From NCBI GenBank assembly GCA_963855995.1, contig OY979716.1, positions 45,102,213-45,166,212 on the forward strand: a stretch of DNA of 64,000 nt, read 5' to 3'. This stretch comes from Muricea muricata. Taxonomy: Eukaryota > Cnidaria > Anthozoa > Malacalcyonacea > Plexauridae. The translations under genes were made by a program, and so were the position numbers. This document shows positions 1 to 64,000 of this stretch, one piece after another. The first letter of the stretch is position 1; every line of letters starts with the position of its first letter. A model generated the notes under the pieces. It worked only from the letters and a program-made list of their open reading frames with translations, did no database searches and was not told the DNA's origin.

Positions 1-3000
1 TTACGGTCAAGATCGCAAATATGCAACTGACTCCAGGTTTGAGACCAGTGCAACTGACCGTAAATTGGCAGATATTTCTGGATGCAGTGAGGCTCTTTGC
101 TGTTACGAGCCTGCAAAAGGGCATACACATTCCGTGAGGAGATTTGATCTAACAAGAGAGGAACATCAGAAGACGCATTTAAACTGAGTACATCGCCATT
201 TGCTACGCCGCCACCCAAGGTCCGCCATACCTTATGGATGGTTTGGTAGAAAGCAGGAAGTTGTTTCATCTGCTGACGATAGTACTCAGATAATAACGCA
301 TTGCGTGGCTGCATGTCAAAGGCCGACATGTAAAAATGAGTGAAAAAGGCTTTCCATTTGCCCTCAGAAGGGGCAAAGAAGCGCTTCAGCCACTGCAATG
401 CGAACGAGTCAGCCTTATCTTTGAAATTGATAACACCAAAACCACCTTGGGCCTTGGGAAGGCTGACCATTTTACGTGCCACAAGATCTCGTTTGCCCGA
501 CCAAAAGAACTTCCAGACCGCCGTGTTGATGCGTTTTCCGGCCCAAAATGGCACCGGGAAAACGTGGCATAAATGCCAAACCTGGGACAATGCCAGGCTG
601 TTGATGACGACTGTCTTTCCTTGGAAAGACAGTTGACGGCCTGCCCAAGCAGAAAGTCGCGATTCCAAGTTGCTAACTGCCGGTTCCCATGTTGGCGTGC
701 TGTAATCACCAACGCTGAAGGTCGCTCCAAGCAGGGGTAGTTGTTTCACCCACTGCAACCCATAAGGGGTATCCTGGCGATCCTTCCACGAACCGGCCCA
801 CATTCCTTTTGACTTTCCGCGATTTAGCCGGGCACCTGAGGCACGTTCGAATTTGTTGTAGACGTTGAACGTCTCCTCGATAGATTCGTCATTAGTCACG
901 GCTACTGTAGTGTCGTCAGCGTAGCCGGAGCATTTGCATGGGTCCATCGAGTGCGGGATGGTAACGCCGGTGATTCTCGGTGACTTACGAATACACTCGG
1001 TGAGCACCTCGATGGAGAGCACATACAAGAGAGGAGACAAAGGACATCCCTGTCGAACACCCCGCGAGGGGCGAAAGAAAGAAGATGTCCAGCCGTTGAT
1101 GACGACGGCAGATTCAACGTCCGTGTAGAATAATTTGACCCAGTTCATAAAATCTGGGCCAAAGTTAAACATTTCGAGTACTCGATGCAGGAAACCCCAA
1201 TCAACTCGATCGAATGCCTTCTCTTGATCTAAAGAGAGAAGGGCCAGGGGGAGGTTTTCCCGTTCGACGTACTCGAGGAGATCTCTGATGGTAAATAGAT
1301 TCTCGCTAATGGACCTGCCACGTACGCCGCACGTTTGGTCAGGTCCAATAATGCTTCCCATGACACCGAGAAGTCGTCCAGATATAGCCCTGGTGGCGAT
1401 CTTATAATCCACATTCAAAAGACTAATCGGACGCCAATTCTTGGTGTCCAGTTTATCGTTCTTCTTGTAAAGAACGATAATCAAACCCCGGCGCTGTGAG
1501 GTGGAGAGTTGGCCGGCCTCAAACGCAGCGTTGAGAACCCGGACCAGATCGGCGCCGAGGGTTTGCCACAATGTGTGATAGAATTCCATTGGGAAGCCAT
1601 CCGAACCTGGGGTTTTACCCTTAGGCATACCCTTGAGAGCTTCAAAACACTCGTCAAGGGTAAGATTGCCTTCGCAGCCAGCTCTCTCGGCCGTACTCAG
1701 ACGACGATGGAGTTGAGAGAGCATTTCGTCTTGCGCAACAGGATCGCAATCCTGTGCCGTAAACAGGTTCGAATAATACGAGCGCCACACACCCAGGATC
1801 TCGAATGGGTCGTGACGAACGAGTCCAGTTTCCGGATCGCGTATAGAGTGCATCGTCTGTTGGGCTTTATGGTGTGTTTCTAAATTCAAGAAGAAGGAAG
1901 ACGAAGTCTCTGCTTCTTCGGCCCATTGGCAACGAGCGCGCACCTGTGCCCCTCGTGCCTCGTGCAGAGCGATGCCTCGCAATTCCTGCTGGACTTCGCA
2001 TAATTTGCCAAATGCAGTTCGATCCCCCCGGTCGAACGATCTTTTTAACTGATGCATTTGGCGTGTGAGAGAGGTTTTCTTGCTGCGTTGGTCGGCAGCT
2101 TTCGAACGAGAATACGAACGAGTAACCTCTCTCAAATAAAATTTTCCCTGGTCCCACCAGTCCATAAGCCAGGCAAAATCCTCGTGATGTTCGAGGGACT
2201 GCCAATGGGACCAGAACGAGCTCACCAGGCTGACATACTCGGGGTCTTTCAGGAGGGATGTGTTGAATTTCCACACTCCTGGGCCCGAGTCTATCTTTGG
2301 CAAAAGATGGAATTTCACCAAAAGATACTGATGGTCCGTGAGGAATGACGGATGGTATTCGCATTCCTCGATCGAGTCAGCCATAACCGTTGGAGCCCAC
2401 ACCATGTCGATTCGCGACGCACGATCACCCGATCCGTGCGTCCACGAATACGCTATGCGTCCTGGGTGTAGTTGACGCCATAGCGCGTAAGTTTGCGTGT
2501 ATGACATGAGTGACTCCAAAGCAGCAACACTCTCACGCTTGTGATCAAAGCGATTAGGTGCGTGAGAAGGATCTCTCATTCGATCCACTTCTGGATGGAG
2601 AACGGAGTTAAAATCGCCCCCAATAAAGACGGGGCACGATAGATCAATTAAGTCTGTTAGCGATGTAAAATAGCGATTACGCTCCGGGTTCGTGTTTGGA
2701 GCGTATAACGAGACAAAACTTAATTGATTCTCCCCAAAGTCTATAAAGACTTGTATAAAGCGGCCATGTTCATCTTTGATAATCCTAGAGATCTTATAGG
2801 TATCTTTCACTAATATGGCGACGCCTGCACTCTTTGATGTAAATGAAGAGGAGGCGACGCGATAGCCGCTGTTGGCAAACCACTTCCTGGCCGATTCGTG
2901 CGAAGGGGTGTGCGTCTCTTGTAGACACACGACATCAGCCTTCATGCACTTTAACCAGTCGACCAGGGCGGTTTGCTTAGTGTGGTCATTAAGACCGTTG

Positions 3001-3023
3001 ATGTTGACTGAAATCAAATTCAT
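1..3023 (-). CDS. LINE ORF2: endonuclease-reverse transcriptase (partial, open to window edge)
   Basis: Nicks target DNA and reverse-transcribes the LINE RNA. Starting at ATG 3,021-3,023 it begins MNLISVNINGLND, the entry to an APE-like endonuclease with LQETH and GGDFNSVL motifs. The RT follows, with SLDQEKAFDR (first catalytic Asp), GVRQGCPLSPLLYVL and YADD (about 915-925). A later region, seen in full in other copies, includes a C-terminal Cys/His knuckle. Internal methionines at 1,853, 1,628, 947 and 329 are all in the start-codon frame, and no stop-bounded ORF of that frame appears in the interval, so I infer an open frame of at least 1,007 codons. The start overlaps the end of ORF1 by about 35 nt in another frame. 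Confidence 0.85.
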   Translation of the reverse strand, partial: MNLISVNINGLNDHTKQTALVDWLKCMKADVVCLQETHTPSHESARKWFANSGYRVASSSFTSKSAGVAILVKDTYKISRIIKDEHGRFIQVFIDFGENQLSFVSLYAPNTNPERNRYFTSLTDLIDLSCPVFIGGDFNSVLHPEVDRMRDPSHAPNRFDHKRESVAALESLMSYTQTYALWRQLHPGRIAYSWTHGSGDRASRIDMVWAPTVMADSIEECEYHPSFLTDHQYLLVKFHLLPKIDSGPGVWKFNTSLLKDPEYVSLVSSFWSHWQSLEHHEDFAWLMDWWDQGKFYLREVTRSYSRSKAADQRSKKTSLTRQMHQLKRSFDRGDRTAFGKLCEVQQELRGIALHEARGAQVRARCQWAEEAETSSSFFLNLETHHKAQQTMHSIRDPETGLVRHDPFEILGVWRSYYSNLFTAQDCDPVAQDEMLSQLHRRLSTAERAGCEGNLTLDECFEALKGMPKGKTPGSDGFPMEFYHTLWQTLGADLVRVLNAAFEAGQLSTSQRRGLIIVLYKKNDKLDTKNWRPISLLNVDYKIATRAISGRLLGVMGSIIGPDQTCGVRGRSISENLFTIRDLLEYVERENLPLALLSLDQEKAFDRVDWGFLHRVLEMFNFGPDFMNWVKLFYTDVESAVVINGWTSSFFRPSRGVRQGCPLSPLLYVLSIEVLTECIRKSPRITGVTIPHSMDPCKCSGYADDTTVAVTNDESIEETFNVYNKFERASGARLNRGKSKGMWAGSWKDRQDTPYGLQWVKQLPLLGATFSVGDYSTPTWEPAVSNLESRLSAWAGRQLSFQGKTVVINSLALSQVWHLCHVFPVPFWAGKRINTAVWKFFWSGKRDLVARKMVSLPKAQGGFGVINFKDKADSFALQWLKRFFAPSEGKWKAFFTHFYMSAFDMQPRNALLSEYYRQQMKQLPAFYQTIHKVWRTLGGGVANGDVLSLNASSDVPLLLDQISSRNVYALLQARNSKEPHCIQKYLPIYGQLHWSQTWSQLHICDLDR

Positions 3024-5567
3024 CGTTTGATTCCAGCGTTAAGGGGAGAAACTCCGGTGAGAGAGGGAGCTCGGGACTGGACAATTCCGTAAGGATTGCC
3101 CGGTTAATTTCGTCGATGGTGGTGGGCTCGTGCGCAGATTCGATGGCGTCAACAGGTGCGCCACACACCAATCAATCGAACAACCCCTGCGACGAAGCAG
3201 GGGAAGGCAAAAAATCAGTTGACGAAGCAACCAAGCCTGGCGGCGACTCGTCCCCGTCAACTGAAGGTCTATAAAAGACTGGTGTATTGATTTGCACAGG
3301 AGAGGAGATCGGCGTTACCTCCCCCCCCCGGCGGCGATAATGGGACCACTAACGGGTCGTACATCAACGAGGGATCTGGGCCGATTTCACCGGGCTCCAA
3401 GATCCCTATCTCAACTCCAACTAGGGGAGGGGTACCTCGCGGGTCAGACGCGACCTCCGAGGCCCAAGATACCTCCCCTTCATCTCTGACTTGGATGAGG
3501 ATTTCTTCCTCCTCTTGCATTAACGTCCCAAAGGGCGTTGCCATGGGGTCGAGCGTGACCTCTGGCTCTGGTCGTGCAACATCTAATGTTGTCACGACCG
3601 GCGCTGTTGTTGGGATTGCCAGTGTCCCATCCAATGGGACTAATGACATATCCTCAGCTGATTGTTGTTCTTGTTGTTGAAGTGCTACATCCGATGTAGC
3701 ACTTGGCGCCTCTAATGCGGGCAACGATGGCGTTTGCTTGAAGGAAGAAATTGGCGTTGTTTGCCAATACTCGATAGCAAGGGGGTCGATAACCGATGAC
3801 CCCGAAAGACAACAGTCGAGTTCCTCATCTGGAGGAGTTATGGAGTTGAGCCGGCGTCGCTTGTTGTTACGCAACACGGCGAGGGGAATATCGTCCCTGT
3901 CTATTTCTGCCTGTGTTGCAGTGACCTTAGCCCTACCCTCGTCGGCTCTGTCCACGTCGATGTTGTGATCGTGGAGCTCGATCGAGAGGTAGTTGTTGAT
4001 GTTGTTATCGTGGCTGGTGTTATTGCCTGAGAAAGGCCACTTCGACGCCTACGAACCCGTAGCGTTGTTACCGTGCGCACGGCGGTGCGCACTTGGCCAG
4101 ATTTCGCAGCAGCAGCCTTTTGTTCGGCCGCGATGATACTTGCCGCGAAATCTGCCTCCGTGACTCGCTAGCTGATGTTGCTGGCATGTTAAATTGCGAT
4201 CTTAACTGTTTCAATTGCTGAGTCAGAGGGGGTGAAGTCGAGTGAGACTGAACTCTCAATGGACTGTCAGCCTCACTCTTTAACTGGATGGATTTCGTGG
4301 CCCCATCCAGTTTGGTCTTCGGATCAGCGTGATCCGAAGATCTCTCATCATCCATTGACTGGATGGATGATGAGTCTCTGATTTCTCCCGGCTCTAATTC
4401 GTCGTCCGATGGCGGTGGAACGCTAAACATCTTGCGTAAAGTGGCAAGATGTTGAGCCGGGGGCGATGTTGTTAATACAGAAGTCTCCTGTGAAGGCTGA
4501 GTATCCATCAACTCAGCCACGGCTTTGGGGGATCGAGCGACCTCGTCTTTAGAATTTACGTCACCAGTAGCACTCGATGGACCCTTTGACAATGACTGGC
4601 CTTTGGCACGGCCAGCCTTCGATTTGGTAGGGAGAGATTTTGAAGCAGGAGCCTGTTCTGTCTCCGAAGATTTTAACATGGTCTCCTGCTTTTTGTTTAA
4701 TTTATTACGTAGATCTGTCTCCCCCAACGGAGACTTCTTTTTAATTTGTGTTGTCTGGACCGTCCGCTTGGCACCGTCCAGTTTTATTTTGAGGTCGTCG
4801 TGACCTAAGGCAGGCTTGTTGTTATTAATGGCCTTTTTAATGCTCTGTTTGGTGTTGTTTTGAGCTTTATTTTTTCCCGTCTTTTTCGGGAGGTTTTGTT
4901 GTTGTTTTTGTTGTTGCAATTTCCTCCCCTGTCTTGATTTTGGGCAGTCCTTGCTCGCATGTCCCACCTCTTGACATACGTAGCATTGCGTGGGCTGCCC
5001 ACGATAATTGAACACGACGGGAAATCCCCCAATATTAATTGTGCGTGGGATGGCCTTGGTCACGACCATTGACACCCTGCGCGTGCCTGATCGCACGGAT
5101 GGGAATTCTTTGATTGTTAAGTGTTGGACGCCAATAACGCGTCCGTAGGGTGCCAATGCTTCGTATAGATATTTGTCCTGCATGTGAAGAGGAGCCTTCT
5201 CAACGAAGACCGACTTGACCTCTTCGTATGCAGGCAATGGCGTTAAGTGCACGCCTCTAAAACTAATGCCGTTGATCTCGGCGGCGTGCCGGTCCGATGA
5301 ATGTTTGTATTGAATATTGTACTTAATGGGAGACAAGGCCTGCACAGCAGAAACCTTGCGCTCTCCAACGGCATTGATTAACTCTTTACGCAGCTGCGGA
5401 ATTTTGCTGTTCTTAACTAGTCGCGATGGAATATGGACCACCGAAGTGGTTTGATTCCAACGCTGGAAATCCGCAGCTGTAAATTTTGTATTCGTGCTAG
5501 CAGTCATGTTGTTATTGCTGCTAGCATTTGCATATGATTTAGTATGTAGATTCAGGCTCGTAGCCAT
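2989..5567 (-). pseudogene. LINE ORF1: nucleic-acid-binding protein with CCHC knuckle, frameshifted
   Basis: Gag-like RNA chaperone of the LINE. I choose the start at 5,567 (MATSLNLHTK), because the same MATS start is used in copy 2. An RRM/DUF4283-like region (about 5,460-5,000) is followed by a CCHC knuckle CYVCQEVGHASKDC, then a Gln/Lys-rich and acidic low-complexity tail. The frame changes near 4,166, where about 10 nt present in copies 3 and 4 are missing, and again near 3,270-3,300. As a result the protein is split over three frames (5,567-4,068; 3,955-3,269; 3,171-2,989). The last part overlaps the ORF2 start. Confidence 0.8.
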
Positions 5568-6356
5568 GGTAATTTTAAACGAACTATCAAATATATACAA
5601 TAGAAGACCGTAGAGTCGCACACGAAGGCTCTATTCCAAATAGAGTCCTTCAAAACAAACGAGGAAATGACTCTAGGTCTCCACTAAACACAAATTTCGT
5701 TTATAACCTACCTACTATTAAAGGACTCTTACGCTGGCACGTACTCCAAGCGCAAGAACTGATCTTAATAGTGTCCTTTAATAGAATACAGCAAGGATCG
5801 AAACGATGACCCTTACTGCGACTACGAAGAGTACTTCAATCGTATGAAGCACTCCAAAGACGCGCTCAAAACCCGAAGTAAAAAGCGAGAAGTCCAAGAA
5901 CCCCGACAATGAAGCGTCAAAGATGCCTGAAAAAGATCACCCGGTGGCCTTTGAGTCTCCTCGACTCGACGGGCCCAACTACGGAAGATACTATTGACCA
6001 CTACCTAATACGTGTCCACAATACGCTATGGTGTATTAATTATGTATGGAGGTGCCCAGATAAGCCGGTACACCGGAAGACAAGGTAGGCTAACCCTACC
6101 GCCGATCTCCGAAGAGACCGACAAAGAAAAGAAGTATGGGAATTGCTGGCAGCCGTACCAACTGAGGCTAACCCTCAGCCTGACTGTCCCCAGCGGAAGT
6201 AAACTACTAGAAGTGTAAGACTGGAAATGTCCGCACCAAGCACCTAGGGGGCACGGCTAGTTGTGTTCCTTTTACCCGGAGTTAGGGTCACCAATACCCA
6301 GCATCGATAGTCCTCAGGTAAAAGGACGAAGGCACTAACGCGAGTGCAAGTGACTC
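5568..6356 (-). other. LINE copy 1 5' UTR with two stem structures
   Basis: Non-coding leader of copy 1. Two inverted repeats stand out. CCTTTTACC at 6,268-6,276 pairs with GGTAAAAGG at 6,317-6,325. CGCGAGT at 6,339-6,345 pairs with ACTCGCG at 6,353-6,359, forming a terminal hairpin with a 7-nt loop. Copies 2 and 3 have stems at the same places with changed but still paired bases, so the structures rather than the sequences seem to be kept. No ORF of note. Confidence 0.55.
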
Positions 6357-6474
6357 GCGTCAGGTAAGTATGAGTTGTTGAGCGCAGGCACTCACGTTTT
6401 ATTCAGCCAACAAGAATGGAAACGGACGTGGTTCTGCCAGCAGCACTCTAATTTGCATGTTTCTCCTTGGTCGG
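6357..6474 (-). promoter_or_regulatory. U1 snRNA 5' end and promoter (gene B)
   Basis: On the minus strand the first eleven U1 nucleotides AUACUUACCUG lie at 6,371-6,361, which places the start of transcription at 6,371. The LINE takes over after about 16-18 nt. Upstream (6,372-6,474) is a segment almost identical to 17,785-17,888. It contains the octamer ATGCAAAT (plus-strand ATTTGCAT at 6,451-6,458), about 80 bp before the start, typical of snRNA enhancer elements. The rest of this U1 gene lies left of the window. The upstream side is cut at 6,480 by LINE copy 2. Confidence 0.75.
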
Positions 6475-6767
6475 GTAAGTTTATACTTTTAAATTCGACA
6501 TTACCGTCCCGATTGAGGGATTGTGCAATGGCATGCCGAATTTCGGGGTGTGTACCCACACGCAAAACAACTGGGGAGTTGAGCCCCAACCCTGACTAAA
6601 TGCCTGTTAAGCACACATTTAGCGCTAATGGACACGACAACACTCTGACGAACAGGACAGAAAACAAGGCAGAAAACGACAAAACATATAACAAGAGATG
6701 AGAAACTTGCAAAAGAGACATACATAGCGCTATATAAACCCCGAAAATTAGATAAAAATAGTTTAAA

Positions 6768-6843
6768 AATGTATATATGTGTGTGTGTATACTTTATATA
6801 TGTTATATGTGTGTGTATACTATTTATATATATATATATATAC
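6768..6843. repeat. TG/TA microsatellite
   Basis: Alternating runs of TATA and TGTG dinucleotides ending in a pure TA stretch, inside the 3' UTR of LINE copy 2. Small ORFs crossing it are artefacts of the dinucleotide repeat. Confidence 0.9.
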
Positions 6844-7023
6844 ATGGACGGTGCACCATGGAAGAAGATTGCACCGGGATACCTCCAAGAAGGTTAAAAA
6901 GAAGAAAAAAGAGGGAAGAGAGACACTTAGAAGGAGAAGACCAAGTCCGGACCCTCCAAGTGCTTCAAAGAACCGCGGCCAAGCCACCCAAACGCGCGAA
7001 TTTGAGCAGGGCTCTTGCACCGC

Positions 7024-10000
7024 TTAAATAATAAATTTAATACGACGAATTGCTATGTGTAGGATATTCGAAGCGATGGGTACCTTCTGACGAAATCGGA
7101 AGTCGCACCGAGCAACCCAAATGGCATGTTTCATGACCATCAGCATGAAAAAAAAGATGGAAGGGATTGCCTGGCGACGCGCTTCCGAAAACCCGAAAAG
7201 CAGCTCATCAACCGTAAACCGACCAGCGGTTGGGTTGATACGGACTACGTTTGTGTACACCCAGGCCACCAAGAGGCGAGCTAGCTCGCATCTCGAAAAA
7301 GAGATGTTCAAGCGTCTCGTCGGCAGTCGCACAAAAACAACGACTGTTGACTCCACGCATTCTAAATTTGATGGCAAACGGGCACCGGTGTAAAGCACCC
7401 CATGTGCGATCTGCCAATTCAGATCGACCACCTTACGGTCCAGATCGACAATGTGCAACTGGCGCCACGTCTCGGGCCAGTGCAAGGGACCGTAGGTGGG
7501 ATGGAACTTTGCAATACAATAGAATTCCTTGTAATTGTGTGCCCGCAAAAGGGTGTACGTGTGTGTTGAGGTGAGCTGCGAGATGTTGGTTGGGTTGTCA
7601 GAAGATACCCAAATGCCCAGCTCGTCGCTACCCACTATCAAACCCCCATCCAGGGCCCGCCATACCCTGAAAAGGAGCTGATAAAACGTGGGCAGAGATC
7701 GTAAAAGGCGACGAGGCTGGGCTGTTAGAAGAGCGCTGCGTGGCTCTAAATTAAAAGTGGTTTGGAAAAAATAAACAAAAAAGGTCTTCCAACGCCCGTC
7801 GGAAGACACGAAAAAACGTTTGAGCCACTGCAGCGCAAATGCTTCGGCTTTCAAGCGAAAATTGGTTACCCCAAAGCCACCCTGAGCTTTGGGGAGAGTT
7901 TCTGTGGTCTGGGCCACTTGGTCACGTTTGCCAGACCAAAAGAAGGTCCAAACAGCCTTATCAATACATTTCCCCGCCCAAACAGGAATGGGGAAAACGT
8001 GACACAAGTGCCAAATCTGTGATAATGCAAGGGTGTTTGTGACAACTGCCTTCCCCTGAAAAGACAGTTGTCGCCCAGACCACGAGGCAAGCCGAGTCTC
8101 CAGACTGGAGACAACTGGCTCCCACGTTGGGGTGGTGTAATCACCAACGCTGAAGGTCGCACCGAGCAGTGGCAGCTGTTTTACCCACTGCAGCCCATAC
8201 TAGGTATCGGTACGATCCTTCCAGGAACCAGCCCACATAGCCTTCGACTTGCCTCTATTTAATTTGGCGCCAGAGGCCCTCTCGTAGGTCAAATAAATTG
8301 AGAAGGTCTCCTCTATTGACTGCTCTGTAGTGACGGCTACGATGGTGTCGTCTGCGTAGCCGGAGCACTTGTACCCCTCCACCGAATGGGGGATGGTTAT
8401 GCCCTGAATGTTCGGAGATGCACGAATGCACTCCGCAAGCACTTCGATGGAGAGGACGTACAATAGAGGAGACAGAGGGCACCCCTGGCGCACACCCCTA
8501 GAGGGGATAAAAAATGAGGACATCCAGCCATTGATGATAACTGCTGACTGGATGTCTGTATAGAAGAGACGGACCCAGTTGCAAAACTGTGGTCCAAAAT
8601 TAAACGTCTCGAGTATGCGGAGCAGGAAGCCCCAATCAACGCGATCAAATGCCTTCTCTTGATCGAGAGAGAGAATGGCAAGGGGAATATCTTCCCACTC
8701 CACATACTCTAACAAATGTCGCACTCCGGCAAGATTTCACTTATGGTCCTACCTCGAACCCCACAGGTCTGGTCTGGATCGATTATACTAGGCATGACAC
8801 CAAGAAGGCGCCCCGAAATAGTTCTCGTAGCGATCTTATAATCTACGTTAAGTAAACTAATGGGGCGCAAGTTCTTGGTGTCGAGAGGGTCATTCTTTTT
8901 GTACAACACAATAATCAGTCCCCGGCGCTGAGAGGTGGAAAGCTGGCTGGCCTCAAAAGCTGCATTGAGGACGCGGACCAGATCAGCACCAAGGGACTGC
9001 CAAAAGACTTTATAAAACTCCATAGGGAGACCGTCTGACTCAGGGGTCTTACCGTGAGGCATGCCCGAAAGGGCGGCCCAGCATTCGTCAACGGTAAGAC
9101 ACCCCTCACAACCAGCCCTCTCAGCCTGACTTAAGCGACGTGTCAGCTGAGAGAGCATGGTGTCTTGAGCTGAAACATCACCCACCTGTGCGATAAATAA
9201 GTTGTCGTAATACGCCCGCCAGACCCCTAAGATCTCAAATGGGTCGTGGCGGACCAGTCCAGTTGCAGGATCGCGTATCGAGTACATCGTCAGCCGGGCA
9301 TGATGTTTGGACTCCAGGTTCAAGGAAGTATGAGGAGGATTTCTCACCCTCCTCTGCCCACTGACATCGGGCACGAACCTGGGCCCCTTTTGCCTCGTAC
9401 AGAGCGATGTCTCTCAGCTCCTGCTGGACTGCGCACAGGCGTGTGAAGGCCGTTCGATCTCCCTGATCAAATGCCTCTTTAAGCGCATGCATTTCCTTGG
9501 TGAGAGAGGCCTTCCTGCTGCGTTTGTCGGCGGCTTTAGCACGCTCATAGGTTCGGGAGACCTCTCTCAAATAGAATTTGCCCTGGTCCCACCAGTCCAT
9601 CAGGGATGGAAAATCAGCGTGATTTTCCATGGACTGCCAGTGGGACCAGAACGATGTAATTAAATTGATGTACTCGGGGTCCTGGAGGAGCGAAGCATTC
9701 AGCTTCCACACCCCCGGCCCCGAGTCAAATTGTTGCTGTAGCGTGAAGACCACCAATAAATATTGGTGGTCTGAGAGAAAGGAGGGGTGATATTCACACC
9801 CTTTGATGTTCTTGCTTAAAGCTGTTGGAGCCCACACCATGTCGATCCGTGACGCCTGGGTTCCATCCCCATGCGTGCATGAATAGGCTATGCAACCTGG
9901 ATGTAATTGGCGCCACACGGGGTAGGTTTGCGTGAACGACATGAGGGACTCCAACGCTACTGTGCTCTCTCTTTGCTGGGCAGCAGGCCCAGCAACATAG

Positions 10001-10320
10001 TTTGGATGACGCATACGGTCTAATTGCGGATCCAAAACTGCATTAAAATCACCGGCCACAAAGGTTGGCCGGGATAGATGTGTTAAACCAGTTAAACTGG
10101 CAAAGAATGTGTTACGCGCCGGATTGCGATTCGACGCGTATAATAAAATAAAACTAGCCTGGCCTTCCTCGAAGTCCACAACGGCCTGAACGTAGCGGCC
10201 ATCTTCATCCTTGATAATTTTTGTGATTTTATATTTGTCTTTGACAAGGATGGGGACACCTGCACTCTTTGATGTTAATGAAGAGGAGGCGACGCGATAG
10301 CCGCTGTTAGCAAACCACCT
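7024..10320 (-). pseudogene. LINE copy 2 ORF2, broken
   Basis: Endonuclease-RT of copy 2 in at least four frame segments: 10,320-9,235 (endonuclease from about residue 47, then the linker), 9,374-8,709, 8,724-8,200 (RT with SLDQEKAFDR and YADD) and 8,007-7,024 (C-terminal domain). The endonuclease N-terminus is missing because of the deletion joining it to ORF1. It cannot encode a working protein. Confidence 0.85.
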
Positions 10321-10861
10321 TCCAGATCCTGGTCCCGCGGTAACGGAAGGACACCAAGAAGCCCCCGATGTTAATATTGGCAGGGATGGCTTTAGTTAAG
10401 ACCATGGACACCCTACGGGTGCCGGAGTGAACGGACTCGAAGCCCTTCACTTTTAGATGTTGTACTGAGATAACTCTCCCATAGGGCGCCAAGGTCTCAT
10501 ATAATATGTTATCCTGCATCTGTAGAGGGACCCGGTTGACAAAAATTGATTTGACATCCTCATAGGCAGGTAGGGGTTGCAAATGTATGCCCCGAAAAGA
10601 AATCCCGTTTATGTCGGCGGCGTGCCGATCAGAACTATAACGGAATTCTACTCTGTATTTATAGGGAGACAAGGCTTGCACAGCTGCAACCTTGCGCTCC
10701 CCAATTGCTTGAATTAATTCTTTTCTCAGCTGCGGGATTTTGCTGGTTCTTATTAGCTTAGAAGGAATCGTAACCACCGAAGTGGTCTGATTCCACCGTT
10801 GGAAGTCCGCAGCTGAGAAGGTTACTGCTTTCTGTGTGTTTATATTCTGGCTGGTAGCCAT
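10318..10861 (-). pseudogene. LINE copy 2 ORF1, N-terminal half only
   Basis: Starts at 10,861 (MATSQNINTQKAV). The RRM-like region matches copy 1 (FSAADFQRWNQTTSV, then SSDRHAADINGISFRG). The protein then stops short: after NIGGFLVSFRYRG the frame runs into endonuclease sequence and ends. The CCHC knuckle and acidic tail are deleted. 10,862-11,532 is the 5' UTR and carries the stem CAGTTGTG/CACAACTG (11,476-11,483 with 11,512-11,519). Confidence 0.8.
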
Positions 10862-11553
10862 GGTTAGTGTAAGTTAAAGAAAGGGAATTAAAATAGAAAT
10901 ATATACAAAAATCCAGTGCAACACACACTTTCTCTAATGAAAAATATATTAGAGAAATAAAACAAGAGAAAATAACTGGATATAAACAAATTCCCAACAA
11001 AAATAAAACTTAACTTAACTAACCTACTATTAAAAGGCCTCTGTGCAATTGAGTACAATTGTCCCACAGACTAACTAATCCGGCCTTTTAATAGACTACA
11101 GACGCGCTCAAAACCGGAACAAAAGATGGACCAAGAACCCAGCAATGAAAGCATCAAAGATACCAGAAAAAAAGATCCCCCTGACCCTTGAACCCCCTGG
11201 CTGGACAGGCCCAACCACGGAAAACCTAATAACCACTACCTATACACTTATGGAAATGTGCAAAAAATGTGAGGAGTTGCCCTGCTAGTCAGGGACAACG
11301 GAAGAACCAGTGAACTGGTTAAAACAAGAAAAAGACGGGGATTTGTTGCCAGTCGGACAAACTGAGGCTAACCCTCAGCCGGACTGAACAACAGAAGCAA
11401 ACTACGAGAAGGGAAGGAGTATGGCGTTGTCTACACCAAGCACAATGAAGGGGGTGTAGCTCGTTGATTCCGGCACAGTTGTGTTATGAGAACCAATCTC
11501 AAGCATCGATCCACAACTGCCCGGTCGAAGACACTGAACGCGAATCAAGTGAT

Positions 11554-11630
11554 TCGCGCCAGGAAGAATCCTTAATTCATTCCAGTTTACCCTTTTTATT
11601 CAACCAAGACCAAGCAATGGCAAGTGGTGC
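11554..11630. other. Short unexplained junction between LINE copy 2 and U1
   Basis: About 77 bp between the 5' hairpin of LINE copy 2 and the recognisable part of the U1 gene. The expected last 25 nt of U1 (stem-loop IV) are replaced by unrelated sequence. A deletion or rearrangement is likely. No target duplication for copy 2 is visible here. Confidence 0.4.
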
Positions 11631-11763
11631 GCAGAAATTCTACGCTCGAGTTACCCACATTAGGGGTAATCGCAGGAGTCAACCCAGTCTGTTAGTGCAA
11701 TGAAAGGGCCTCATCCTGAGAGGACCTCCTAGTTGATCAAGGTGCCTCTCCCGTCAGGTAAGT
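11631..11763 (-). ncRNA. U1 snRNA, body of gene A (nt 3 to about 137)
   Basis: Read on the minus strand it starts ACTTACCTGAC. It then has GATCAACTAGG (stem-loop I region), CATTGCAC (the U1A-binding type loop II), TCCTGCGATTACCCC, TGTGGGTAACTCGAG and the Sm-like AATTTCTGC, in the same order as vertebrate U1. It matches 23,079-23,241 almost base for base. The first two nucleotides are replaced by the LINE tail and the last stem-loop is missing, so this is a broken gene. The missing 5' end and promoter are at 17,774-17,900, across LINE copy 3 and the short element. Confidence 0.85.
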
Positions 11764-12177
11764 TTGTATTTCTAAAAACGACATGTCCGTCTCTACTGAG
11801 AGATCGTGCAATGGAATGTCGTATTTCAGGCACGCAAACTACCAGGGAGACGATCCCTGACCCCGACTAAATGTGGACACCGGCTATTTAGATTCCTTTC
11901 GGCAACGCGGCGCTGGCCCACATTTAGCGCTAACATTTAAGACAAAAGGACATATTGACGAACAAGGGACAGTCACAATCCTAACACATAGAGTAACGAA
12001 CGGACATATTGACAATTCTAAACATAAAATACGAACAGGACATATTGACAATCCTAAACATATACGGGAACCCCTACGGATTAACAATTAATTAATAATT
12101 ATCTAACTAATAATGATAAAATAATGGACGACGTGACACGCTAAGGTCACATCGGGAATTGATTAAAAGGACGACAC

Positions 12178-15100
12178 TTAGAAGGAGAAGACAAGCTCCT
12201 GGCCCTCCAAGTGCCCCAAAGAACCACGGGCAAGCCACTCTCGCTCAAACGCGCGTATTTGAGCAGGGCTCTTGCACCGTTTAAATAATAATGATAAAAT
12301 GAATTTTAATTTGGCTATAACCTTATTCAAAACTTCACTTATAATCGGCGTCTTCTGACGAAAGCGGAAGTCACAACGAGCAACCCAGATGGTATGTTTA
12401 ACAACCAACAGCATGTATATGATGATTGTTGGAATTGCTCGACAACGTGCCTCCGAAAACCCAAATAATAACTCCTCAACGGTAAACCGACCTGCGGTTG
12501 GATTGATTGTATAGAGATTGAAGTATACCCATGCAACCAGGATGCGAGCCAGCTCGCATTCGAAGAACAGGTGCTCGAGAGTCTCGTCGTCAGCACGACA
12601 GAAACAGAGACTCTCAATGTGGCGCATACCAAAGCTATGTGCATGACGAGCACCTGTGTATAGCACACCGTGTGCTATCTTCCAGTTTAAATCGATCACT
12701 TTACGGTCAAGATCGCAAATGTGCAACTGGCTCCAGGTTTGAGACCAGTGCAAGTGATCGTAAGTTGGCAGATATTTCTGGATGCAGTGCGGCTCTTTGT
12801 AATTACGAGACCGCAAAAGGGCATACACGTTCCGTGAGGAGATTTGGTCTAACGGTAGAGGAACATCAGAAGACACATTTACACTGAGCACATCGCCATT
12901 GGCTACGCCACCACCCAGGGTCCACCATACCCGATGGATGGTTTGGTAGAATGCAGGAAGGTGTTTAATCTGCTGGCGATACTGCTCAGATAATAACGCA
13001 TTGCGTGGCTGCATGTCAAAAGCGGACATGTAAAAGTAAATGAAAAATGCTTTCCATTTGCCCTCAGAAGGGGCAAAGAAGCGCTTCAGCCACTGCAATG
13101 CAAAGGAGTCAGACTTTTCTTTAAAGTTAATGACCCCAACCTGACTGTGGTTCGTGCCACAAGATCTCGTTTGCCCGACCAAAAGAAGTTCCAGACCGCC
13201 ATATTAATGCGTCTCCCGGCCCAACTTGGCACCGGAAAGACGTGGCATAGATGCCAAACCTGGGACAAAGCCAGGCTATTGATGACTACTGTCTTCCCTT
13301 GGAAAGACAGTTGACGGCCTGCCCAAGCAGAAAGTCGCGATTCCAAGCTATTCACTGCCGGTTCCCATGTTGGCGTGCTGTAATCGCCAACGCTGAAGGT
13401 CGCTCCGAGCAGTGGGAGTTGTCGAACCCACTGCAACTCATAAGGGTATTTGGGCGATCCTTCCACGAACCGGCCCGCATTCCTTTCGACTTTCCGCGAT
13501 TTAGTCGAGCACCTGAGGCACGTTCGAATTTGCTATCGACGTTGAACGTCTCCTCTATAGATGAATCGGTAGTCACGGCTACGGTCGTGTCGTCAGTGTA
13601 GCCGGAGCATTTGCATGGATCCACCGAGTGCGGGATGGTAACGCCGGTGATTTTAGGTGACTTTCGAATACACTCGGCGAGCACCTCGATGGAGAGCACA
13701 TACAAGAGAGGAGACAGAGGACACCCCTGTCGAACACCCCGTGAGGGGCGAAAGAAGGAAGATGTCCAGCCGTTGATGACTACGGCAGATTCAACGTCTG
13801 TATAAAATAGTTTGACCCAGTTCATAAAATCTGGGCCAAAATTAAATGTTTCAAGTATGCGATGCAGGAAACCCCAATCAACTCTATCAAATGCCTTCTC
13901 TTGGTCTAAAGAGAAGGGCTAGGGGGGGGTTTCCCGATCAACATACTCGAGGAGATCTCTGATGGTAAAAAGATTCTCGCTTATGGACCTGCCACGTACG
14001 CCACACGTTTGGTCAGGTCCAATAATGCTTCCCATCACACCAAGTAGTCGTCCAGATATAGCCCTAGTGGCGATCTTATAATCCAAATTTAAGAGAGTAA
14101 TCGGACGCCAATTCTTGGTGTCCAGTTTATCGTTCTTCTTGTAGAAAACGATAATCAAACCCCGGCACTGTGAGGTGGATAGTTGGCCGGCCTCAAAAGC
14201 AGCGTTAAGGACGCGGACCAAATCGGCGCCAAGGGTTTGCCACAATGTATGGTAGAATTCCATTGGGAAGTCATCCGAACCTGGGGTATTACCCTTAGGC
14301 ATACCCTTGAGAGCTTCAAAACACTCCTCAAGGGTAAGGTTGCCTTCGCAGCCAGCTCTCTCGGCCGTACTCAGACGACGATGGAGTTGAGAGAGCATTT
14401 CGTCTTGCGCAACAGGATCGCATTCCTGTGCCGTAAACAGGTTCGAATAATACGAGCGCCACACACCCAGGATCTCAAAAGGGTCGTGGCGTACAAGTCC
14501 AGTCTCTGGATCGCGTATAGAGTGCATCGTCTGTTGGGCTTTGTGGTGGGTTTCCAAATTAAGGAAGAAGGAAGACGAAGTCTCTCCTTCTTCGGCCCAT
14601 TGGCACCGAGCGCGCACCTGTGCCCTTCGTGCCTCGTGTAGAGCGATGCCTCGCAATTCCTGCTGGACTTCGCATAATTTGCCAAATGCAGTTCGATCCC
14701 CCCGGTCGAACGATCTTTTTAACTGATGCATTTGGCGTGTGAGAGAGGTTTTCTTGCTGCGTTGGTCGGCAGCTTTCGAACGAGAATACGAACGAGTAAC
14801 CTCTCTCAAATAAAATTTACCCTGGTCCCACCAGTCCATAAGCAAGGCAAAATCCTCGTGATGTTCTAGGGACTGCCAATGGGACCAGAAAGAGCTCACC
14901 AGGCTGACGTACTCGGGATCTTTCAGGAGGGATGTATTGAATTTCCACACTCCTGGGCCCGAGTCTATCTTTGGCATCAGATGGAATTTGACCAAAAGAT
15001 ATTGATGATCTGTGAGGAATTACAGATGGTATTCGCATTCCTCAATCGAGTCAGCCATAGCTGTTGGAGCCCACACCATGTCGATTCGTGACGCACGATC

Positions 15101-15697
15101 ACCCGATCCGTGCGTCCACGATTACGCTATGCGTCCTGGATGTAGATGACGCCATAGCGCGTATGTTTGTGTGTAAGACATGAGCAACTCCAATGCAGCG
15201 ACACTCTCACGCCTGTGCGCAAAGCGATTAGGTTCGTGAGAGGGATCTCTCATTCTATCCACTTCTGGATGGAGAACGGAGTTAAAATCGCCCCCGATAA
15301 AGACGGGGCGCGATAGATCAATTAAGTCTGTCAGTGATGTAAAATAACGATTTCGCTCCGGGTTGGTGTTCGGAGCGTATAGCGAGACAAAACTTAATTG
15401 ATTCTCCCCAAAATCAACAAAAACTTGTATGAAGCGGCCATGATCGTCCTTTATGATCCTGGAGATCTTCCAGGTATCTTTTACTAGTATGGCGATGCCT
15501 GCACTCTTTGATGTAAAGGAAGAGGAGGCGACGCGATAGCCGCTATTTGCGAACCACTTCCTGGCAGATTCCTGTGAAGGGGTGTGCGTCTCTTGTAGAC
15601 ACACGACATCAGCCTTCATGCATTTTAACCAGTCTACCAGTGCAGTTCGCTTGGTATGATCGTTTAATCCGTTAATGTTGACTGAAATCAAATTCAT
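12178..15697 (-). pseudogene. LINE copy 3 ORF2, broken
   Basis: Starts at 15,697 with MNLISVNINGLND and can be followed to 12,178. Two nonsense changes (near 15,120 and 15,018), a frameshift near 13,915 just before the DQEKAFD motif, another near 13,440 and a small deletion near 13,140 break it. RT signatures GVRQGCPLSPLLYVL (about 13,700-13,745) and the YADD region (mutated to YTDD near 13,600) are visible. The C-terminal knuckle FFECELARILVAW lies near 12,560. Confidence 0.9.
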
Positions 15698-16984
15698 CGT
15701 TTGATTCCAGTGTTAGGGGTAAAAACTCCGGTGAGAGAGGGAGCTCAGGACTGGACAGCTCTGTGAGGAGTGCCCGGTTAATGTCGTCGATGGTGGTGGG
15801 CTCGGTTGTTGATTCAATATCCGAGACAGGTGCGCCACTCACCAAACGATCGAACAACCCCTGCGAAGAAGCAGGGGAAGGAAAAAAATTAGTTGACGAG
15901 GCAACTGAGCCTGGCGGTGACTCTTCCCCGTCAACTGAGGGTCTGTAAAAGACCGGTGTATTTATAATCGCAGGAGAGGAGATCGGCGTCATCTGCCCCC
16001 CTGGCGGCGATATTGGGACCACTACGGGGTCAAAAATTAATGAGGGATCGGGACTGTTGTCATTGGGTTCCACGATCCCTATCTCGACTCCAATTAGGGG
16101 AGGGGTACCTCGTAGATCAGACGTGACCTCCGAGGCCCAAGACACCTCCCCTTCCTCTCCTATTTCGATGAGGATTTCTTCCTCCTCTTGCACTAGTGCC
16201 CCTGTGGGCGTTGCCATGGGGTCAGGCGTGACCTCTGGCTGTGGCTGTGCAACATCTAATGTTGTCACGGCTGGCGCTTCGGTTGGGATGGTCAGTGTCC
16301 CATCCAATGGGACTAATGGCACATCCTCAGCTAGTTGTTGTTGATATGGAAGTGCTACATCTAATGTAGCACTTGGCGCCTCTAATGCGGGCGATGGCGT
16401 TTGCCCGAAGGAAGAAATTGGCGTTGTTTGCCAATACTCGATAGCTAAGGGGTCGATAACTGATGACCTCGAGAGACAATTATCAAGTTCCTCATCGCTT
16501 GAGGAGTCGAGACGGCATCGCTTGTTCTTACACAACACAGCGAGGGAAATGTCGTCCCTATCTATTTCTGCCTGTGTTGCAGTGACCTTTGCTCTACCCC
16601 CCGTCGGCTTTGTCCACGTCGATGTTGTGATCGTGGAGCTCGATCGAGAGATTGATGTTAAAGTGGCTGGTGTTTTTGCCTGAGAAAGGCCACTTCGAAG
16701 CCTACGAACCCGTAGCGTAGTTATTTTTCGCACAGCAGTGCGAACTGGGCCAGATTTCGCAGCAGCCTGTTGTTCGGCCTCGATGATACTGGCCGCAAAA
16801 TCTGCCTCTGTGATTTCCTCTGACTCGCTAGCCGATGTTATGGGCATATTAAATTGCGATCTTAGTTGTTGTATTTGCTGAGTCAGAGGTGTTGAAGTCG
16901 AGTGAGACTGAACTCTCAATGGACTGTCAGCCTCACTATTTAACTGGATGGCTTTGGTGGCACCATCCAGTTTGGTCTTCGGAA
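15672..16984 (-). pseudogene. LINE copy 3 ORF1, C-terminal part only
   Basis: Only the acidic, low-complexity C-terminal half remains, in one open frame from about 16,984 to 15,672, with LDGATKAIQ near the left end and SNDEFDFSQH at the end. The RRM and CCHC regions are deleted: the sequence jumps from ORF1 to 5' UTR near 16,984. The stop overlaps the ORF2 start. Confidence 0.8.
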
Positions 16985-17465
16985 GATAAGAAGTCCAAGA
17001 ACCCCGACAATGAAGCGTCAAAGAAGCCTGAAAAAGATCATCCGGTGGCCTTTGAGTCTCCTCGACTCAACGAGCCCAACCACGGAAGATACTAATAACC
17101 ACTACCTAATACGTGTATTTACACTATGGTGTAGAGAAATGCAGGGAGGTGCCCAGTTAAGCCGGTACACCAGAAGACAAGGTAGGCTAACCCTGCCGCC
17201 GATCGCCGAAGAGACCGACAAAGAAAAGAAATATGGGATTTGCTGGCAGTCATACCAACTGAGGCTAACCCTCAGCCCAACTGTCCCCAGCGGAAGAAAA
17301 CTATGAGAAGTGTAAAGAGGGAAATGTCCGTACCAAGCACCAAGGGGGCACGGCTAGTAGAAACCTTATACCCGGAGTTAGGGCGACCACTACGCAGCAT
17401 CGAATATCTTCAGGTATAAGGATGAAAAACCCAACGCGAGTGCAAGTGACTCGCGCCAGGTAAGT

Positions 17466-17773
17466 TTGTATTGCAAGTCCTGCTCCCGACACCAAGAGGG
17501 TCGTGCAATGGTCGCAGGGTGAAATGCAACTTGGAAGGCCCCCGTTCGCGACCGCTCTTTTCCGAAGAAAAGCCTCGCTACAGGTAACGCACCTCCCAAC
17601 AGCGCGAAACTAGTAGGCCGTAAAGCACTACCAGCTAATGTCTCCAAAAGGAGGACAAAAAATACAACCTGCTGGGCGTACCATACAGGAGGAAAAAACT
17701 GCTGGGCGAACCATACAGCAAAAAGGTGCCTGCTGGGCTAACCATACAGACGAAAAACTTAACCTAAACGCGC
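17466..17773 (-). mobile_element. Short non-autonomous element at the U1 site, copy 1
   Basis: About 308 bp lying between two copies of the U1 5' sequence (ACTTACCTGGCGCG at 17,465-17,452 and 17,782-17,769). It has no coding capacity. Near its 5' end (17,690-17,750) are three diverged repeats of CTGCTGGGC(N2)ACCATACAG. The last 60 bp resemble the LINE 3' UTR, with CCATTGCACGA and an AATACAA tail. This is what a SINE-like element mobilised by the U1 LINE would look like. It could also be an internally deleted LINE. Confidence 0.7.
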
Positions 17774-17900
17774 CAGGTAAGTATGAGTTTGTTGAGTGCA
17801 GGCACTCACGTTTTATTCAGCCAACAAGAATGGAATTGGACGTGGTTCTGCCAGCAGCACTCTAATTTGCATGTTTCTCCTTGGTCGGGTAAGTGTGAGC
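17774..17900 (-). promoter_or_regulatory. U1 snRNA 5' end and promoter (gene A)
   Basis: Minus-strand start at 17,784 with AUACUUACCUGG, then the short element. Upstream is the octamer ATGCAAAT (plus-strand ATTTGCAT, 17,865-17,872) and a run TGAATAAAACGTG nearer the start. At 17,885-17,894 there is a U1-like ACTTACCCGA. It is intact here but carries LINE copy 2 in the sister promoter at 6,471-6,480. The body of this gene is at 11,631-11,763. Confidence 0.75.
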
Positions 17901-18426
17901 ATTGCTTGTCGTTCTCGCTTGCTGTAAAAAGAATAAGAGAAAAATATGTTAGAAGTGAGTCTCATTCACAATCAATGTTTGCAAATGACTAAATTACTAA
18001 GCTAGAGTAGTCTCTGACTCTAGAGTCTGTCCAAATTCTTCATTACTCATTTCTTTATAATAGAGTTTCTTTCTCGTTAAAATCATACGAGCTATTTCAT
18101 TCTTAATGCTTTTATGCACGCTCTATCATGAAGTATTGCTGTCTACAGTGAGATCGCTAAGCCTTATGGGAAAGCAATGGAAAATTTCAGCGGCACCCAT
18201 AGCCCCCTTCCAAATGAAAACAAAAATATATATACACGCTATACGATATACGCTATACTATATACTATACAAGACATACATATGAATAAAGATCTATAAT
18301 AAAGAGATCAGTACTTCTTTTTCTAAGTGCGTCGTAGTATCTCTTCTCAGTTTTGCAGCTCATTTCACATAGTTCATCATTTGTCATTTTCGGCTATTTC
18401 ATATTTCAAATTGTTGGTAAATGGTG
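17901..18426. other. snRNA gene spacer
   Basis: AT-rich single-copy-looking sequence between the U1 promoter and the 3' end of U2, with short TATAC repeats around 18,225-18,280. No ORF, tRNA or other feature that I can support. It probably holds the distal part of the U1 promoter and the U2 3' processing signal. Confidence 0.5.
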
Positions 18427-18602
18427 GTGGGCTGTTCTCGGTGGTAGTGCAATGACCGAGACAACCCGTGGCCAGGGCGAAGCAAGCTTCAGTAAGATAA
18501 GTCCCATGGCCGAGCTCCAAAAATCAGTTTAATATATGAGTTAGGCATTGCCTAACATATCAGATATTAAGCTGATAAGAACAGATACTACACTTGATCT
18601 TA
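18427..18602 (-). ncRNA. U2 snRNA body (nt 22 to 3' end)
   Basis: Read from 18,602 leftwards it begins TAAGATCAAGTGTAGTATC, which includes GTAGTA, the branch-point recognition sequence. Then come TATCAG...CTGATA, the Sm site ATTTTTGG (about 18,515-18,525) and 3' stem-loops ending near CCCACC. The order and key motifs match U2 of other animals. The first 21 nt are missing here because a LINE is inserted; they are found at 22,638-22,663. Confidence 0.9.
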
Positions 18603-21600
18603 TTTTGGATGAAACGACGAGGGACTTATCGACTCCGACGGTGCAATAAAGCCTGGACCCCGTGATAGCGCCGTACCCAGGGGGGGCGCTACTTAGCGAC
18701 GCAGACCTTCAGGGGGTATGATCCCCTCCCTCGTGCCATGATAACAACCGTGAATGGCCCGAGCGATTGGACCAGAAGGGCCCGCCTGCCCGGGGGTCCC
18801 TAACCTATGATGGTGGATGGCAAGGACAGATGGAACTGACGATTGTGGCGTCAACATGAACAGCACCCTTGGGAAAAACATAGATCAATAAACATTTAAA
18901 TCTGCCGCGACCGCCGCAGTGCAAAACTGCGGCGACCCGGCAGTCAAAAATTGATGAAACCCCGGTGGAAACGGTAGTACAACCAATTAAGGCGACCCCC
19001 GCATCACCAAGGCTAAAAACTCAGCTACAAACACATGCTGAGATGGGACGTTACAATCGAAAAATGAACTGCTGCCAAAACGAACAGATACTATGCTTCG
19101 GAGTGCATGCAATATTTGAAGGCCACTTTAAGTAAAAATACATTAATAACAAACATACCTGACAAGGTGACAATGGACGGCACGGGACAAATGCCCAGCA
19201 TGCACCAGCAGTGACAACCACCTAAGGCGACCCCTGGGCATACTAAGCGGATGGGACGTCACAACAAAAAGGCTGGAGATTGAAGGACCAGCAGCGGCAT
19301 ACGCGGAAGCGCTGTAAGCAAGAACCTAACTGAAACACGCTGAGAGAGAGGAGAGCCCGGGTAGACCACTCCCCTCCCCGAGGATGAGGTAGCAAACCTC
19401 AAGTACGGCAAGGTGCGCGGGGTGGGGGGACGAATCTTCTTCCCCCACCCCCCGTTTAAATCCTAAAGGAGAAAAAAGGCCTAAGAAAGCCCCCCCTAGC
19501 GGCGAGGCGTTGCTCATGAGACATCCCCCCTCAGGAATGCTACATAATTAGAATGCGAAGCAGCAGGCCTATTGCCAGACCACTGAGCCAATTATCCATA
19601 ATTAAACCGACCCTAGATGGGATGGAGTGCACTCATCTGGGACAAGGGCATCAAGCCGAGACAACAAAGGTACCAGCACTCCTCCAGCGAGCCACTCGTC
19701 CTCATAAAAGGAGGTGAGAGTGATTCGCTGTTGGACTCTCGAGACAAAACGGAACGATCTTCTCGACCAAGGCCTGAGGATCTGGACGAAGTCCCTCAAA
19801 TTGCCACGCATTTCGTGCGACCCAAATTTAATGGTGCAGGGTTGCCAGCAGAAATTTAAATCCGGCGGAAGACGGAAAACCGAACCGAACGTGTGCGTTC
19901 AAAAGGCGATGCTGTGGCCGTGACTGAGCCAGCAACCCCTCGAACCAGCGAACCGCGTGTAGTAGTAGGGGACACTGTTCGAATAGATGCGTTTGTGTTT
20001 CCAAATTGCCGCAGTGGCATGTGGGCTGGTGGATCGCTATGCCCCACCGTTGGAGGCGGTCAGTTGTGGGTAAGATCCCGTGGGCCAGCAAAAAGTTGGT
20101 TTTCCAAATTGGTTTGTCAATGAAATAAATATCAAGATCGTTCCAAATAGAGCGCCAGTCAATATTATAGCCCTTGAATGTGTTGACACAACGAAGTATA
20201 GAATACCCTCGAAACTGGAGGTAAGCACGGTGGGCAGAAAGATCTTCCAGTGGAATTTGGTAGTGGCGGTTGCAGCAAACCATCCAATCGGTTTCAACCC
20301 GAGTTATTGTCCCTAGTCGGAGCCTCGTGTCTAGGACTTGTTGGTAAAAGGGTGGGAGTCGTCGCATAGTGGATGGGCCCACATTGGTTAAGCTAAATAC
20401 ACGTTCAACTGGTTCGGAAAGAAAAACGCGGCGAAGCAAATGCCGAAAAAAGCATTTCCAAGGATGTTCGTGACCGACAAGGAAGCGCTTAATCCACATC
20501 ACCCAGAGTGATGCCAGCCTCGAAGCAATATCAATAGCACCCAGCCCTCCACGGGAGGGGGGTAAAGAGGCCGAAGACCGACTGAGCCACTCCCTCTTGT
20601 AGTCCCATATGAATGAATAGACTGATCCGCTTATCCTATGGGCTAGGTGAGAGTCCACAGGCACCGTGGAACCCAAGTACCAGAATCGACTAACACCCAG
20701 CTTGCATGCAACTAACGCGCGCCCCCGATATGATAATCTGCGGTGTTGCCAGGAAACGAAAACACAGTCTAGTGCTTTGAGCGCAGGCTCCCAGTCTTGA
20801 GAACCATCCGGAGAGATTCTCGCCCCCAGGAGCTCGATGTAACTAGACGTCCATTTTAAATCCACCGGGAGCAAAGTACGAGTCCGCCAGGGGCCGAGCA
20901 AGAGACCGCAGCACTTGGCTTGGTTCAAGCGCGCCTCACTGGCTCGCCCGTACTTCGCGAACAGGCCAAACAGCGCATGTAGAGAAGCATCGCTACACAC
21001 AAAGCTTGATGTATCATCAGCTTACTGCGAGAGCTTCATTACGTTGTTCCCCCCCGGAAGAGGGAAGCCGTGGATCTTTGGATCAGCTCGAACCGCACAT
21101 GCCAATGATTCCATCGCCAGAACGTACAACAAAGGCGAGAGTGGACAACCTTGGCGCACTCCCCTGGTCACCGGAAAAGGCTCCGTGACGAAGCCATTCA
21201 CGACGACAGCGGAGTGCACGTCGGTATAGAGCAACCTAATCCATGCCCTAAAGGACGGGCCAAATCACATGCGTTCTAAAACTTTCATCAAGAATGAGAT
21301 TTCCACTCTGTCTAAAGCCTTCTCCTGATCTAAGGAGACAATCGCTCCTCCTATGTTGTTTTGGTCCGCGTAACATGCTACGTCCAAAAGAAACCTAACG
21401 TTTTCTGCAGGGGACCGACCTGGGATACCACAGGACTGGTCGGGTGAAACCATCGAGGCAATCACCTGCAGAAGACGGTTCCCTAGGGCCTTAGCGGCGA
21501 TCTTGTAGTCCACACACAAAAGAGTGATGGACCTCCAATTCGCCAGATCAAGGCAATCTTCCTTCTTATATAAAAGAGTGATTGCCCCGTTTCTTTGGGA

Positions 21601-22637
21601 TTGGCAAAGTCGACGGTGGTGAAAACATGAGTTGTATACTTCTACTAAATCTGGGCCCAACGTGTCCCAGAAGCGCCGAAAAAATTCGGCTGGGAAACCG
21701 TCTACCCCGGGTGTTTTAGCTGATGGCATGTTCGAAAGGGCTTTCGAACATTCCTCAATGGTGAGGTCCCCCTCACACAACCTAGATTCGGCTGGGGTGA
21801 GTCTACGTTCGATGGAGTCGAGAAAGAGCCCTTGGTCACCATCAGACAATTCCTGCGACGAGAACAAACGAAAATAGAACTCACTCCAGACATTCATAAC
21901 GTCAGTTTTGCTCGTGACCACAGTCCCATCACTCCGCCGAATGGCATTGATCAGTTTCTGCTGGCCTCGAACTCTTTCCTTCCTGAGGAAATATGCCGTT
22001 GACCTCTCCCCTTCAACAGCCTCCCGGACCTGCGCTCGTAACTTAGCACCCTGAGCTTGGTGAGATAAGAACTTTCAGAGCCCATCTGGCTCTCCAAGTC
22101 ATCTAAGATCCCCGCTAAAGTTGGGGCCGGTGTAAGGGCCATGGCGGGTATGGTACATAGTACCGCCCTCTTATGCTCATAAATGGGCATTGTAACACAA
22201 TAATTAGTAAATTTGTAAACGTACCGGAGTTGGCCCCAATTTGGGACGAACCAACTCAATAAAGTCCAATTCACGCTCACACGAACACACCAATAAAGTA
22301 AACACGAAAGTCCAAGTCAACACACACGAGCACCAAATATATACAGGACAATTCGAGCCAACGAACACGAACACAAGCTGGACCACGGACAGGCCAAAGG
22401 AACCAGCGGCAGGCCAAAGGAACCAACGGCCAGCGGCAGCACCAAGGTCAGGAGCAGGACCAGGGCCAGCCAACAGCAGCGGAAGACACCAGGACCACTG
22501 GATGGTTCTTGAAACGTGCTGGAACGGTTCTTCACAAGACTCTTCAGCTGCATGTTCTTCTTACTGAATCTTCTTAACAGGATTCTTCTTTCTTCTCTCT
22601 TGAGTTTCTATAACAATCACCAAAGGATTAGATATAT
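18603..22637 (-). mobile_element. U2-targeted Tx1-like LINE
   Basis: A second LINE family, unrelated at sequence level to the U1 LINEs. Its 3' end (CATCCAAAA on the minus strand) joins U2 nt 22 and its 5' end follows U2 nt 26, so TAAGA is duplicated. The 3' UTR (18,603-19,601) is about 1 kb and contains two diverged copies of a unit with AAGGCGACCCC and GATGGGACGT (18,990-19,070; 19,205-19,275). ORF1 and the endonuclease are absent; 22,140-22,637 looks like leader sequence, so there is an internal deletion. From memory, known U2-specific Tx1-clade LINEs (Keno, Dre) are the nearest parallel. Confidence 0.8.
19602..22140 (-). pseudogene. U2-targeted LINE ORF2: RT domain, broken
   Basis: Pieces 22,140-21,951, 21,921-21,265, 21,234-21,022, 21,000-19,828 and 19,811-19,602 follow one another. 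RT motifs: SLDQEKALDR near 21,320 and GVRQGCPLSPLLYVL near 21,150. The Tyr codon of the catalytic YADD is TAA (21,022-21,024). The C-terminal Cys/His knuckle (CHCGN...H...C) is near 20,000-19,960. It ends with an EDEWLAGG stretch similar to the REWLARG end of the U1 LINE. No endonuclease sequence remains. Dead copy. Confidence 0.85.
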
Positions 22638-22663
22638 TCTTAGCCAAAATGCTGAGAAGCGAT
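22638..22663 (-). ncRNA. U2 snRNA 5' end (nt 1-26)
   Basis: On the minus strand ATCGCTTCTCAGCATTTTGG followed by CTAAGA, the 5' stem-loop of U2, with the transcription start at 22,663. Sequence then switches to the LINE. Together with 18,427-18,602 it forms one interrupted U2 gene. Confidence 0.85.
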
Positions 22664-22890
22664 ACCGTGGCTGCCGCGTTCGGCAAGCCTTTATCACGCT
22701 CGCTTTGGCGTGCGTGCACGCAGTGCTTTCGTGAGTTTGCATCAGAGTTGCTCGCGCAGCAGCATGCGAGCAGGCTGTTTTGAGCACGCAGGTCACGTCA
22801 TGCATATGGCGTGTGCGCCGTCGACGGTTTTCCCCCTCGTCATCACGCGCAAACTTTTCCGGCGTTGATTCAACAACAGCACGACTCACC
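22664..22890 (-). promoter_or_regulatory. U2 upstream region with repeated block
   Basis: Upstream of the U2 start. An octamer-like sequence (plus-strand GTTTGCAT, 22,735-22,742) sits at about -72 to -79, the same spacing as the U1 octamer. A GATAAAGGC stretch lies nearer the start. The block 22,757-22,877 recurs at 54,223-54,341 in the same orientation with few changes. A CCCA microsatellite follows at 22,883-22,903. Confidence 0.5.
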
Positions 22891-23078
22891 CACCCACCCA
22901 CCCACTCACTTACTTCATTAAAAGAGTACGGAGCAAAGGCAGACAGTGCGAGACAGACACATAGTACTGTATACAGTAGTGTCACGCGATCCAAGATTCT
23001 ATAATAGTCTCTGCTGTCTCGATGTGTCTACCCTGGCGACTATCTAAAATAAGCTATTATGATTAAGGTCAGATAGAA
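22891..23078. other. Spacer between U2 promoter and U1 3' end
   Basis: No gene seen. Contains the short palindrome ACTGTATACAGT near 22,966-22,977. U1 3' processing signals should lie here, but I cannot assign them. Confidence 0.4.
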
Positions 23079-23241
23079 GGGGACGAGCGCGAACGCAGGT
23101 CCCCACTAGCAGAAATTCTTCGCTCGAGTTACCCACATTAGGGGTAATCGCAGGAGTCAACCCAGTCTGTTAGTGCAATGAAAGGGCCTCATCCTGAGAG
23201 GACCTCCTAGTTGATCAAGGTGCCTCTCGCGTCAGGTAAGT
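23079..23241 (-). ncRNA. U1 snRNA, gene C (nt 3 to 3' end)
   Basis: The best-kept U1 in the window. Reading from 23,241: ACTTACCTGACGCGAG, GATCAAC, CATTGCAC, CCTGCGATTACCCC, TGTGGGTAACTCGAG, AATTTCTGC (Sm region). It finishes with a strong stem-loop GGGGAC...GCGTTCGCGC...GTCCCC, the classic 3' UUCG-type loop. Only the first two nucleotides are lost, to the inserted short element. The promoter is not in the window and seems to have been lost in rearrangement beyond 53,857. Confidence 0.9.
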
Positions 23242-23530
23242 TTGTATTGCAAGTCCTGCTCCCGACACCAAGAGAGTCGTGCAGTGGTCGCAGGGTGAAA
23301 TGCAACTTGGAAGGCCCTCGTTTGCGAAACCGCACTTTTCCGTAAAGAAAAGCTCATAAAGCGCGAAACTAGTAGGCCGTGAAGCACTACTAGCTAAAGT
23401 CTCCAAAAGGAGAACAAAAAATACAACCTGCTGGGCGTACCATACAGGAGGAAAAAACTGCTGGGCGAACCATACAGTATAAGGTGCCTGCTGGGCTAAC
23501 CATACAGACGAAAAACTTAACCTAAACGCG
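23242..23530 (-). mobile_element. Short non-autonomous element at the U1 site, copy 2
   Basis: Second copy of the element at 17,466-17,773, about 289 bp, again flanked by ACTTACCTGACGCG on both sides (23,241-23,228 and 23,540-23,527). The three CTGCTGGGC repeats are at about 23,428-23,510. Small indels separate the two copies, so they are independent insertions or old. The motif equivalent to CCATTGCAC reads CCACTGCAC here. Confidence 0.75.
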
Positions 23531-23540
23531 TCAGGTAAGT

Positions 23541-26533
23541 TTGTATTTGTAAAAACGACATGTCCGTCTCTACTGAGAGATCGTGCAATGGAATGTCGTA
23601 TTTCAGGGTGTGCACCGGCACGTAAATTACCAGGGAGACGATCCCTGACCCCGACTAAATGTGGACACCGGCTATTTAGTTTCCTTTCGGCGACCCGGCG
23701 CTGGCCCACATTTAGCGCTAACATAAAGGACAAATGGACATATTGACGAACAATGTACAATCACAGTCCTAACACATAGAAGAACGAACAGACATATTAA
23801 CAATTCTAAACATAAAATACGAACGGGACATATTGACAATCCTAAACATATACGGGAACCCCTACTGATTAACAATTAATTAGAATAATGATCTAACTAA
23901 TAATGATAAATTAATGGACGATGTGACACGCTAAGGTCACATCGGGAAATTAATAAAAGGACGACACTTAGAAGGAGAAGACAAGCTCCTCGGCCTCCAA
24001 GTGCCCCAAAGAACCACGGGCAAGCCACTCTCGCTCGAACGCGCGTATTTGAGCAGGGCTCTTGCACCGTTTAAATAATAACGATAAAATGAATTTTAAT
24101 TTAACTACAACTTTATTTAAACATTCACTTATGATCGGCGTCTTCTGACAAAATCGGAAGTCACAACGAGCAACCCAGATGGTATGTTTGACAACCAAAA
24201 GCATGTAAATAATGATTGTTGGAATTGCTCGACGACGTGACTCCGAAAACCCAAATAATAGCTCCTCAACGGTTAACCGACCTGCGGTTGGATTGATTGT
24301 ATTTAAGTTAAAGTATACCCATGCAACCAGGATGCGAGCCAGCTCGCATTCGAAGAACAGGTGCTCGAGAGTCTTGTCATCAGCTCGACAAAAGCAGAGA
24401 CTCTCTATATGGCGCATGCCAAAGCTATGCGCGAGACAAGCACCTGTGTAAAGCACACCGTGTGCTATCTGCCAGTTAAGATCGATCACTTTATGGTCAA
24501 GATCGCAAATATGCAACTGGCTCCAGGTTTGAGACCAGTGCAACTGACAGTAAATTGGCAGATATTTCTGGATGCAGTGTGGCTTTTTGCTGTTACGAGA
24601 CCGCAAAAGGGCATACGTATTCCGTGAGGAGATTTGGTCTAATGGTAATGGGACAAGACGCATTTAGACTGAGCACATCGCCATTGGCTACGCCACCACC
24701 CAGGGTCCGCCATACCCGATGGATGGTTTGGTAGAAGGCAGGAAGATGTTTAATCTGCTGGCGATACTGCTCAGATAAGAGTGCATTGCGTGGCTGCATG
24801 TCTAAAGCGGACATGTAAAAAGGCTTTCCATTTGCCCTCAGACGGGGCAAAGAAGCGCTTCAGCCACTGCAATGCGAACGAGTCAGCCTTTTCTTTGAAG
24901 TTTATGACCCCAAAGCCACCTTGGCCTTTGGGGAGGCTGATCGTGGTTCGTGCCACAAGATCTCGTTTGCCCGACCAAAAGAAATTCCAGACCGCCATGT
25001 TAATGCGTCTCCCGGTCCAGCTTGGCACCGGAAAGACGTGGCATAAATGCCAAACCTGGGACAAAGCCAGGCTATTGATGACTACTGTCTTCCCTTGGAA
25101 AGACAGTTGACGGCCTGCCCAAGCAGAAAGTCGCGATTCCAAGCTAGTCACTGCCGGTTCCCACGTTGGCGTGCTGTAGTCGCCAACGCTGAAGGTCGCT
25201 CCGAGCAGTGGGAGTTGTCGAACCCACTGCAACCCATAAGGGGTATCTTGGCGATCCTTCCACGAACCGGCCCACGTTCCTTTCGACTTTCCGCGATTTA
25301 GTCGAGCACCTGAGGCACGTTCGAATTTACTATAGACGTTGAACGTCTCCTCTATAGATTGATCGGTAGTCACGGCTACGGTCGTGTCGTCAGCGTAGCC
25401 GGAGCATTTGCATGGGTCCACCGAGTGCGGGATGGTAACGCCGGTGATTCTTGGTGACTTACGAATACACTCGGCGAGGACCTCGATGGAGAGCACATAC
25501 AAGAGAGGAGACAGAGGACATCCCTGCCGAACACCCCGCGAGGGGCGAAAGAAAGATGTCCAGCCGTTGATGACTACGGCAGATTCAGCGTCTGTATAGA
25601 ATAATTTGACCCAGTTCATAAAATCTGGGCCAAAGTTAAATGTTTCGAGTATGCGATGCAGGAAAACCCAATCGACTCGATCAAATGCCTTCTCTTGGTC
25701 TAAAGAGAAGGGCTAGGGGGAGGGGGTTTTCCCCGATCAACATACTCGAGGAGATCTCTGATGGTAAAAAGATTCTCGCTTATGGACCTGCCACGTACGC
25801 CACACGTTTGGTCAGGTCCGATAATGCTTCCCATGACACCAAGTAGTCGTCCAGATATAGCCCTAGTGGCGATCTTATAATCCACGTTCAAGAGACTAAT
25901 CGGACGCCAATTCTTGGTGTCCAGTTTATCGTTCTTCTTGTAAAGAACAATGATCAAACCCCTGCGCTGTGAGGTGGATAGTTGGCCGGCCTCAAAAGCA
26001 GCGTTAAGGACGCGGACCAAATCGGCGCCAAGGGTTTGCCACAATGTATGGTAGAATTCCATTGGGAAGCCATCCGAACCTGGGGTTTTACCCTTAGGCA
26101 TACCCTTGAGAGCTTAAAAACACTCTTCAAGAGTAAGGTTGCCTTCGCAGCCAGCTCTCTCGGCCGCACTGAGACGACGATGGAGTTGAGAGAGCATTTC
26201 GTCTTGCGCAACAGGATCGCAATCCTTTGCCGTAAACAGGTTCGAATAATACGAGCGCCACACACCCAGGATCTCAAATGGGTCGTGGCGTATGAGTCCA
26301 GTCTCTGGATCGCGTATAGAGTGCATTGTTTGTTGGGCTTTGTGATGGGTTTCCAAATTAAGGAAGAAGGAAGATGAAGTCTCTCCTTCTTTGGCCCATT
26401 GGCACCGAGCGCGCACCTGTGCCCCTCATGCCTCGTGTAGAGCGATGCCTCGCAATTCCTGCTGGACTTCACATAGTTTGCCAAATGCAGTTCGATCCCC
26501 CTGGTCGAACGATCTTTTCAATTGATGCATTTG
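23541..26533 (-). mobile_element. U1-targeted LINE, copy 4, 3' half
   Basis: 3' UTR (23,541-23,967) with the ATACAA tail against the U1-type site, then ORF2 up to the Polinton insertion at 26,533. The other half resumes at 51,151. CATTTG at 26,528-26,533 is the left target duplication of the Polinton. Confidence 0.9.
23968..26533 (-). pseudogene. LINE copy 4 ORF2, RT and C-terminal part
   Basis: Segments 26,533-26,420, 26,416-26,114, 26,101-25,700, 25,619-24,771 and 24,850-23,968 carry the linker, the RT (YKKNDKLDTKNWRPISLL; GVRQGCPLSPLLYVL; YADDTT near 25,395) and the C-terminal region ending QELVFSF-like at 23,968. Frameshifts occur near 26,120, 25,715, 24,820 and 24,655. The frame continues across the Polinton into 51,157-52,117. 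Confidence 0.9.
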
Positions 26534-26824
26534 AGTAGTGTAGTATTTGGCCGGATTCGTCCCAATTCTGCACACCCATTAGATCCTGCCGGGTACCCAA
26601 ATTTTGCTGGGTCAAAACCTTTTGAGCAATGTCAACTTGAGAAAATCCCGCAAAAACTTTTTCATTTTGAGTTAAAAATCACCTTTTGAGCGATGGAAAA
26701 AAAAATTTCCTACCACCTTTTGAGCGATGTCACTTTTGTAAATTTTTTTTTTGTAAAAAATTCCTTAAAAATTTCGTAAGGAATTTTCAAGATGGCGGCT
26801 CCCAAAAAAAAATCGCCAAAATAT
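26534..26824. repeat. Left terminal inverted repeat of Polinton copy 1
   Basis: Matches 50,862-51,150 inverted, with few differences. Contains three copies of CCTTTTGAGCRATG (26,618; 26,682; 26,716), an imperfect hairpin around AATTCCTTA/TAAGGAATT (about 26,757-26,787), and AAGATGGCGGC (26,789-26,799), which equals the YY1-type motif. These may be binding sites for the integrase, the terminal protein or the host. 26,825-26,980 shows no gene. Confidence 0.9.
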
Positions 26825-26980
26825 TTTATATCTTATCAACATGTTTGAAGAACAGAAGGGTAGGATGGTATTAGAAAAGGTAGGTTTCGAATGGAGTGAA
26901 GAAAAAGTCCTAAACCCATTTTACGAATCTCTTGACTAAAAAAATCGTGGGTTCCAAAATTATTTTTTTACAAAACAAAA

Positions 26981-27094
26981 ATGAAGTTTTGTAAAAAGTG
27001 TCATAGACGGGTCATGGCTAATGAGAAGTTTGGAGGTTGTTTGGAGGTTATTTGGATTATTTTTACAACAGTGGTAAGTTTTGCCAGTGTCTAA
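26981..27094 (+). pseudogene. Decayed duplicate of the small Cys-rich gene
   Basis: Starts MKFCKKCHRRV exactly as the gene at 27,240 but drifts out of frame after residue 19 and stops at codon 38. Downstream bases to about 27,170 still align with the intact gene in another frame. This is a local tandem duplication of which only the right copy is intact. Confidence 0.6.
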
Positions 27095-27239
27095 CTAATA
27101 TTGCAGTGATGAACGATGAGTCTGGGTGTGTTGTTCTAGGCACGAAGGCGAGAGGTCGCCGTGGCGTCGTGAAAAGTATTGAGACTAGGAATTGAAGAAA
27201 AAATCGTAAACTTAGGGGTGTTTTTTTTTAGAAAACAAA

Positions 27240-27437
27240 ATGAAGTTTTGTAAAAAGTGCCATAGACGGGTCATTACCACTGAGAAGTTTGGGGGCCATC
27301 GTAATTTTATTCATGAATGTGATAAGTTTTGCCAGTGTCATATTAATGTTGTGGGGAATGACGACGGCCCTAGAATTGTTATTCAGTTTAAGAAGGGGAG
27401 TGGGGGTGGGTACGGGCCAAAAAGAATCACTAAATAA
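27240..27437 (+). CDS. Small Cys-rich protein (65 aa), unknown
   Basis: MKFCKKCHRRV start with CxxC, then a CxxxCxCH cluster near residues 27-34, compatible with a small zinc-binding fold. The C-terminus is Gly/Lys-rich. No family recognised. It lies in the left arm of the Polinton, after an AT-rich leader with ACAAA before the ATG. No counterpart is seen in Polinton copy 2. Confidence 0.55.
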   Translation: MKFCKKCHRRVITTEKFGGHRNFIHECDKFCQCHINVVGNDDGPRIVIQFKKGSGGGYGPKRITK

Positions 27438-27466
27438 AAATTGGGCTTGTACAAAAAAGAAAAGGA

Positions 27467-27823
27467 ATGAATCCTGAAGAGTTAAAAATTATAGAAGATG
27501 AAAAGCAAATAATTTTAAATGATATTTTAGATGAGTTACAAACACAAAGTTTAAGGGATCTTTTTTATGACACGCGTGAAAAAGAAAACAGGATGGAAGA
27601 AGTTAAACTCATCCTGGAAGAAAAATATGAAAAATTAAGTATGAATGAATTTTATTTAAAAAAGTACAAAGGGAAAGAACCTTGGGTGACAGCTGTTTCT
27701 GAAACGTTAGAAGAGATGGAAGCCATTGAAAATGATTACTTTAATTACATACAGGGCGGTTATGGTTACCTATCATGGTTTCTAGATGCATTGGATGAAA
27801 GTGATGGGGAAGAAATCGATTAA
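27467..27823 (+). CDS. Acidic helical protein (118 aa), unknown
   Basis: Rich in Glu/Asp/Lys and Leu, probably all-helical, with an acidic end DESDGEEID. Aromatic patch NYIQGGYGYLSWF near residues 93-105. No recognisable domain. 29 bp after the preceding small gene, and ending directly at a hairpin. Not seen in copy 2. Confidence 0.6.
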   Translation: MNPEELKIIEDEKQIILNDILDELQTQSLRDLFYDTREKENRMEEVKLILEEKYEKLSMNEFYLKKYKGKEPWVTAVSETLEEMEAIENDYFNYIQGGYGYLSWFLDALDESDGEEID

Positions 27824-27853
27824 ATTTCTAATGCACATGTGTTAGGAATTTTT
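27824..27853. terminator. Hairpin after the 118-aa gene
   Basis: AATTTCTAA..CACA/TGTG..TTAGGAATT, a stem of about 14 pairs with a 2-nt bulge, starting right after the stop codon. Nearly identical to the hairpin at 28,352. Candidate 3'-end signal. Confidence 0.55.
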
Positions 27854-27856
27854 AAA

Positions 27857-28375
27857 ATGAACTGTCCGCACGAAAAATTAGAAGAAATGTACGGCACAAA
27901 TTTTTGTGTAGAATGCGGTGAAGAAATTAGCGCAACAATTGGTGAAATGAAAGGCGGGTTTTATAAGCATGGGCGTCAACCAAAGGAGAAAATGACGCAA
28001 GATGATAAGTTACAAAAAAACATGTTTCGTTATAAGTTCCCTTACGAAGTTACGTTAGAAGCAATAAAATTGTATAGGCATTATTTGACGGTTACAGGAG
28101 AGATCACGAAAGGGAACGTACGTAAAACTATTGCGTTTGGGTGTTTTCACGTCGCGTTTATGACCGTGTTGGAGTCGGTGGACGAGGGTAAACTATTGAA
28201 AGTCATTAGCCTAGGAGAAAAGTCGGGTCAACGCAGGTTAGCAAAAGTCACGGCGACGTTAGACATAATGGAATACGTGTCGGATGAAACAATGGAAGAC
28301 GTACCGGAGGAAGTAATCGAGGGGGATTATCCAGATGAAGAAGAACCTCTTAAATTTCTAACGCACATGTGTTAG
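27857..28375 (+). CDS. Zinc-ribbon protein, possibly TFIIB/late-transcription-factor-like (172 aa)
   Basis: I take ATG 27,857 rather than 27,839, because the latter lies in the preceding hairpin. The N-terminus has CPH...FCVECGEEI, a zinc-ribbon-like arrangement (residues 3-22). A helical region about 60-125 (YEVTLEAIKLYRHYL...FHVAFM) could be a cyclin-like fold, and the tail is acidic. This layout recalls TFIIB-type or viral late transcription factors, and such a factor would suit an element with its own promoters. Inference only. The stop is followed by a hairpin shared with the converging gene. Confidence 0.5.
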   Translation: MNCPHEKLEEMYGTNFCVECGEEISATIGEMKGGFYKHGRQPKEKMTQDDKLQKNMFRYKFPYEVTLEAIKLYRHYLTVTGEITKGNVRKTIAFGCFHVAFMTVLESVDEGKLLKVISLGEKSGQRRLAKVTATLDIMEYVSDETMEDVPEEVIEGDYPDEEEPLKFLTHMC

Positions 28376-28382
28376 GAATTTT
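28352..28382. terminator. Hairpin between converging genes
   Basis: AATTTCTAA(CG)CACA/TGTGTTAGGAATT between the ends of the zinc-ribbon gene (+) and the 69-aa gene (-), overlapping both gene ends. Same sequence type as at 27,824. Confidence 0.6.
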
Positions 28383-28591
28383 TATTCTTCTTCTTTAATG
28401 ACAACTATGTCTTTTTCTTCTTTAACGTTTGGAACCTCGTAAGTTTTTTTTGCTTTTCTTTCGATGGCAAATTGAAAATTTGTTTCTATTCCATTAGGGT
28501 TTTTGGTCATGTGTAAACCAAATAGGATTTTTCTTCGTTCGCATACGTCTTTGTTAGCTTTATTTTCATTTTTAGAGGTTGCACAGCCCAT
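28382..28591 (-). CDS. Predicted N-myristoylated small protein (69 aa)
   Basis: Starts MGCATSK: Gly2 followed by Ser/Thr at position 6 and Cys3 is the classic myristoylation plus palmitoylation context, so membrane anchoring is likely. The rest is charged, with an EKD...KEEE tail. Copy 2 keeps the gene at 57,792-57,998 (MGCASLSK) in disrupted form, so it is a real gene of this element family. It is divergently placed against the fibre gene with 23 bp between the start codons. Role unknown; possibly a membrane-associated virion or egress factor (inference). Confidence 0.65.
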   Translation of the reverse strand: MGCATSKNENKANKDVCERRKILFGLHMTKNPNGIETNFQFAIERKAKKTYEVPNVKEEKDIVVIKEEE

Positions 28592-28614
28592 ATTTTTTAT
28601 GAATTATAAATAAA

Positions 28615-30201
28615 ATGTCGTTATTGTTCGGTTATTCATCGGAAATACAAGAAGGAGATCTCGATATGGACAACCACAAAATTATAAATTTACCAAATCC
28701 ATCAACGGGTTCGGAACCCGTTACAAAAAGTTATGCGGACACACATTATTCTGGTGGTGGTGGTGGGCAACGAGGCCCAAAAGGAGATACGGGACCGCCA
28801 GGCCTGAAAGGTGATACAGGCACGCAAGGGTTGAAAGGTGATACAGGTGCACAAGGTCCAAAAGGTGACAAAGGGGATGTAGGCCCGCAAGGTCCTACAG
28901 GGTCAAAAGGCAACAAAGGGGATACAGGTGCACAAGGGCCAAAAGGGGACAAAGGTGATAAAGGTAGCGGTGGTTCATCAAAAGGCGACAAAGGAGATAC
29001 GGGACCGCAAGGGTCAAAAGAAGACCAAGGAGACACGATACCACAAGGACCAAAAGGAGACAAAGGCAATACAGGTGCGCAAGGGCCAAAAGGTGATCAA
29101 GGAGACACGGGCCCACAAGGGTCAAAAGGTGATAAAGGCAATACAGGTGCACAAGGGTCAAAAGGTGACAAACGCGATACGGGTCCACAAGGTCCAAAAG
29201 GTAATACAGGTAACCAAGGGCCTCCTGGTTCCGGCGGGTTATCCGACACGGGTACAATGTAAGGGGACATTAATATGAACAATAACAAAATTACAAACCT
29301 TCCAGACCCAACATTAGCAAACGACCCTATTACAAAACAATACGCGAACTGAGTATACTTGACCGACAGTGGGTTCACGATGCAAGACAACATAGGCATG
29401 AACAACCACGAAGTATTAGGTTTGAACCCGGTCCCATCCGACGGTACATCAGCCGTACCCAAAAGTTATACCGACACGGTGTATATTAAAAAAGGTACCG
29501 ATATTGATATGAACGGTCACCGTATTACTGGGTTGCCTATTATCCCTTTAACATCTGGCGAACCGATCACGAAAGGTTTTGTCGAAAAGTATTATTCAGA
29601 TTATACGAACATTATAACGTTTAAAGGGAAACCCGGTAGCGTTACAATACTTAGGCAAGACAATATGGTTGATTCGCCTGAAAACGGGCGTGCTACGAAA
29701 ACGTTAGACTTTTCAAAGGTAGGTAGCAGTTACCAAATAAATTTTTCCGTTCAACCTAAACTTCCAAACGGTGTTTACGCGTACGAGATGGATGTTGTTT
29801 TAACGACTTCAAGGGGGTACGATGTCATGTTATGGGGTGATTGTGGTGGCTCTGGGTACAATGCGTCGTCCAAATATAAGTATTGGAGTTGGAGTTATGA
29901 GAATAAGATAGCTCATAACGATGTACAGGGTGGGTTATTCCACAGGGGTACTGGTAAAAGGGTACGTATCCAAGGATCGTTTTTAAACCAGAATACGCGT
30001 ATTTACGGGCAAGAAATTTCACTTTCGTTAGATTATGAAAATGGGAAAACGTACGAATTTGTCATGCAAGATTTAGTGTCAAGAAGTACCAACCACGTTC
30101 TTGGTAATTCTATCTATTTCGTATTCCAACCTGACAATAACCATACGATGGACTTTACGGATGAAACGTTTTTCAGTTTTAAAAGGTTATTGAAGTTATA
30201 G
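28615..30201 (+). pseudogene. Collagen-like and phage-tail-like fibre protein, two in-frame stops
   Basis: One frame of 529 codons with TAA at 29,260-29,262 and TGA at 29,350-29,352; copy 2 has sense codons (CAG, CGG) at both, so they are mutations. Layout: an N-terminal module with [20 protein letters not shown] and VTKSYAD (residues 15-45), a collagen shaft of Gly-X-Y triplets (about 50-205, many GPKGDTG and GAQGPKGD), then two or three more MDMNNNKI.NLP modules, and a beta-rich head (about 340-528; SYQINFSVQPKLPNGVY, WGDCGGSG, FHRGTGKRVRI). The modules resemble phage tail-fibre repeats. Probably a virion attachment fibre. Confidence 0.75.
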
Positions 30202-30205
30202 ATGA

Positions 30206-30589
30206 ATGGAAGATGAGCAAACGAGTTACCGGGAAGAATTATTACGGTTAGTAGCCGAAAAAAAAATTAAACATACTGCGAAATATATCGAAAACGCAAC
30301 GGAAGAAACGTTAAAAAAAATTTACGACTACAAACACCAGGAATTAGATGAAGTCAACGACGAAGTGACAGGTGTGCTTCTTACGAAAATATCCAAACTC
30401 ATGATGAAGTTAGATCTCGTGAAAGATAACGTCTCGTTAGAAGACGATCTTGGTAAGAACGAATTGTTTAAACGCGACGTGAAAATGATCGTTGGTTATT
30501 TAACACCGTACGTCCCTTTGGTCGGGTTAGTATCTGGCGGGATTACGGTCGGTGCCCACGTGGCTGATAAAAAATTAAATCCTGAATAG
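30206..30589 (+). CDS. Helical protein with hydrophobic C-terminus (127 aa)
   Basis: MEDEQTSYREELLRLVAEKK start, 4 bp after the fibre stop. Charged helices, then a hydrophobic stretch YVPLVGLVSGGITVGAHVA (about 102-120) that could insert in a membrane. Copy 2 has the counterpart at 59,487-59,874 with frameshifts. Function unknown. Co-orientation and close spacing with the fibre gene suggest joint expression. Confidence 0.65.
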   Translation: MEDEQTSYREELLRLVAEKKIKHTAKYIENATEETLKKIYDYKHQELDEVNDEVTGVLLTKISKLMMKLDLVKDNVSLEDDLGKNELFKRDVKMIVGYLTPYVPLVGLVSGGITVGAHVADKKLNPE

Positions 30590-30590
30590 G

Positions 30591-30620
30591 AAATTCATAA
30601 CGTGATAACGTTATGAATTT
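30591..30620. terminator. 13-bp hairpin between converging genes
   Basis: AAATTCATAACGT - GATA - ACGTTATGAATTT, perfect. Separates the 127-aa (+) and 80-aa (-) genes. Copy 2 has an imperfect hairpin at the same place (59,875-59,911). Confidence 0.65.
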
Positions 30621-30861
30621 ATTCCTGTTTATGGGATTCATTATAATCATCAAGGAATGTGCCTAGGCTTTTCACAAGTTTTCTAAAGCCATTTAAGGAA
30701 AGGCCCCAGAAGGGGGTATTTAAGCAAAGGTTTCCGAAAAAGTTTTCAAAGTCATGAAAACAATTAAGTATATTTTCATATTGAGAATGGTCGTAGTTGT
30801 CACCATATACCATTTTGGTTAATTTCCGTACTGTGTCTTCGAATTTTCGTTCATCATCCAT
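30619..30861 (-). CDS. Small protein (80 aa), unknown
   Basis: MDDERKFEDTVRKLTKMVYG start, aromatic-rich, with a middle NCFHDFENFFGNLC. No signal or membrane segment. The position is occupied in copy 2 by a disrupted, longer frame (59,911-60,288) with a similar start (RLYGE versus MVYGD). Upstream is ATAATAAA. Function unknown. Confidence 0.5.
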   Translation of the reverse strand: MDDERKFEDTVRKLTKMVYGDNYDHSQYENILNCFHDFENFFGNLCLNTPFWGLSLNGFRKLVKSLGTFLDDYNESHKQE

Positions 30862-30865
30862 TTTA

Positions 30866-30994
30866 TTATAAATGTTTTAGAATTAAAAAAATTGTAAGGG
30901 CAGCCGTCATTGGGAACGTGAGTACAAGGAGTGTAAACGTAAACGTTAAGCACGTGGTAAGAACGGTTAGGAATTTTTCATGTTGCGTTAGCAT
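30866..30994 (-). CDS. 42-aa membrane protein, conserved
   Basis: Translation from ATG 30,992-30,994 starts MLTQHEKFLTVLTTCLTF and ends LILKHL. Two hydrophobic halves around FPMTAALTIF make a one- or two-pass membrane protein. In the other Polinton, 60,294-60,422 encodes exactly the same length (MLT.REK start, YPLTAFLI centre, LILKHL end), although most surrounding genes there are broken. Conservation of length, frame and ends supports a real gene. Function unknown; viral membrane-active peptides are a possibility. Confidence 0.7.
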   Translation of the reverse strand: MLTQHEKFLTVLTTCLTFTFTLLVLTFPMTAALTIFLILKHL

Positions 30995-31000
30995 TTTTTA

Positions 31001-31027
31001 TTTCAAAACCTTTAAAAGGTTTTGAAA
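31001..31027. terminator. 13-bp hairpin right after the ATPase stop
   Basis: TTTCAAAACCTTT - A - AAAGGTTTTGAAA, perfect, beginning at the ATPase stop codon on the minus strand. Copy 2 has a hairpin of completely different sequence at the same position (60,424-60,455). Confidence 0.65.
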
Positions 31028-31609
31028 TTATGGAATGATCACTTGATGTGTGTACGGTCTTGTCGTTAAAATTTCTAATCGTGCATAGTCGTTATTTTTT
31101 AACGTGTCTATAATTCCTTTTTCTTCGTCTTTTTCAATATTAAGATAATTGTTGAAAATATATTTCATATCGTCTGCACGCGTTGTAAAACGTGTGACGA
31201 GTCTTGAAATATTCATTCTGTACAGTTTTGCAATAGACGTTAATTGTTGCGTGACGACGATTGTACTTAATCCGATATGTCGGCCGGAAAATCCTAATTT
31301 TACGAGTTCGCTCGTTCTGTTTTTAACGTCTTTGCTAGATGCACAATCGTTGAGGATAATGAGACTGTTGGTATTTTTTGCAAAATGTGTAATTTCACGA
31401 AGGGTAGTTTCTACGTTATCATGTGAGACGGGCAATGCGTAGACGTCTGGGTCAGCTAAATACTTCCATTGTTGGTACGTTTTGTTACCTTCTAAAGTTG
31501 GACATACGATGAAAATATGGTCGAAATGGTTTTTGTATTCTTTTTCTAACATTTCCAAAAGGTAATGTGTTTTTCCACACGCGGTCATACCGACAATAAT
31601 CATGTGCAT
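31028..31609 (-). CDS. DNA-packaging ATPase (FtsK/HerA-type, A32-like)
   Basis: Motor that drives genome packaging into capsids in Polintons and related viruses. 193 aa, intact. Walker A GMTACGKT at residues 7-14, Walker B-like SLIILNDCA near 91-99, and an STIVVTQQL sensor-like stretch near 125-135. The length fits the compact viral packaging ATPases. Start ATG 31,607-31,609 lies 3 bp after the end of the capsid gene, so the two are probably co-expressed. The shared family with poxvirus A32 is established knowledge; the assignment here is by motif. Confidence 0.85.
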   Translation of the reverse strand: MHMIIVGMTACGKTHYLLEMLEKEYKNHFDHIFIVCPTLEGNKTYQQWKYLADPDVYALPVSHDNVETTLREITHFAKNTNSLIILNDCASSKDVKNRTSELVKLGFSGRHIGLSTIVVTQQLTSIAKLYRMNISRLVTRFTTRADDMKYIFNNYLNIEKDEEKGIIDTLKNNDYARLEILTTRPYTHQVIIP

Positions 31610-31611
31610 AT

Positions 31612-32858
31612 TTAGTAATTAGCGGTCCCGTTAAGTTGTGTTCCGCTAATATCAATTGTACCGTCGGCAATAACGAAAACGTGGCAGGACAAGTCTGATG
31701 TTGTGGCTTCTTTTTCTATTTCCAAAAGTATTCCTGCTTGCGTTCCAATAAGTTTTCGACCGCTACCGCTTACGGTATTATCGTCCACGGTTCTGAAATC
31801 TATAACGCATGCAAACTTGTCGGTGTAATATTTTCGTCGGGATATACATTCATTCCGATATATTTTTCGCAGTCGTCATTACCAAAGAACCGGACGGCTT
31901 CCCTGTACATATTTCGTTTTGCAAGACCACGACTGTAGATATCGTTTGGGTTCCCTTCGACGGTTACATCGACTTGTGTTAAATTTGGGAATGGGAAATG
32001 TTCACTATCGCCTGCACCTTTTTCCGTGAATAACAATACGACGGCTTTCATGCTTTTTCTCGGGATATTGATATCGATGACTTCGCGCGTACTTCCTTTA
32101 GCCCACGATAACGTTTTCAAAAGCGTGGAATAGTTATACGGGAATGAACGGCCGGCATACGTTCCTCGGACACTATTGGCCAGCCCTTCACTTCTAATGA
32201 CGTCGTATTCTAATTGCAAATCTGTAAGCCTATACGTTCCGGTTTCTTCATTCGCTTGTGCTTTCATAATTTTTTCCGATCTTGGTAACGTGATGTCGTA
32301 GACAAAATCGCACATACCGTACGGGGCAAACGGACCGTTATCGCAGAGAATTTTACCAAGGGGGATTTTCATACGGTCGCACATACCTGCAATCGCTGCA
32401 TCTAGTGCACCGTCTGATTTCACTGATTTGTCAGCGCTATTATCTTTAGAAATAAGTTTTCGAACATTTCCAGAGGCAATTCCAAAATCTTGCCGGTTTG
32501 TACGGTTGACGATGGAGCGCCATAAGTCTTTGTAATCTTCCAATAGGCTTCCACCCGTATTCTGGTAAACTTCCACTCCTTGTACTTTAATACTAAGTCG
32601 GTCGACGAGCAACCGGCCTAAATTGTTTAAAAACCAACTTTTCGTGTTGCTGTTGTTAAATTTAAACGATAATGTTAACGTACCAGGGACGATACATTTG
32701 TTTGCATTCAAGGCAGGAATACTTACCGCATAAACATCTTCTGGAACGGCTTCTGTTTTCAATAACGACGCTTCAATGGAACATCTTTTTCCACGTTCAT
32801 CTTTATCGAGCACCGATACTTTCTTATAACCTGCAGTTAATTGTTCACCTCTATTCAT
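31612..32858 (-). pseudogene. Probable major capsid protein, one frameshift
   Basis: 415 codons if the frame is kept; a single missing base near 31,850-31,860 truncates it to 352 aa. Copy 2 is in frame at that point (RRKYYTDKFACVIDF). The N-terminal half shows beta-rich sequence and the stretch NNLGRLLVDRLSIKVQGVEV, followed by EDYKDLW, a pattern I associate with double-jelly-roll capsid proteins of Polinton-like viruses. The C-terminal part (31,614-31,850) reads TVSGSGRKLIGTQAG. Position next to the ATPase and the hydrophobic minor proteins supports a capsid role. Identification is by pattern, not by search. Confidence 0.65.
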
Positions 32859-32862
32859 TTAT

Positions 32863-33447
32863 TTAGTAACTTTTTTTCTTGTATTTTTCATACAAAATAT
32901 ACGCAATAGCGACAGCAAGTAACCATAAATTTTTTGCAAGGAAACCAACGGCATCTGCACTTAACGTTAAAAGTTTAGCGGCTAAATTTAAAAGACCACC
33001 GATGATCGGTGCTACTTTTTCACCGACTTTAGCTAATGCCCTTGCAAATTTGCTTGTGGCTTGTGCTCCTTTTTTAATAGCAGTTCGTGCACCCATAACG
33101 ATAGTGGTTATAATACCTGCAACCGAGATTGCAACGACGGAAATACCTCCAAGGTTTCTTTTAGCCCATTGTTTAAATCGTTCAAAACGCGTTAGATCGT
33201 TTTGTTGGGCTTCTTCGACCATGGATTGGACTTCTACACTTGCTGGTCGTTCGCCCCGTCGTAACCGAATTTCATTGGCTTTGAGTACGCACACTTCGGC
33301 CATTTCCTCGTATAAATTTTTCTTTAATGCATTTGGCTCATTTTCGGCAAGAACACGAAAATAAATTTCTTGTGTTTTTAAGCCGCCGTTATCTAAATTA
33401 AGGTCTGACATTTTTGTTATGCCTCGGAATTCACGGATTTTTTCCAC
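32863..33447 (-). CDS. Membrane-associated minor virion protein (candidate, 194 aa)
   Basis: Charged N-terminal third, then hydrophobic segments ISVVAISVAGIITTIVMGA (about 99-118) and LWLLAVAIAYILYEKY (about 173-188), with Lys/Arg and Ala-rich amphipathic helices between. The first possible start is GTG 33,447, overlapping the TAG stop of the upstream gene by one base; the first ATG is twelve codons later. In copy 2 (61,783-62,378) the same frame continues without a stop into the upstream gene. It may be a membrane-lytic or internal capsid protein (inference). Confidence 0.6.
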   Translation of the reverse strand: MEKIREFRGITKMSDLNLDNGGLKTQEIYFRVLAENEPNALKKNLYEEMAEVCVLKANEIRLRRGERPASVEVQSMVEEAQQNDLTRFERFKQWAKRNLGGISVVAISVAGIITTIVMGARTAIKKGAQATSKFARALAKVGEKVAPIIGGLLNLAAKLLTLSADAVGFLAKNLWLLAVAIAYILYEKYKKKSY

Positions 33448-33950
33448 TAGATCGTAACGACGTCTTCTTTTCCTGCAGCGGCGCGTTTGGCTTCTATTTC
33501 TGCAACTTTCTCATCGGTAAAATGTTCTAAATCTTTAGTACTCTCCCGTACAACCGCTTGTTGGAGGTCCGTAGTAACGGGTATATCCGGTAACGTTTCT
33601 TCTATAAGGGCAGCAGGTGTTTTTTTATGCTCCAATTCGGCTTTGTCTACGAGTTCTTTAAATTTGGCTACTTTGGATAACTTTTGTACATCTTCCGTGT
33701 ACACAAGTCTTTTTCCTCTTTGAACAATAATCCGTACGTTTTCAAATTCTGCACCGTTGATATTCCCTTTCTTGTTCACGGTTAATTTTAGTTTGTCAAA
33801 AATACTTTTTGCAAATGGACCGTCTCTTTTGTTCAGGGAAATACCTAATTCTTTAAGATTTTTTTATCTTCCGTGTACCCACGGTTCCTAACGCCTTGGA
33901 TTTTCCCTAATTCACGATCGGCTTGTTTTTCTTCTTCTAAAGCCGTCGGC
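33447..33950 (-). pseudogene. Virion-region protein, N-terminus deleted and frameshifted
   Basis: The intact part 33,779-33,447 (110 aa; GRKL-type basic patch, then Glu/Lys helices and AEIEAKRAA) continues upstream in another frame to about 33,950 with GYTEDKK and EEKQADRELGK. Copy 2 (62,380-62,972) shows the missing acidic N-terminus. The gene is cut at about 33,955, where plus-strand integrase sequence starts. Function unknown; lies in the structural block. Confidence 0.6.
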
Positions 33951-33954
33951 CAAT

Positions 33955-34545
33955 TATTAGGTACCTTTAAAACAAGATTTGGAAAATACCCTAACGTGGC
34001 CCAGTTTGACGAAGGAAAAGAATTTTATAACGTGGGTGTTCGGGAATTACTGAAAAGCCATAACGTTCATTACTTTTCTACACAATCCGAGAAAAAAGCG
34101 GCTATCGTCGAAAGGTTTAATCGGACATTGAAAACAAAGATGGAAAAATATTTTTACAGTAAAGGTACACGTAATTGGATCAACGTTTTAGACGACCTTA
34201 CAAAAAATTATAACAATACCAAACACAGTAGTATTCATATGAAACCAAATGACGTGGACCAAACGAATGAAAATAGGGTATGGGTTACGTTATACGGGCA
34301 TGTTTTGGAAGGTTTACAACCGCCTAAATTCAAGGTCGGAGATACGGTTAGAGTTAGTAAATATAAAAGTATTTTTGCCAAAGGGTACGAAGCTAATTTT
34401 ACCGAAGAAATTTTTAAAGTGTCCATACGATACGCACAGGATAGAAAAAATAATCCGAAAAAAGAACGGGATGGCATTAGTGAAATGGTTAGGGTACGAT
34501 AGTCCATCGTGGATCCCGAGTAAAAATATAAAGGATATTCAATAA
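33955..34545 (+). pseudogene. Polinton integrase C-terminal part with chromodomain
   Basis: Retroviral-type integrase that inserts the element into host DNA. Only the second half of the catalytic core is left: FDEGKEF contains the second catalytic Asp and KAAIVERFNRTLK the Glu, about 33 residues apart by my count. The SH3-like region GDTVRVSKYK follows. Near 34,425 the frame shifts by one and the end reads as a chromodomain (HRIEKII...ALVKWLGYDSPSW). The N-terminal zinc domain and the first Asp are gone (compare 63,592-64,000), removed by the deletion at about 33,955. Confidence 0.8.
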
Positions 34546-34548
34546 AAA

Positions 34549-35992
34549 ATGTCGGAAGAAGATTTTACCAAATACGAAACGTCGTACAGACAATATTACG
34601 GGTCCAATTATAACAAAGCATTACGAAATTTAAAAAATACCAAAAAACGCATGGAAAAACAATTCGCCCAACAATATCCAAACGCTCGTTTGGATAGGTT
34701 CAAGTTTAACGTCATCTTATCCAAAACAGGCGACGTTACCGGGACGAGCATAACGCTTAAAGTTCGCGACGGGCAATTTTTAGACATTACGACCGACGAT
34801 TTTAAAAAATTATATTCGGGCGAGTTACACTGGTTACCGGTCATCTGGGATACGAGCGGGACGGTACAACCGTTTGCCTTCGCTCGTCGTTACCCTATAA
34901 TTTTCGGAAATTCATCATTTACGTCAATGCAAATTCTGGGTTTACAAGTAATTTCGACGCGTTGTCTACATCGTGGGAAGGAAACGCAAACGATATTACA
35001 AAAATGGCCGTGAACAAAGACGACCCGTATTTTGCATCGTTAGTAGCAGCTTATATTATTTCTCACGTGGGTGGGTTGAGTCGGAAACATTTAACAGGTG
35101 ACAATAACGTGTTACGAGTATTGCGCGGTACTGTCTCTATTACCATATGAAACGGTTTACGGGAACGCCAGAAAAAATGTCGCCGTATATTACGAACGAC
35201 ATTAAAAAAATAATTCAAAAAAATATCCCACACAAACGTATATGGGTTCATAAATTTGAACGGACGCGTGCCGAGATAAATTATTGGCATTCTCATCATG
35301 CGAATAAAAATATTAGGAATTATAGGTATATGATGTCGGCTAATAACACAGGTGTGCTTGGGATCGACTACGAAGAAGTTTCAAAAGTCGTTAACGATAA
35401 CGATAGCGATACCGATTGGATGAAATTAATTAAAGACGATAGCGACGGTCTTACAAAAACCGGACAAATTTTAGTACAATCGGCTATTGAATCGTACATG
35501 TATAGCGTTTTAGGAGCACAAGCACAAACACGATGGCCTATTGTTGGGCAAGGTGCAAAATCATTACAAACGCAGTAAATATTCCATCGGCTTGTTCAAG
35601 ATACGATCGCACAAGATAATCCGTCAAAAGCTATTTCGGATATGCGAAAAGCCATTCAAGGTACAAACGTCGTATTAAACATGGCTATCATGCCAGGTAT
35701 TATTTTAGTCCCATCCAACATGATTATTTTAAAAAATAAAGTCGAAGGGTATAACAACGTTTTAACCATCGCTACGAACGCCATGAAATTTGGCGTAAAT
35801 ACAAAAGTTAATTACGTTGCCCCCAAGGTAACGAAAAAACCACCTATACCACCACCAACTATTACGAAAAAACCACCACCTACGTCAACGGTAAAACAAC
35901 CAACTATAACGACACAAGCAAACGCTCATCTCCCATACCTTTTAGGTAGTACGATTGGGGTAGGGTTTTTAGTCACGAAATTTGTTTTGTAA
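34549..35992 (+). pseudogene. Virion-region protein with C-terminal membrane anchor, broken
   Basis: About 480 codons in three pieces: 34,549 to about 34,890 (KTGDVTGTSITLKVRDG, possibly beta-rich), a middle piece ending near 35,150 in another frame, and 35,147-35,992 in a third frame with an in-frame TAA at 35,576-35,578. The end has Pro/Thr-rich spacer (KKPPPTSTVKQP) and one transmembrane helix (LLGSTIGVGFLVTKFVL). I do not recognise the family. ATAAAAA precedes the ATG. Stops 1 bp before a hairpin. Confidence 0.55.
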
Positions 35993-36018
35993 TTTCATAA
36001 CCTGTATAGGTTATGAAA
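35993..36018. terminator. 11-bp hairpin between converging genes
   Basis: TTTCATAACCT - GTAT - AGGTTATGAAA, perfect, between the stops of the plus-strand gene (35,992) and the minus-strand gene (36,024). Confidence 0.65.
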
Positions 36019-36023
36019 ATCAT

Positions 36024-36430
36024 TTAAAACAATAGTTTGGTTGCTAAAGCCCCGGCTACTGATCCTGTCACGCCAACGACAACGTTCGTATACGTTTTCA
36101 TTTCGTCGGACGGTTCGTAATAATCGTTGATCGTAGGTTCCGGGCCAATATCTTCATCCATTGCCGTTCGTAACTTGTGTAACGCTTCGTTCGTCGCATC
36201 TAAATCTTTATTCGCATCGACCAATTGTTGGTGTAATAAGGCGACTTTGTTCTTTTTTTTTTGACAGTTTTTTCATACCATTTTTCGTTTGCAGCCGTTA
36301 ATTGTTCCATGGCTAAATTATGTCTTTTCATTTCATCTTCGTACCCTTTTTTGTCTAATTTGTGGAAAACGTAACCGGCACCTGCAAAGGCAACGGCATT
36401 AAATAACCCACCTGCTACGACGCTTGCCAT
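36024..36430 (-). pseudogene. Two-TM coiled-coil protein, homopolymer frameshift
   Basis: N-terminal hydrophobic segment (GGLFNAVAFAGAGYVF), a helical middle with ANEKWYEKTVKKK, then DANKDLDATNEALHKLRTAM and a C-terminal TM (VVVGVTGSVAGALATKLLF). Frames switch within a run of T at about 36,246-36,256, so a sequencing or replication slip is the simplest explanation; about 135 aa if joined. Function unknown. Confidence 0.55.
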
Positions 36431-36438
36431 TCTTTTAT

Positions 36439-36672
36439 CTAAGACTTTTTAAACGGTTCGGCCGGGACCCAATCTTTTTTCTGTGCGAATTTTACAAGTA
36501 GTGATCCACCACCCACTGCGACTGCCATCTTCACCAAGTTTTGCATCGTCCGTGTGACACCAAGGTTTTCTCTTAAAAGTTTACTACTTGCCATCGATAC
36601 TCCAGCGGCCCCAGCCGTGATAAGACCGGCATTATACAAACTGTTTAAAACTTCTTTTTTCGTTAAAGACAT
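36439..36672 (-). CDS. Small membrane protein (77 aa)
   Basis: Ala/Gly-rich helices (LITAGAAGVSMASSKLL; MAVAVGGGSLLVKFA) flanked by Lys. Start ATG preceded by AAATAAATAAG, the motif seen before many genes of this element. Follows the 103-aa gene by 7 bp. Function unknown. Confidence 0.6.
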   Translation of the reverse strand: MSLTKKEVLNSLYNAGLITAGAAGVSMASSKLLRENLGVTRTMQNLVKMAVAVGGGSLLVKFAQKKDWVPAEPFKKS

Positions 36673-36679
36673 TACTTAT

Positions 36680-36991
36680 TTATTTACAAGTCATCAAAAT
36701 TATTTTTTTTTCTGGTTGTTTTTCTTGTTGCGGTTGCTCTTGTTGTTGACATTCTTCTTTTTTACAAAGAAAATTATAGGTCCCGTAGCCAAGACCAATT
36801 ACACCAAGCACGCCTACGGACACATAGAGAAGGTTTGCGTTTCCAGTACATTCTTCTTCCAATTTTTTACGTTCCTCGGCTTTCCGTGCTTTGGCTTCTT
36901 TGGAAATAGCCGCTAGACGTCTTCCTGCTGCTACCCGGCCAGGATTTTTTACCCTTTGTTCGGTCGTGGTAATTTTAGTTTCTTCTGACAT
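36680..36991 (-). CDS. Single-TM protein (103 aa)
   Basis: Basic N-terminal half (RVAAGRRLAAISKEAKARKA), one transmembrane helix (LLYVSVGVLGVIGLGYGTY, about 55-73), then a Cys and Gln/Glu/Lys-rich tail. Preceded by AAATAAATA directly at the ATG. Function unknown. First gene left of the AAAGTACTTT repeat region. Confidence 0.6.
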   Translation of the reverse strand: MSEETKITTTEQRVKNPGRVAAGRRLAAISKEAKARKAEERKKLEEECTGNANLLYVSVGVLGVIGLGYGTYNFLCKKEECQQQEQPQQEKQPEKKIILMTCK

Positions 36992-36997
36992 TATTTA

Positions 36998-37111
36998 TTT
37001 AAAGTACTTGTATTCCCTTTTTAAAGTACTTTGTACGACTTCAATAAGTTCTTTGTAAAGTACTTTGCACGACTTTAAAAAACCTACCAAAGTACTTTAC
37101 AAAGTACTTTA
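36998..37111. repeat. AAAGTACTTT palindromic repeat cluster 1
   Basis: Five copies of the palindrome AAAGTACTT(T), two followed by GYACGACTT, with AAAAAACCTACC between. A second cluster lies at about 37,295-37,425. Each cluster precedes a small membrane-protein gene on the plus strand, so the unit repeat+gene is duplicated. Iteron-like; could be an origin or operator. Confidence 0.7.
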
Positions 37112-37273
37112 ATAACATCAGCTGCCATATTTTTTGGATTAAACCCAAGTCATAGCCGCTTAACGGCAAGTCTATTTTTCGCGATCGGTTTCATATTCCG
37201 CGAGTACCTAATACTCAAAGAAGAAGAAGAGGAATACGAGCCGGTAGACGAAGAAGAACACGCCGACGCGTGA
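37112..37273 (+). CDS. Small TM protein without ATG (53 codons), paralogue
   Basis: Open frame with LTASLFFAIGFIFREYL and an acidic tail (KEEEEEYEPVDEEEHADA). Aligns with the neighbouring 54-aa protein at 37,440 (VAALFFSLGLLG...EEE). No ATG is in frame; the frame would start with ATA or a lost start codon. A recently inactivated duplicate, or a non-AUG start. Confidence 0.4.
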   Translation: MTSAAIFFGLNPSHSRLTASLFFAIGFIFREYLILKEEEEEYEPVDEEEHADA

Positions 37274-37294
37274 AATTTTATTACCTTTGTTTAA

Positions 37295-37425
37295 ATATTT
37301 GTAATTCTTTTTTAAAGTACTTTGTACGACTTCAATAAGTTCTTTGTAAAGTACTTTGTACGACTTCAACAAGTTCTTTGTACGACTTTACAAAAAACCT
37401 ACCAAGGTTCTTTAAAAAAAAAATT
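37295..37425. repeat. AAAGTACTTT palindromic repeat cluster 2
   Basis: Two AAAGTACTTTGTACGACTT units joined by CAATAAGTTC, a third degenerate unit and AAAAAACCTACC. Same order as cluster 1, so it arose by segmental duplication with its gene. Confidence 0.7.
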
Positions 37426-37439
37426 TATCTATATAATAA

Positions 37440-37604
37440 ATGTGGTTTAAAAAGTCATCCGTACAATTAGCAGCAGTAGCGGTTTTGGTGCTAGGCTCCG
37501 ACAAGAGTCTATCAAACCAAATAGTAGCGGCCCTATTTTTCTCATTAGGTTTGTTGGGACAAATGTTGGAAGAGGAACGTAAAACTGTAAAAGAAGAAGA
37601 TTAA
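37440..37604 (+). CDS. 54-aa membrane protein with acidic tail
   Basis: ATG at 37,440 after TATAATAA. Sequence MWFKKSSVQLAAVAVLVLG, second hydrophobic stretch QIVAALFFSLGLLGQ, then EEERKTVKEED. Similar in size and plan to the 54-aa protein at 57,594-57,758 of copy 2. Ends 2 bp before a hairpin. Function unknown. Confidence 0.6.
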   Translation: MWFKKSSVQLAAVAVLVLGSDKSLSNQIVAALFFSLGLLGQMLEEERKTVKEED

Positions 37605-37606
37605 AT

Positions 37607-37635
37607 AATTCTAAACGAATTCCTCGTTTAGAATT
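37607..37635. terminator. 12-bp hairpin between converging genes
   Basis: AATTCTAAACGA - ATTCC - TCGTTTAGAATT, perfect. The right arm contains the stop codon of the minus-strand gene. Confidence 0.65.
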
Positions 37636-38110
37636 TCCATTCAGATGTTGGTGGCACCGTTTTTAGTTTGTCCAAAGCTGTCATTTTAGACCATTTTCTA
37701 TTTAATTCGCGAATGTATGGTTTCACAATCGTACGCACGATATGTCCTTCAACGTGTTGTCCTGCACTACTTAATTCATTAGCAAGAAACGATAATTTTT
37801 TTTGCTTTTTACATTCGACCGCTTTATGGTCTTTCCGAAGGATGGGAAGTAATATATACTTAATTGGTTTGTATATCCCAAGGCGTTGGCCGGGTTCTTC
37901 AAAAAAAGATAATTTTAAAAATTCATGGATAATTTTTCCAACCCTATTTGTTGGGTTTAGTTCACATAAGTTAAATATAAAATATAAGACGGCTTCTTGA
38001 AAATATTTAGATTCTCTATAATCTCTACCGGGGCCAACCTCTAAACAATTACACTCAAATTCTCTAAAAACTTTTTGGAATAAATCTTTACTATGGTTAG
38101 CAATTTCCAT
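37628..38110 (-). CDS. Helical protein (160 aa), unknown
   Basis: Intact. N-terminal half with ECNCLEVGPGRDYRESKYF and a hydrophobic helix AVLYFIFNLCEL; C-terminal half basic and helical (RTIVKPYIRELNRKWSKM). No motif that I can assign. Its leader on the minus strand contains the hairpin at 38,112. Confidence 0.55.
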   Translation of the reverse strand: MEIANHSKDLFQKVFREFECNCLEVGPGRDYRESKYFQEAVLYFIFNLCELNPTNRVGKIIHEFLKLSFFEEPGQRLGIYKPIKYILLPILRKDHKAVECKKQKKLSFLANELSSAGQHVEGHIVRTIVKPYIRELNRKWSKMTALDKLKTVPPTSEWKF

Positions 38111-38111
38111 T

Positions 38112-38142
38112 TTTTTTTATACCTTTTAAAGGTATAAAAAAA
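38112..38142. terminator. 15-bp hairpin between two minus-strand genes
   Basis: TTTTTTTATACCTTT - T - AAAGGTATAAAAAAA, perfect. Lies after the GIY-YIG gene and 2 bp before the start of the 160-aa gene. Confidence 0.6.
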
Positions 38143-38213
38143 TTTTGGTGTGATTTTTTTAATCGACAGAATTGAGCCACGCGTAGGAATGCTTAAGAGT
38201 GTCTAAATGACAT

Positions 38214-38643
38214 TTAATTGGTAATTATCTTTACATGCAATGTCACACAACTCACAATAGTAACTTTTTTCTTCTTTATTTTTTTTACGGTATACCTTCT
38301 ATATTCCCTTTCATCTACATCTTCATTCACCGAGGAGATCGTATTAAGGATCGCATTTAAAACTTTTATCCATTCCTGTTCACATTCGCAAATCGCTGCC
38401 CGATCGCATGGGATCGTTATTAGTGGGACAATTTTCCAACGGTGGACCCCAACCTCACGCATTTTTTGATATAGTCTAGAACTGCCGTGCCATTTTAACC
38501 TTGACGGGTTACCAGCATTTTGTTTATGGTCAGCCAACCGTTTTCCTAAAGGCTGCAGCGTGCTCCCTATACAAAATACCGGTACCACCGTCGGTACGAC
38601 ATAACATATAAACGATCCGGTTCTTAATCTCATCAGAAGACAT
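38214..38643 (-). pseudogene. GIY-YIG nuclease, frameshifted in the catalytic motif
   Basis: Single-strand-nicking nuclease fold found in some Polintons, virophages and homing endonucleases. Start ATG 38,643 (MSSDEIKNRIVYMLCRTDG) gives the first strand of the domain (VYML). One frame over, CIGSTLQPLGKRLADHKQ gives the second half with Gly and Arg, then CECEQEWIKVLNA. The shift falls inside the GIY-YIG core near 38,575. Placed between a hairpin and the 134-aa gene. Confidence 0.65.
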
Positions 38644-38648
38644 GTTTA

Positions 38649-38675
38649 TTTTATAATCTTTGAAAGATTATAAAA
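38649..38675. terminator. 13-bp hairpin between two minus-strand genes
   Basis: TTTTATAATCTTT - G - AAAGATTATAAAA, perfect, downstream of the 134-aa gene and upstream of the GIY-YIG start. Confidence 0.65.
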
Positions 38676-38691
38676 TTTCGTCTTGCAATTT

Positions 38692-39096
38692 TTACTCTTT
38701 CAATATTTCCAAACTAGGGTACAACGGAGGCGCGGTTGGGTTATTCCAAACCTCTTTTAAAACTTGTTCACGTATAAGTTGTTCGCTGATGGTCTTCAAA
38801 TCTTTCATCTTTGTTTCCTTATCCTCTTTAGACTTTTTTATTCCTCCAACGCTCGTAACTGTACTCGTACCCATATCGACCAACGCGACTGCCCCTTCAA
38901 GTGCCGCTATCACGATAGCCGGTGGAAAAAACAACGCGGTCGTAATACCACCGGCAACGAGCATGCTTTTTACTAATGTTTTCGGTAAAAATACTGCTTT
39001 TTTCTTAGCCGATTTGTTCTTTAAATTTTTGACGTCGTTAACAAGATCATCTTTTAAACGTAAAAGACTTTCCTCGGTCGCTTGTGTAAGATCCAT
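38692..39096 (-). CDS. Hydrophobic-core protein (134 aa), unknown
   Basis: N-terminal charged helix (EESLLRLKDDLVNDVKNLKN), then a long hydrophobic hairpin-like region (SMLVAGGITTALFFPPAIVIAALEGAV split at PP), then a Lys/Glu helix and a PTAPPLYPSLE end; PPLYPS looks like a PPxY-type late-domain variant. Start 3 bp after the end of the polymerase gene, preceded by ATAAATA. Function unknown. Confidence 0.55.
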   Translation of the reverse strand: MDLTQATEESLLRLKDDLVNDVKNLKNKSAKKKAVFLPKTLVKSMLVAGGITTALFFPPAIVIAALEGAVALVDMGTSTVTSVGGIKKSKEDKETKMKDLKTISEQLIREQVLKEVWNNPTAPPLYPSLEILKE

Positions 39097-39099
39097 TAT

Positions 39100-42000
39100 T
39101 TATAGAATGGCTTTTAACGCTAAATTCATCAACGGTCCTTTTTGTGCTAACCTTTTTAAATTTAATTGCACATATTCCAAACCCTCATGTCTCGCACGCC
39201 AATGACCGTGCGGTACCGTATGGGTTCCATCGGATAAGATGACACGTTTGTCATCTTTTGGGCTTAATGCGACTTTACTTATTTTTTCCGTAAACATTTC
39301 ATGATCATGTGTTCTAAAACACAACTGTGTTACACTTTTGGACTGTAAATTAAACACACAATTCTTATAATCTTCGAGCGTAATCCTTTTTTTAACAACG
39401 GCTTTTTTAGCACCTTTACATTTTTTCCCCTGTTCCCAATACATGTCTTTACCCTACATTTTCCATCACAAAAATTTTTAACGCACATGCCCGGATAGTC
39501 GCTTAATGTTAACGCGTACGATTTCGAACACATGCCGGCATATTCACTCACGGGTCGACCCTTATATTCGTCTTTCCATAACCCGATTACTTTCTCATTC
39601 ATCCTAGGTAAACCAGCAGGATGGTTTTCTGGATACGCGCTCGTATCGTACAACGTTGGAACTTCATCACGAATATCGTCGTACCAATCCTCGGTTTGTA
39701 TTTCCAAAAGAAACGAATCCGTATCGGTCATCTGTAATCGTGCACGATCACCGTACTTTGCTTTGACGTTGTTATAGAAATAATCATACATAAGGGTTTT
39801 TGATATGTCTAAGACGGCTATCCCAACGTAAGACGGTTTGTTTAATACGACTTTGGATGGGTCCAAGTGTATACCGGCAAGCGTTTCGTTATAAACGGTA
39901 TAATCTTTAAACGTTGGTTTAGAAATATATTTTAAGGCTTGTTTACGAGATCGGACAAGTTGATATTCGGTACGACCGAGTAAATTTTCACATGTCTTCC
40001 CAAAAACAGCGTTGTTTAATAATTTGTACATATCTTTATCCGCATCGTTCTTAGCGGCAGCACGTAACCTCGTATTAAGGTCAATATACGGTTTTAACCA
40101 AAAAGATTCGTTAAATTTTAAGGCTTGATGGACGTGTGTTACTTGAACGCCTAACGTTTTGTACAAGTGTAAATTACGAATGTGGCACACGTAATTTTTC
40201 TTCGGTAATAAGTTGGGTGCTAATTTTTTTACTTTCGAACCCTCGGGAATAATATTATCGGGTGCAGGTACAAATTCTGAAAAATAATCATGCAAGTCTT
40301 CCGGATACTCAAGATCGACTTTCACAAAACACGGTGGAAATTCTTCGATCGGAACACTTAATTCCTCATCCGTCATCCATGCAAACCCGCCCGTGGGTAA
40401 CGGTTGTGACATCGCCCACCCGTATAAATTATTCGCATCCAGGTAAATTAAATATTTGGTAACTTGGTCTGGATTAAAAATTTCACCGTCTGTTATTTTT
40501 TGTTCTAAGTCTTCCACCTCATCAAAAGAAAAATCTGGAAAATATTCGCAAACGGACCCTACCGAAAATGGTTTCCCTAACTCTTGCATAATTTCAATCG
40601 GAAGTTTGTCACGGATTAAATCCCATATACGGATTATTCGCTTTGGCATACCGGTTTGGGATTGTAAAAATACCCCCACGTTTCCCTTCCTGGATGAAGT
40701 CGTACATATCGCGGTCGGAAATTAATTCTAATTCTTGTCCCGTATATTTTAATGCCGCTTTCCACGAAAATCCGGGTAATGTATACGAATGTAAAATATC
40801 AAGCCCGTGCGTTTCCATTAACCTATCCCGTTGGTATTCCATAATATCCGCAAGTTGTATCATGTCCACTTTACAATAGAAGTCGTGATAATCGCGCATG
40901 GTTTTTAAATTAAATTTATCGCAAACATCTAAAAAATGTGCATAATCTTCATCGGGAATATGTTCGTCATTTAATGCCGAGTAAAAATCATCTTGAGTTA
41001 CATGTTTAGAATCTACTTCTAAATTTTTGATCGACGTAAACCAATCGTAGGGGAAAACACCTTTACGAATTAACACGTCAAAATGTTCATCTCCGAACTC
41101 ATGCTTTAATAATTTAAATTCAGACCGAGGGAACGTTTTTACACAATTTGCTAAACTCGCTTGTAAAAAACCTAACGTGTCTACAAGCCGAATGTACCAC
41201 GTATCTTTTTTAGTAGCCGTATCTAATTTTGGAGCTCCGTTTTTATCCACCACGGTTGTTTCGCTAATCCGCACGGCTTTTTCGACAGAAATATATTGTT
41301 CCGAATTTCGTGCAATCGTTCTTATATGACCGTTGACACAACCTAATTCATGAACCAGTAGATGGAATTCATATTTTGTACCATTATGGAAACCAACAGG
41401 AACCGTCTTATCTTTTTTCAAAGCCAAATTGCATTTACCGTGTGCCGCTCCTCGAAATTTACCCGTAAAATGACAATGATCTCTTACCTTATCGTTGTCA
41501 ACGAAACCCTTTTGACAAATCCAACACCGTGTCGCGTTACCAAACATGTCTTGATCTTCCTCGGTCATGATCATCGGTCGATCTTCTGCATACTTTTGGC
41601 CTAAATCGTAAACCAAATCCGTCACCGTTCGTATAAAATGTACGGCAACATTTTCATTATCCGTTTCCGCCATGTATTGAATGGTACGACTTTCAGAAGG
41701 ATCTACACGCGATACGAATTGTAAACAATACCCGGAACTTCTATGAATTTGCGTTTGAGTCGTTTTATCCCCTTTTTGGATATTTACTTTCTTGAGCCGA
41801 CATTCAAAATCACCGTAAATAACAAAAGGTTTAAATGCTATATCCTTAACATTTTCAAATTTAACAACCGAACCTACTTTTGGCATTTTTTCGACGGTCC
41901 GTTTCTCTGCTTTACAATCTTTTTTATGCCGAGCTACCCCGTCTGCGGTCCGGTGATGGTACGTACAGTATGGACAATAGAAACTCGCATGATCGTGCAT

Positions 42001-43227
42001 ATTATGTCGCATTAATGCGGACATATTTTTAACTGTACTATAATGCCCGTCGTAATAGAATAATTGCACATTCCGTTCGTGCCTTGTATTCGGTTGTCGA
42101 AGGTATATTACTTCTTTTTCATTGTCATCCCATCCAAAAACCATGACAGAAATCTTATTCATATTTTCGAAAATATCCAATTCGTGAAGCGGTGTTGGGA
42201 AACTTATACACGACCAATCTAATTTTTCCGATTGATCTCGAAGTTTTTGTGTAAGTTTTTCTGAATCACGTTTTCGAGCAATCGGATTTAAATACCTCGT
42301 AACGGACCATTTAAAACACTGGTCATCAAGATTCTTTACGTTCACGATCCCGTTCTCACGACAAAGCTCCAATTCCGTCGGTAACGGTTTATAACTTGAA
42401 CCGACAATGGCTGGAATTTCAGAAAACGCTAACATAACGTGATCAAACGACTCTAACATCCACCCCGAACCTTCCATACTCTCAACCCTATGAAATTGTT
42501 CTGGAATCACCTCTAACATCGCGTTGACTATGGCTTTGGGGTTCGTACCTTCAAAATTTTCAAACACCGTTCCAGAGTGTAAACCTTTTAATTGCCGAAG
42601 AAAACCATTTCCCGACCGTCGTATCATCCAAGGACTAACGCTAAGCCCGACTTTCGTATTCCGGTTCGCACGAATTAACTCGATAACCTGTGGCCTTATA
42701 AACTCAAATAACGATTCCAAATTACGATGTTTTATACGCTGATCGTTAAGTTTATAACGGACCCGAGCACCTTCGAAATGATTCCCGTACAAATTAAATT
42801 GTGGTGGTTGCTCGTACGTAATATGCTCGGGAATTTTATTCGCACAAAACTCGCGTAACACTTTTGCACGTAACGCCCTTTCATTCAACGGTCTTTTTTG
42901 TTGCAAATAACCACCAAGAAGTGGGAACTGAGCCAATGCTTGTCGTGCGGTCATTTGTTCACCGTTCACCCAGACCGAACCCCGTTGCCGGGGTAAAATA
43001 ATATAAGGGTCACGATTGTTTCGTACCGCGTCCTGCAAATAAGTGTCTACGACGTCCTTTTTAATTCCACCCACTTTTAATAACCGATGCAGTTTATTCT
43101 GTTGCGGCCCACTTCTTAAAGGCCCGTTCCGTTGTAAAAACTCAGACACGTCGGGTTCTTTCAGGATATTGGTAATGGATTGTGATTTCCCGTTATAGGT
43201 AAAAAAGCCTTTTTTACGACCTGTCAT
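39100..43227 (-). pseudogene. Protein-primed family B DNA polymerase (pPolB), two frameshifts
   Basis: Replicates the element; about 1,370 codons. I take ATG 43,227 because AAATAAATAAA lies just before it and inside the longer 43,251 frame. N-terminal region unique; treble-clef/HNH-like insert (CWICQKGF, DHCHFTGKFRGAA, KCNL near residues 595-630), typical of Polinton polymerases. Exonuclease motif YGDFEC near residue 500 and Y(x3)YCKVD near 800. After a shift near 40,625: motif A YLDANNLYGW, motif B NNAVFGKT, motif C TDTDS. A second shift near 39,450 leaves the C-terminal tail (39,444-39,100) in a third frame. Otherwise well kept. Confidence 0.92.
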
Positions 43228-43263
43228 TCTACCTTTATTTATTTTGCACAATTCCGTGCCATC

Positions 43264-43292
43264 AATTTTCTATCCTAAAAAGATAGAAAATT
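43264..43292. terminator. 11-bp hairpin upstream of pPolB
   Basis: AATTTTCTATC - 7-nt loop - GATAGAAAATT, perfect. Lies downstream of the next minus-strand gene (43,359) and before the polymerase start. 43,293-43,358 shows nothing else. Confidence 0.6.
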
Positions 43293-43358
43293 AAATGACA
43301 GGTCATAAAAAAGGGTTGTTTCCTTAAAAACACACAAAAAAATTCCCTCGATTTTTTT

Positions 43359-43804
43359 TTACCAAGCCATATCGACTAGTCTATCATGCTTTCGGACATT
43401 CTCTTTCACTAACGCATCATACACTTTCACTTGTAAACCTATTTTGTCCCCATTAAACAAAATCCCAGTAACCTCCAACACGGCTTTCACGTCGCAACAT
43501 TTATCCTCGTACTCCGAAACGTCAACCTTACTGTCGACCTCGTAAAATTTCACAGAAGGTTTTAGTTTAGGGTAAATTGTATTCTCATCGTCACCGTAAA
43601 ATAATTTTTCGTCAATGGGAAACCCAAATGACCTTCACATTCTTTGACAATATTTTTTAAAGTCTTTAGGGTTTCGTCGTCTAATTTTAAAGACATGGAA
43701 AGCGTCTTAAATTTATTATCTCTTTTAACACCGAACGAAAAACATTTATTCGTCTTTACAAAATAAGGTTCGCCATTCATTGTCTTGATCGGGATCATTT
43801 CCAT
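43359..43804 (-). pseudogene. Small protein of about 148 aa, frameshifted
   Basis: Two overlapping pieces: 43,804-43,562 (MEMIPIKTMNGEPYFVK start; KTLSMSLKLDDETLK) and 43,620-43,359 in another frame (DEKLFYGDD, then AVLEVTGILFNGDKIGLQVK and VDMAW). The beta-strand-rich second part could be an OB-type fold, in keeping with a DNA-binding role near the polymerase, but this is a guess. The start may lie further upstream and have been separated by the nested transposon at 43,843. Confidence 0.5.
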
Positions 43805-43842
43805 TCCAGGGACGTTCAAAGGCTTTTAAGCTTTAAGTGAGA

Positions 43843-44100
43843 TAGGCCGTAGGATGAGCATTCAAAACATGCAATTCCGTTGCACCCATCGTGGAACTAC
43901 ATAATTTTTACATAAATATATAGATTAGAACTTACTGTATCAGAATCCGTTTGTCCCCAAGCGATGCAGTTGCACAAATTGAAATAAAACACTTACGAAG
44001 TTTGCACCGTTCGTATATTCAAATCTACAATTCGCCATTGTTTTTGTTGAAAGTGCGCATGCCCAGTTAAGAAACACTGGTCTCAATGCGTGTCTGGATG
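43843..44100. repeat. Left inverted repeat of the nested transposon
   Basis: About 258 bp, pairs with 50,551-50,818; the right repeat has some 10 extra bases near the tip. Includes sequence around CCATTGTTTTTGTTGAAAG that lies just upstream of the coding start on the right side, so the right repeat probably holds the promoter. Confidence 0.85.
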
Positions 44101-44416
44101 AGAACAGGAGATACCTAAAAATTAAGGTTATCCCTAAAATAACCCTGCTATTTACGAAAGAATAAACAGCTATGCCAGATCAAAATTTGTAGATGTCCCA
44201 AAACGTCCAAAAATTCTATGCCCCCCCCTCAATCCCAATATACGCCACTTTGACAGCTGAAACTTCACAGCACTTCTGAACGCAAGAAAAATTCATCATC
44301 GTTTTACTGAAAACAAAATCTCAAAAGTTTCCGGATGATCCTTTGATAACTCTGCGACAGAATTTTTTATTTTTTGAGGCAAGGCCTGATGTACAAACCT
44401 GAGAATCAACATAACA

Positions 44417-47400
44417 CTAGCCAAACATATCATCAGCTTCAACGTCATCGTCATCGTCAAATTCATCATTTTCCTCATCATCTGTCATCGCGTTATCTTC
44501 GCCGTCGAAGTTCACACAACCATTACAGCCACAAAGACCAGTGCATTTTAGTTCTGCTTTCACGCAAGCACATCGCCTTGTCGAGCAACCAGACTTGCAC
44601 CCACAGTTCACATTTTCAAGGATACCATCTGGAGCTACAGGCATAGTCATCCACTTAACCAACACCTGGCCATCCTTGATCTCCCAACCAAAATCACTTA
44701 TTGGAGGAGGAGATATAATTGCTTGGAGCGAACTCTTCCAGATATATGCTTAGTATGAAGAACGAGTTGTATGCAGTAACAATACATCTTTTGTACAAGG
44801 CATTGTGTTCTCGGAATATTGTCCGATACTAAACAGATTAAACCGTGCAATATTGACATCGTCATCACACAATTGTCCGTACAAAACGCAGACATACTTT
44901 TGGATGCATTGAAACAGCTCTTGTCTAACTGTGCAAGTTGATCCTAGTGACTTGAAGGCAGATGCAAATTCTGGATATTTTTCTAAGGTGTTCAATGTCT
45001 TGCTTTTCCCTTTTCCATAAAAAGCACTAGTGCTATCACAGCCTAATGATTAAAAAATTGATTAGTGAATTTAACTTCGGTGCTTGATATTCAATCCAAT
45101 TGCAAAATTTGAGCACTTAATTTTAAATGCATATTTAAACAAACCTTAAATATTGTTTACCTGTAAATGCGTGAAAGCCAATGAGAGCATTGCAGAGATC
45201 ATTGCCAAGGGTTAAATGTACCTTATTTACGTCCAAAATTCGTCTATGGTTACCAGTCCCTGTGTCGAAGTACATGGCAGCAGGTATTGCTGGTTTGTGT
45301 CCTAGCATCAAGATAAAGACATCTGTATCAGGGCTGCGTATGATTACACGATCGTGGGCTGTGGATGCGTGTCGTGCATGAAGTAGCAATCTTGTATCCG
45401 CTTCTTCGTGGTCACAACACAGTTCCGAGCATTTCTCAAACACAACTTCGCCTTCAGTGGATGCACTGACTCGATCACACAGCTTTCCGTGAGTAATAAA
45501 CAACTCTACACTTGCAAGAGAGGTTAACAAAATCTCAACATTTTTCAGATGATGTAAAAAGAACTCGATCAATGCCTCCTTGTTCTTCCCAACTGACAAA
45601 AACTTCTTGAACTGTCTCGGTACCTTTTGTTGTGGACTGAGAATCATAATAACGGTCGATCCTGCGTCAGCGCGTTCACTTCTTTCGAGATTCTTGATAC
45701 TTATATCGGGATATGTATCGCAGACAAAATCTACCCTTGTTGACTTCGAATTTGCTGCTGATGATAAAATTCTGACGAGAATGCTTTCTACCAAATCTCC
45801 AAAGGTTTCCGGAATGCGTTTAATCGTCTGGATTAATGCCATTCCGTCCAGTATCAAAGCATTGTTTTCTGAAAATTCTTCAGTGAGTGGATCCTGTACA
45901 CGATCTTCAAGAATGTGTAATAATTTCGCTTTAGGAGTTTTTACCAGCTTTCCTTCTACGGTTGCTATTGGTGACGGGAACTTTCGTAGACTGTACGTCA
46001 GAACTTCCATCATGTCAACGTTTCTCGCCTTTCCTACTGCAAGCAATCTGGTGATGAACTTCAGATCGTTTCTTAATTCGACAACTTGTTCTTTGCTGCT
46101 CTTAGCTTTTGCCTTCTTACCCATTGTTGTAAAGGTCTTCAGTTTGGTAGCTTTAAGTTTCGCAAACAGGTCCGGTTCTTCATTTAATAAGTGTTCGGAC
46201 ATGAAAGCCCGTACATCTCTGTTCTCCTATTTCCTTTGCACGTGTCATATCTTCAGAAACATCTTCACCTGCGACCTTTCCATTGGCAATATTGACCATG
46301 TTTTCTTCTACATCAAACGGATTGCTCATTGCTGTTATAATTTCCAAAACATTGCTAACTTCCAGCTCATGGTGTTTGATTTGTGTAGCATCCATGTCTT
46401 TACGTACTCTATATATTGTAAGAAATTGAAATATATTAACTTCAAGATAAAGCTTATGGCCATGGGACTGGAAGACCAGGTTTGTCCATTTACATTGTAG
46501 GAACATGTACCTAGTGTTAGTTGAATTCTCGGTCATGTTGATACACTGTCTGGTAATAGCGCCACGGTCTGCTTGTGCCATAATCCATCTGTGAACTGCA
46601 TGCTTGTTCAGTGTGAATCCAACCATACCACCTCTGACTTTGGAGTCTCTATTGTATGTCTGCTCCATAACCTGATCGCACGCACTTGATGAGAAACCAT
46701 ACGTTTTCTGTCGCTGACACGTCCAGTTGTTCAATATATCGTTAGTTGCGCCTAACAATATTAGAGAGATTCACAACATAAGGGTGTGTTCACGAATTTT
46801 AACTAAACATAAGACGCAGGTAAATTGAGGCTTTTTGGTTTCCTTACACAAGAAATAGTGCTCCTGTGCTGCAAAAGAAAGGTAGGGGTCAACTATCATG
46901 AATAACTGAAACAAGTGTTTGATGAGAGCCGCGCTACAAATTGGATGCATTTTAGTGTATAAAATTTTTGGAACCCTTAAATCAGACATTCTAGAGAGGA
47001 CAACCCCCCCCCCCATAAAAAATCATGCATGGAAATCAGGATGTTTTACCTACCTGGATGTGTTGTTTCAAGACATAACATCTCAAGCCAATAAACTGTT
47101 CCGTATCTGGCATAATGTACTCTATCCATCGCAAAAAACCATGGCAGCATTGACCTGACTGATGCCAGATGTAAACTCCAATCGTTTTCTCGTGTTGCAC
47201 GTAAAAATAACAGGAGGACTTGTACCATCTCAATATAACTTAACCACAAAGCGAATGTCGGTTTTTTCAACGCCTCTGATTGCACAAATGTGACAATGGC
47301 TGATCTTAATTCTTCAAATTCCTGCGACATGACTTTTGTTAGGTATTCTTCATGTGGAAACCGTGCAGCCAGGTTCTCTAAAGCACAAATTAAATGGAGC

Positions 47401-50400
47401 TTCAAGGCACGCAAAGTTCTTCTGTTCAATTTGCTGTTTTATTAAAACTTGATCACTACCTACTGCACTGAACAACCTACACTACACTGCTATCTATATA
47501 TTTTATGTATTTTCAGGTCTAGTCGCACTCGGAAAGTTTTGTCCTTTTTGTCATCTGATAGCGAATCTAGGAATCATTCAAATAACAATCTAACCAAAGC
47601 TTCATACACAACTTTGTGCGACCGTACACTTCTGTTGTAGTGTTTGCCCGACATTACCCCGTTTATGGACCCGACTGCCACAATTTCCGACTCAATAAGA
47701 ATGTCCTAGAAAGAACAATGCAACTAATGTTAATTATTTGGTATCTGCGTTTATCTGTTATGAAACCACAACATTCAATTTTTTATATAATTTAGAAAAA
47801 CACTAAAAACACGTAGTTGTTTGTTTCATTGAAATTGTCCTATTCTAACCAAGAATTCCCATGCAGTAAATCAATTCAGAAAATATCAGCTGAATACCTT
47901 CAATCCAGCATCTTTAAAAAGCTTGGAGATTGCCCCACAAAACGCCATAGCCATGTGAAAATCACCAAGTCGGACAATGAATTCATAACACTCTTCCTTC
48001 CATCTAATTTGCTGAGCTTTTGAATAGATCGCCTCATCGAAAACCAAGCAGATGTATCTTATGTTCAGTTTGTCAGCAATCTTTTCACTTTTTCTTAATA
48101 TCTCCTTTACTGTCGAAAATTCCGTGGAACTTCCATCAATTATTGGGAGATAACCTATCTTTGACTGAATAGGTGTATTATGTTTGCTTACAACTTTAGT
48201 GTTATACCCAGTCCAATTCGGAAGGATGTTTCTGTTACCGAGATATCTACACAGACAAAATGCTAGGTCCTTCTTCTTTGCGTCGGCTTGGGGTTCAGTA
48301 TAGTGGCTCTCATCAGTTTCAATACCATGCATTGCTTCTTTCAATTTGATAGTCTTCCTTTTTCCTATGAAATACGGTTTAATGTCTTGTAATGAGGCAA
48401 CGACCGATTTCTTCCGAGGAACACTCTCTCTCTTCTCTGAAACACCTGACAAGCCAGTGTCCCTCTGAATTATAATACCTCCAGTTATATGAGTAGTGCC
48501 TTTTCCTGATCTTGTTTCCTCCGAAAAGTCATCATTGTCCCATGCAAGTGTAGTTGGGGCATTACAAATAAATCCTGGAGGAATAATATCGTCCTTTGAT
48601 ATGTTTAACTGTGCAAGGGCTGTTTCATGAGCCAATACATACGAGTGCGACATGCAATGTCCCAAACCGCTTAACAACGATATCACAGAAGCAGATCCGG
48701 TCAGTTGCCTGAGTGCCATGGCTAGTGCTGTGCTTTTAGGACTTGGATTTCTTTGTTTCGATGCTAGGTTGACAAGATCTTGCGTTATTGACATCAATTT
48801 GGCGTGTTATAAAGTTCATGGGGAACAACTTTCTTAACATTGTCCATTGTTAGATCTGATGCTAACGGTGGCCATGGTAAGTCGAGTTTAGGAATTTCCT
48901 CCACTTTTCGTTTTAAAATTAACACCGCGTTGTATAACACTTCTAACTCGTTCGTTTCAGGATATCTTTTCACAGATGACACTTTATCACGAACACCGTG
49001 TTCGCTAAGGCAGTCCTCTTCATCCATTTCCCCATCACTTTCATCAGATGCATATAACATGTGCTCTTCAACCAACTCCGAAGAGTCTAAATTTTCAACG
49101 TAGACAATCTCACTAACGTTCCGTTTCTTAGGCATCAAAAACACAGGTTGTGGATAGTCTTTGCGTAACCGTTGCTTAAGCTTGAAAGCTCTGTATTTAG
49201 AGGCATCCACGCTTTCTTTTTCTTTGGCAATTTCAACAAATTTCATGAACAAGTCTTTCATGTATTTTAGTTCCTTTCTTTCGATAATTTCAGCCTCGAT
49301 TACTTCCTTGCAGAAAATGCTATACGATTTTTCATATATTGTCTTTATTGTTACAGAATTATGAGTTTCCTTTTCAATTCTTGAAACAAATTTTGTGTAA
49401 TTACTATAGCACACTCTGTGGTACCGAACTTCTACTGCGACACAATCTTTGTCGCTAATTTGTACAAGAATCCGCTCATCATTTTTCTTTTCAGCTGCTT
49501 TTCGTAATTGACCAGTGTCTAGTGTTCCTGCTAATACTAGTGGTGTTCTCCTTCTCTTTTGGGTTTTCTATTAAAAAAATTATCGAAATGTCAGAATATC
49601 TATTTAACAAATAGATAACATTTTGCCGTTGTCTGTTCAGTTATAGATACACTGTACCACATTATGATGTTTACCGTGTATCTATAACTGAACAGACAAT
49701 GGCAAAATGTTATCTATTTATTTTATGTAAAAAAAATGAGGAAATTTTTGCCAAAATAAGCTTTGTAGTGCGACGAAAAAACTTTAGCACGCCATTTGAC
49801 GTAATTATGATCTATACAAAACAAAGCACGCCATTGGCTGTCGATATTTCTAAAATTGCTGTGATTGGCTTGTCGCTGAAATGGCGTCAGCGTGCGTCTG
49901 TCTTCTAATAGATCACAGTTCTTGACCAATGAAAATCCAGAATGAACTCTGATTATTATATAAATACCTTATAACTTAACGAATATGTTTAAATTTTTCA
50001 TTGGCACACAAATTCTGGGTTCAATCTTACCTTGTCTTTTGTAAACCAAGATGAATCTCTTCCACAAATAATACAACATTCTGGCAGTGCATGCTTGTTT
50101 CTTTGAGGCATAGCCTTGCTTGGTTGTGCATCTGAATTTCAAGTTAATTTTCTTCGCGGTTCTACGGGTTTCATTACTTCCATTTCGACTCGGCTGGAAA
50201 TGCTTTCAGTGTTCGCACTGTCTTCTTTTTTTTGTTGCCTAGAAATCTTTTCTTTGTCACAGAATTTTTTGTAACAAGTCTTGTGATAATAACAATCCAA
50301 ATCAAAACTTTCATCATCTTTCGATAACTGTGAATTTAGGTAGCTGTCGTCAAATATATCGTAGGAATTCTTCGCTATATTAGCTTGTTCACAATGAAGC

Positions 50401-50561
50401 TTTGCCCATTTCTCCCTACATTCAATAAACTTTTGTAACCTTAACTGAGAAACCTTAAAAAGATTCTCCTTTACACCTTCGAAATGCATAAAACATGACT
50501 GTATTTGACCCTTATTCTTAGCCATCTTATGGTAATCTGTGTATTTTGCGCATCCAGACAC
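44417..50561 (-). pseudogene. CXC (Tesmin/TSO1-like) and PIN/XPG-like transposon protein, multi-exon, decayed
   Basis: Exons recognisable on the minus strand: 50,561-50,031 (CYYHKTCYKKFC and CIICGRDSSW, zinc-binding; in-frame TGA at 50,139; donor GTAAG), 49,567-48,794 (YHRVCYSNYTKF), 48,797-47,890 (YICLVFDEAIYSKAQQIRWK, GDFHMAMAF), 47,707-47,570, 47,429-47,050 (FLRATRENDWSLHLASVR, MLPWFFAMDRVHYARY), 46,758-46,205 (SSACDQVMEQTYNRDSK), 46,202-45,150 (CDHEEADTRLL then SPDTDVFILML, acidic residues as in XPG/PIN nucleases) and 45,050-44,417 (GCKSGCSTRRCACVKAELKC, CXC). A frameshift near 48,800 and a TAA near 44,753 break it. Possibly the transposase, but no DDE motif assigned. Confidence 0.65.
49609..49719. 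repeat. Long hairpin with 44-bp arms
   Basis: Arms 49,609-49,652 and 49,676-49,719 pair with one mismatch, around a 23-nt loop. It sits in an intron of the nested transposon gene, just upstream (minus strand) of the acceptor at 49,567. Might be a tiny MITE-like insertion or a structured intron element. Confidence 0.75.
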
Positions 50562-50818
50562 GCATTGAGACCACTGTTTCTTAACTGGGCATGCGCACTT
50601 TCAACAAAAACAATGGCGAATCGTAGATTTGAGTATACGAACGGTGCAAGCTTCGTAAGTGTTTTATTTCAATTTGTGCAACTGTATCGCTTGGGGACAA
50701 ACGGATTCTGATACAGTAAGTTCTAATCTATATATTTATGTAAAAATTATGTAGTTCCACGATGGGTGCAACGGAATCTGTTTTATGAGTATCTTTTGAA
50801 TGCTCATCCTACGGCCTA
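50551..50818. repeat. Right inverted repeat of the nested transposon
   Basis: Pairs with 43,843-44,100; the coding start at 50,561 overlaps its inner edge. Confidence 0.85.
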
Positions 50819-50861
50819 AGACCGACATTGTTTTATCTAATCCTAAAATGACAAAAAATAT

Positions 50862-51150
50862 TTTTGCGATTTTTTTTTTGGGAGCTGCCATCTTGAAAAT
50901 TCCTTACGAAATTTTTAAGGAATTTTTTACAAAAAAAAAAATTTACAAAAGTGACATCGCTCAAAAGGTGGTAGGAAAATTTTTTTTCCATCGCTCAAAA
51001 GGTGATTTTTAACTCAAATTGAAAAAGTTTTCGTGGGATTTTCTCAAGTTGACATCGCTCAAAAGGTTTTGACCCAGCAGGATTTGGGTACCCGGCAGGA
51101 TCTAATGGGTGTGCAGAATTGGGACGAATCCGGCCAAATACTACACTACT
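50862..51150. repeat. Right terminal inverted repeat of Polinton copy 1
   Basis: Inverted copy of 26,534-26,824 with scattered substitutions. The YY1-type site is changed by one base (AAGATGGCAGC, 50,884-50,894). Followed by CATTTG (51,151-51,156), the second half of the target duplication. A LINE reading frame runs straight into it (51,642-50,995), a direct sign of insertion into coding sequence. Confidence 0.92.
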
Positions 51151-51156
51151 CATTTG

Positions 51157-52117
51157 GCGTGTGAGAGAGGTTTTTCTGCTGCGTTGGTCGGCAGCTTTAC
51201 AACGAGAATAAGAGCGTGTAACCTCTCTCAAATAAAATTTACCCTGGTCCCACCAGTCCATAAGTGAGGCAAAATCCTCGTGATGTTCTAGGGACTGCCA
51301 ATGGGACCAGAAAGAGCTCACCAGGCTGACGTACTCGGGATCTTTCAGGAGGGATGTATTGAATTTCCACACTCCTGTGCCCGAGTCTATCTTTGGCAAC
51401 AGATGGAATTTCACCAAAAGATATTGATGGTCTGTGAGGAATGACGGATGGTATTCGCATTCCTCAATCGAGTCAGCCATAGCTGTTGGAGCCCACACCA
51501 TGTCGATTCGCGACGCACGACCACCCGATCCGTGCGTCCACGAATATGCTATGCGTCCTGGATGTAAGTGACGCCATAGCGCGTATGTTTGTGTGTAAGA
51601 CATGAGCGACTCCAATGCAGCAACACTCACGCCTGTGCGCAAAGCGATTTGGTGCGTGAAAAGGATCTCTCATTCTATCCACTTCGGGATGAAGAACGGA
51701 GTTAAAATCGCCCCCGATAAAGACGGGGCGCGATAAATCAATTAAGTCTGTTAATGATGTTAGGTAGCGATTACGCTCCGGGTTGGTGTTCATAGCGTAT
51801 AACGAGACAAAACTTAATTGATTCTCCCCAAAATCAACAAAAACTTGTATGAAGTGGCCATGATCGTCCTTTATGATCTTGGAGATCTTCCAGGTATCTC
51901 TTACTAGTATGGCGACGCCTGCACTCTTTGATGTAAAGGAAGAGGAGGCGACGCGATAGCCGCTATTTGCGAACCACTTCCTGGCAGATTCGTGTGAAGG
52001 GGTGTGCGTCTCTTGTAGACACACGACATCAGCCTTCATGCATTTTAACCAGTCTACCAGTGCGGTTCGCTTGACATGATCGTTTAGTCCGTTAATGTTG
52101 ACTGAAATCAAATTCAT
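51157..52117 (-). pseudogene. LINE copy 4 ORF2, endonuclease and linker
   Basis: Start 52,117 (MNLISVNINGLND), LQETH and GGDFNSVL endonuclease motifs. A 2-bp deletion near 51,630 shifts the frame between the segments 52,117-51,473 and 51,642-51,157. The Polinton interrupts it after SLTRQM. Confidence 0.88.
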
Positions 52118-53857
52118 CGTTTGATTCCAGCGTTAGGGGTAAAAACTCCAGTGAGAGAGGGAGCTCAGGACTGGACAGCTCCGTGAGGAGTGCCCGGTTA
52201 ATGTCGTCGATGGTGGTGGGCTCGGTTGTTGACTCTATATCCGAGACAGGTGCGCCACTCACCAAACGATCAAACAACCCCTGCGAAGAAGCAGGGGAAG
52301 GTAAAAAATCAGTTGACGAGGCAACCGAGCCTGGCGGTGACTCTTCCCCGTCAACTGAGGGTCTGTAAAAGACTGGTGTATTGATAATCGCAGGAGAGGA
52401 GATCGGCGTCATCTCCCCCCTGGTGACGATATTGGAACCACTACGGGATCAAAAATTAATGAGGGATCGGAACTGTTGTCATTGGGTTCCACGATCCCTA
52501 TCTCGACTCCAATTAGGGGAGGGGTACCTCGTAGATCAGGCGTGACCTCGGAGGCCCAAGACACCTCCCCTTCCTCTCTTATTTCGATGAGGCTTTCTTC
52601 CTCCTCTTGCACTAGTGCCCCTGTGGGCGTTGCCATGGGGTCGGACGTGACCTCTGGCTGTGGCCGTGCAACATCTAATGTTGTCATGGCTGGCGCTTCG
52701 GCTGGGATGGCCAGTGTCCCATCCAATGAGACTAATGGCACATCCTCAGCTTGTTGTTGTTGTTGCTGTTGTTCAGAAAGTGCTACATCTAATGTAACAC
52801 TTGGCGCCTCTAATGCGGGCAACGATGGTGTTTGCCCGAAGGAAGAAATTGGCGTTGTTTGCCAACACTCGATAGCTAAGGGGTCGATAACGGATGACCC
52901 CGAGAGACAATTATCAAGTTCCTCATCGCTTGAGGAGTTGAGACGGCGTCGCTTGTTTTTATGCAACACAGCGAGGGGAATATTGTCCCTATCTATCTCT
53001 GCCTGTGTTGCAGTGACCTTTGCTCTACCCCCCGTCGGCTTTGTCCACGTCGATGTTGTGATCGTGGAGCTCGATCGAGAGGTTGTTGTTGATGTTATTG
53101 TGGCTGGTGTTTTTGCCTGAGAACGGCCACTTCGACGCCTACAAACCCGTAGCGTAGTTATTTTTCGCACAGCAGTGCGGACTGGACCAGATTTCGCAGC
53201 AGCCTGTTGTTCGGCCTCGATGATACTGGCCGCGAAATCTGCCTCTGTGATTTCCTCTGACTCGCTTGCCGATGTTATAGGCATATTAAATGTGGATCTT
53301 AGTTGCTTTATTTGCCGAGTGAGAGGTGTTAAAGTCAAGTGAGACTGAACTCTCAATGGACTGTCAGCCTCACTATTTCACTGGATGGCTTTTGTTGCAC
53401 CATCCAGTGTGATCTTCGGATCAGCGTGATCCGAAGATCTCTCATCATCCATTGACTGGATGGATGATGAGTCCCTTATTTCCCCCGGCTCTAATTCATC
53501 ATCAGTAGGAGTTGGTACATTGAACATCTCGCGCAAAGCGGCGAGATGTTTAGCCGGAGGCGATGTTCATACAAGTGTTAGAGAAGTCTCCTGTGAAGGC
53601 TGAGTATCTATCAACTCAGCCACGGCTTTGGGGGATCGAGCGACCTCGTCTTTTGAAATTACATCATCAGCCATACTCGATTTACCCCTTGACAATGACT
53701 GGCCTTTGGCACGGCCAGCCTTCAATTTAGTTGAGGGAGCTTTGGCAGGGGAAGGGTCTGTCTCCGAAGATTTTAGCACAACTCCCTGCTTGTTGTTTAG
53801 TTTATTTCTTAAGTCAGTCTCCCCCAACGGAGACTTCACTTTATTTAGTGTTGTCGT
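52092..53857 (-). pseudogene. LINE copy 4 ORF1, truncated and frameshifted
   Basis: Segments 53,857-53,567, 53,356-52,409 and 52,412-52,092. Contains the LGETDLRNKLNNKQ region, the TTLRVCRRRSGRSQAKT basic stretch, and the acidic end SNDEFDFSQH. RRM and CCHC are lacking. Long plus-strand frames in this interval (52,476-53,120) are antisense shadows. Confidence 0.8.
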
Positions 53858-54222
53858 TTGTGATGACGCTGGGGAGGGCAAAAATTCTGGAGTAGAGAGA
53901 ACAGAGCCAAACGGCAGCTCATCTCCCCATTCCACTGATGGAAACGAGCTGCTGCGGAACGGGGGTGGCGTTTCCCATCCCGAGTTAGTATCCACAGCAG
54001 CTACGCTTGAGGACTGGGAGAGAGAGTCCATTGGTGACTCTGTCTCCAAGCGAGATAGAGGGGAGGAGACTGGCGGAATCACGCTCCCCTCATCTAAGTT
54101 ATTACTATTATTTGTGAGGTCTGGGGTCGACGTGACCCTAGAACCAGTATTAGTATTTAGAGGAACTGGGCTCGACGTGACCCCAGAACCAATGTTGTTT
54201 TGTCGTTGACTGGCGATAGGCG
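53858..54222 (-). pseudogene. Fragment of a related LINE ORF1
   Basis: Minus-strand frame with SVEWGDELPFGSVLSTPEF followed by LPSPASSQ, matching SVDGEESPPGSV...LPSPASSQ from the C-terminal ORF1 region of copies 3 and 4. This is ORF1 tail sequence of a diverged relative fused in frame to the middle of copy 4 ORF1. Recombination or nested truncation is likely. Confidence 0.55.
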
Positions 54223-54341
54223 TGCAGCAGCATGCGAGCAGGCCGTTGCAAGCCCGCAGGTCACATCATGCATATGGCGTGTGCGCCGTCGACGGCTTTC
54301 CCCATCATCACGCGCAAACTTTTCCGGCGTTGATTCAACAC
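54223..54341 (-). repeat. Second copy of the U2-upstream block
   Basis: About 120 bp nearly identical to 22,757-22,877 (shared GCAGCATGCGAGCAGG, CATGCATATGGCGTGTGCGC, AAACTTTTCCGGCGTTGATT), same orientation. No U2 gene is visible beside it. Either a displaced snRNA promoter piece or a dispersed repeat. Confidence 0.7.
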
Positions 54342-54344
54342 CAC

Positions 54345-55853
54345 TGGGCGCTGCTCTCCTCTCTTCTTTGGAACAGGGAATAGGGTGCTTAGAAATCCCT
54401 GCTCCCCCTCTCCTGGCGAAAGTAAGTGAATAGCCTCTTTGGAGGCCAGTTTTTGTACCTCGATATCTAACAGTACTTGATTTTCCACACTTACCATCAT
54501 CGGCGTAGGACACACTTGGACAGGTGTCTCCAAAAAATGTATGTTAGCCTTGGACAACTTGCAGGACCCAAGGGTCATGGGTTACACGTTCCCAATTTGG
54601 TAGGAAACGCTTTAATCGATCTGCTATGGGTAAAGTTACATTTAACGGAATTAAAGGTAAAGAAATACCTGGAGGTAGACTTGGCCTGGTCTTCAAGATT
54701 GGCTGGGGTTGCTGAATTGGGTTGGGAAATTGGCTTTCCCTCTCCCTGGACTTCCTGCTGTCTGGAATCTTGGGGTTTGGAATCGAGTTGGGTTCCGGTT
54801 GAAAATGAACTTGGACTGGAACCGTGGTGAATATTGCCGGGGCTGGTTGTTGGCATAACTGCCTGCCCACTAGCCCCGCCATGCCCGAGAGGCAGTCTTT
54901 GGAAGAAACATTTTTCCTGCATGATGGGCTGCAGCAATAGTCTGCGCAGTCTCTGATCTGGTTTTAAGACGAGCTTCAAACCCGTCGCCAAAGAGTTGCT
55001 TGCCGGCATCTGGGAACTTTTCCTTAGCCAAGGATGCCAGAGATGGGTTTAGCTTAGTAAGAACTTGTGCATGATTGTTTTCTTAGAACAGTTCATAAAT
55101 GCCACAGCTAACTGGCAATCTAAAGTAATTTCTTCATCATTCTCTGTTGCCAATACCAGAGGCAATAAATTTTCATGCATGATGGCGACAGGCCCAAAAA
55201 TATCGCAAATCTTGTCATGAACATCACGAAGTGCCTCGTCAGGACCCTTGATACCAGGAATTAAAGGCACAAGATAACTATCAAGATTAGGCGTATAGGC
55301 AGCGTCCACATTCGGGCGAGGAAATTACTTCTTTATTGTTCGATGTTCAAACCGTTTCAATGGCTGAATACTAGCGTTGAGAAGCTCGTTTAAGCACTCA
55401 CTAGCTTCCCAGCATGAGTTAGGTGAGGGGATCAGATCACTTTCTTCAAGCTCATCATGATCATATTCAGTTGAAGCCACACGAGGGTGCTTTGACGGCC
55501 CTTACCTTGAGGCAATCGTCATTCGATTCCTCAACAGTACGTTTATTATGATTAGTTGTTGCCACTGGACGGGCATTGATCGACTGGTCGGCTTCTATGC
55601 CTGACTGGCCACCTGGCACGGCAGGGTCTACATAATTTTCAAAGACAGAGTCCTTGACGCTCTGCTTGATAGCATGGCTTGTAATCAGCGGTTTAATAGC
55701 GCTCGCTAAAGCGTTAGAGCCGAAAGCGCTTCCTTGTCGGCAACGAGAGCCAGTACAAGCTTGCAAGGTGACACTGGCAACGACTCACCTTCGGATTGAT
55801 GAGGATTCGAAGGATTCTGAACGTCGATGGAAACAATTTGATTGTCTGCCATT
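54345..55853 (-). mobile_element. Decayed DIRS-like retrotransposon fragment (gag and start of RT)
   Basis: Order on the minus strand: gag-like pieces 55,853-55,467, 55,309-55,049 (LRDVHDKICDIFGPV) and 55,009-54,880 (LFGDGFEARLK in another frame); then the RT entry with RLKRFLPNWERVTHDPWVL (about 54,640-54,580) and, after a frameshift near 54,560, LVPKK-type LFPVPKKRGEQRPVVLN (about 54,400-54,350). The RT breaks off at 54,345. The tryptophan-rich entry before RT is typical of DIRS elements in my memory of the family. No tyrosine recombinase is present. Confidence 0.65.
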
Positions 55854-57264
55854 CTTCCACAACCTTTGGGTTCAAGGAGTGAACAAAAAAGACGAGGATG
55901 CTGGGAGGTGTCAGGCTTGGAGGCTGGGTTCGAGTTATTGTTATTGTTATTAGTGCTTTAATCACTGTATTTTGTTTATTTTGGAGTGAAAATAAGACAT
56001 AGCATTGTTAAATTGAGTCTAGTATTTTGAAATATAATACTGTATATGTTTATGTATTGTTGCTGATTGTGAATATGTCATGCCGTTTTTATTTTTTTAA
56101 TTCAACGTTTTGTTGTACCTTGTAGTGAACAATTAAACAAAATTTAATAGGTGCCACTATATATGTACACATTTTAGAAGTTTCCTCATTCAATTTTTGT
56201 CTTGTTTGAGTCCCCCCCCCCCCCTTAATATTTTGCCCCCCCGTCGACCAGCAATCCTGGCTATGCCACTGATGCTCTAGATCTTTGGATCTTTTAGAAT
56301 GATAATCAGAAGAGACTGATTCTACCATCGCTTCTAGCAAGTCTAAATATAGAACTAAAACCTGGAATGCATGATAAATCACAGGGTAATGCCCAAGTTC
56401 AACAACAGTTGAACAATAGCTTTATCAATTTCTTTAGCAACAACAGCTTCGACTGAATTGCATACTACCTGTAAGATGATTGTCTTGGTAGTTGAATGAA
56501 GCATGTCTTGAAAACATTTAGAAGCAAGAAATCTTTTGAATTGCTGTGTGACTACTTTATCACTTAAGACTTCCAACGTATTTGAATTGAAATAACTGTT
56601 CAAATCTTTATGAGTCAATGCGACTTGCCCTTCTTGATCACCCATCTTTCTTGCTCGCGACGATAATTAAAATGAAGCTAATAGGACTATCAGTTTACAA
56701 ATCATACAATGCCTAGCACTCCAAAAGCAGCAAACAGAAAATTGACATTAACAGAAACCAACTAAACATATATAATAATAAGAAGACTGAATGGAAACCA
56801 GGAGCGAATTAAAGCATGTCTTACTCCTTCAGCTGTCACATTTGTTGATTGAATCTCTGACCCAGAATCAGCAATCAGTAGCATCTCAAAGGGATCAGCA
56901 GCTAACTTCATTTCAAAAACATCACCAGCTGAAACATTTCGACCATTCTTCAATCAAGTTTATGGTCATTTGTTCCGAAAACAGCAAGCTGGCAAAAGCA
57001 CCAAAACTATGAAGAATAAATCTTATACTAGAGGCAGTGTATGGTGGCTGTACATTGATCCGAGACCAAGTGATGACCAAATTTCAAAATACAAAGGGCA
57101 TTCAATATGGCATGCTGCTTAATTTGTTGAAAAACTATATTCCATTGGTTTTGTCAATTTACACAATCACATTTAAAAGAAGTAATTTAAAAGAATACTT
57201 TAATGCAATGATCCAATTATTGGTGATGTTCCTGTGTCTGAAGCACCATCATTACAATAAGGCT
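55854..57264. other. Interval without clear genes
   Basis: AT-rich. Contains a C-homopolymer run at 56,211-56,224 and 'ccagcaatcctggctatgcc'-type sequence near 56,250 that looks like a worn repeat end. A minus-strand frame at 56,379-56,645 (88 aa, HKDLNSYFNSNTLEVLSDK) is open but unrecognised and may be chance. Nothing else supported. Confidence 0.4.
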
Positions 57265-57270
57265 CACCTT

Positions 57271-57470
57271 AGTAGTATAGGTTTGGCGGTTTCTGGCGTA
57301 ACTCGAATAACTGCCCCCTGTCCAAGATGGCGGCTCCATTTTTGACCGCTGCCACAAAAAAAAATTTCCAAAATCCAAGATGGCCGCCAAAAAAAAAATT
57401 TGGAAAAAGTTTTTTTCCAAGGTGGCGGCTGCCGCCAAAAAAAGTTTCGTGTGCGAGGGCTGGTGAAGGA
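57271..57470. repeat. Left terminus of Polinton copy 2 with YY1-type motifs
   Basis: Contains AAGATGGCGGC (57,324-57,334), AAGATGGCCGC (57,377-57,387) and AAGGTGGCGGC (about 57,419-57,429), separated by A-runs. Copy 1 has one such site in each terminal repeat. The right-hand repeat is not in the window. Confidence 0.65.
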
Positions 57471-57593
57471 ACACGTCCACGAGCACGTTTGTGTGGTGGA
57501 TACAGAATGGTAGGAAAAATATATATATAAATAAAATGAGTAGAAGTGGTGATATAATATCAACGTTTGGACAAATTGGAAGATGAATTACAA

Positions 57594-57758
57594 ATGGGAA
57601 AGGATTGTAGGAAATGGAGGAGCGAAAGTATTTCTGACATAGAAAAAAATGTTGGTTGGATTATGTTTGCATTAAAAGCGGCAGCAACTGCTTACTATGC
57701 ACATGCTTTTGCGGTTTGGTGGATTAAAAGTTTAAGAGACGAAGTAGAAGAAAACTAA
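57594..57758 (+). CDS. 54-aa membrane protein with acidic tail
   Basis: First ATG at 57,594 (MGKDCRKWRSESISDIEKN); the open frame extends nine codons upstream without ATG. Hydrophobic stretch IMFALKAAATAYYAHAFAVW and an acidic end RDEVEEN. Same length and plan as the 37,440 protein. Ends 3 bp before a perfect palindrome. Function unknown. Confidence 0.5.
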   Translation: MGKDCRKWRSESISDIEKNVGWIMFALKAAATAYYAHAFAVWWIKSLRDEVEEN

Positions 57759-57761
57759 ATA

Positions 57762-57789
57762 AATTCCTAACCTATATAGGTTAGGAATT
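57762..57789. terminator. 28-bp perfect palindrome between converging genes
   Basis: AATTCCTAACCTAT joined directly to ATAGGTTAGGAATT. Same gene context as the hairpin at 28,352 in copy 1 (before the myristoylated-protein gene) but with a different centre, still fully paired. Confidence 0.65.
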
Positions 57790-57791
57790 GA

Positions 57792-57998
57792 TTATTCTTC
57801 TTCTTTCACGGCTGTGGATTTTTCATCGGGCATAGCTTTTTCTTAGTGTTTTTTTTAATGTCCTCGATATTGCAACTTGGAAATTTGTTTCGATACCCTT
57901 GGTGTCACGGCTCATGTGGAACCCTGTAAGTTTTTTTTCTCGTTAATATCTTTGTTATAGTAGTCTCCATCTTTTTTACTCAATGACGCACATCCCAT
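57792..57998 (-). pseudogene. Predicted myristoylated protein, copy 2
   Basis: MGCASLSK start and GIETNFQVAI middle match the copy 1 gene (28,382-28,591), and the EEE end is at the expected place. Internal indels around 57,845-57,870 scramble the frame. Confidence 0.6.
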
Positions 57999-58014
57999 TG
58001 TTTTATAAAAATAA

Positions 58015-59482
58015 ATGAGTTTACTTTTTGGGTATTCAAACGGGCTTGAAACGGTAGAAGGGAATTTAGATATGGGTGGGCATAGGATCATAAACCTACC
58101 AAACCCGTCAACAGGTCCGGAACCTGTTACAAAACAGTATGCCGACAGTCACTATTCTGGAAGAGGAAGCAGTCAACGTGGACCGAAAGGGCCAGAAGGA
58201 CCAAAAGGGACCACGGGACCGCAAGGACCAGAAGGACCGCAAGGGCCAGAAGGACCAAAAGGGACCACGGGCTCGCAAGGACCAGGAGGACCAAAAGGAC
58301 CACGGGTCCGCAAGGGCCAAAAGGAGCCACAGGAGCGCAAGGACCAGAAGGACCAAAAGGAACCACAAAACTGCAAGGACCACAAGGACCAGAAGGACTA
58401 AAAGGGACCACGGATCCGCAAGAACCACCCGGCAGTCCGGGTGCACAAGCACCGGCCAGTAGTACTGGTCCAAAAGGTGACCCAGGACCGCGTGGTCCAA
58501 GAGGTAACAAATGCAACCCTGGTTCCGGAGGATTATCCGGTACCGGATTTACAATGCAGGGAGATATTGATATGAACAATAACAAAATTACAAATCTCCC
58601 CGACCCTACGTTAGCAAACGAACCTGTTACAAAACAACATGCGAACCGGGTTTACTTGACCGACGGAGGATTTATCATGCAAGATAATATTGGAATGAAC
58701 AATCATGAGGTTTTAGGCCTAAATCCAGTCCCATCTGACGGTACGACAGCCGTATCAAAGGATTATAACGAGTCAAGACATGTTGTTAAGGATGCTAATA
58801 TTGATATGGACAACAAACGCATTCTTAACTTACCCTTTCCTCTAACACTTGACGAACCGATAACTAGGGGATTTGTTGAGAGGTACCATGGAACAGATTA
58901 CGTTCACATTTTAACGTTTAAGGGGAAACCAGGTAGTGTTACGGTAATTCACGCCGGTGATTCGGTTGACTTAGTTAATGGGCAGCCTAATGTGGATTTT
59001 TCCAAGGTAGGTGATAGTTATCAAATAAATTTTTCAGTTCGTCCTAAACTTCCAACAGGAATTTACACATATGAGATGGATGTGGTTTTAACAACGTCTA
59101 GAGGTTATAACATAACGTTGTGGGGTGACTGCGGCGGGTCTGGACATACAGCCTGTACAAAGTATAAGTATTGGTGTTGGAGTTACAAAAATAAAATTCA
59201 ACAAAATGATGCTCAGGGCAGATACTTTCACAGAGGAACCGGTAAAAGGGTTCGTATTAAGGGTTCCTTTTTAAACCATCGTAACCACATTTATGGTCAG
59301 GAAATATCTTACTGGATTACGAGAACGGTAAAACATAAGAGTTTGTAATGCAAGAACTAAAAACAACACAGAGTGACATATTAGGTAATGCCATATATTT
59401 TGTTTTTGAACCTGACAATAACAAAAGTATGGATTTTACGGACGAAACATATTTCAGCTTTAAACGATTGTTAAAATTATAA
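58015..59482 (+). pseudogene. Collagen/phage-tail-like fibre protein, copy 2, frameshifted
   Basis: N-terminal [18 protein letters not shown] module, collagen shaft ([15 protein letters not shown] pattern, shorter than in copy 1), repeated DMNNNKITNLPDPTLANEP modules and the beta-rich head (SYQINFSVRPKLPTGIY). A one-base loss near 58,307 throws the collagen region out of frame until about 58,554; a small deletion near 59,305 shifts the head. The true end is at 59,482 (FSFKRLLKL). Sense codons here show that the two stops in copy 1 are mutations. Confidence 0.75.
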
Positions 59483-59486
59483 TAAA

Positions 59487-59874
59487 ATGGAAGACCCAGT
59501 TATAGCTTACAAAGAAGAATTGTTACAGTTAGTTGTCGAGAAAAAATTAAACATACTGCAAAATATATTGAAAACGCGACGGACGAGACGTTAAAAAAAA
59601 TTTACGACGAATACCAAAGGCCAGAATTGGATGAAGTCAACGAGCAGGTAACAGGACTAATTATTAGTAAAATATCAGAGCTTATGAACAATTTGGAGTG
59701 GGTGAAAGATAACGAATCGTTGGAAAACGATCTTGCCAAAAACGAATTGTTTACACAGGATGTTAAAAAAATAATTGGGTATTTAACACCCGTATATTCC
59801 GATGGTCGGCTTAATATCTGGTGAAATTACGGTCGGTGCACACACAGCCGATAAGAAATTAAATTCTGAAGCAT
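59487..59874 (+). pseudogene. Counterpart of the 127-aa gene, frameshifted
   Basis: MEDPVIAYKEELLQLVVEKK start, 4 bp after the fibre stop as in copy 1. Shifts occur near 59,540 (A-run) and near 59,795. The middle frame shows NEQVTGLIISKISELMNNLE. The end keeps the GAHTADKKLN-like tail. Confidence 0.65.
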
Positions 59875-59911
59875 AAAAAAATTCATAGCGAAATAACGTT
59901 ACGAATTTTTT
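59875..59911. terminator. Hairpin between converging genes, copy 2
   Basis: AAAAAATTCATAGCG pairs with CGTTACGAATTTTTT (one mismatch, one wobble). Same place as 30,591-30,620. Confidence 0.5.
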
Positions 59912-60288
59912 TATAGTATTTGTGAAATACATTTAAACACATTTTTCACCAAATTCTTATCCTTTTTTACAATATCATATTTAAAGCATTCGGCTGCTAT
60001 GTTAAGCTCCCTTTTGGATATGTGGCTAACATCATTTACACGAAAAGCATTAATAAGTTCTTCTACCATCTCCTTATCCTCAAAGTCAACATTATCTTCA
60101 AGAAATTAAAAAAACCCCGTAATAAATTCGTCACAATCACCTTCGAAAACGTGTCTAGTAAATTCACGAATTTCACTTTGTCGTCCACTGTTAAGTAATA
60201 GTTTTTTACTATCGTTAAGTACATGAAGTAAAATTCCAAATTATTCACCATATAATCTCTCGGCTACTTTGTGTGCTATGTCGTTCAT
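59911..60288 (-). pseudogene. Positional counterpart of the 80-aa gene, stops
   Basis: MNDIAHKVAERLYGE start, then TAA; the frame goes on to 59,911 with another stop near 60,105. Longer than in copy 1 (about 125 codons). Similarity is limited to the first third. Confidence 0.45.
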
Positions 60289-60293
60289 TTTTA

Positions 60294-60422
60294 TTACAAA
60301 TGTTTTAAAATCAGGGAAATGATTAAGAATGCAGTTAACGGGTACGTTGGTACAATCAATGCGAACACAAAGATTAAACAGAAGGTTGTCATGATTAAAA
60401 CTTTTTCACGAAGTGTTAACAT
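60294..60422 (-). CDS. 42-aa membrane protein, copy 2
   Basis: Starts MLTLREKVLIM and ends ISLILKHL; same 42-aa length as 30,866-30,994 and the same place between ATPase and the next gene. Intact while its neighbours are broken, though 129 nt may escape damage by chance. Confidence 0.65.
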   Translation of the reverse strand: MLTLREKVLIMTTFCLIFVFALIVPTYPLTAFLIISLILKHL

Positions 60423-60423
60423 T

Positions 60424-60455
60424 TTTTTTACTAACTTTTTTTAGTTAGTAAAAAA
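60424..60455. terminator. 13-bp hairpin after the ATPase, copy 2
   Basis: TTTTTTACTAACT - 6-nt loop - AGTTAGTAAAAAA. Position matches 31,001-31,027 of copy 1, but no stem base pair is shared in sequence. Confidence 0.65.
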
Positions 60456-60835
60456 TTTACGGGCTGATTACTTGATGTGTATACGGACGTGTTGTTAGTA
60501 TTTCTAATCGTGCGTAGTCGTTATTTTTTAACGTGTCGATAATTTTTTTTCTTCGTCTTTTTCGATACTTAAGTAATTGTTGAAAATGTATTTCATATCG
60601 TCTCTACATGCATTATAGAACGTAACAAGTTTTGAAATGTTCATCCTATACGGTTTGGCAATACTCGTGAGTTGTTGTGTAATCACGATCGTACTTAAAC
60701 CAATATGTCGACCGTGGAACCCTAATTTCACGAGTTCGCTCGTTCTGTTTTTTACATCTTTGCTAGCAGCACAATCGTCTAATATGATGAGACTGTTGGT
60801 ATTTTTTTGCAAAATTTACAATTTCGTGGCTGAAA
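60456..60835 (-). pseudogene. Packaging ATPase, copy 2, Walker A deleted
   Basis: Starts abruptly at HEIVNFAK, with Walker B-like SLIILDDCA just after, and continues to the family end (TPYTHQVISP-like). The first 80 or so residues, including the P-loop, are lost: the capsid gene is joined directly to this point. There is a frameshift near 60,812 and another near 60,545. Confidence 0.75.
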
Positions 60836-61779
60836 TCAATAACGCATGCAAACTTGTCCGTATAATATTTTCGTCTTAATATGCAGTTCGTGCCTAAATA
60901 TTTTTCACATTCGGTCTTGCTGAAAAACCTGACGGCTTCCCGGTACATGTCTCGTTTTGCAAGACCGTTGCTGTAAAGTGACCTCAACGCCTGTTAAATT
61001 GGGAAAAACAAACTCTTCGCTATCTCTGGCATCTTTTTTGTAAATACGACCGCTTTCATACTTTTTCTTCGAATGTTAATGTCGATGACTTCCCTCGTAC
61101 TATCTTTACTCCACGGTAATGTTTTTAAAAGCGTTGTATAATCATAACCTAAAGACCGTCCGAGATTAAATCCACCTCTTACATCGCTAGCAAGCTGTTC
61201 GCTTTCGATAATTTCGTATTCTAATCGCATATCGGTTAAGGTATAATTACCGGTAGTTTCGTTTGTTTGTGCTTCCATAATTTTTTCTGATTTGGGTAAT
61301 GTAATTGCGATCGTCGAATCTAAAACACCATCAGTTTTTGCAGTTTTATCGGCACTATCGTCGCCACTGATAAGTTTCTGAACATTTTCGTTCGCAAGTC
61401 CATAACTTTGACGGTTTTCGCAGTCGTCGTCGGATCACCACAAATCTTTGTAAATTTCCAACATACTTCCACCTGTGTTTTGGTAGACTTCTACGCCTTG
61501 TACTTTAATACTAAGTCGGCCGACGAGCAATCGTCCAAGATTGTTTAAAAATCAACTTTTCGTATTACTGTTTGTAAGTTTAAACAACAGGGCCATCGTA
61601 TCCGGGATAATACATTGATTTGACGTTAATGCTGGAATATCTATGCTGTAAATATCTTCGGGTGATGCTTGTGTTTTTTTTGAAGAGACGATACGTTGAA
61701 ATGTCTTTTTCCTCGTATTTCTTTTGCAAGGACCGATGTTTTTTTGTAAACCTGCTGTTAATTCTTTACTCCTATTCAT
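60836..61779 (-). pseudogene. Major capsid protein, copy 2, deleted and frameshifted
   Basis: Pieces 61,779-61,552 (MNRSKELTAGLQKN), 61,550-61,290, 61,278-60,994 (LTDMRLEYEII; STREVIDINIRRKSM) and 60,987-60,836 (LAKRDMYREAVRFF; YYTDKFACVIDF). A segment equivalent to copy 1 residues around 160-195 is missing near 61,300, and the last 55 residues are replaced by ATPase sequence. Confidence 0.65.
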
Positions 61780-61782
61780 ATT

Positions 61783-62378
61783 TTATTTAGTGCTAGTTTT
61801 TTTCTCGTGCAACAAATATGCCAAACCAACAGCTAACAACCATAAATTTTTCGATAAAAATCCAACAGCATTAGCACTAAACGTTAATAATTTTGCGGCT
61901 AAATTGAAAAGACCTCCTTTAACCGGAGCAGCTTTTTCTCCTAATTTTGCAATCGCTTTTGCAAATTTACTTGTGGCTTGTGCACCTTTTTTGATTACGG
62001 TTCGTGCACCCTTGAGGATAGTTGTTATAATACCCGCAACTGATATAACAACCACAGAAATGCCACCAAGGTTTTTTTAGTCCATTGTTTAAATCATTTG
62101 AAACGCGTCAAGTCGTTGTTTTGTGCTTCTTCTTCAATCATAGATTGGACGGTTTCGCTTTCGGGTCGTTCGTTCCGTCGTAATCGGATTTCGTCTGCTT
62201 TTAAAACACAAACGTCTGCCATTTCTTCGAACAATCTGGATCTTAATGCGTTAGGTTCATTTCTTGCAAGGTCACGGAAATATTCCTCTTGAACTTTTAA
62301 ACCATGGTTATCAAGATTATGGTCGGCCGTTTTTGTAATGCCACGGAATTCACGTATTTTTTCTTTGTCTATAGTCAC
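61783..62378 (-). pseudogene. Membrane-associated minor virion protein, copy 2
   Basis: Same plan as 32,863-33,447: EKIREFRGITK start region, hydrophobic VVISVAGIITTIL, Lys-rich amphipathic part and a C-terminal LWLLAVGLAYLL. A frameshift near 62,085 splits it. The frame is open upstream into the next gene, with no stop between. Confidence 0.6.
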
Positions 62379-62379
62379 G

Positions 62380-62972
62380 CTATTCGCTTCTATTTCAGCA
62401 ACTTTGCCGTCGATGAAACTTTCTAAATTTTCAATACTATTTCGTAAAACAGAATGTGCAAGATCCGTACCAACGGGTGTATCTGGTAACGTTTCTTCTA
62501 CAAGAGCTGCAGGTGTTTTTTATGCTCCAATTCAGCATTTTTAACCAGCTCTTTAAATTCGTTAACTTTTGATAATTTTTTTGCATCTTCCCTATACTCT
62601 AATTTTTTACCTTTTTGGACAATAATCCGGACCTCGTCAAATTCTGCACCATTAACCTTTCCTTTTCTATTCACCGTCACTTTTAATTTTCCAAAGAGTG
62701 TTTTTGCAGATGGTCCATCACCCTTGTTAATATTGATACCTAGTTCTTTAAGAAGTTTTTTTATCTTCCGTATAACTTCTAATAGCACCGAGCTTTTTTC
62801 CTAATTCACGATCAGCATTTTTTTCTTCATCAAGTCCCTCCCTTACTGGATTAACCCCCCCCCCCCCGATAATTACAACATTTTTATCCCTCCAATCGGT
62901 ATTTGTTTCTTCTTCTGTTTCCTCTTCCTCTACAGGTCTGTCACCAAGATTATCTAATTCAATGTCGTCCAT
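62380..62972 (-). pseudogene. Virion-region protein with acidic N-terminus, copy 2
   Basis: MDDIELDNLGDRPVEEEETE start at 62,972, a G-run/C-run near 62,862-62,872, EEKNADRELGKKLG, then after a shift near 62,760 the GDGPSAKTLFGKLKVTVNRK part, and a further shift near 62,515. Gives the N-terminus lost from copy 1. Confidence 0.6.
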
Positions 62973-62990
62973 TTATTTTTTAAAAGAATA

Positions 62991-63629
62991 AATGGACAAA
63001 CTCATGTTATCGCTCGATTACGTTTTAACAAACGTAAATAATCTTATTGAATTTATAACAGTTCCGAATCATCCTGCAACGGGCGTTGCATTCGAACAAG
63101 GTTATTGGACGTTTAACATGATCGGTGGACGTTTAACATGATCGGTGAACATTTAGCCGAATCAGGTATTACGTTAGAACGTCATATGCACGATAACAGG
63201 TGTAGTATTCTATCACCAAAAAAACCAAACTTATATCATTTTGGTCCTTTGCTAGTACTCGAAGAAAATACGATTATTCCAAAAAATACCAAAACGAAAT
63301 CACCTTCGGTAGTTGATATTAACCGCGGTTTGCAGTACATTACGATCGGATGTAATTGTGTCAATACAGATAGGAATTTCGATACGTACGGAAAGCCGAG
63401 TCGAGTATTTGCACGAATTCCAGTGACGACATAACAGAGTTGAAACGAATCCGTGACGACATACGATAATATCCATACGTCCGTATCGGTATTAAACGGT
63501 GACCATAGCACGTTTGAATTTGACATTAAAACAAATATCGGTTACGACGTTGGATTAACCGTCATGTTTGAATTGTATATTGAACAAAAAAATGATCAAC
63601 GAACAGGAATTACGAGATATATATTATAA
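62991..63629 (+). pseudogene. Possible minor capsid (penton-type) protein, broken
   Basis: MDKLMLSLDYVLTNVNNLIE start at 62,991, divergent from the acidic gene. A 20-bp tandem duplication (GGACGTTTAACATGATCGGT twice, about 63,109-63,148) breaks the frame. Then MIGEHLAESGITLERHMHD and RGLQYITIGCNC, ending in beta-rich DVGLTVMFELYIEQ after in-frame TAA and TGA at 63,432-63,445. Beta-rich composition and position beside the integrase fit a single-jelly-roll penton protein, but this is inference. Deleted in copy 1. Confidence 0.45.
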
Positions 63630-64000
63630 TCCCTCTGAAGGTTACTAATCTGCAGAAAAATTATACCAAAAAGCAAAAGCAAATGGAGTAAGCAAAAGCC
63701 GGCGGCTCATAAAAGAATGGTTAGAAACGCAAGACACCTATACAAGATACAAACCCATCGTTAAACTCCAAAAAACCTTTGTAAAAGACCTTGCAGATCA
63801 AATCCTGTTAGATTTGGTAGATATGGGGAAGTACGCAAGTAAAAACAAAGGTTACCGGTGGATACTTACACCTGAGGGAATCCTTAGCCGGTATGCCTTT
63901 ACGGTACTCGTTTACTGAAAGGATAAAAAAATATGACCAAGGCTGTCAATCTACTACTAGATAACTTTAAGACAAGGTTTGGGAAATATCCTAATGTTGC
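63592..64000 (+). pseudogene. Polinton integrase N-terminal part (runs off window)
   Basis: ATG 63,592 overlaps the previous gene. Contains IYYNPSEGY, KLYQKAKANGVSK and IKEWLETQDTYTRYKP, the usual start of Polinton integrases, then the core with LLDLVDMGKYA (first catalytic Asp) and RYAFTVLVY. A TAA at codon 19 (63,646-63,648) and a shift near 63,925 inactivate it. The last bases match the start of the integrase remnant at 33,955 in copy 1. Confidence 0.8.

Follow-up and report, generated by a model that had tools for sequence, protein, structure and literature searches.

Organization of the locus

The window, by which we mean the whole stretch of 64,000 nucleotides analysed from the octocoral Muricea muricata, carries U1 and U2 snRNA genes joined to LINEs. 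The octocoral identity of the host agrees with its COX1, which matches a Coelogorgia palmosa cluster at 99%. All features lie on the minus strand. The four LINE copies numbered 1 to 4 in a preliminary description of this DNA are here called A to D, and L061 is a reference LINE copy described below.

1–6355, minus: LINE copy A (copy 1), of the lineage that inserts at U1 nucleotide (nt) 3; 5′ end at 6355, 3′ end beyond the window; 92.4% to L061 LINE nt 1–6350
6356–6369, minus: target copy, U1 nt 3–16, at the 5′ junction of copy A (target-motif match)
6370–6480, minus: U1 promoter with the octamer ATGCAAAT and, at its upstream end, the U1-like ACTTACCC, 111 bp from U1 nt 3
6481–11554, minus: LINE copy B (copy 2), of the promoter-targeting lineage; 3′ end abuts the promoter ACTTACCC
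11555–11630, minus: 5′ flank of copy B, degenerate and U1-promoter-like, ending CTTCCTGGCGCG; similar at L169 and L170
11631–11763, minus: U1 body of gene A from nt 3, without the 3′ stem (Rfam)
11764–17451, minus: LINE copy C (copy 3), with an internal deletion, flanked by two target copies
17452–17465, minus: target copy, U1 nt 3–16, CTGGCGCG variant
17466–17768, minus: short non-autonomous element 1, 303 bp; 87.6% to short element 2
17769–17902, minus: U1 promoter of gene A and U1 nt 1–16
18422–18601, minus: U2 snRNA gene from about nt 23 (Rfam, 137.5 bits for 18618–18422)
18602–22300, minus: another LINE (RT, zf-RVT), joined to U2 near nt 23; upper limit approximate
23078–23241, minus: U1 body from nt 3 onward, 3′ end full (Rfam)
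23242–23526, minus: short non-autonomous element 2
23527–23540, minus: target copy, U1 nt 3–16, between short element 2 and copy D
23541–26533, minus: LINE copy D (copy 4), 3′ part; 90.1% to L061 LINE nt 4291–7288
51151–53855, minus: LINE copy D, 5′ part, past the Polinton-like insertion; 85.5% to L061 LINE nt 1613–4296

Rfam recognized a full U1 in the window at 23243–23078 (135 bits) and a U1 without the 3′ stem at 11765–11629 (96 bits). The target sequence ACTTACCTGRCGCG, with at most two mismatches, matched the window six times (at 6356, 11750, 17452, 17769, 23228 and 23527). Shuffles gave a mean of 0.53 matches, and six were reached in none of 100.

Gene A is split by a LINE with its target duplicated, as had been described, the promoter and U1 start lying at 17902–17769 and the body at 11763–11631. 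The interruption consists of two insertions, the short element (17768–17466) and LINE copy C (17451–11764), with three target copies. Copies A, C and D had all been reported as joined to U1 at nt 3. This held for copy C directly and for copy D by way of the short element, the order there being LINE, U1 nt 3–16, short element and U1 body; for copy A the window holds the 5′ junction only, after U1 nt 16. The 3′ end of copy A lies outside the window, and the genome lists a target copy at C1:45101233, at most about 30 bp from the place predicted by the length of the LINE. Copy D is split by a Polinton-like element of 24.6 kb, and no 5′ end was located for it. For copy B the 3′ end is not at nt 3 but at the U1-like ACTTACCC within the promoter of U1 (6480).

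LINE insertion at nucleotide 3 of U1

L061 is a 7,288-bp LINE copy inside a U1 gene, with two open reading frames (877 and 1,181 aa). We compared its flanks with an uninterrupted paralogous U1 unit over stretches without masked bases, and 243/243 and 270/270 bases were identical; the empty U1 gene that the preliminary description had proposed to seek at a paralogous locus thus exists and matches both flanks. The target duplication is 14 bp, or up to 16 bp because LINE and target share AG. ORF2 contains endonuclease (EN, PF03372) and reverse transcriptase (RT, PF00078) domains and belongs with the apurinic-type L1 group. The EN is alignable with L1-type EN along its length, and the best PDB match of EN and RT is L1 ORF2p (E = 5.7e-79). 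A CCHC knuckle scores slightly under the Pfam cut-off in L061 and over it in window copy A.

Copies of this lineage are inserted in sense orientation, with the 3′ end at U1 nt 2/3 and the 5′ end after U1 nt 16. They lack a poly(A) tail, and their 3′ end hardly varies. The LINE junction thus falls in the nucleotides with which U1 recognizes 5′ splice sites (nt 3–11, complement CAGGTAAGT). In this lineage and in the promoter lineage described below, insertion regenerates the target and copies stack in tandem.

We discarded three further ideas about these elements. Rfam at E up to 5 found no 5′ ribozyme of the R2 kind in the L061 stretch, where it gave just two weak miRNA models. The heptamer ATTGCAC in LINE 3′ ends, the U1A-binding motif of U1 stem-loop 2, was considered as a sign that a U1 protein is hijacked and rejected, being not invariant (variants ACTGCAC and ATTGCAT); the heptamer is present in the U2-joined LINE too. 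An origin of the short element from a known RNA was also rejected, its matches being weak and confined to the U1 flanks and one chance model.

Target specificity across the genome

In the 453-Mb genome, 37 of the 40 LINE 3′ ends scored (the best of 92 candidates) run into U1 nt 3; of the other three, one runs into a U1 promoter, one is a chimera and one is off target. What follows nt 3 in the 37 is U1 body in 14, the 5′ end of another LINE in 15 and the short element in eight. Close RT copies (at least 72% identity) lie inside U1/U2 gene regions in 87 of 90 cases, these regions making up about 0.5% of the genome with boundaries drawn after the matches were seen. The genome searches scored the top candidates (best 40 of 92, best 40 of 61 and best 150 of 4,095) and may therefore have overlooked weaker copies outside U1. 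Exact matches to ACTTACCTGRCGCG number 193 in the genome, against none for the reversed control. U1 is a multicopy family, as the preliminary description had stated, and 72 uninterrupted U1 starts remain.

The three close RT copies found elsewhere are at C10:7.86 Mb, C10:5.44 Mb and C1:66.70 Mb. For the C1 copy (L164), the 3′ end was sought and not found. The two C10 copies (L103 and L163) have 3′ flanks that are not U1; both flanks start with ACT, which leaves the precise LINE end ambiguous by up to three bases. These flanks bear on whether the U1 pieces are the LINE's own, captured as a U1 start and body, in which case the association would be one of hitchhiking rather than targeting. The degenerate promoter-like 5′ stretch ending CTTCCTGGCGCG in window copy B, L169 and L170 does look element-borne. 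However, neither off-target 3′ flank is U1, both L061 flanks are identical to the uninterrupted unit, and copies of the promoter lineage are hosted by several promoter variants, and we consider hitchhiking extremely improbable.

On these sequence comparisons, a group of L1-type (apurinic-endonuclease) LINE families very probably retrotransposes specifically into the U1 snRNA genes of this octocoral. The U1-targeting LINE family put forward in the preliminary description is thereby borne out by the 37 of 40 scored 3′ ends. The two findings that it had named as contrary, most copies lying outside U1 and U1 pieces being part of the LINE, did not materialize: 37 of the 40 scored ends and 87 of 90 RT copies are on target, and the L061 and off-target flanks separate U1 from the element.

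The same distribution could in principle stem from a few ancient U1 insertions, amplified as the array underwent unequal crossing-over and gene conversion, with targeting itself weak or extinct. The array unit is homogeneous, the RT copies on C16 are near-identical and chains spaced at about 7.3 kb are present, all of which this account would explain, and much of the LINE copy number may indeed come from array duplication. As a replacement for targeting we regard it as very unlikely, since LINEs and the short element adjoin each other in several orders, at the same base, at least four LINE 3′-end types occur at the same site, interrupted and uninterrupted units are adjacent, and separate clusters exist on C1 and C16. 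Moreover, nearly half of the close RT copies, 44 of 90, contain open frames of at least 1,000 aa (a hand count of the listing).

A sister lineage in the U1 promoter

Window copy B is a member of another lineage, sister to the main nt-3 family, and has the U1 promoter as its site. The tree pairs this promoter lineage with nt-3 family 1 (99/95) and places family 2, also at nt 3, outside the pair. All 21 promoter-lineage 3′ flanks read, of 24 listed, begin in the U1 promoter. This includes 19/19 distinct fetched flanks, 16 of them at ACTTACCC, a promoter motif resembling the U1 start; window copy B and L104 agree. The 3′ flanks of L147, L148 and L149 have no good motif and are still inside U1 promoters. 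Several different promoter variants are occupied. The 5′ end lies after U1 nt 16, as in the nt-3 lineage. An exact 13-bp repeat, ACTCATACTTACC, occurs at the promoter and at the U1 start, 124 bp apart; even a 10-mer repeat appeared in just 27 of 2,000 shuffles. Both insertion sites share the 12-mer CTCATACTTACC, and the two sister lineages use one gene, each at its own copy of the same motif.

Five promoter-lineage copies, with ends paired by their spacing (~7.2 kb) and by an intervening promoter-type RT and with interiors unread, carry 120–142 bp of promoter plus U1 nt 1–16 on both sides (identities 120/120, 123/124, 123/124, 122/124 and 141/142). The 120/120 copy (C1:44574929) matches the other eight 3′ flanks at no more than 109/126 and has intergenic sequence upstream. 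Three of the five pairs fall in one near-uniform promoter class, in which two 5′ flanks fit the 3′ flank of another copy one base better than their own, and one pair contains a segment common to a neighbouring copy. At the level of sequence, the 120/120 pair is thus the only one of the five that is locus-specific and decisive. In window copy B, L169 and L170 the 5′ flank is degenerate, with no clean duplication, and the 5′ ends of L171 and L172 were sought and not found. R9 of rotifers, another element of an RNA gene, reportedly makes a target duplication of exceptional length (126 bp); R9 is in rDNA, whereas the octocoral promoter lineage duplicates promoter and gene start.

Could the long duplication reflect an ordinary nt-3 insertion followed by recombination between U1 genes, rather than a wide stagger of the cuts? 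The 13-bp repeat could aid such recombination, and four of the five flank pairs fail to discriminate loci. Nevertheless, every fetched flank puts the LINE 3′ end in the promoter, mostly at the same ACTTACCC, no promoter-lineage copy among those read ends at nt 3, and the C1:44574929 copy has a locus-specific promoter variant on both sides. We therefore think recombination unlikely.

A somewhat greater, still minor, chance attaches to targeting by tethering to a U1-gene factor (the snRNA promoter complex or the Cajal body) instead of by DNA sequence. That the motif-poor flanks of L147, L148 and L149 remain within U1 promoters would fit tethering, as would the rarity of off-target copies among those scored. 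Sequence recognition, by contrast, explains both the base-exact insertion and the CTCATACTTACC common to the two sites, and the poor motifs may reflect decay after insertion.

A model for insertion

In the mechanism that we propose, the endonuclease would nick the antisense strand at CTCAT/ACTTACC, and the resulting ...GGTAAGT-3′OH would prime reverse transcription of an RNA with a 3′ hairpin. The sense strand would be cut near nt 16. The inserted LINE, we infer, owes its transcription to the U1 promoter that stands 16 nt upstream. The promoter lineage would differ in its first nick alone, which would have shifted to the second copy of the same motif, and the downstream U1 gene would thereby be spared.

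The preliminary description had stated that insertion removes a core cell function. This stands for nt-3 insertions and need not apply to the promoter lineage, where the U1 promoter appears to be duplicated on insertion and a complete-looking U1 gene can therefore remain behind. It is about as likely as not that this retrotransposon has evolved a way to live in an essential RNA gene, and to draw on its promoter, while leaving the gene intact: the first nick having moved to the promoter motif, promoter and U1 nt 1–16 would be duplicated, one copy driving the element and the other keeping a complete promoter and U1 gene. The 5′ junction would in that case also be guided by a U1 leader on the RNA of this lineage. 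The promoter lineage would then be a natural experiment in how an element with a fixed insertion site may cease to harm the gene that it enters.

Comparison with known elements

U1 is an addition to the RNA-gene targets of LINEs. The preliminary description knew of no U1-specific LINE, and among the papers listed in our literature searches there was none either. The previously known case of U1 targeting is that of Dada DNA transposons. According to PMC3706591, Dada-U1 of zebrafish resembles the U1 LINE in its specificity for U1 genes and its tandem insertions; it is, however, a DDE DNA transposon, for which a duplication of 6 bp has been proposed at a different place in U1 (GCGAAT/C), whereas the U1 LINE has RT and EN and a duplication of 14–16 bp.

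Many members of the Tx1 clade are target-specific, as PMC4640811 describes, a feature that the U1 LINE, a candidate member of this clade, shares. Keno is, like the U1 LINE, an animal LINE with an apurinic-type endonuclease and a spliceosomal snRNA gene as target (PMC4640811). Its 3′ flank is the U2 site of Utopia, nt 39 in Phytophthora, whereas the U1 LINE is found at U1 nt 3, where 37 of 40 ends lie, or in the U1 promoter. Utopia likewise targets snRNA genes with tandem and co-resident families (PMC4640811). It differs in endonuclease class and gene, being a restriction-like-endonuclease LINE at nt 39 of U2 genes; the EN of the U1 LINE is of the apurinic type.

The U1–U2 array

R1 and R2 of rDNA are the familiar example of several LINE lineages that occupy the same tandemly repeated unit of an essential RNA gene. 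The unit here is instead a U1–U2 snRNA repeat of about 1.6 kb, in which at least four LINE lineages have their sites. As an snRNA parallel to R1/R2, it makes copy-number control, concerted evolution and target switching testable outside rDNA. U2 in the array unit is joined to two further LINE types. One element in the array (L062), between U2 nt 36 and nt 39, has a single ORF, is R2-like and shares with Utopia both an R2-like RT and the resumption of U2 at nt 39.

Genome-wide association of the LINE with nucleotide 3 of U1

On its minus strand the window carries four copies (A to D) of LINEs belonging to the U1 group. It also has two U1 genes or gene pieces, a U2 gene to which a different LINE is joined, and a pair of short elements. 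Here, "target" denotes the 14 bases of U1 nt 3-16.

Order of features on the minus strand, from the right
Block 1: LINE D, target, short element 2, U1 body
Block 2: U2-joined LINE (18602-22300), U2
Block 3: U1 promoter, target, short element 1, target, LINE C, U1 body (gene A)
Blocks 4-5: LINE B; then U1 promoter, target, LINE A

The preliminary description had gene A split by LINE C with the target duplicated. The split stands, but a short element also lies inside and the target is present three times.

We searched the genome (453,007,491 bases, 74 contigs) for the target, which occurs 193 times, while its reversed control does not occur. Uninterrupted U1 starts numbered 72, with 71 on contig C16 and one on C1, the contig of the window (C1:45,102,213-45,166,212). 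For a U1 query whose position 1 is an element-derived AA, the best 40 of 119 candidates were scored; 16 matched from position 1 and 24 from nt 3 on. Among 30 of these loci that were read, 16 were element-joined and 14 had a U1 promoter. With a 200-base LINE 3'-end query, flanks were read for all of the best 40 of 92 candidates. In 37 of these 40 the LINE was joined to U1 nt 3, at an exact or mutated target, so most of the scored copies do not lie outside U1. Of the other three, L099 lay in a U1 promoter, L098 was a truncated copy that runs into a short element, and L071 was off target. The 37 joins continued into the U1 body (14), the 5' end of another LINE (15) or a short element (8), which indicates that copies stack at the regenerated target.

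A search with the reverse transcriptase (RT) of copy L061 (best 150 of 4,095 candidates scored) yielded 90 copies of at least 72% identity. All but three of these fell in C16:6.1-6.5 Mb (27), C1:44.4-45.9 Mb (52) and four small C1 clusters (8), regions making up about 0.48% of the genome with boundaries drawn after the matches were known. U1 or U2 joins were read in each small cluster, per cluster and not per RT copy. The remaining matches among the best 150 had 61-62% (2) or 43-55% identity (58, 39 of them elsewhere), a gap that sets the U1 group apart. A separate RT cluster at C1:35.02-35.50 Mb has about 52-53% identity to the U1 LINE. At C1:48074300-48074800 (L105), a U1 fragment follows TACTTACCT in surrounding DNA unlike a U1 gene.

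A 7,288-bp copy and its empty site

The L061 LINE, on C16, is 7,288 bp long. An empty U1 gene was found at a paralogous locus, as had been proposed as a check: the uninterrupted unit L020 equals, base for base, the 243 bases upstream of L061 (through the end of the target) and the 270 bases downstream. The insertion duplicated 14 bp of target; since LINE and U1 both continue with AG, the duplication may be as long as 16 bp. ORF1 (877 aa) has a zinc knuckle slightly below the Pfam cut-off, and ORF2 (1,181 aa) encodes endonuclease and RT. The endonuclease aligns full-length with the L1-type enzyme and keeps its catalytic positions. A related protein occurs in the octocoral Paramuricea clavata (58% identity, 79% query coverage). 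COX1 on contig C74 has 99% identity to a cluster containing Coelogorgia palmosa; the four clusters that follow (Ellisellidae, Protoptilum, Cornularia, Leptophyton; 92-96%) likewise carry octocoral names. COX1 changes slowly in octocorals, so this match points to an octocoral host rather than to one genus.

Two off-target copies were read, L103 (missing the LINE's first 59 bases) and L163. Neither had U1 sequence beyond its 3' end, so U1 is no part of the LINE itself. Since both sites start with ACT, as do U1 nt 3-5, the position of the LINE end could be off by as many as three bases.

A sister lineage that appears to duplicate the U1 promoter

The nt-3 pattern does not extend to LINE B, whose 3' end lies in the promoter at ACTTACCC, 111 bp before U1 nt 3. 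A search with this 3' end (best 40 of 61 candidates scored) gave 41 matches, of which 24 belong to a promoter lineage by position and match, and most others to an nt-3 family. Counting LINE B and L104 (flank motif ACTTACCG), 21 of the 24 3' flanks were read. The fetched flanks represent 19 distinct copies (20 stretches, one place twice), and all 19 begin inside a U1 promoter, with the exact octamer ATGCAAAT present in 17. Sixteen open with ACTTACCC; the exceptions are L147 (ACTTAGCC), L148 (ACTTACTG) and L149 (no motif). The distance from 3' end to nt 3 was 106-129 bp in the nine copies measured. The U1 start and the promoter share an exact 13-base repeat, ACTCATACTTACC, its two copies being 124 bp apart, which explains the promoter site of insertion. 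A tree of RT sequences makes the promoter lineage sister to nt-3 family 1 (99/95) and puts nt-3 family 2 outside both, which favours nt 3 as the older of the two targets.

Both ends were read for five promoter-lineage copies, paired by their spacing of about 7.2 kb and by an intervening RT of the promoter lineage (81-84% to L061). At the 5' end each is joined to U1 nt 16, and the duplicated segment comprises the entire promoter plus U1 nt 1-16. The two flanks agreed at 120/120, 123/124, 123/124, 122/124 and 141/142 positions. The 120/120 copy is decisive for promoter duplication: its promoter variant matches the other eight 3' flanks at no more than 109/126, and intergenic sequence lies upstream. 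Three other pairs fall in one near-uniform promoter class (121-124 of 124 mutually), in which two of the 5' flanks are closer by one base to the 3' flank of a different copy than to that of their own; the segment of the fifth pair is common to a neighbouring copy. Downstream of the copy at C1:45688617 is a complete-looking promoter and U1, the sole uninterrupted start found on C1. LINE B (flank at window 11555-11630), L169 and L170 have a degenerate promoter-like 5' flank ending CTTCCTGGCGCG, perhaps carried by the element.

LINE targeting of RNA genes is already known; no U1-targeted LINE turned up in the mostly open-access literature that was searched. The promoter-duplicating lineage is the most unusual part of the finding.

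Proposed insertion mechanism

The junctions fit target-primed reverse transcription. The endonuclease would nick the antisense strand at CTCAT/ACTTACC, and the resulting ...GGTAAGT-3'OH would prime reverse transcription. The LINE 3' end is nearly constant and without poly(A). It has a hairpin whose two arms change together from one 3'-end type to another (ACGACAT/ATGTCGT, ATGGCC/GGCCAT, TCGGCAT/ATGTCGA), with one or two of seven pairs broken in families 2 and 4. The second cut would fall near nt 16 in both lineages, which would differ in the first nick only. Copies that were read are in sense orientation and follow either the U1 start, by 16 nt, or another element at that position; the first LINE in a stack should therefore be transcribed from the U1 promoter. 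Insertion had been thought to remove a core cell function; this holds for nt-3 insertions, which break the U1 gene, but promoter insertions need not. At 5' junctions (including window 6340-6360 and 11540-11560), the target CGCG makes, together with the 5' end of the LINE, the inverted repeat CGCGAGT..ACTCGCG, altered in step to CGCGAAT..ATTCGCG in some copies.

Other elements in the U1-U2 units

The U1-U2 unit measures 1,634 bp in L020 and L014, and other spacings seen are 1,638 and about 1,667; Rfam detected U2 in four of five loci scanned. The window's U2-joined LINE had 27 genome matches (27 of 27 candidates scored). Twenty 3' flanks were fetched (among L111-L130): 12 run on as U2 for at least 14 bases from nt 23, four match for 8-12 bases, and four for 5-6 only (AAGAT or AAGATC), too short to call. 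L128 has one change within its continuation from nt 23. These matches place the join close to nt 23, or no more than a few bases beyond it, and not at the Keno/Utopia site, which PMC4640811 gives as nt 39. The C16 array holds a further element:

L062:997-6169: R2-like element with a single ORF, flanked by U2 nt 36 and nt 39

Its ORF encodes 1,233 aa; the element occupies the Utopia site and is probably a Utopia. Further elements starting GGAGCTCCGTTGAAAGG after about U2 nt 38 (L111, L116, L120, L127) are another U2-site family.

Among 50 short-element matches listed, all above 120 bits were on C1, including C1:44.4-45.9 Mb. Weaker ones were on C1, C2, C3 and C12; none was on C16, the contig with most of the uninterrupted U1 starts.

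Within LINE D sits a 24.6-kb Polinton/Maverick-like element (window 26533-51151) with terminal inverted repeats (about 298 bp, 96%), LINE sequence overlapping by 6 bp at its two ends, and ORFs for DNA polymerase B2, an A32-like ATPase and a collagen-repeat protein. Inverted repeats inside it (43843-44100 and 50551-50818; 93-98%, about 6.5 kb apart) perhaps mark a nested DNA transposon. A second block at 57760-62831, with about 66-76% identity to 28351-33937, is probably a related Polinton-like element.
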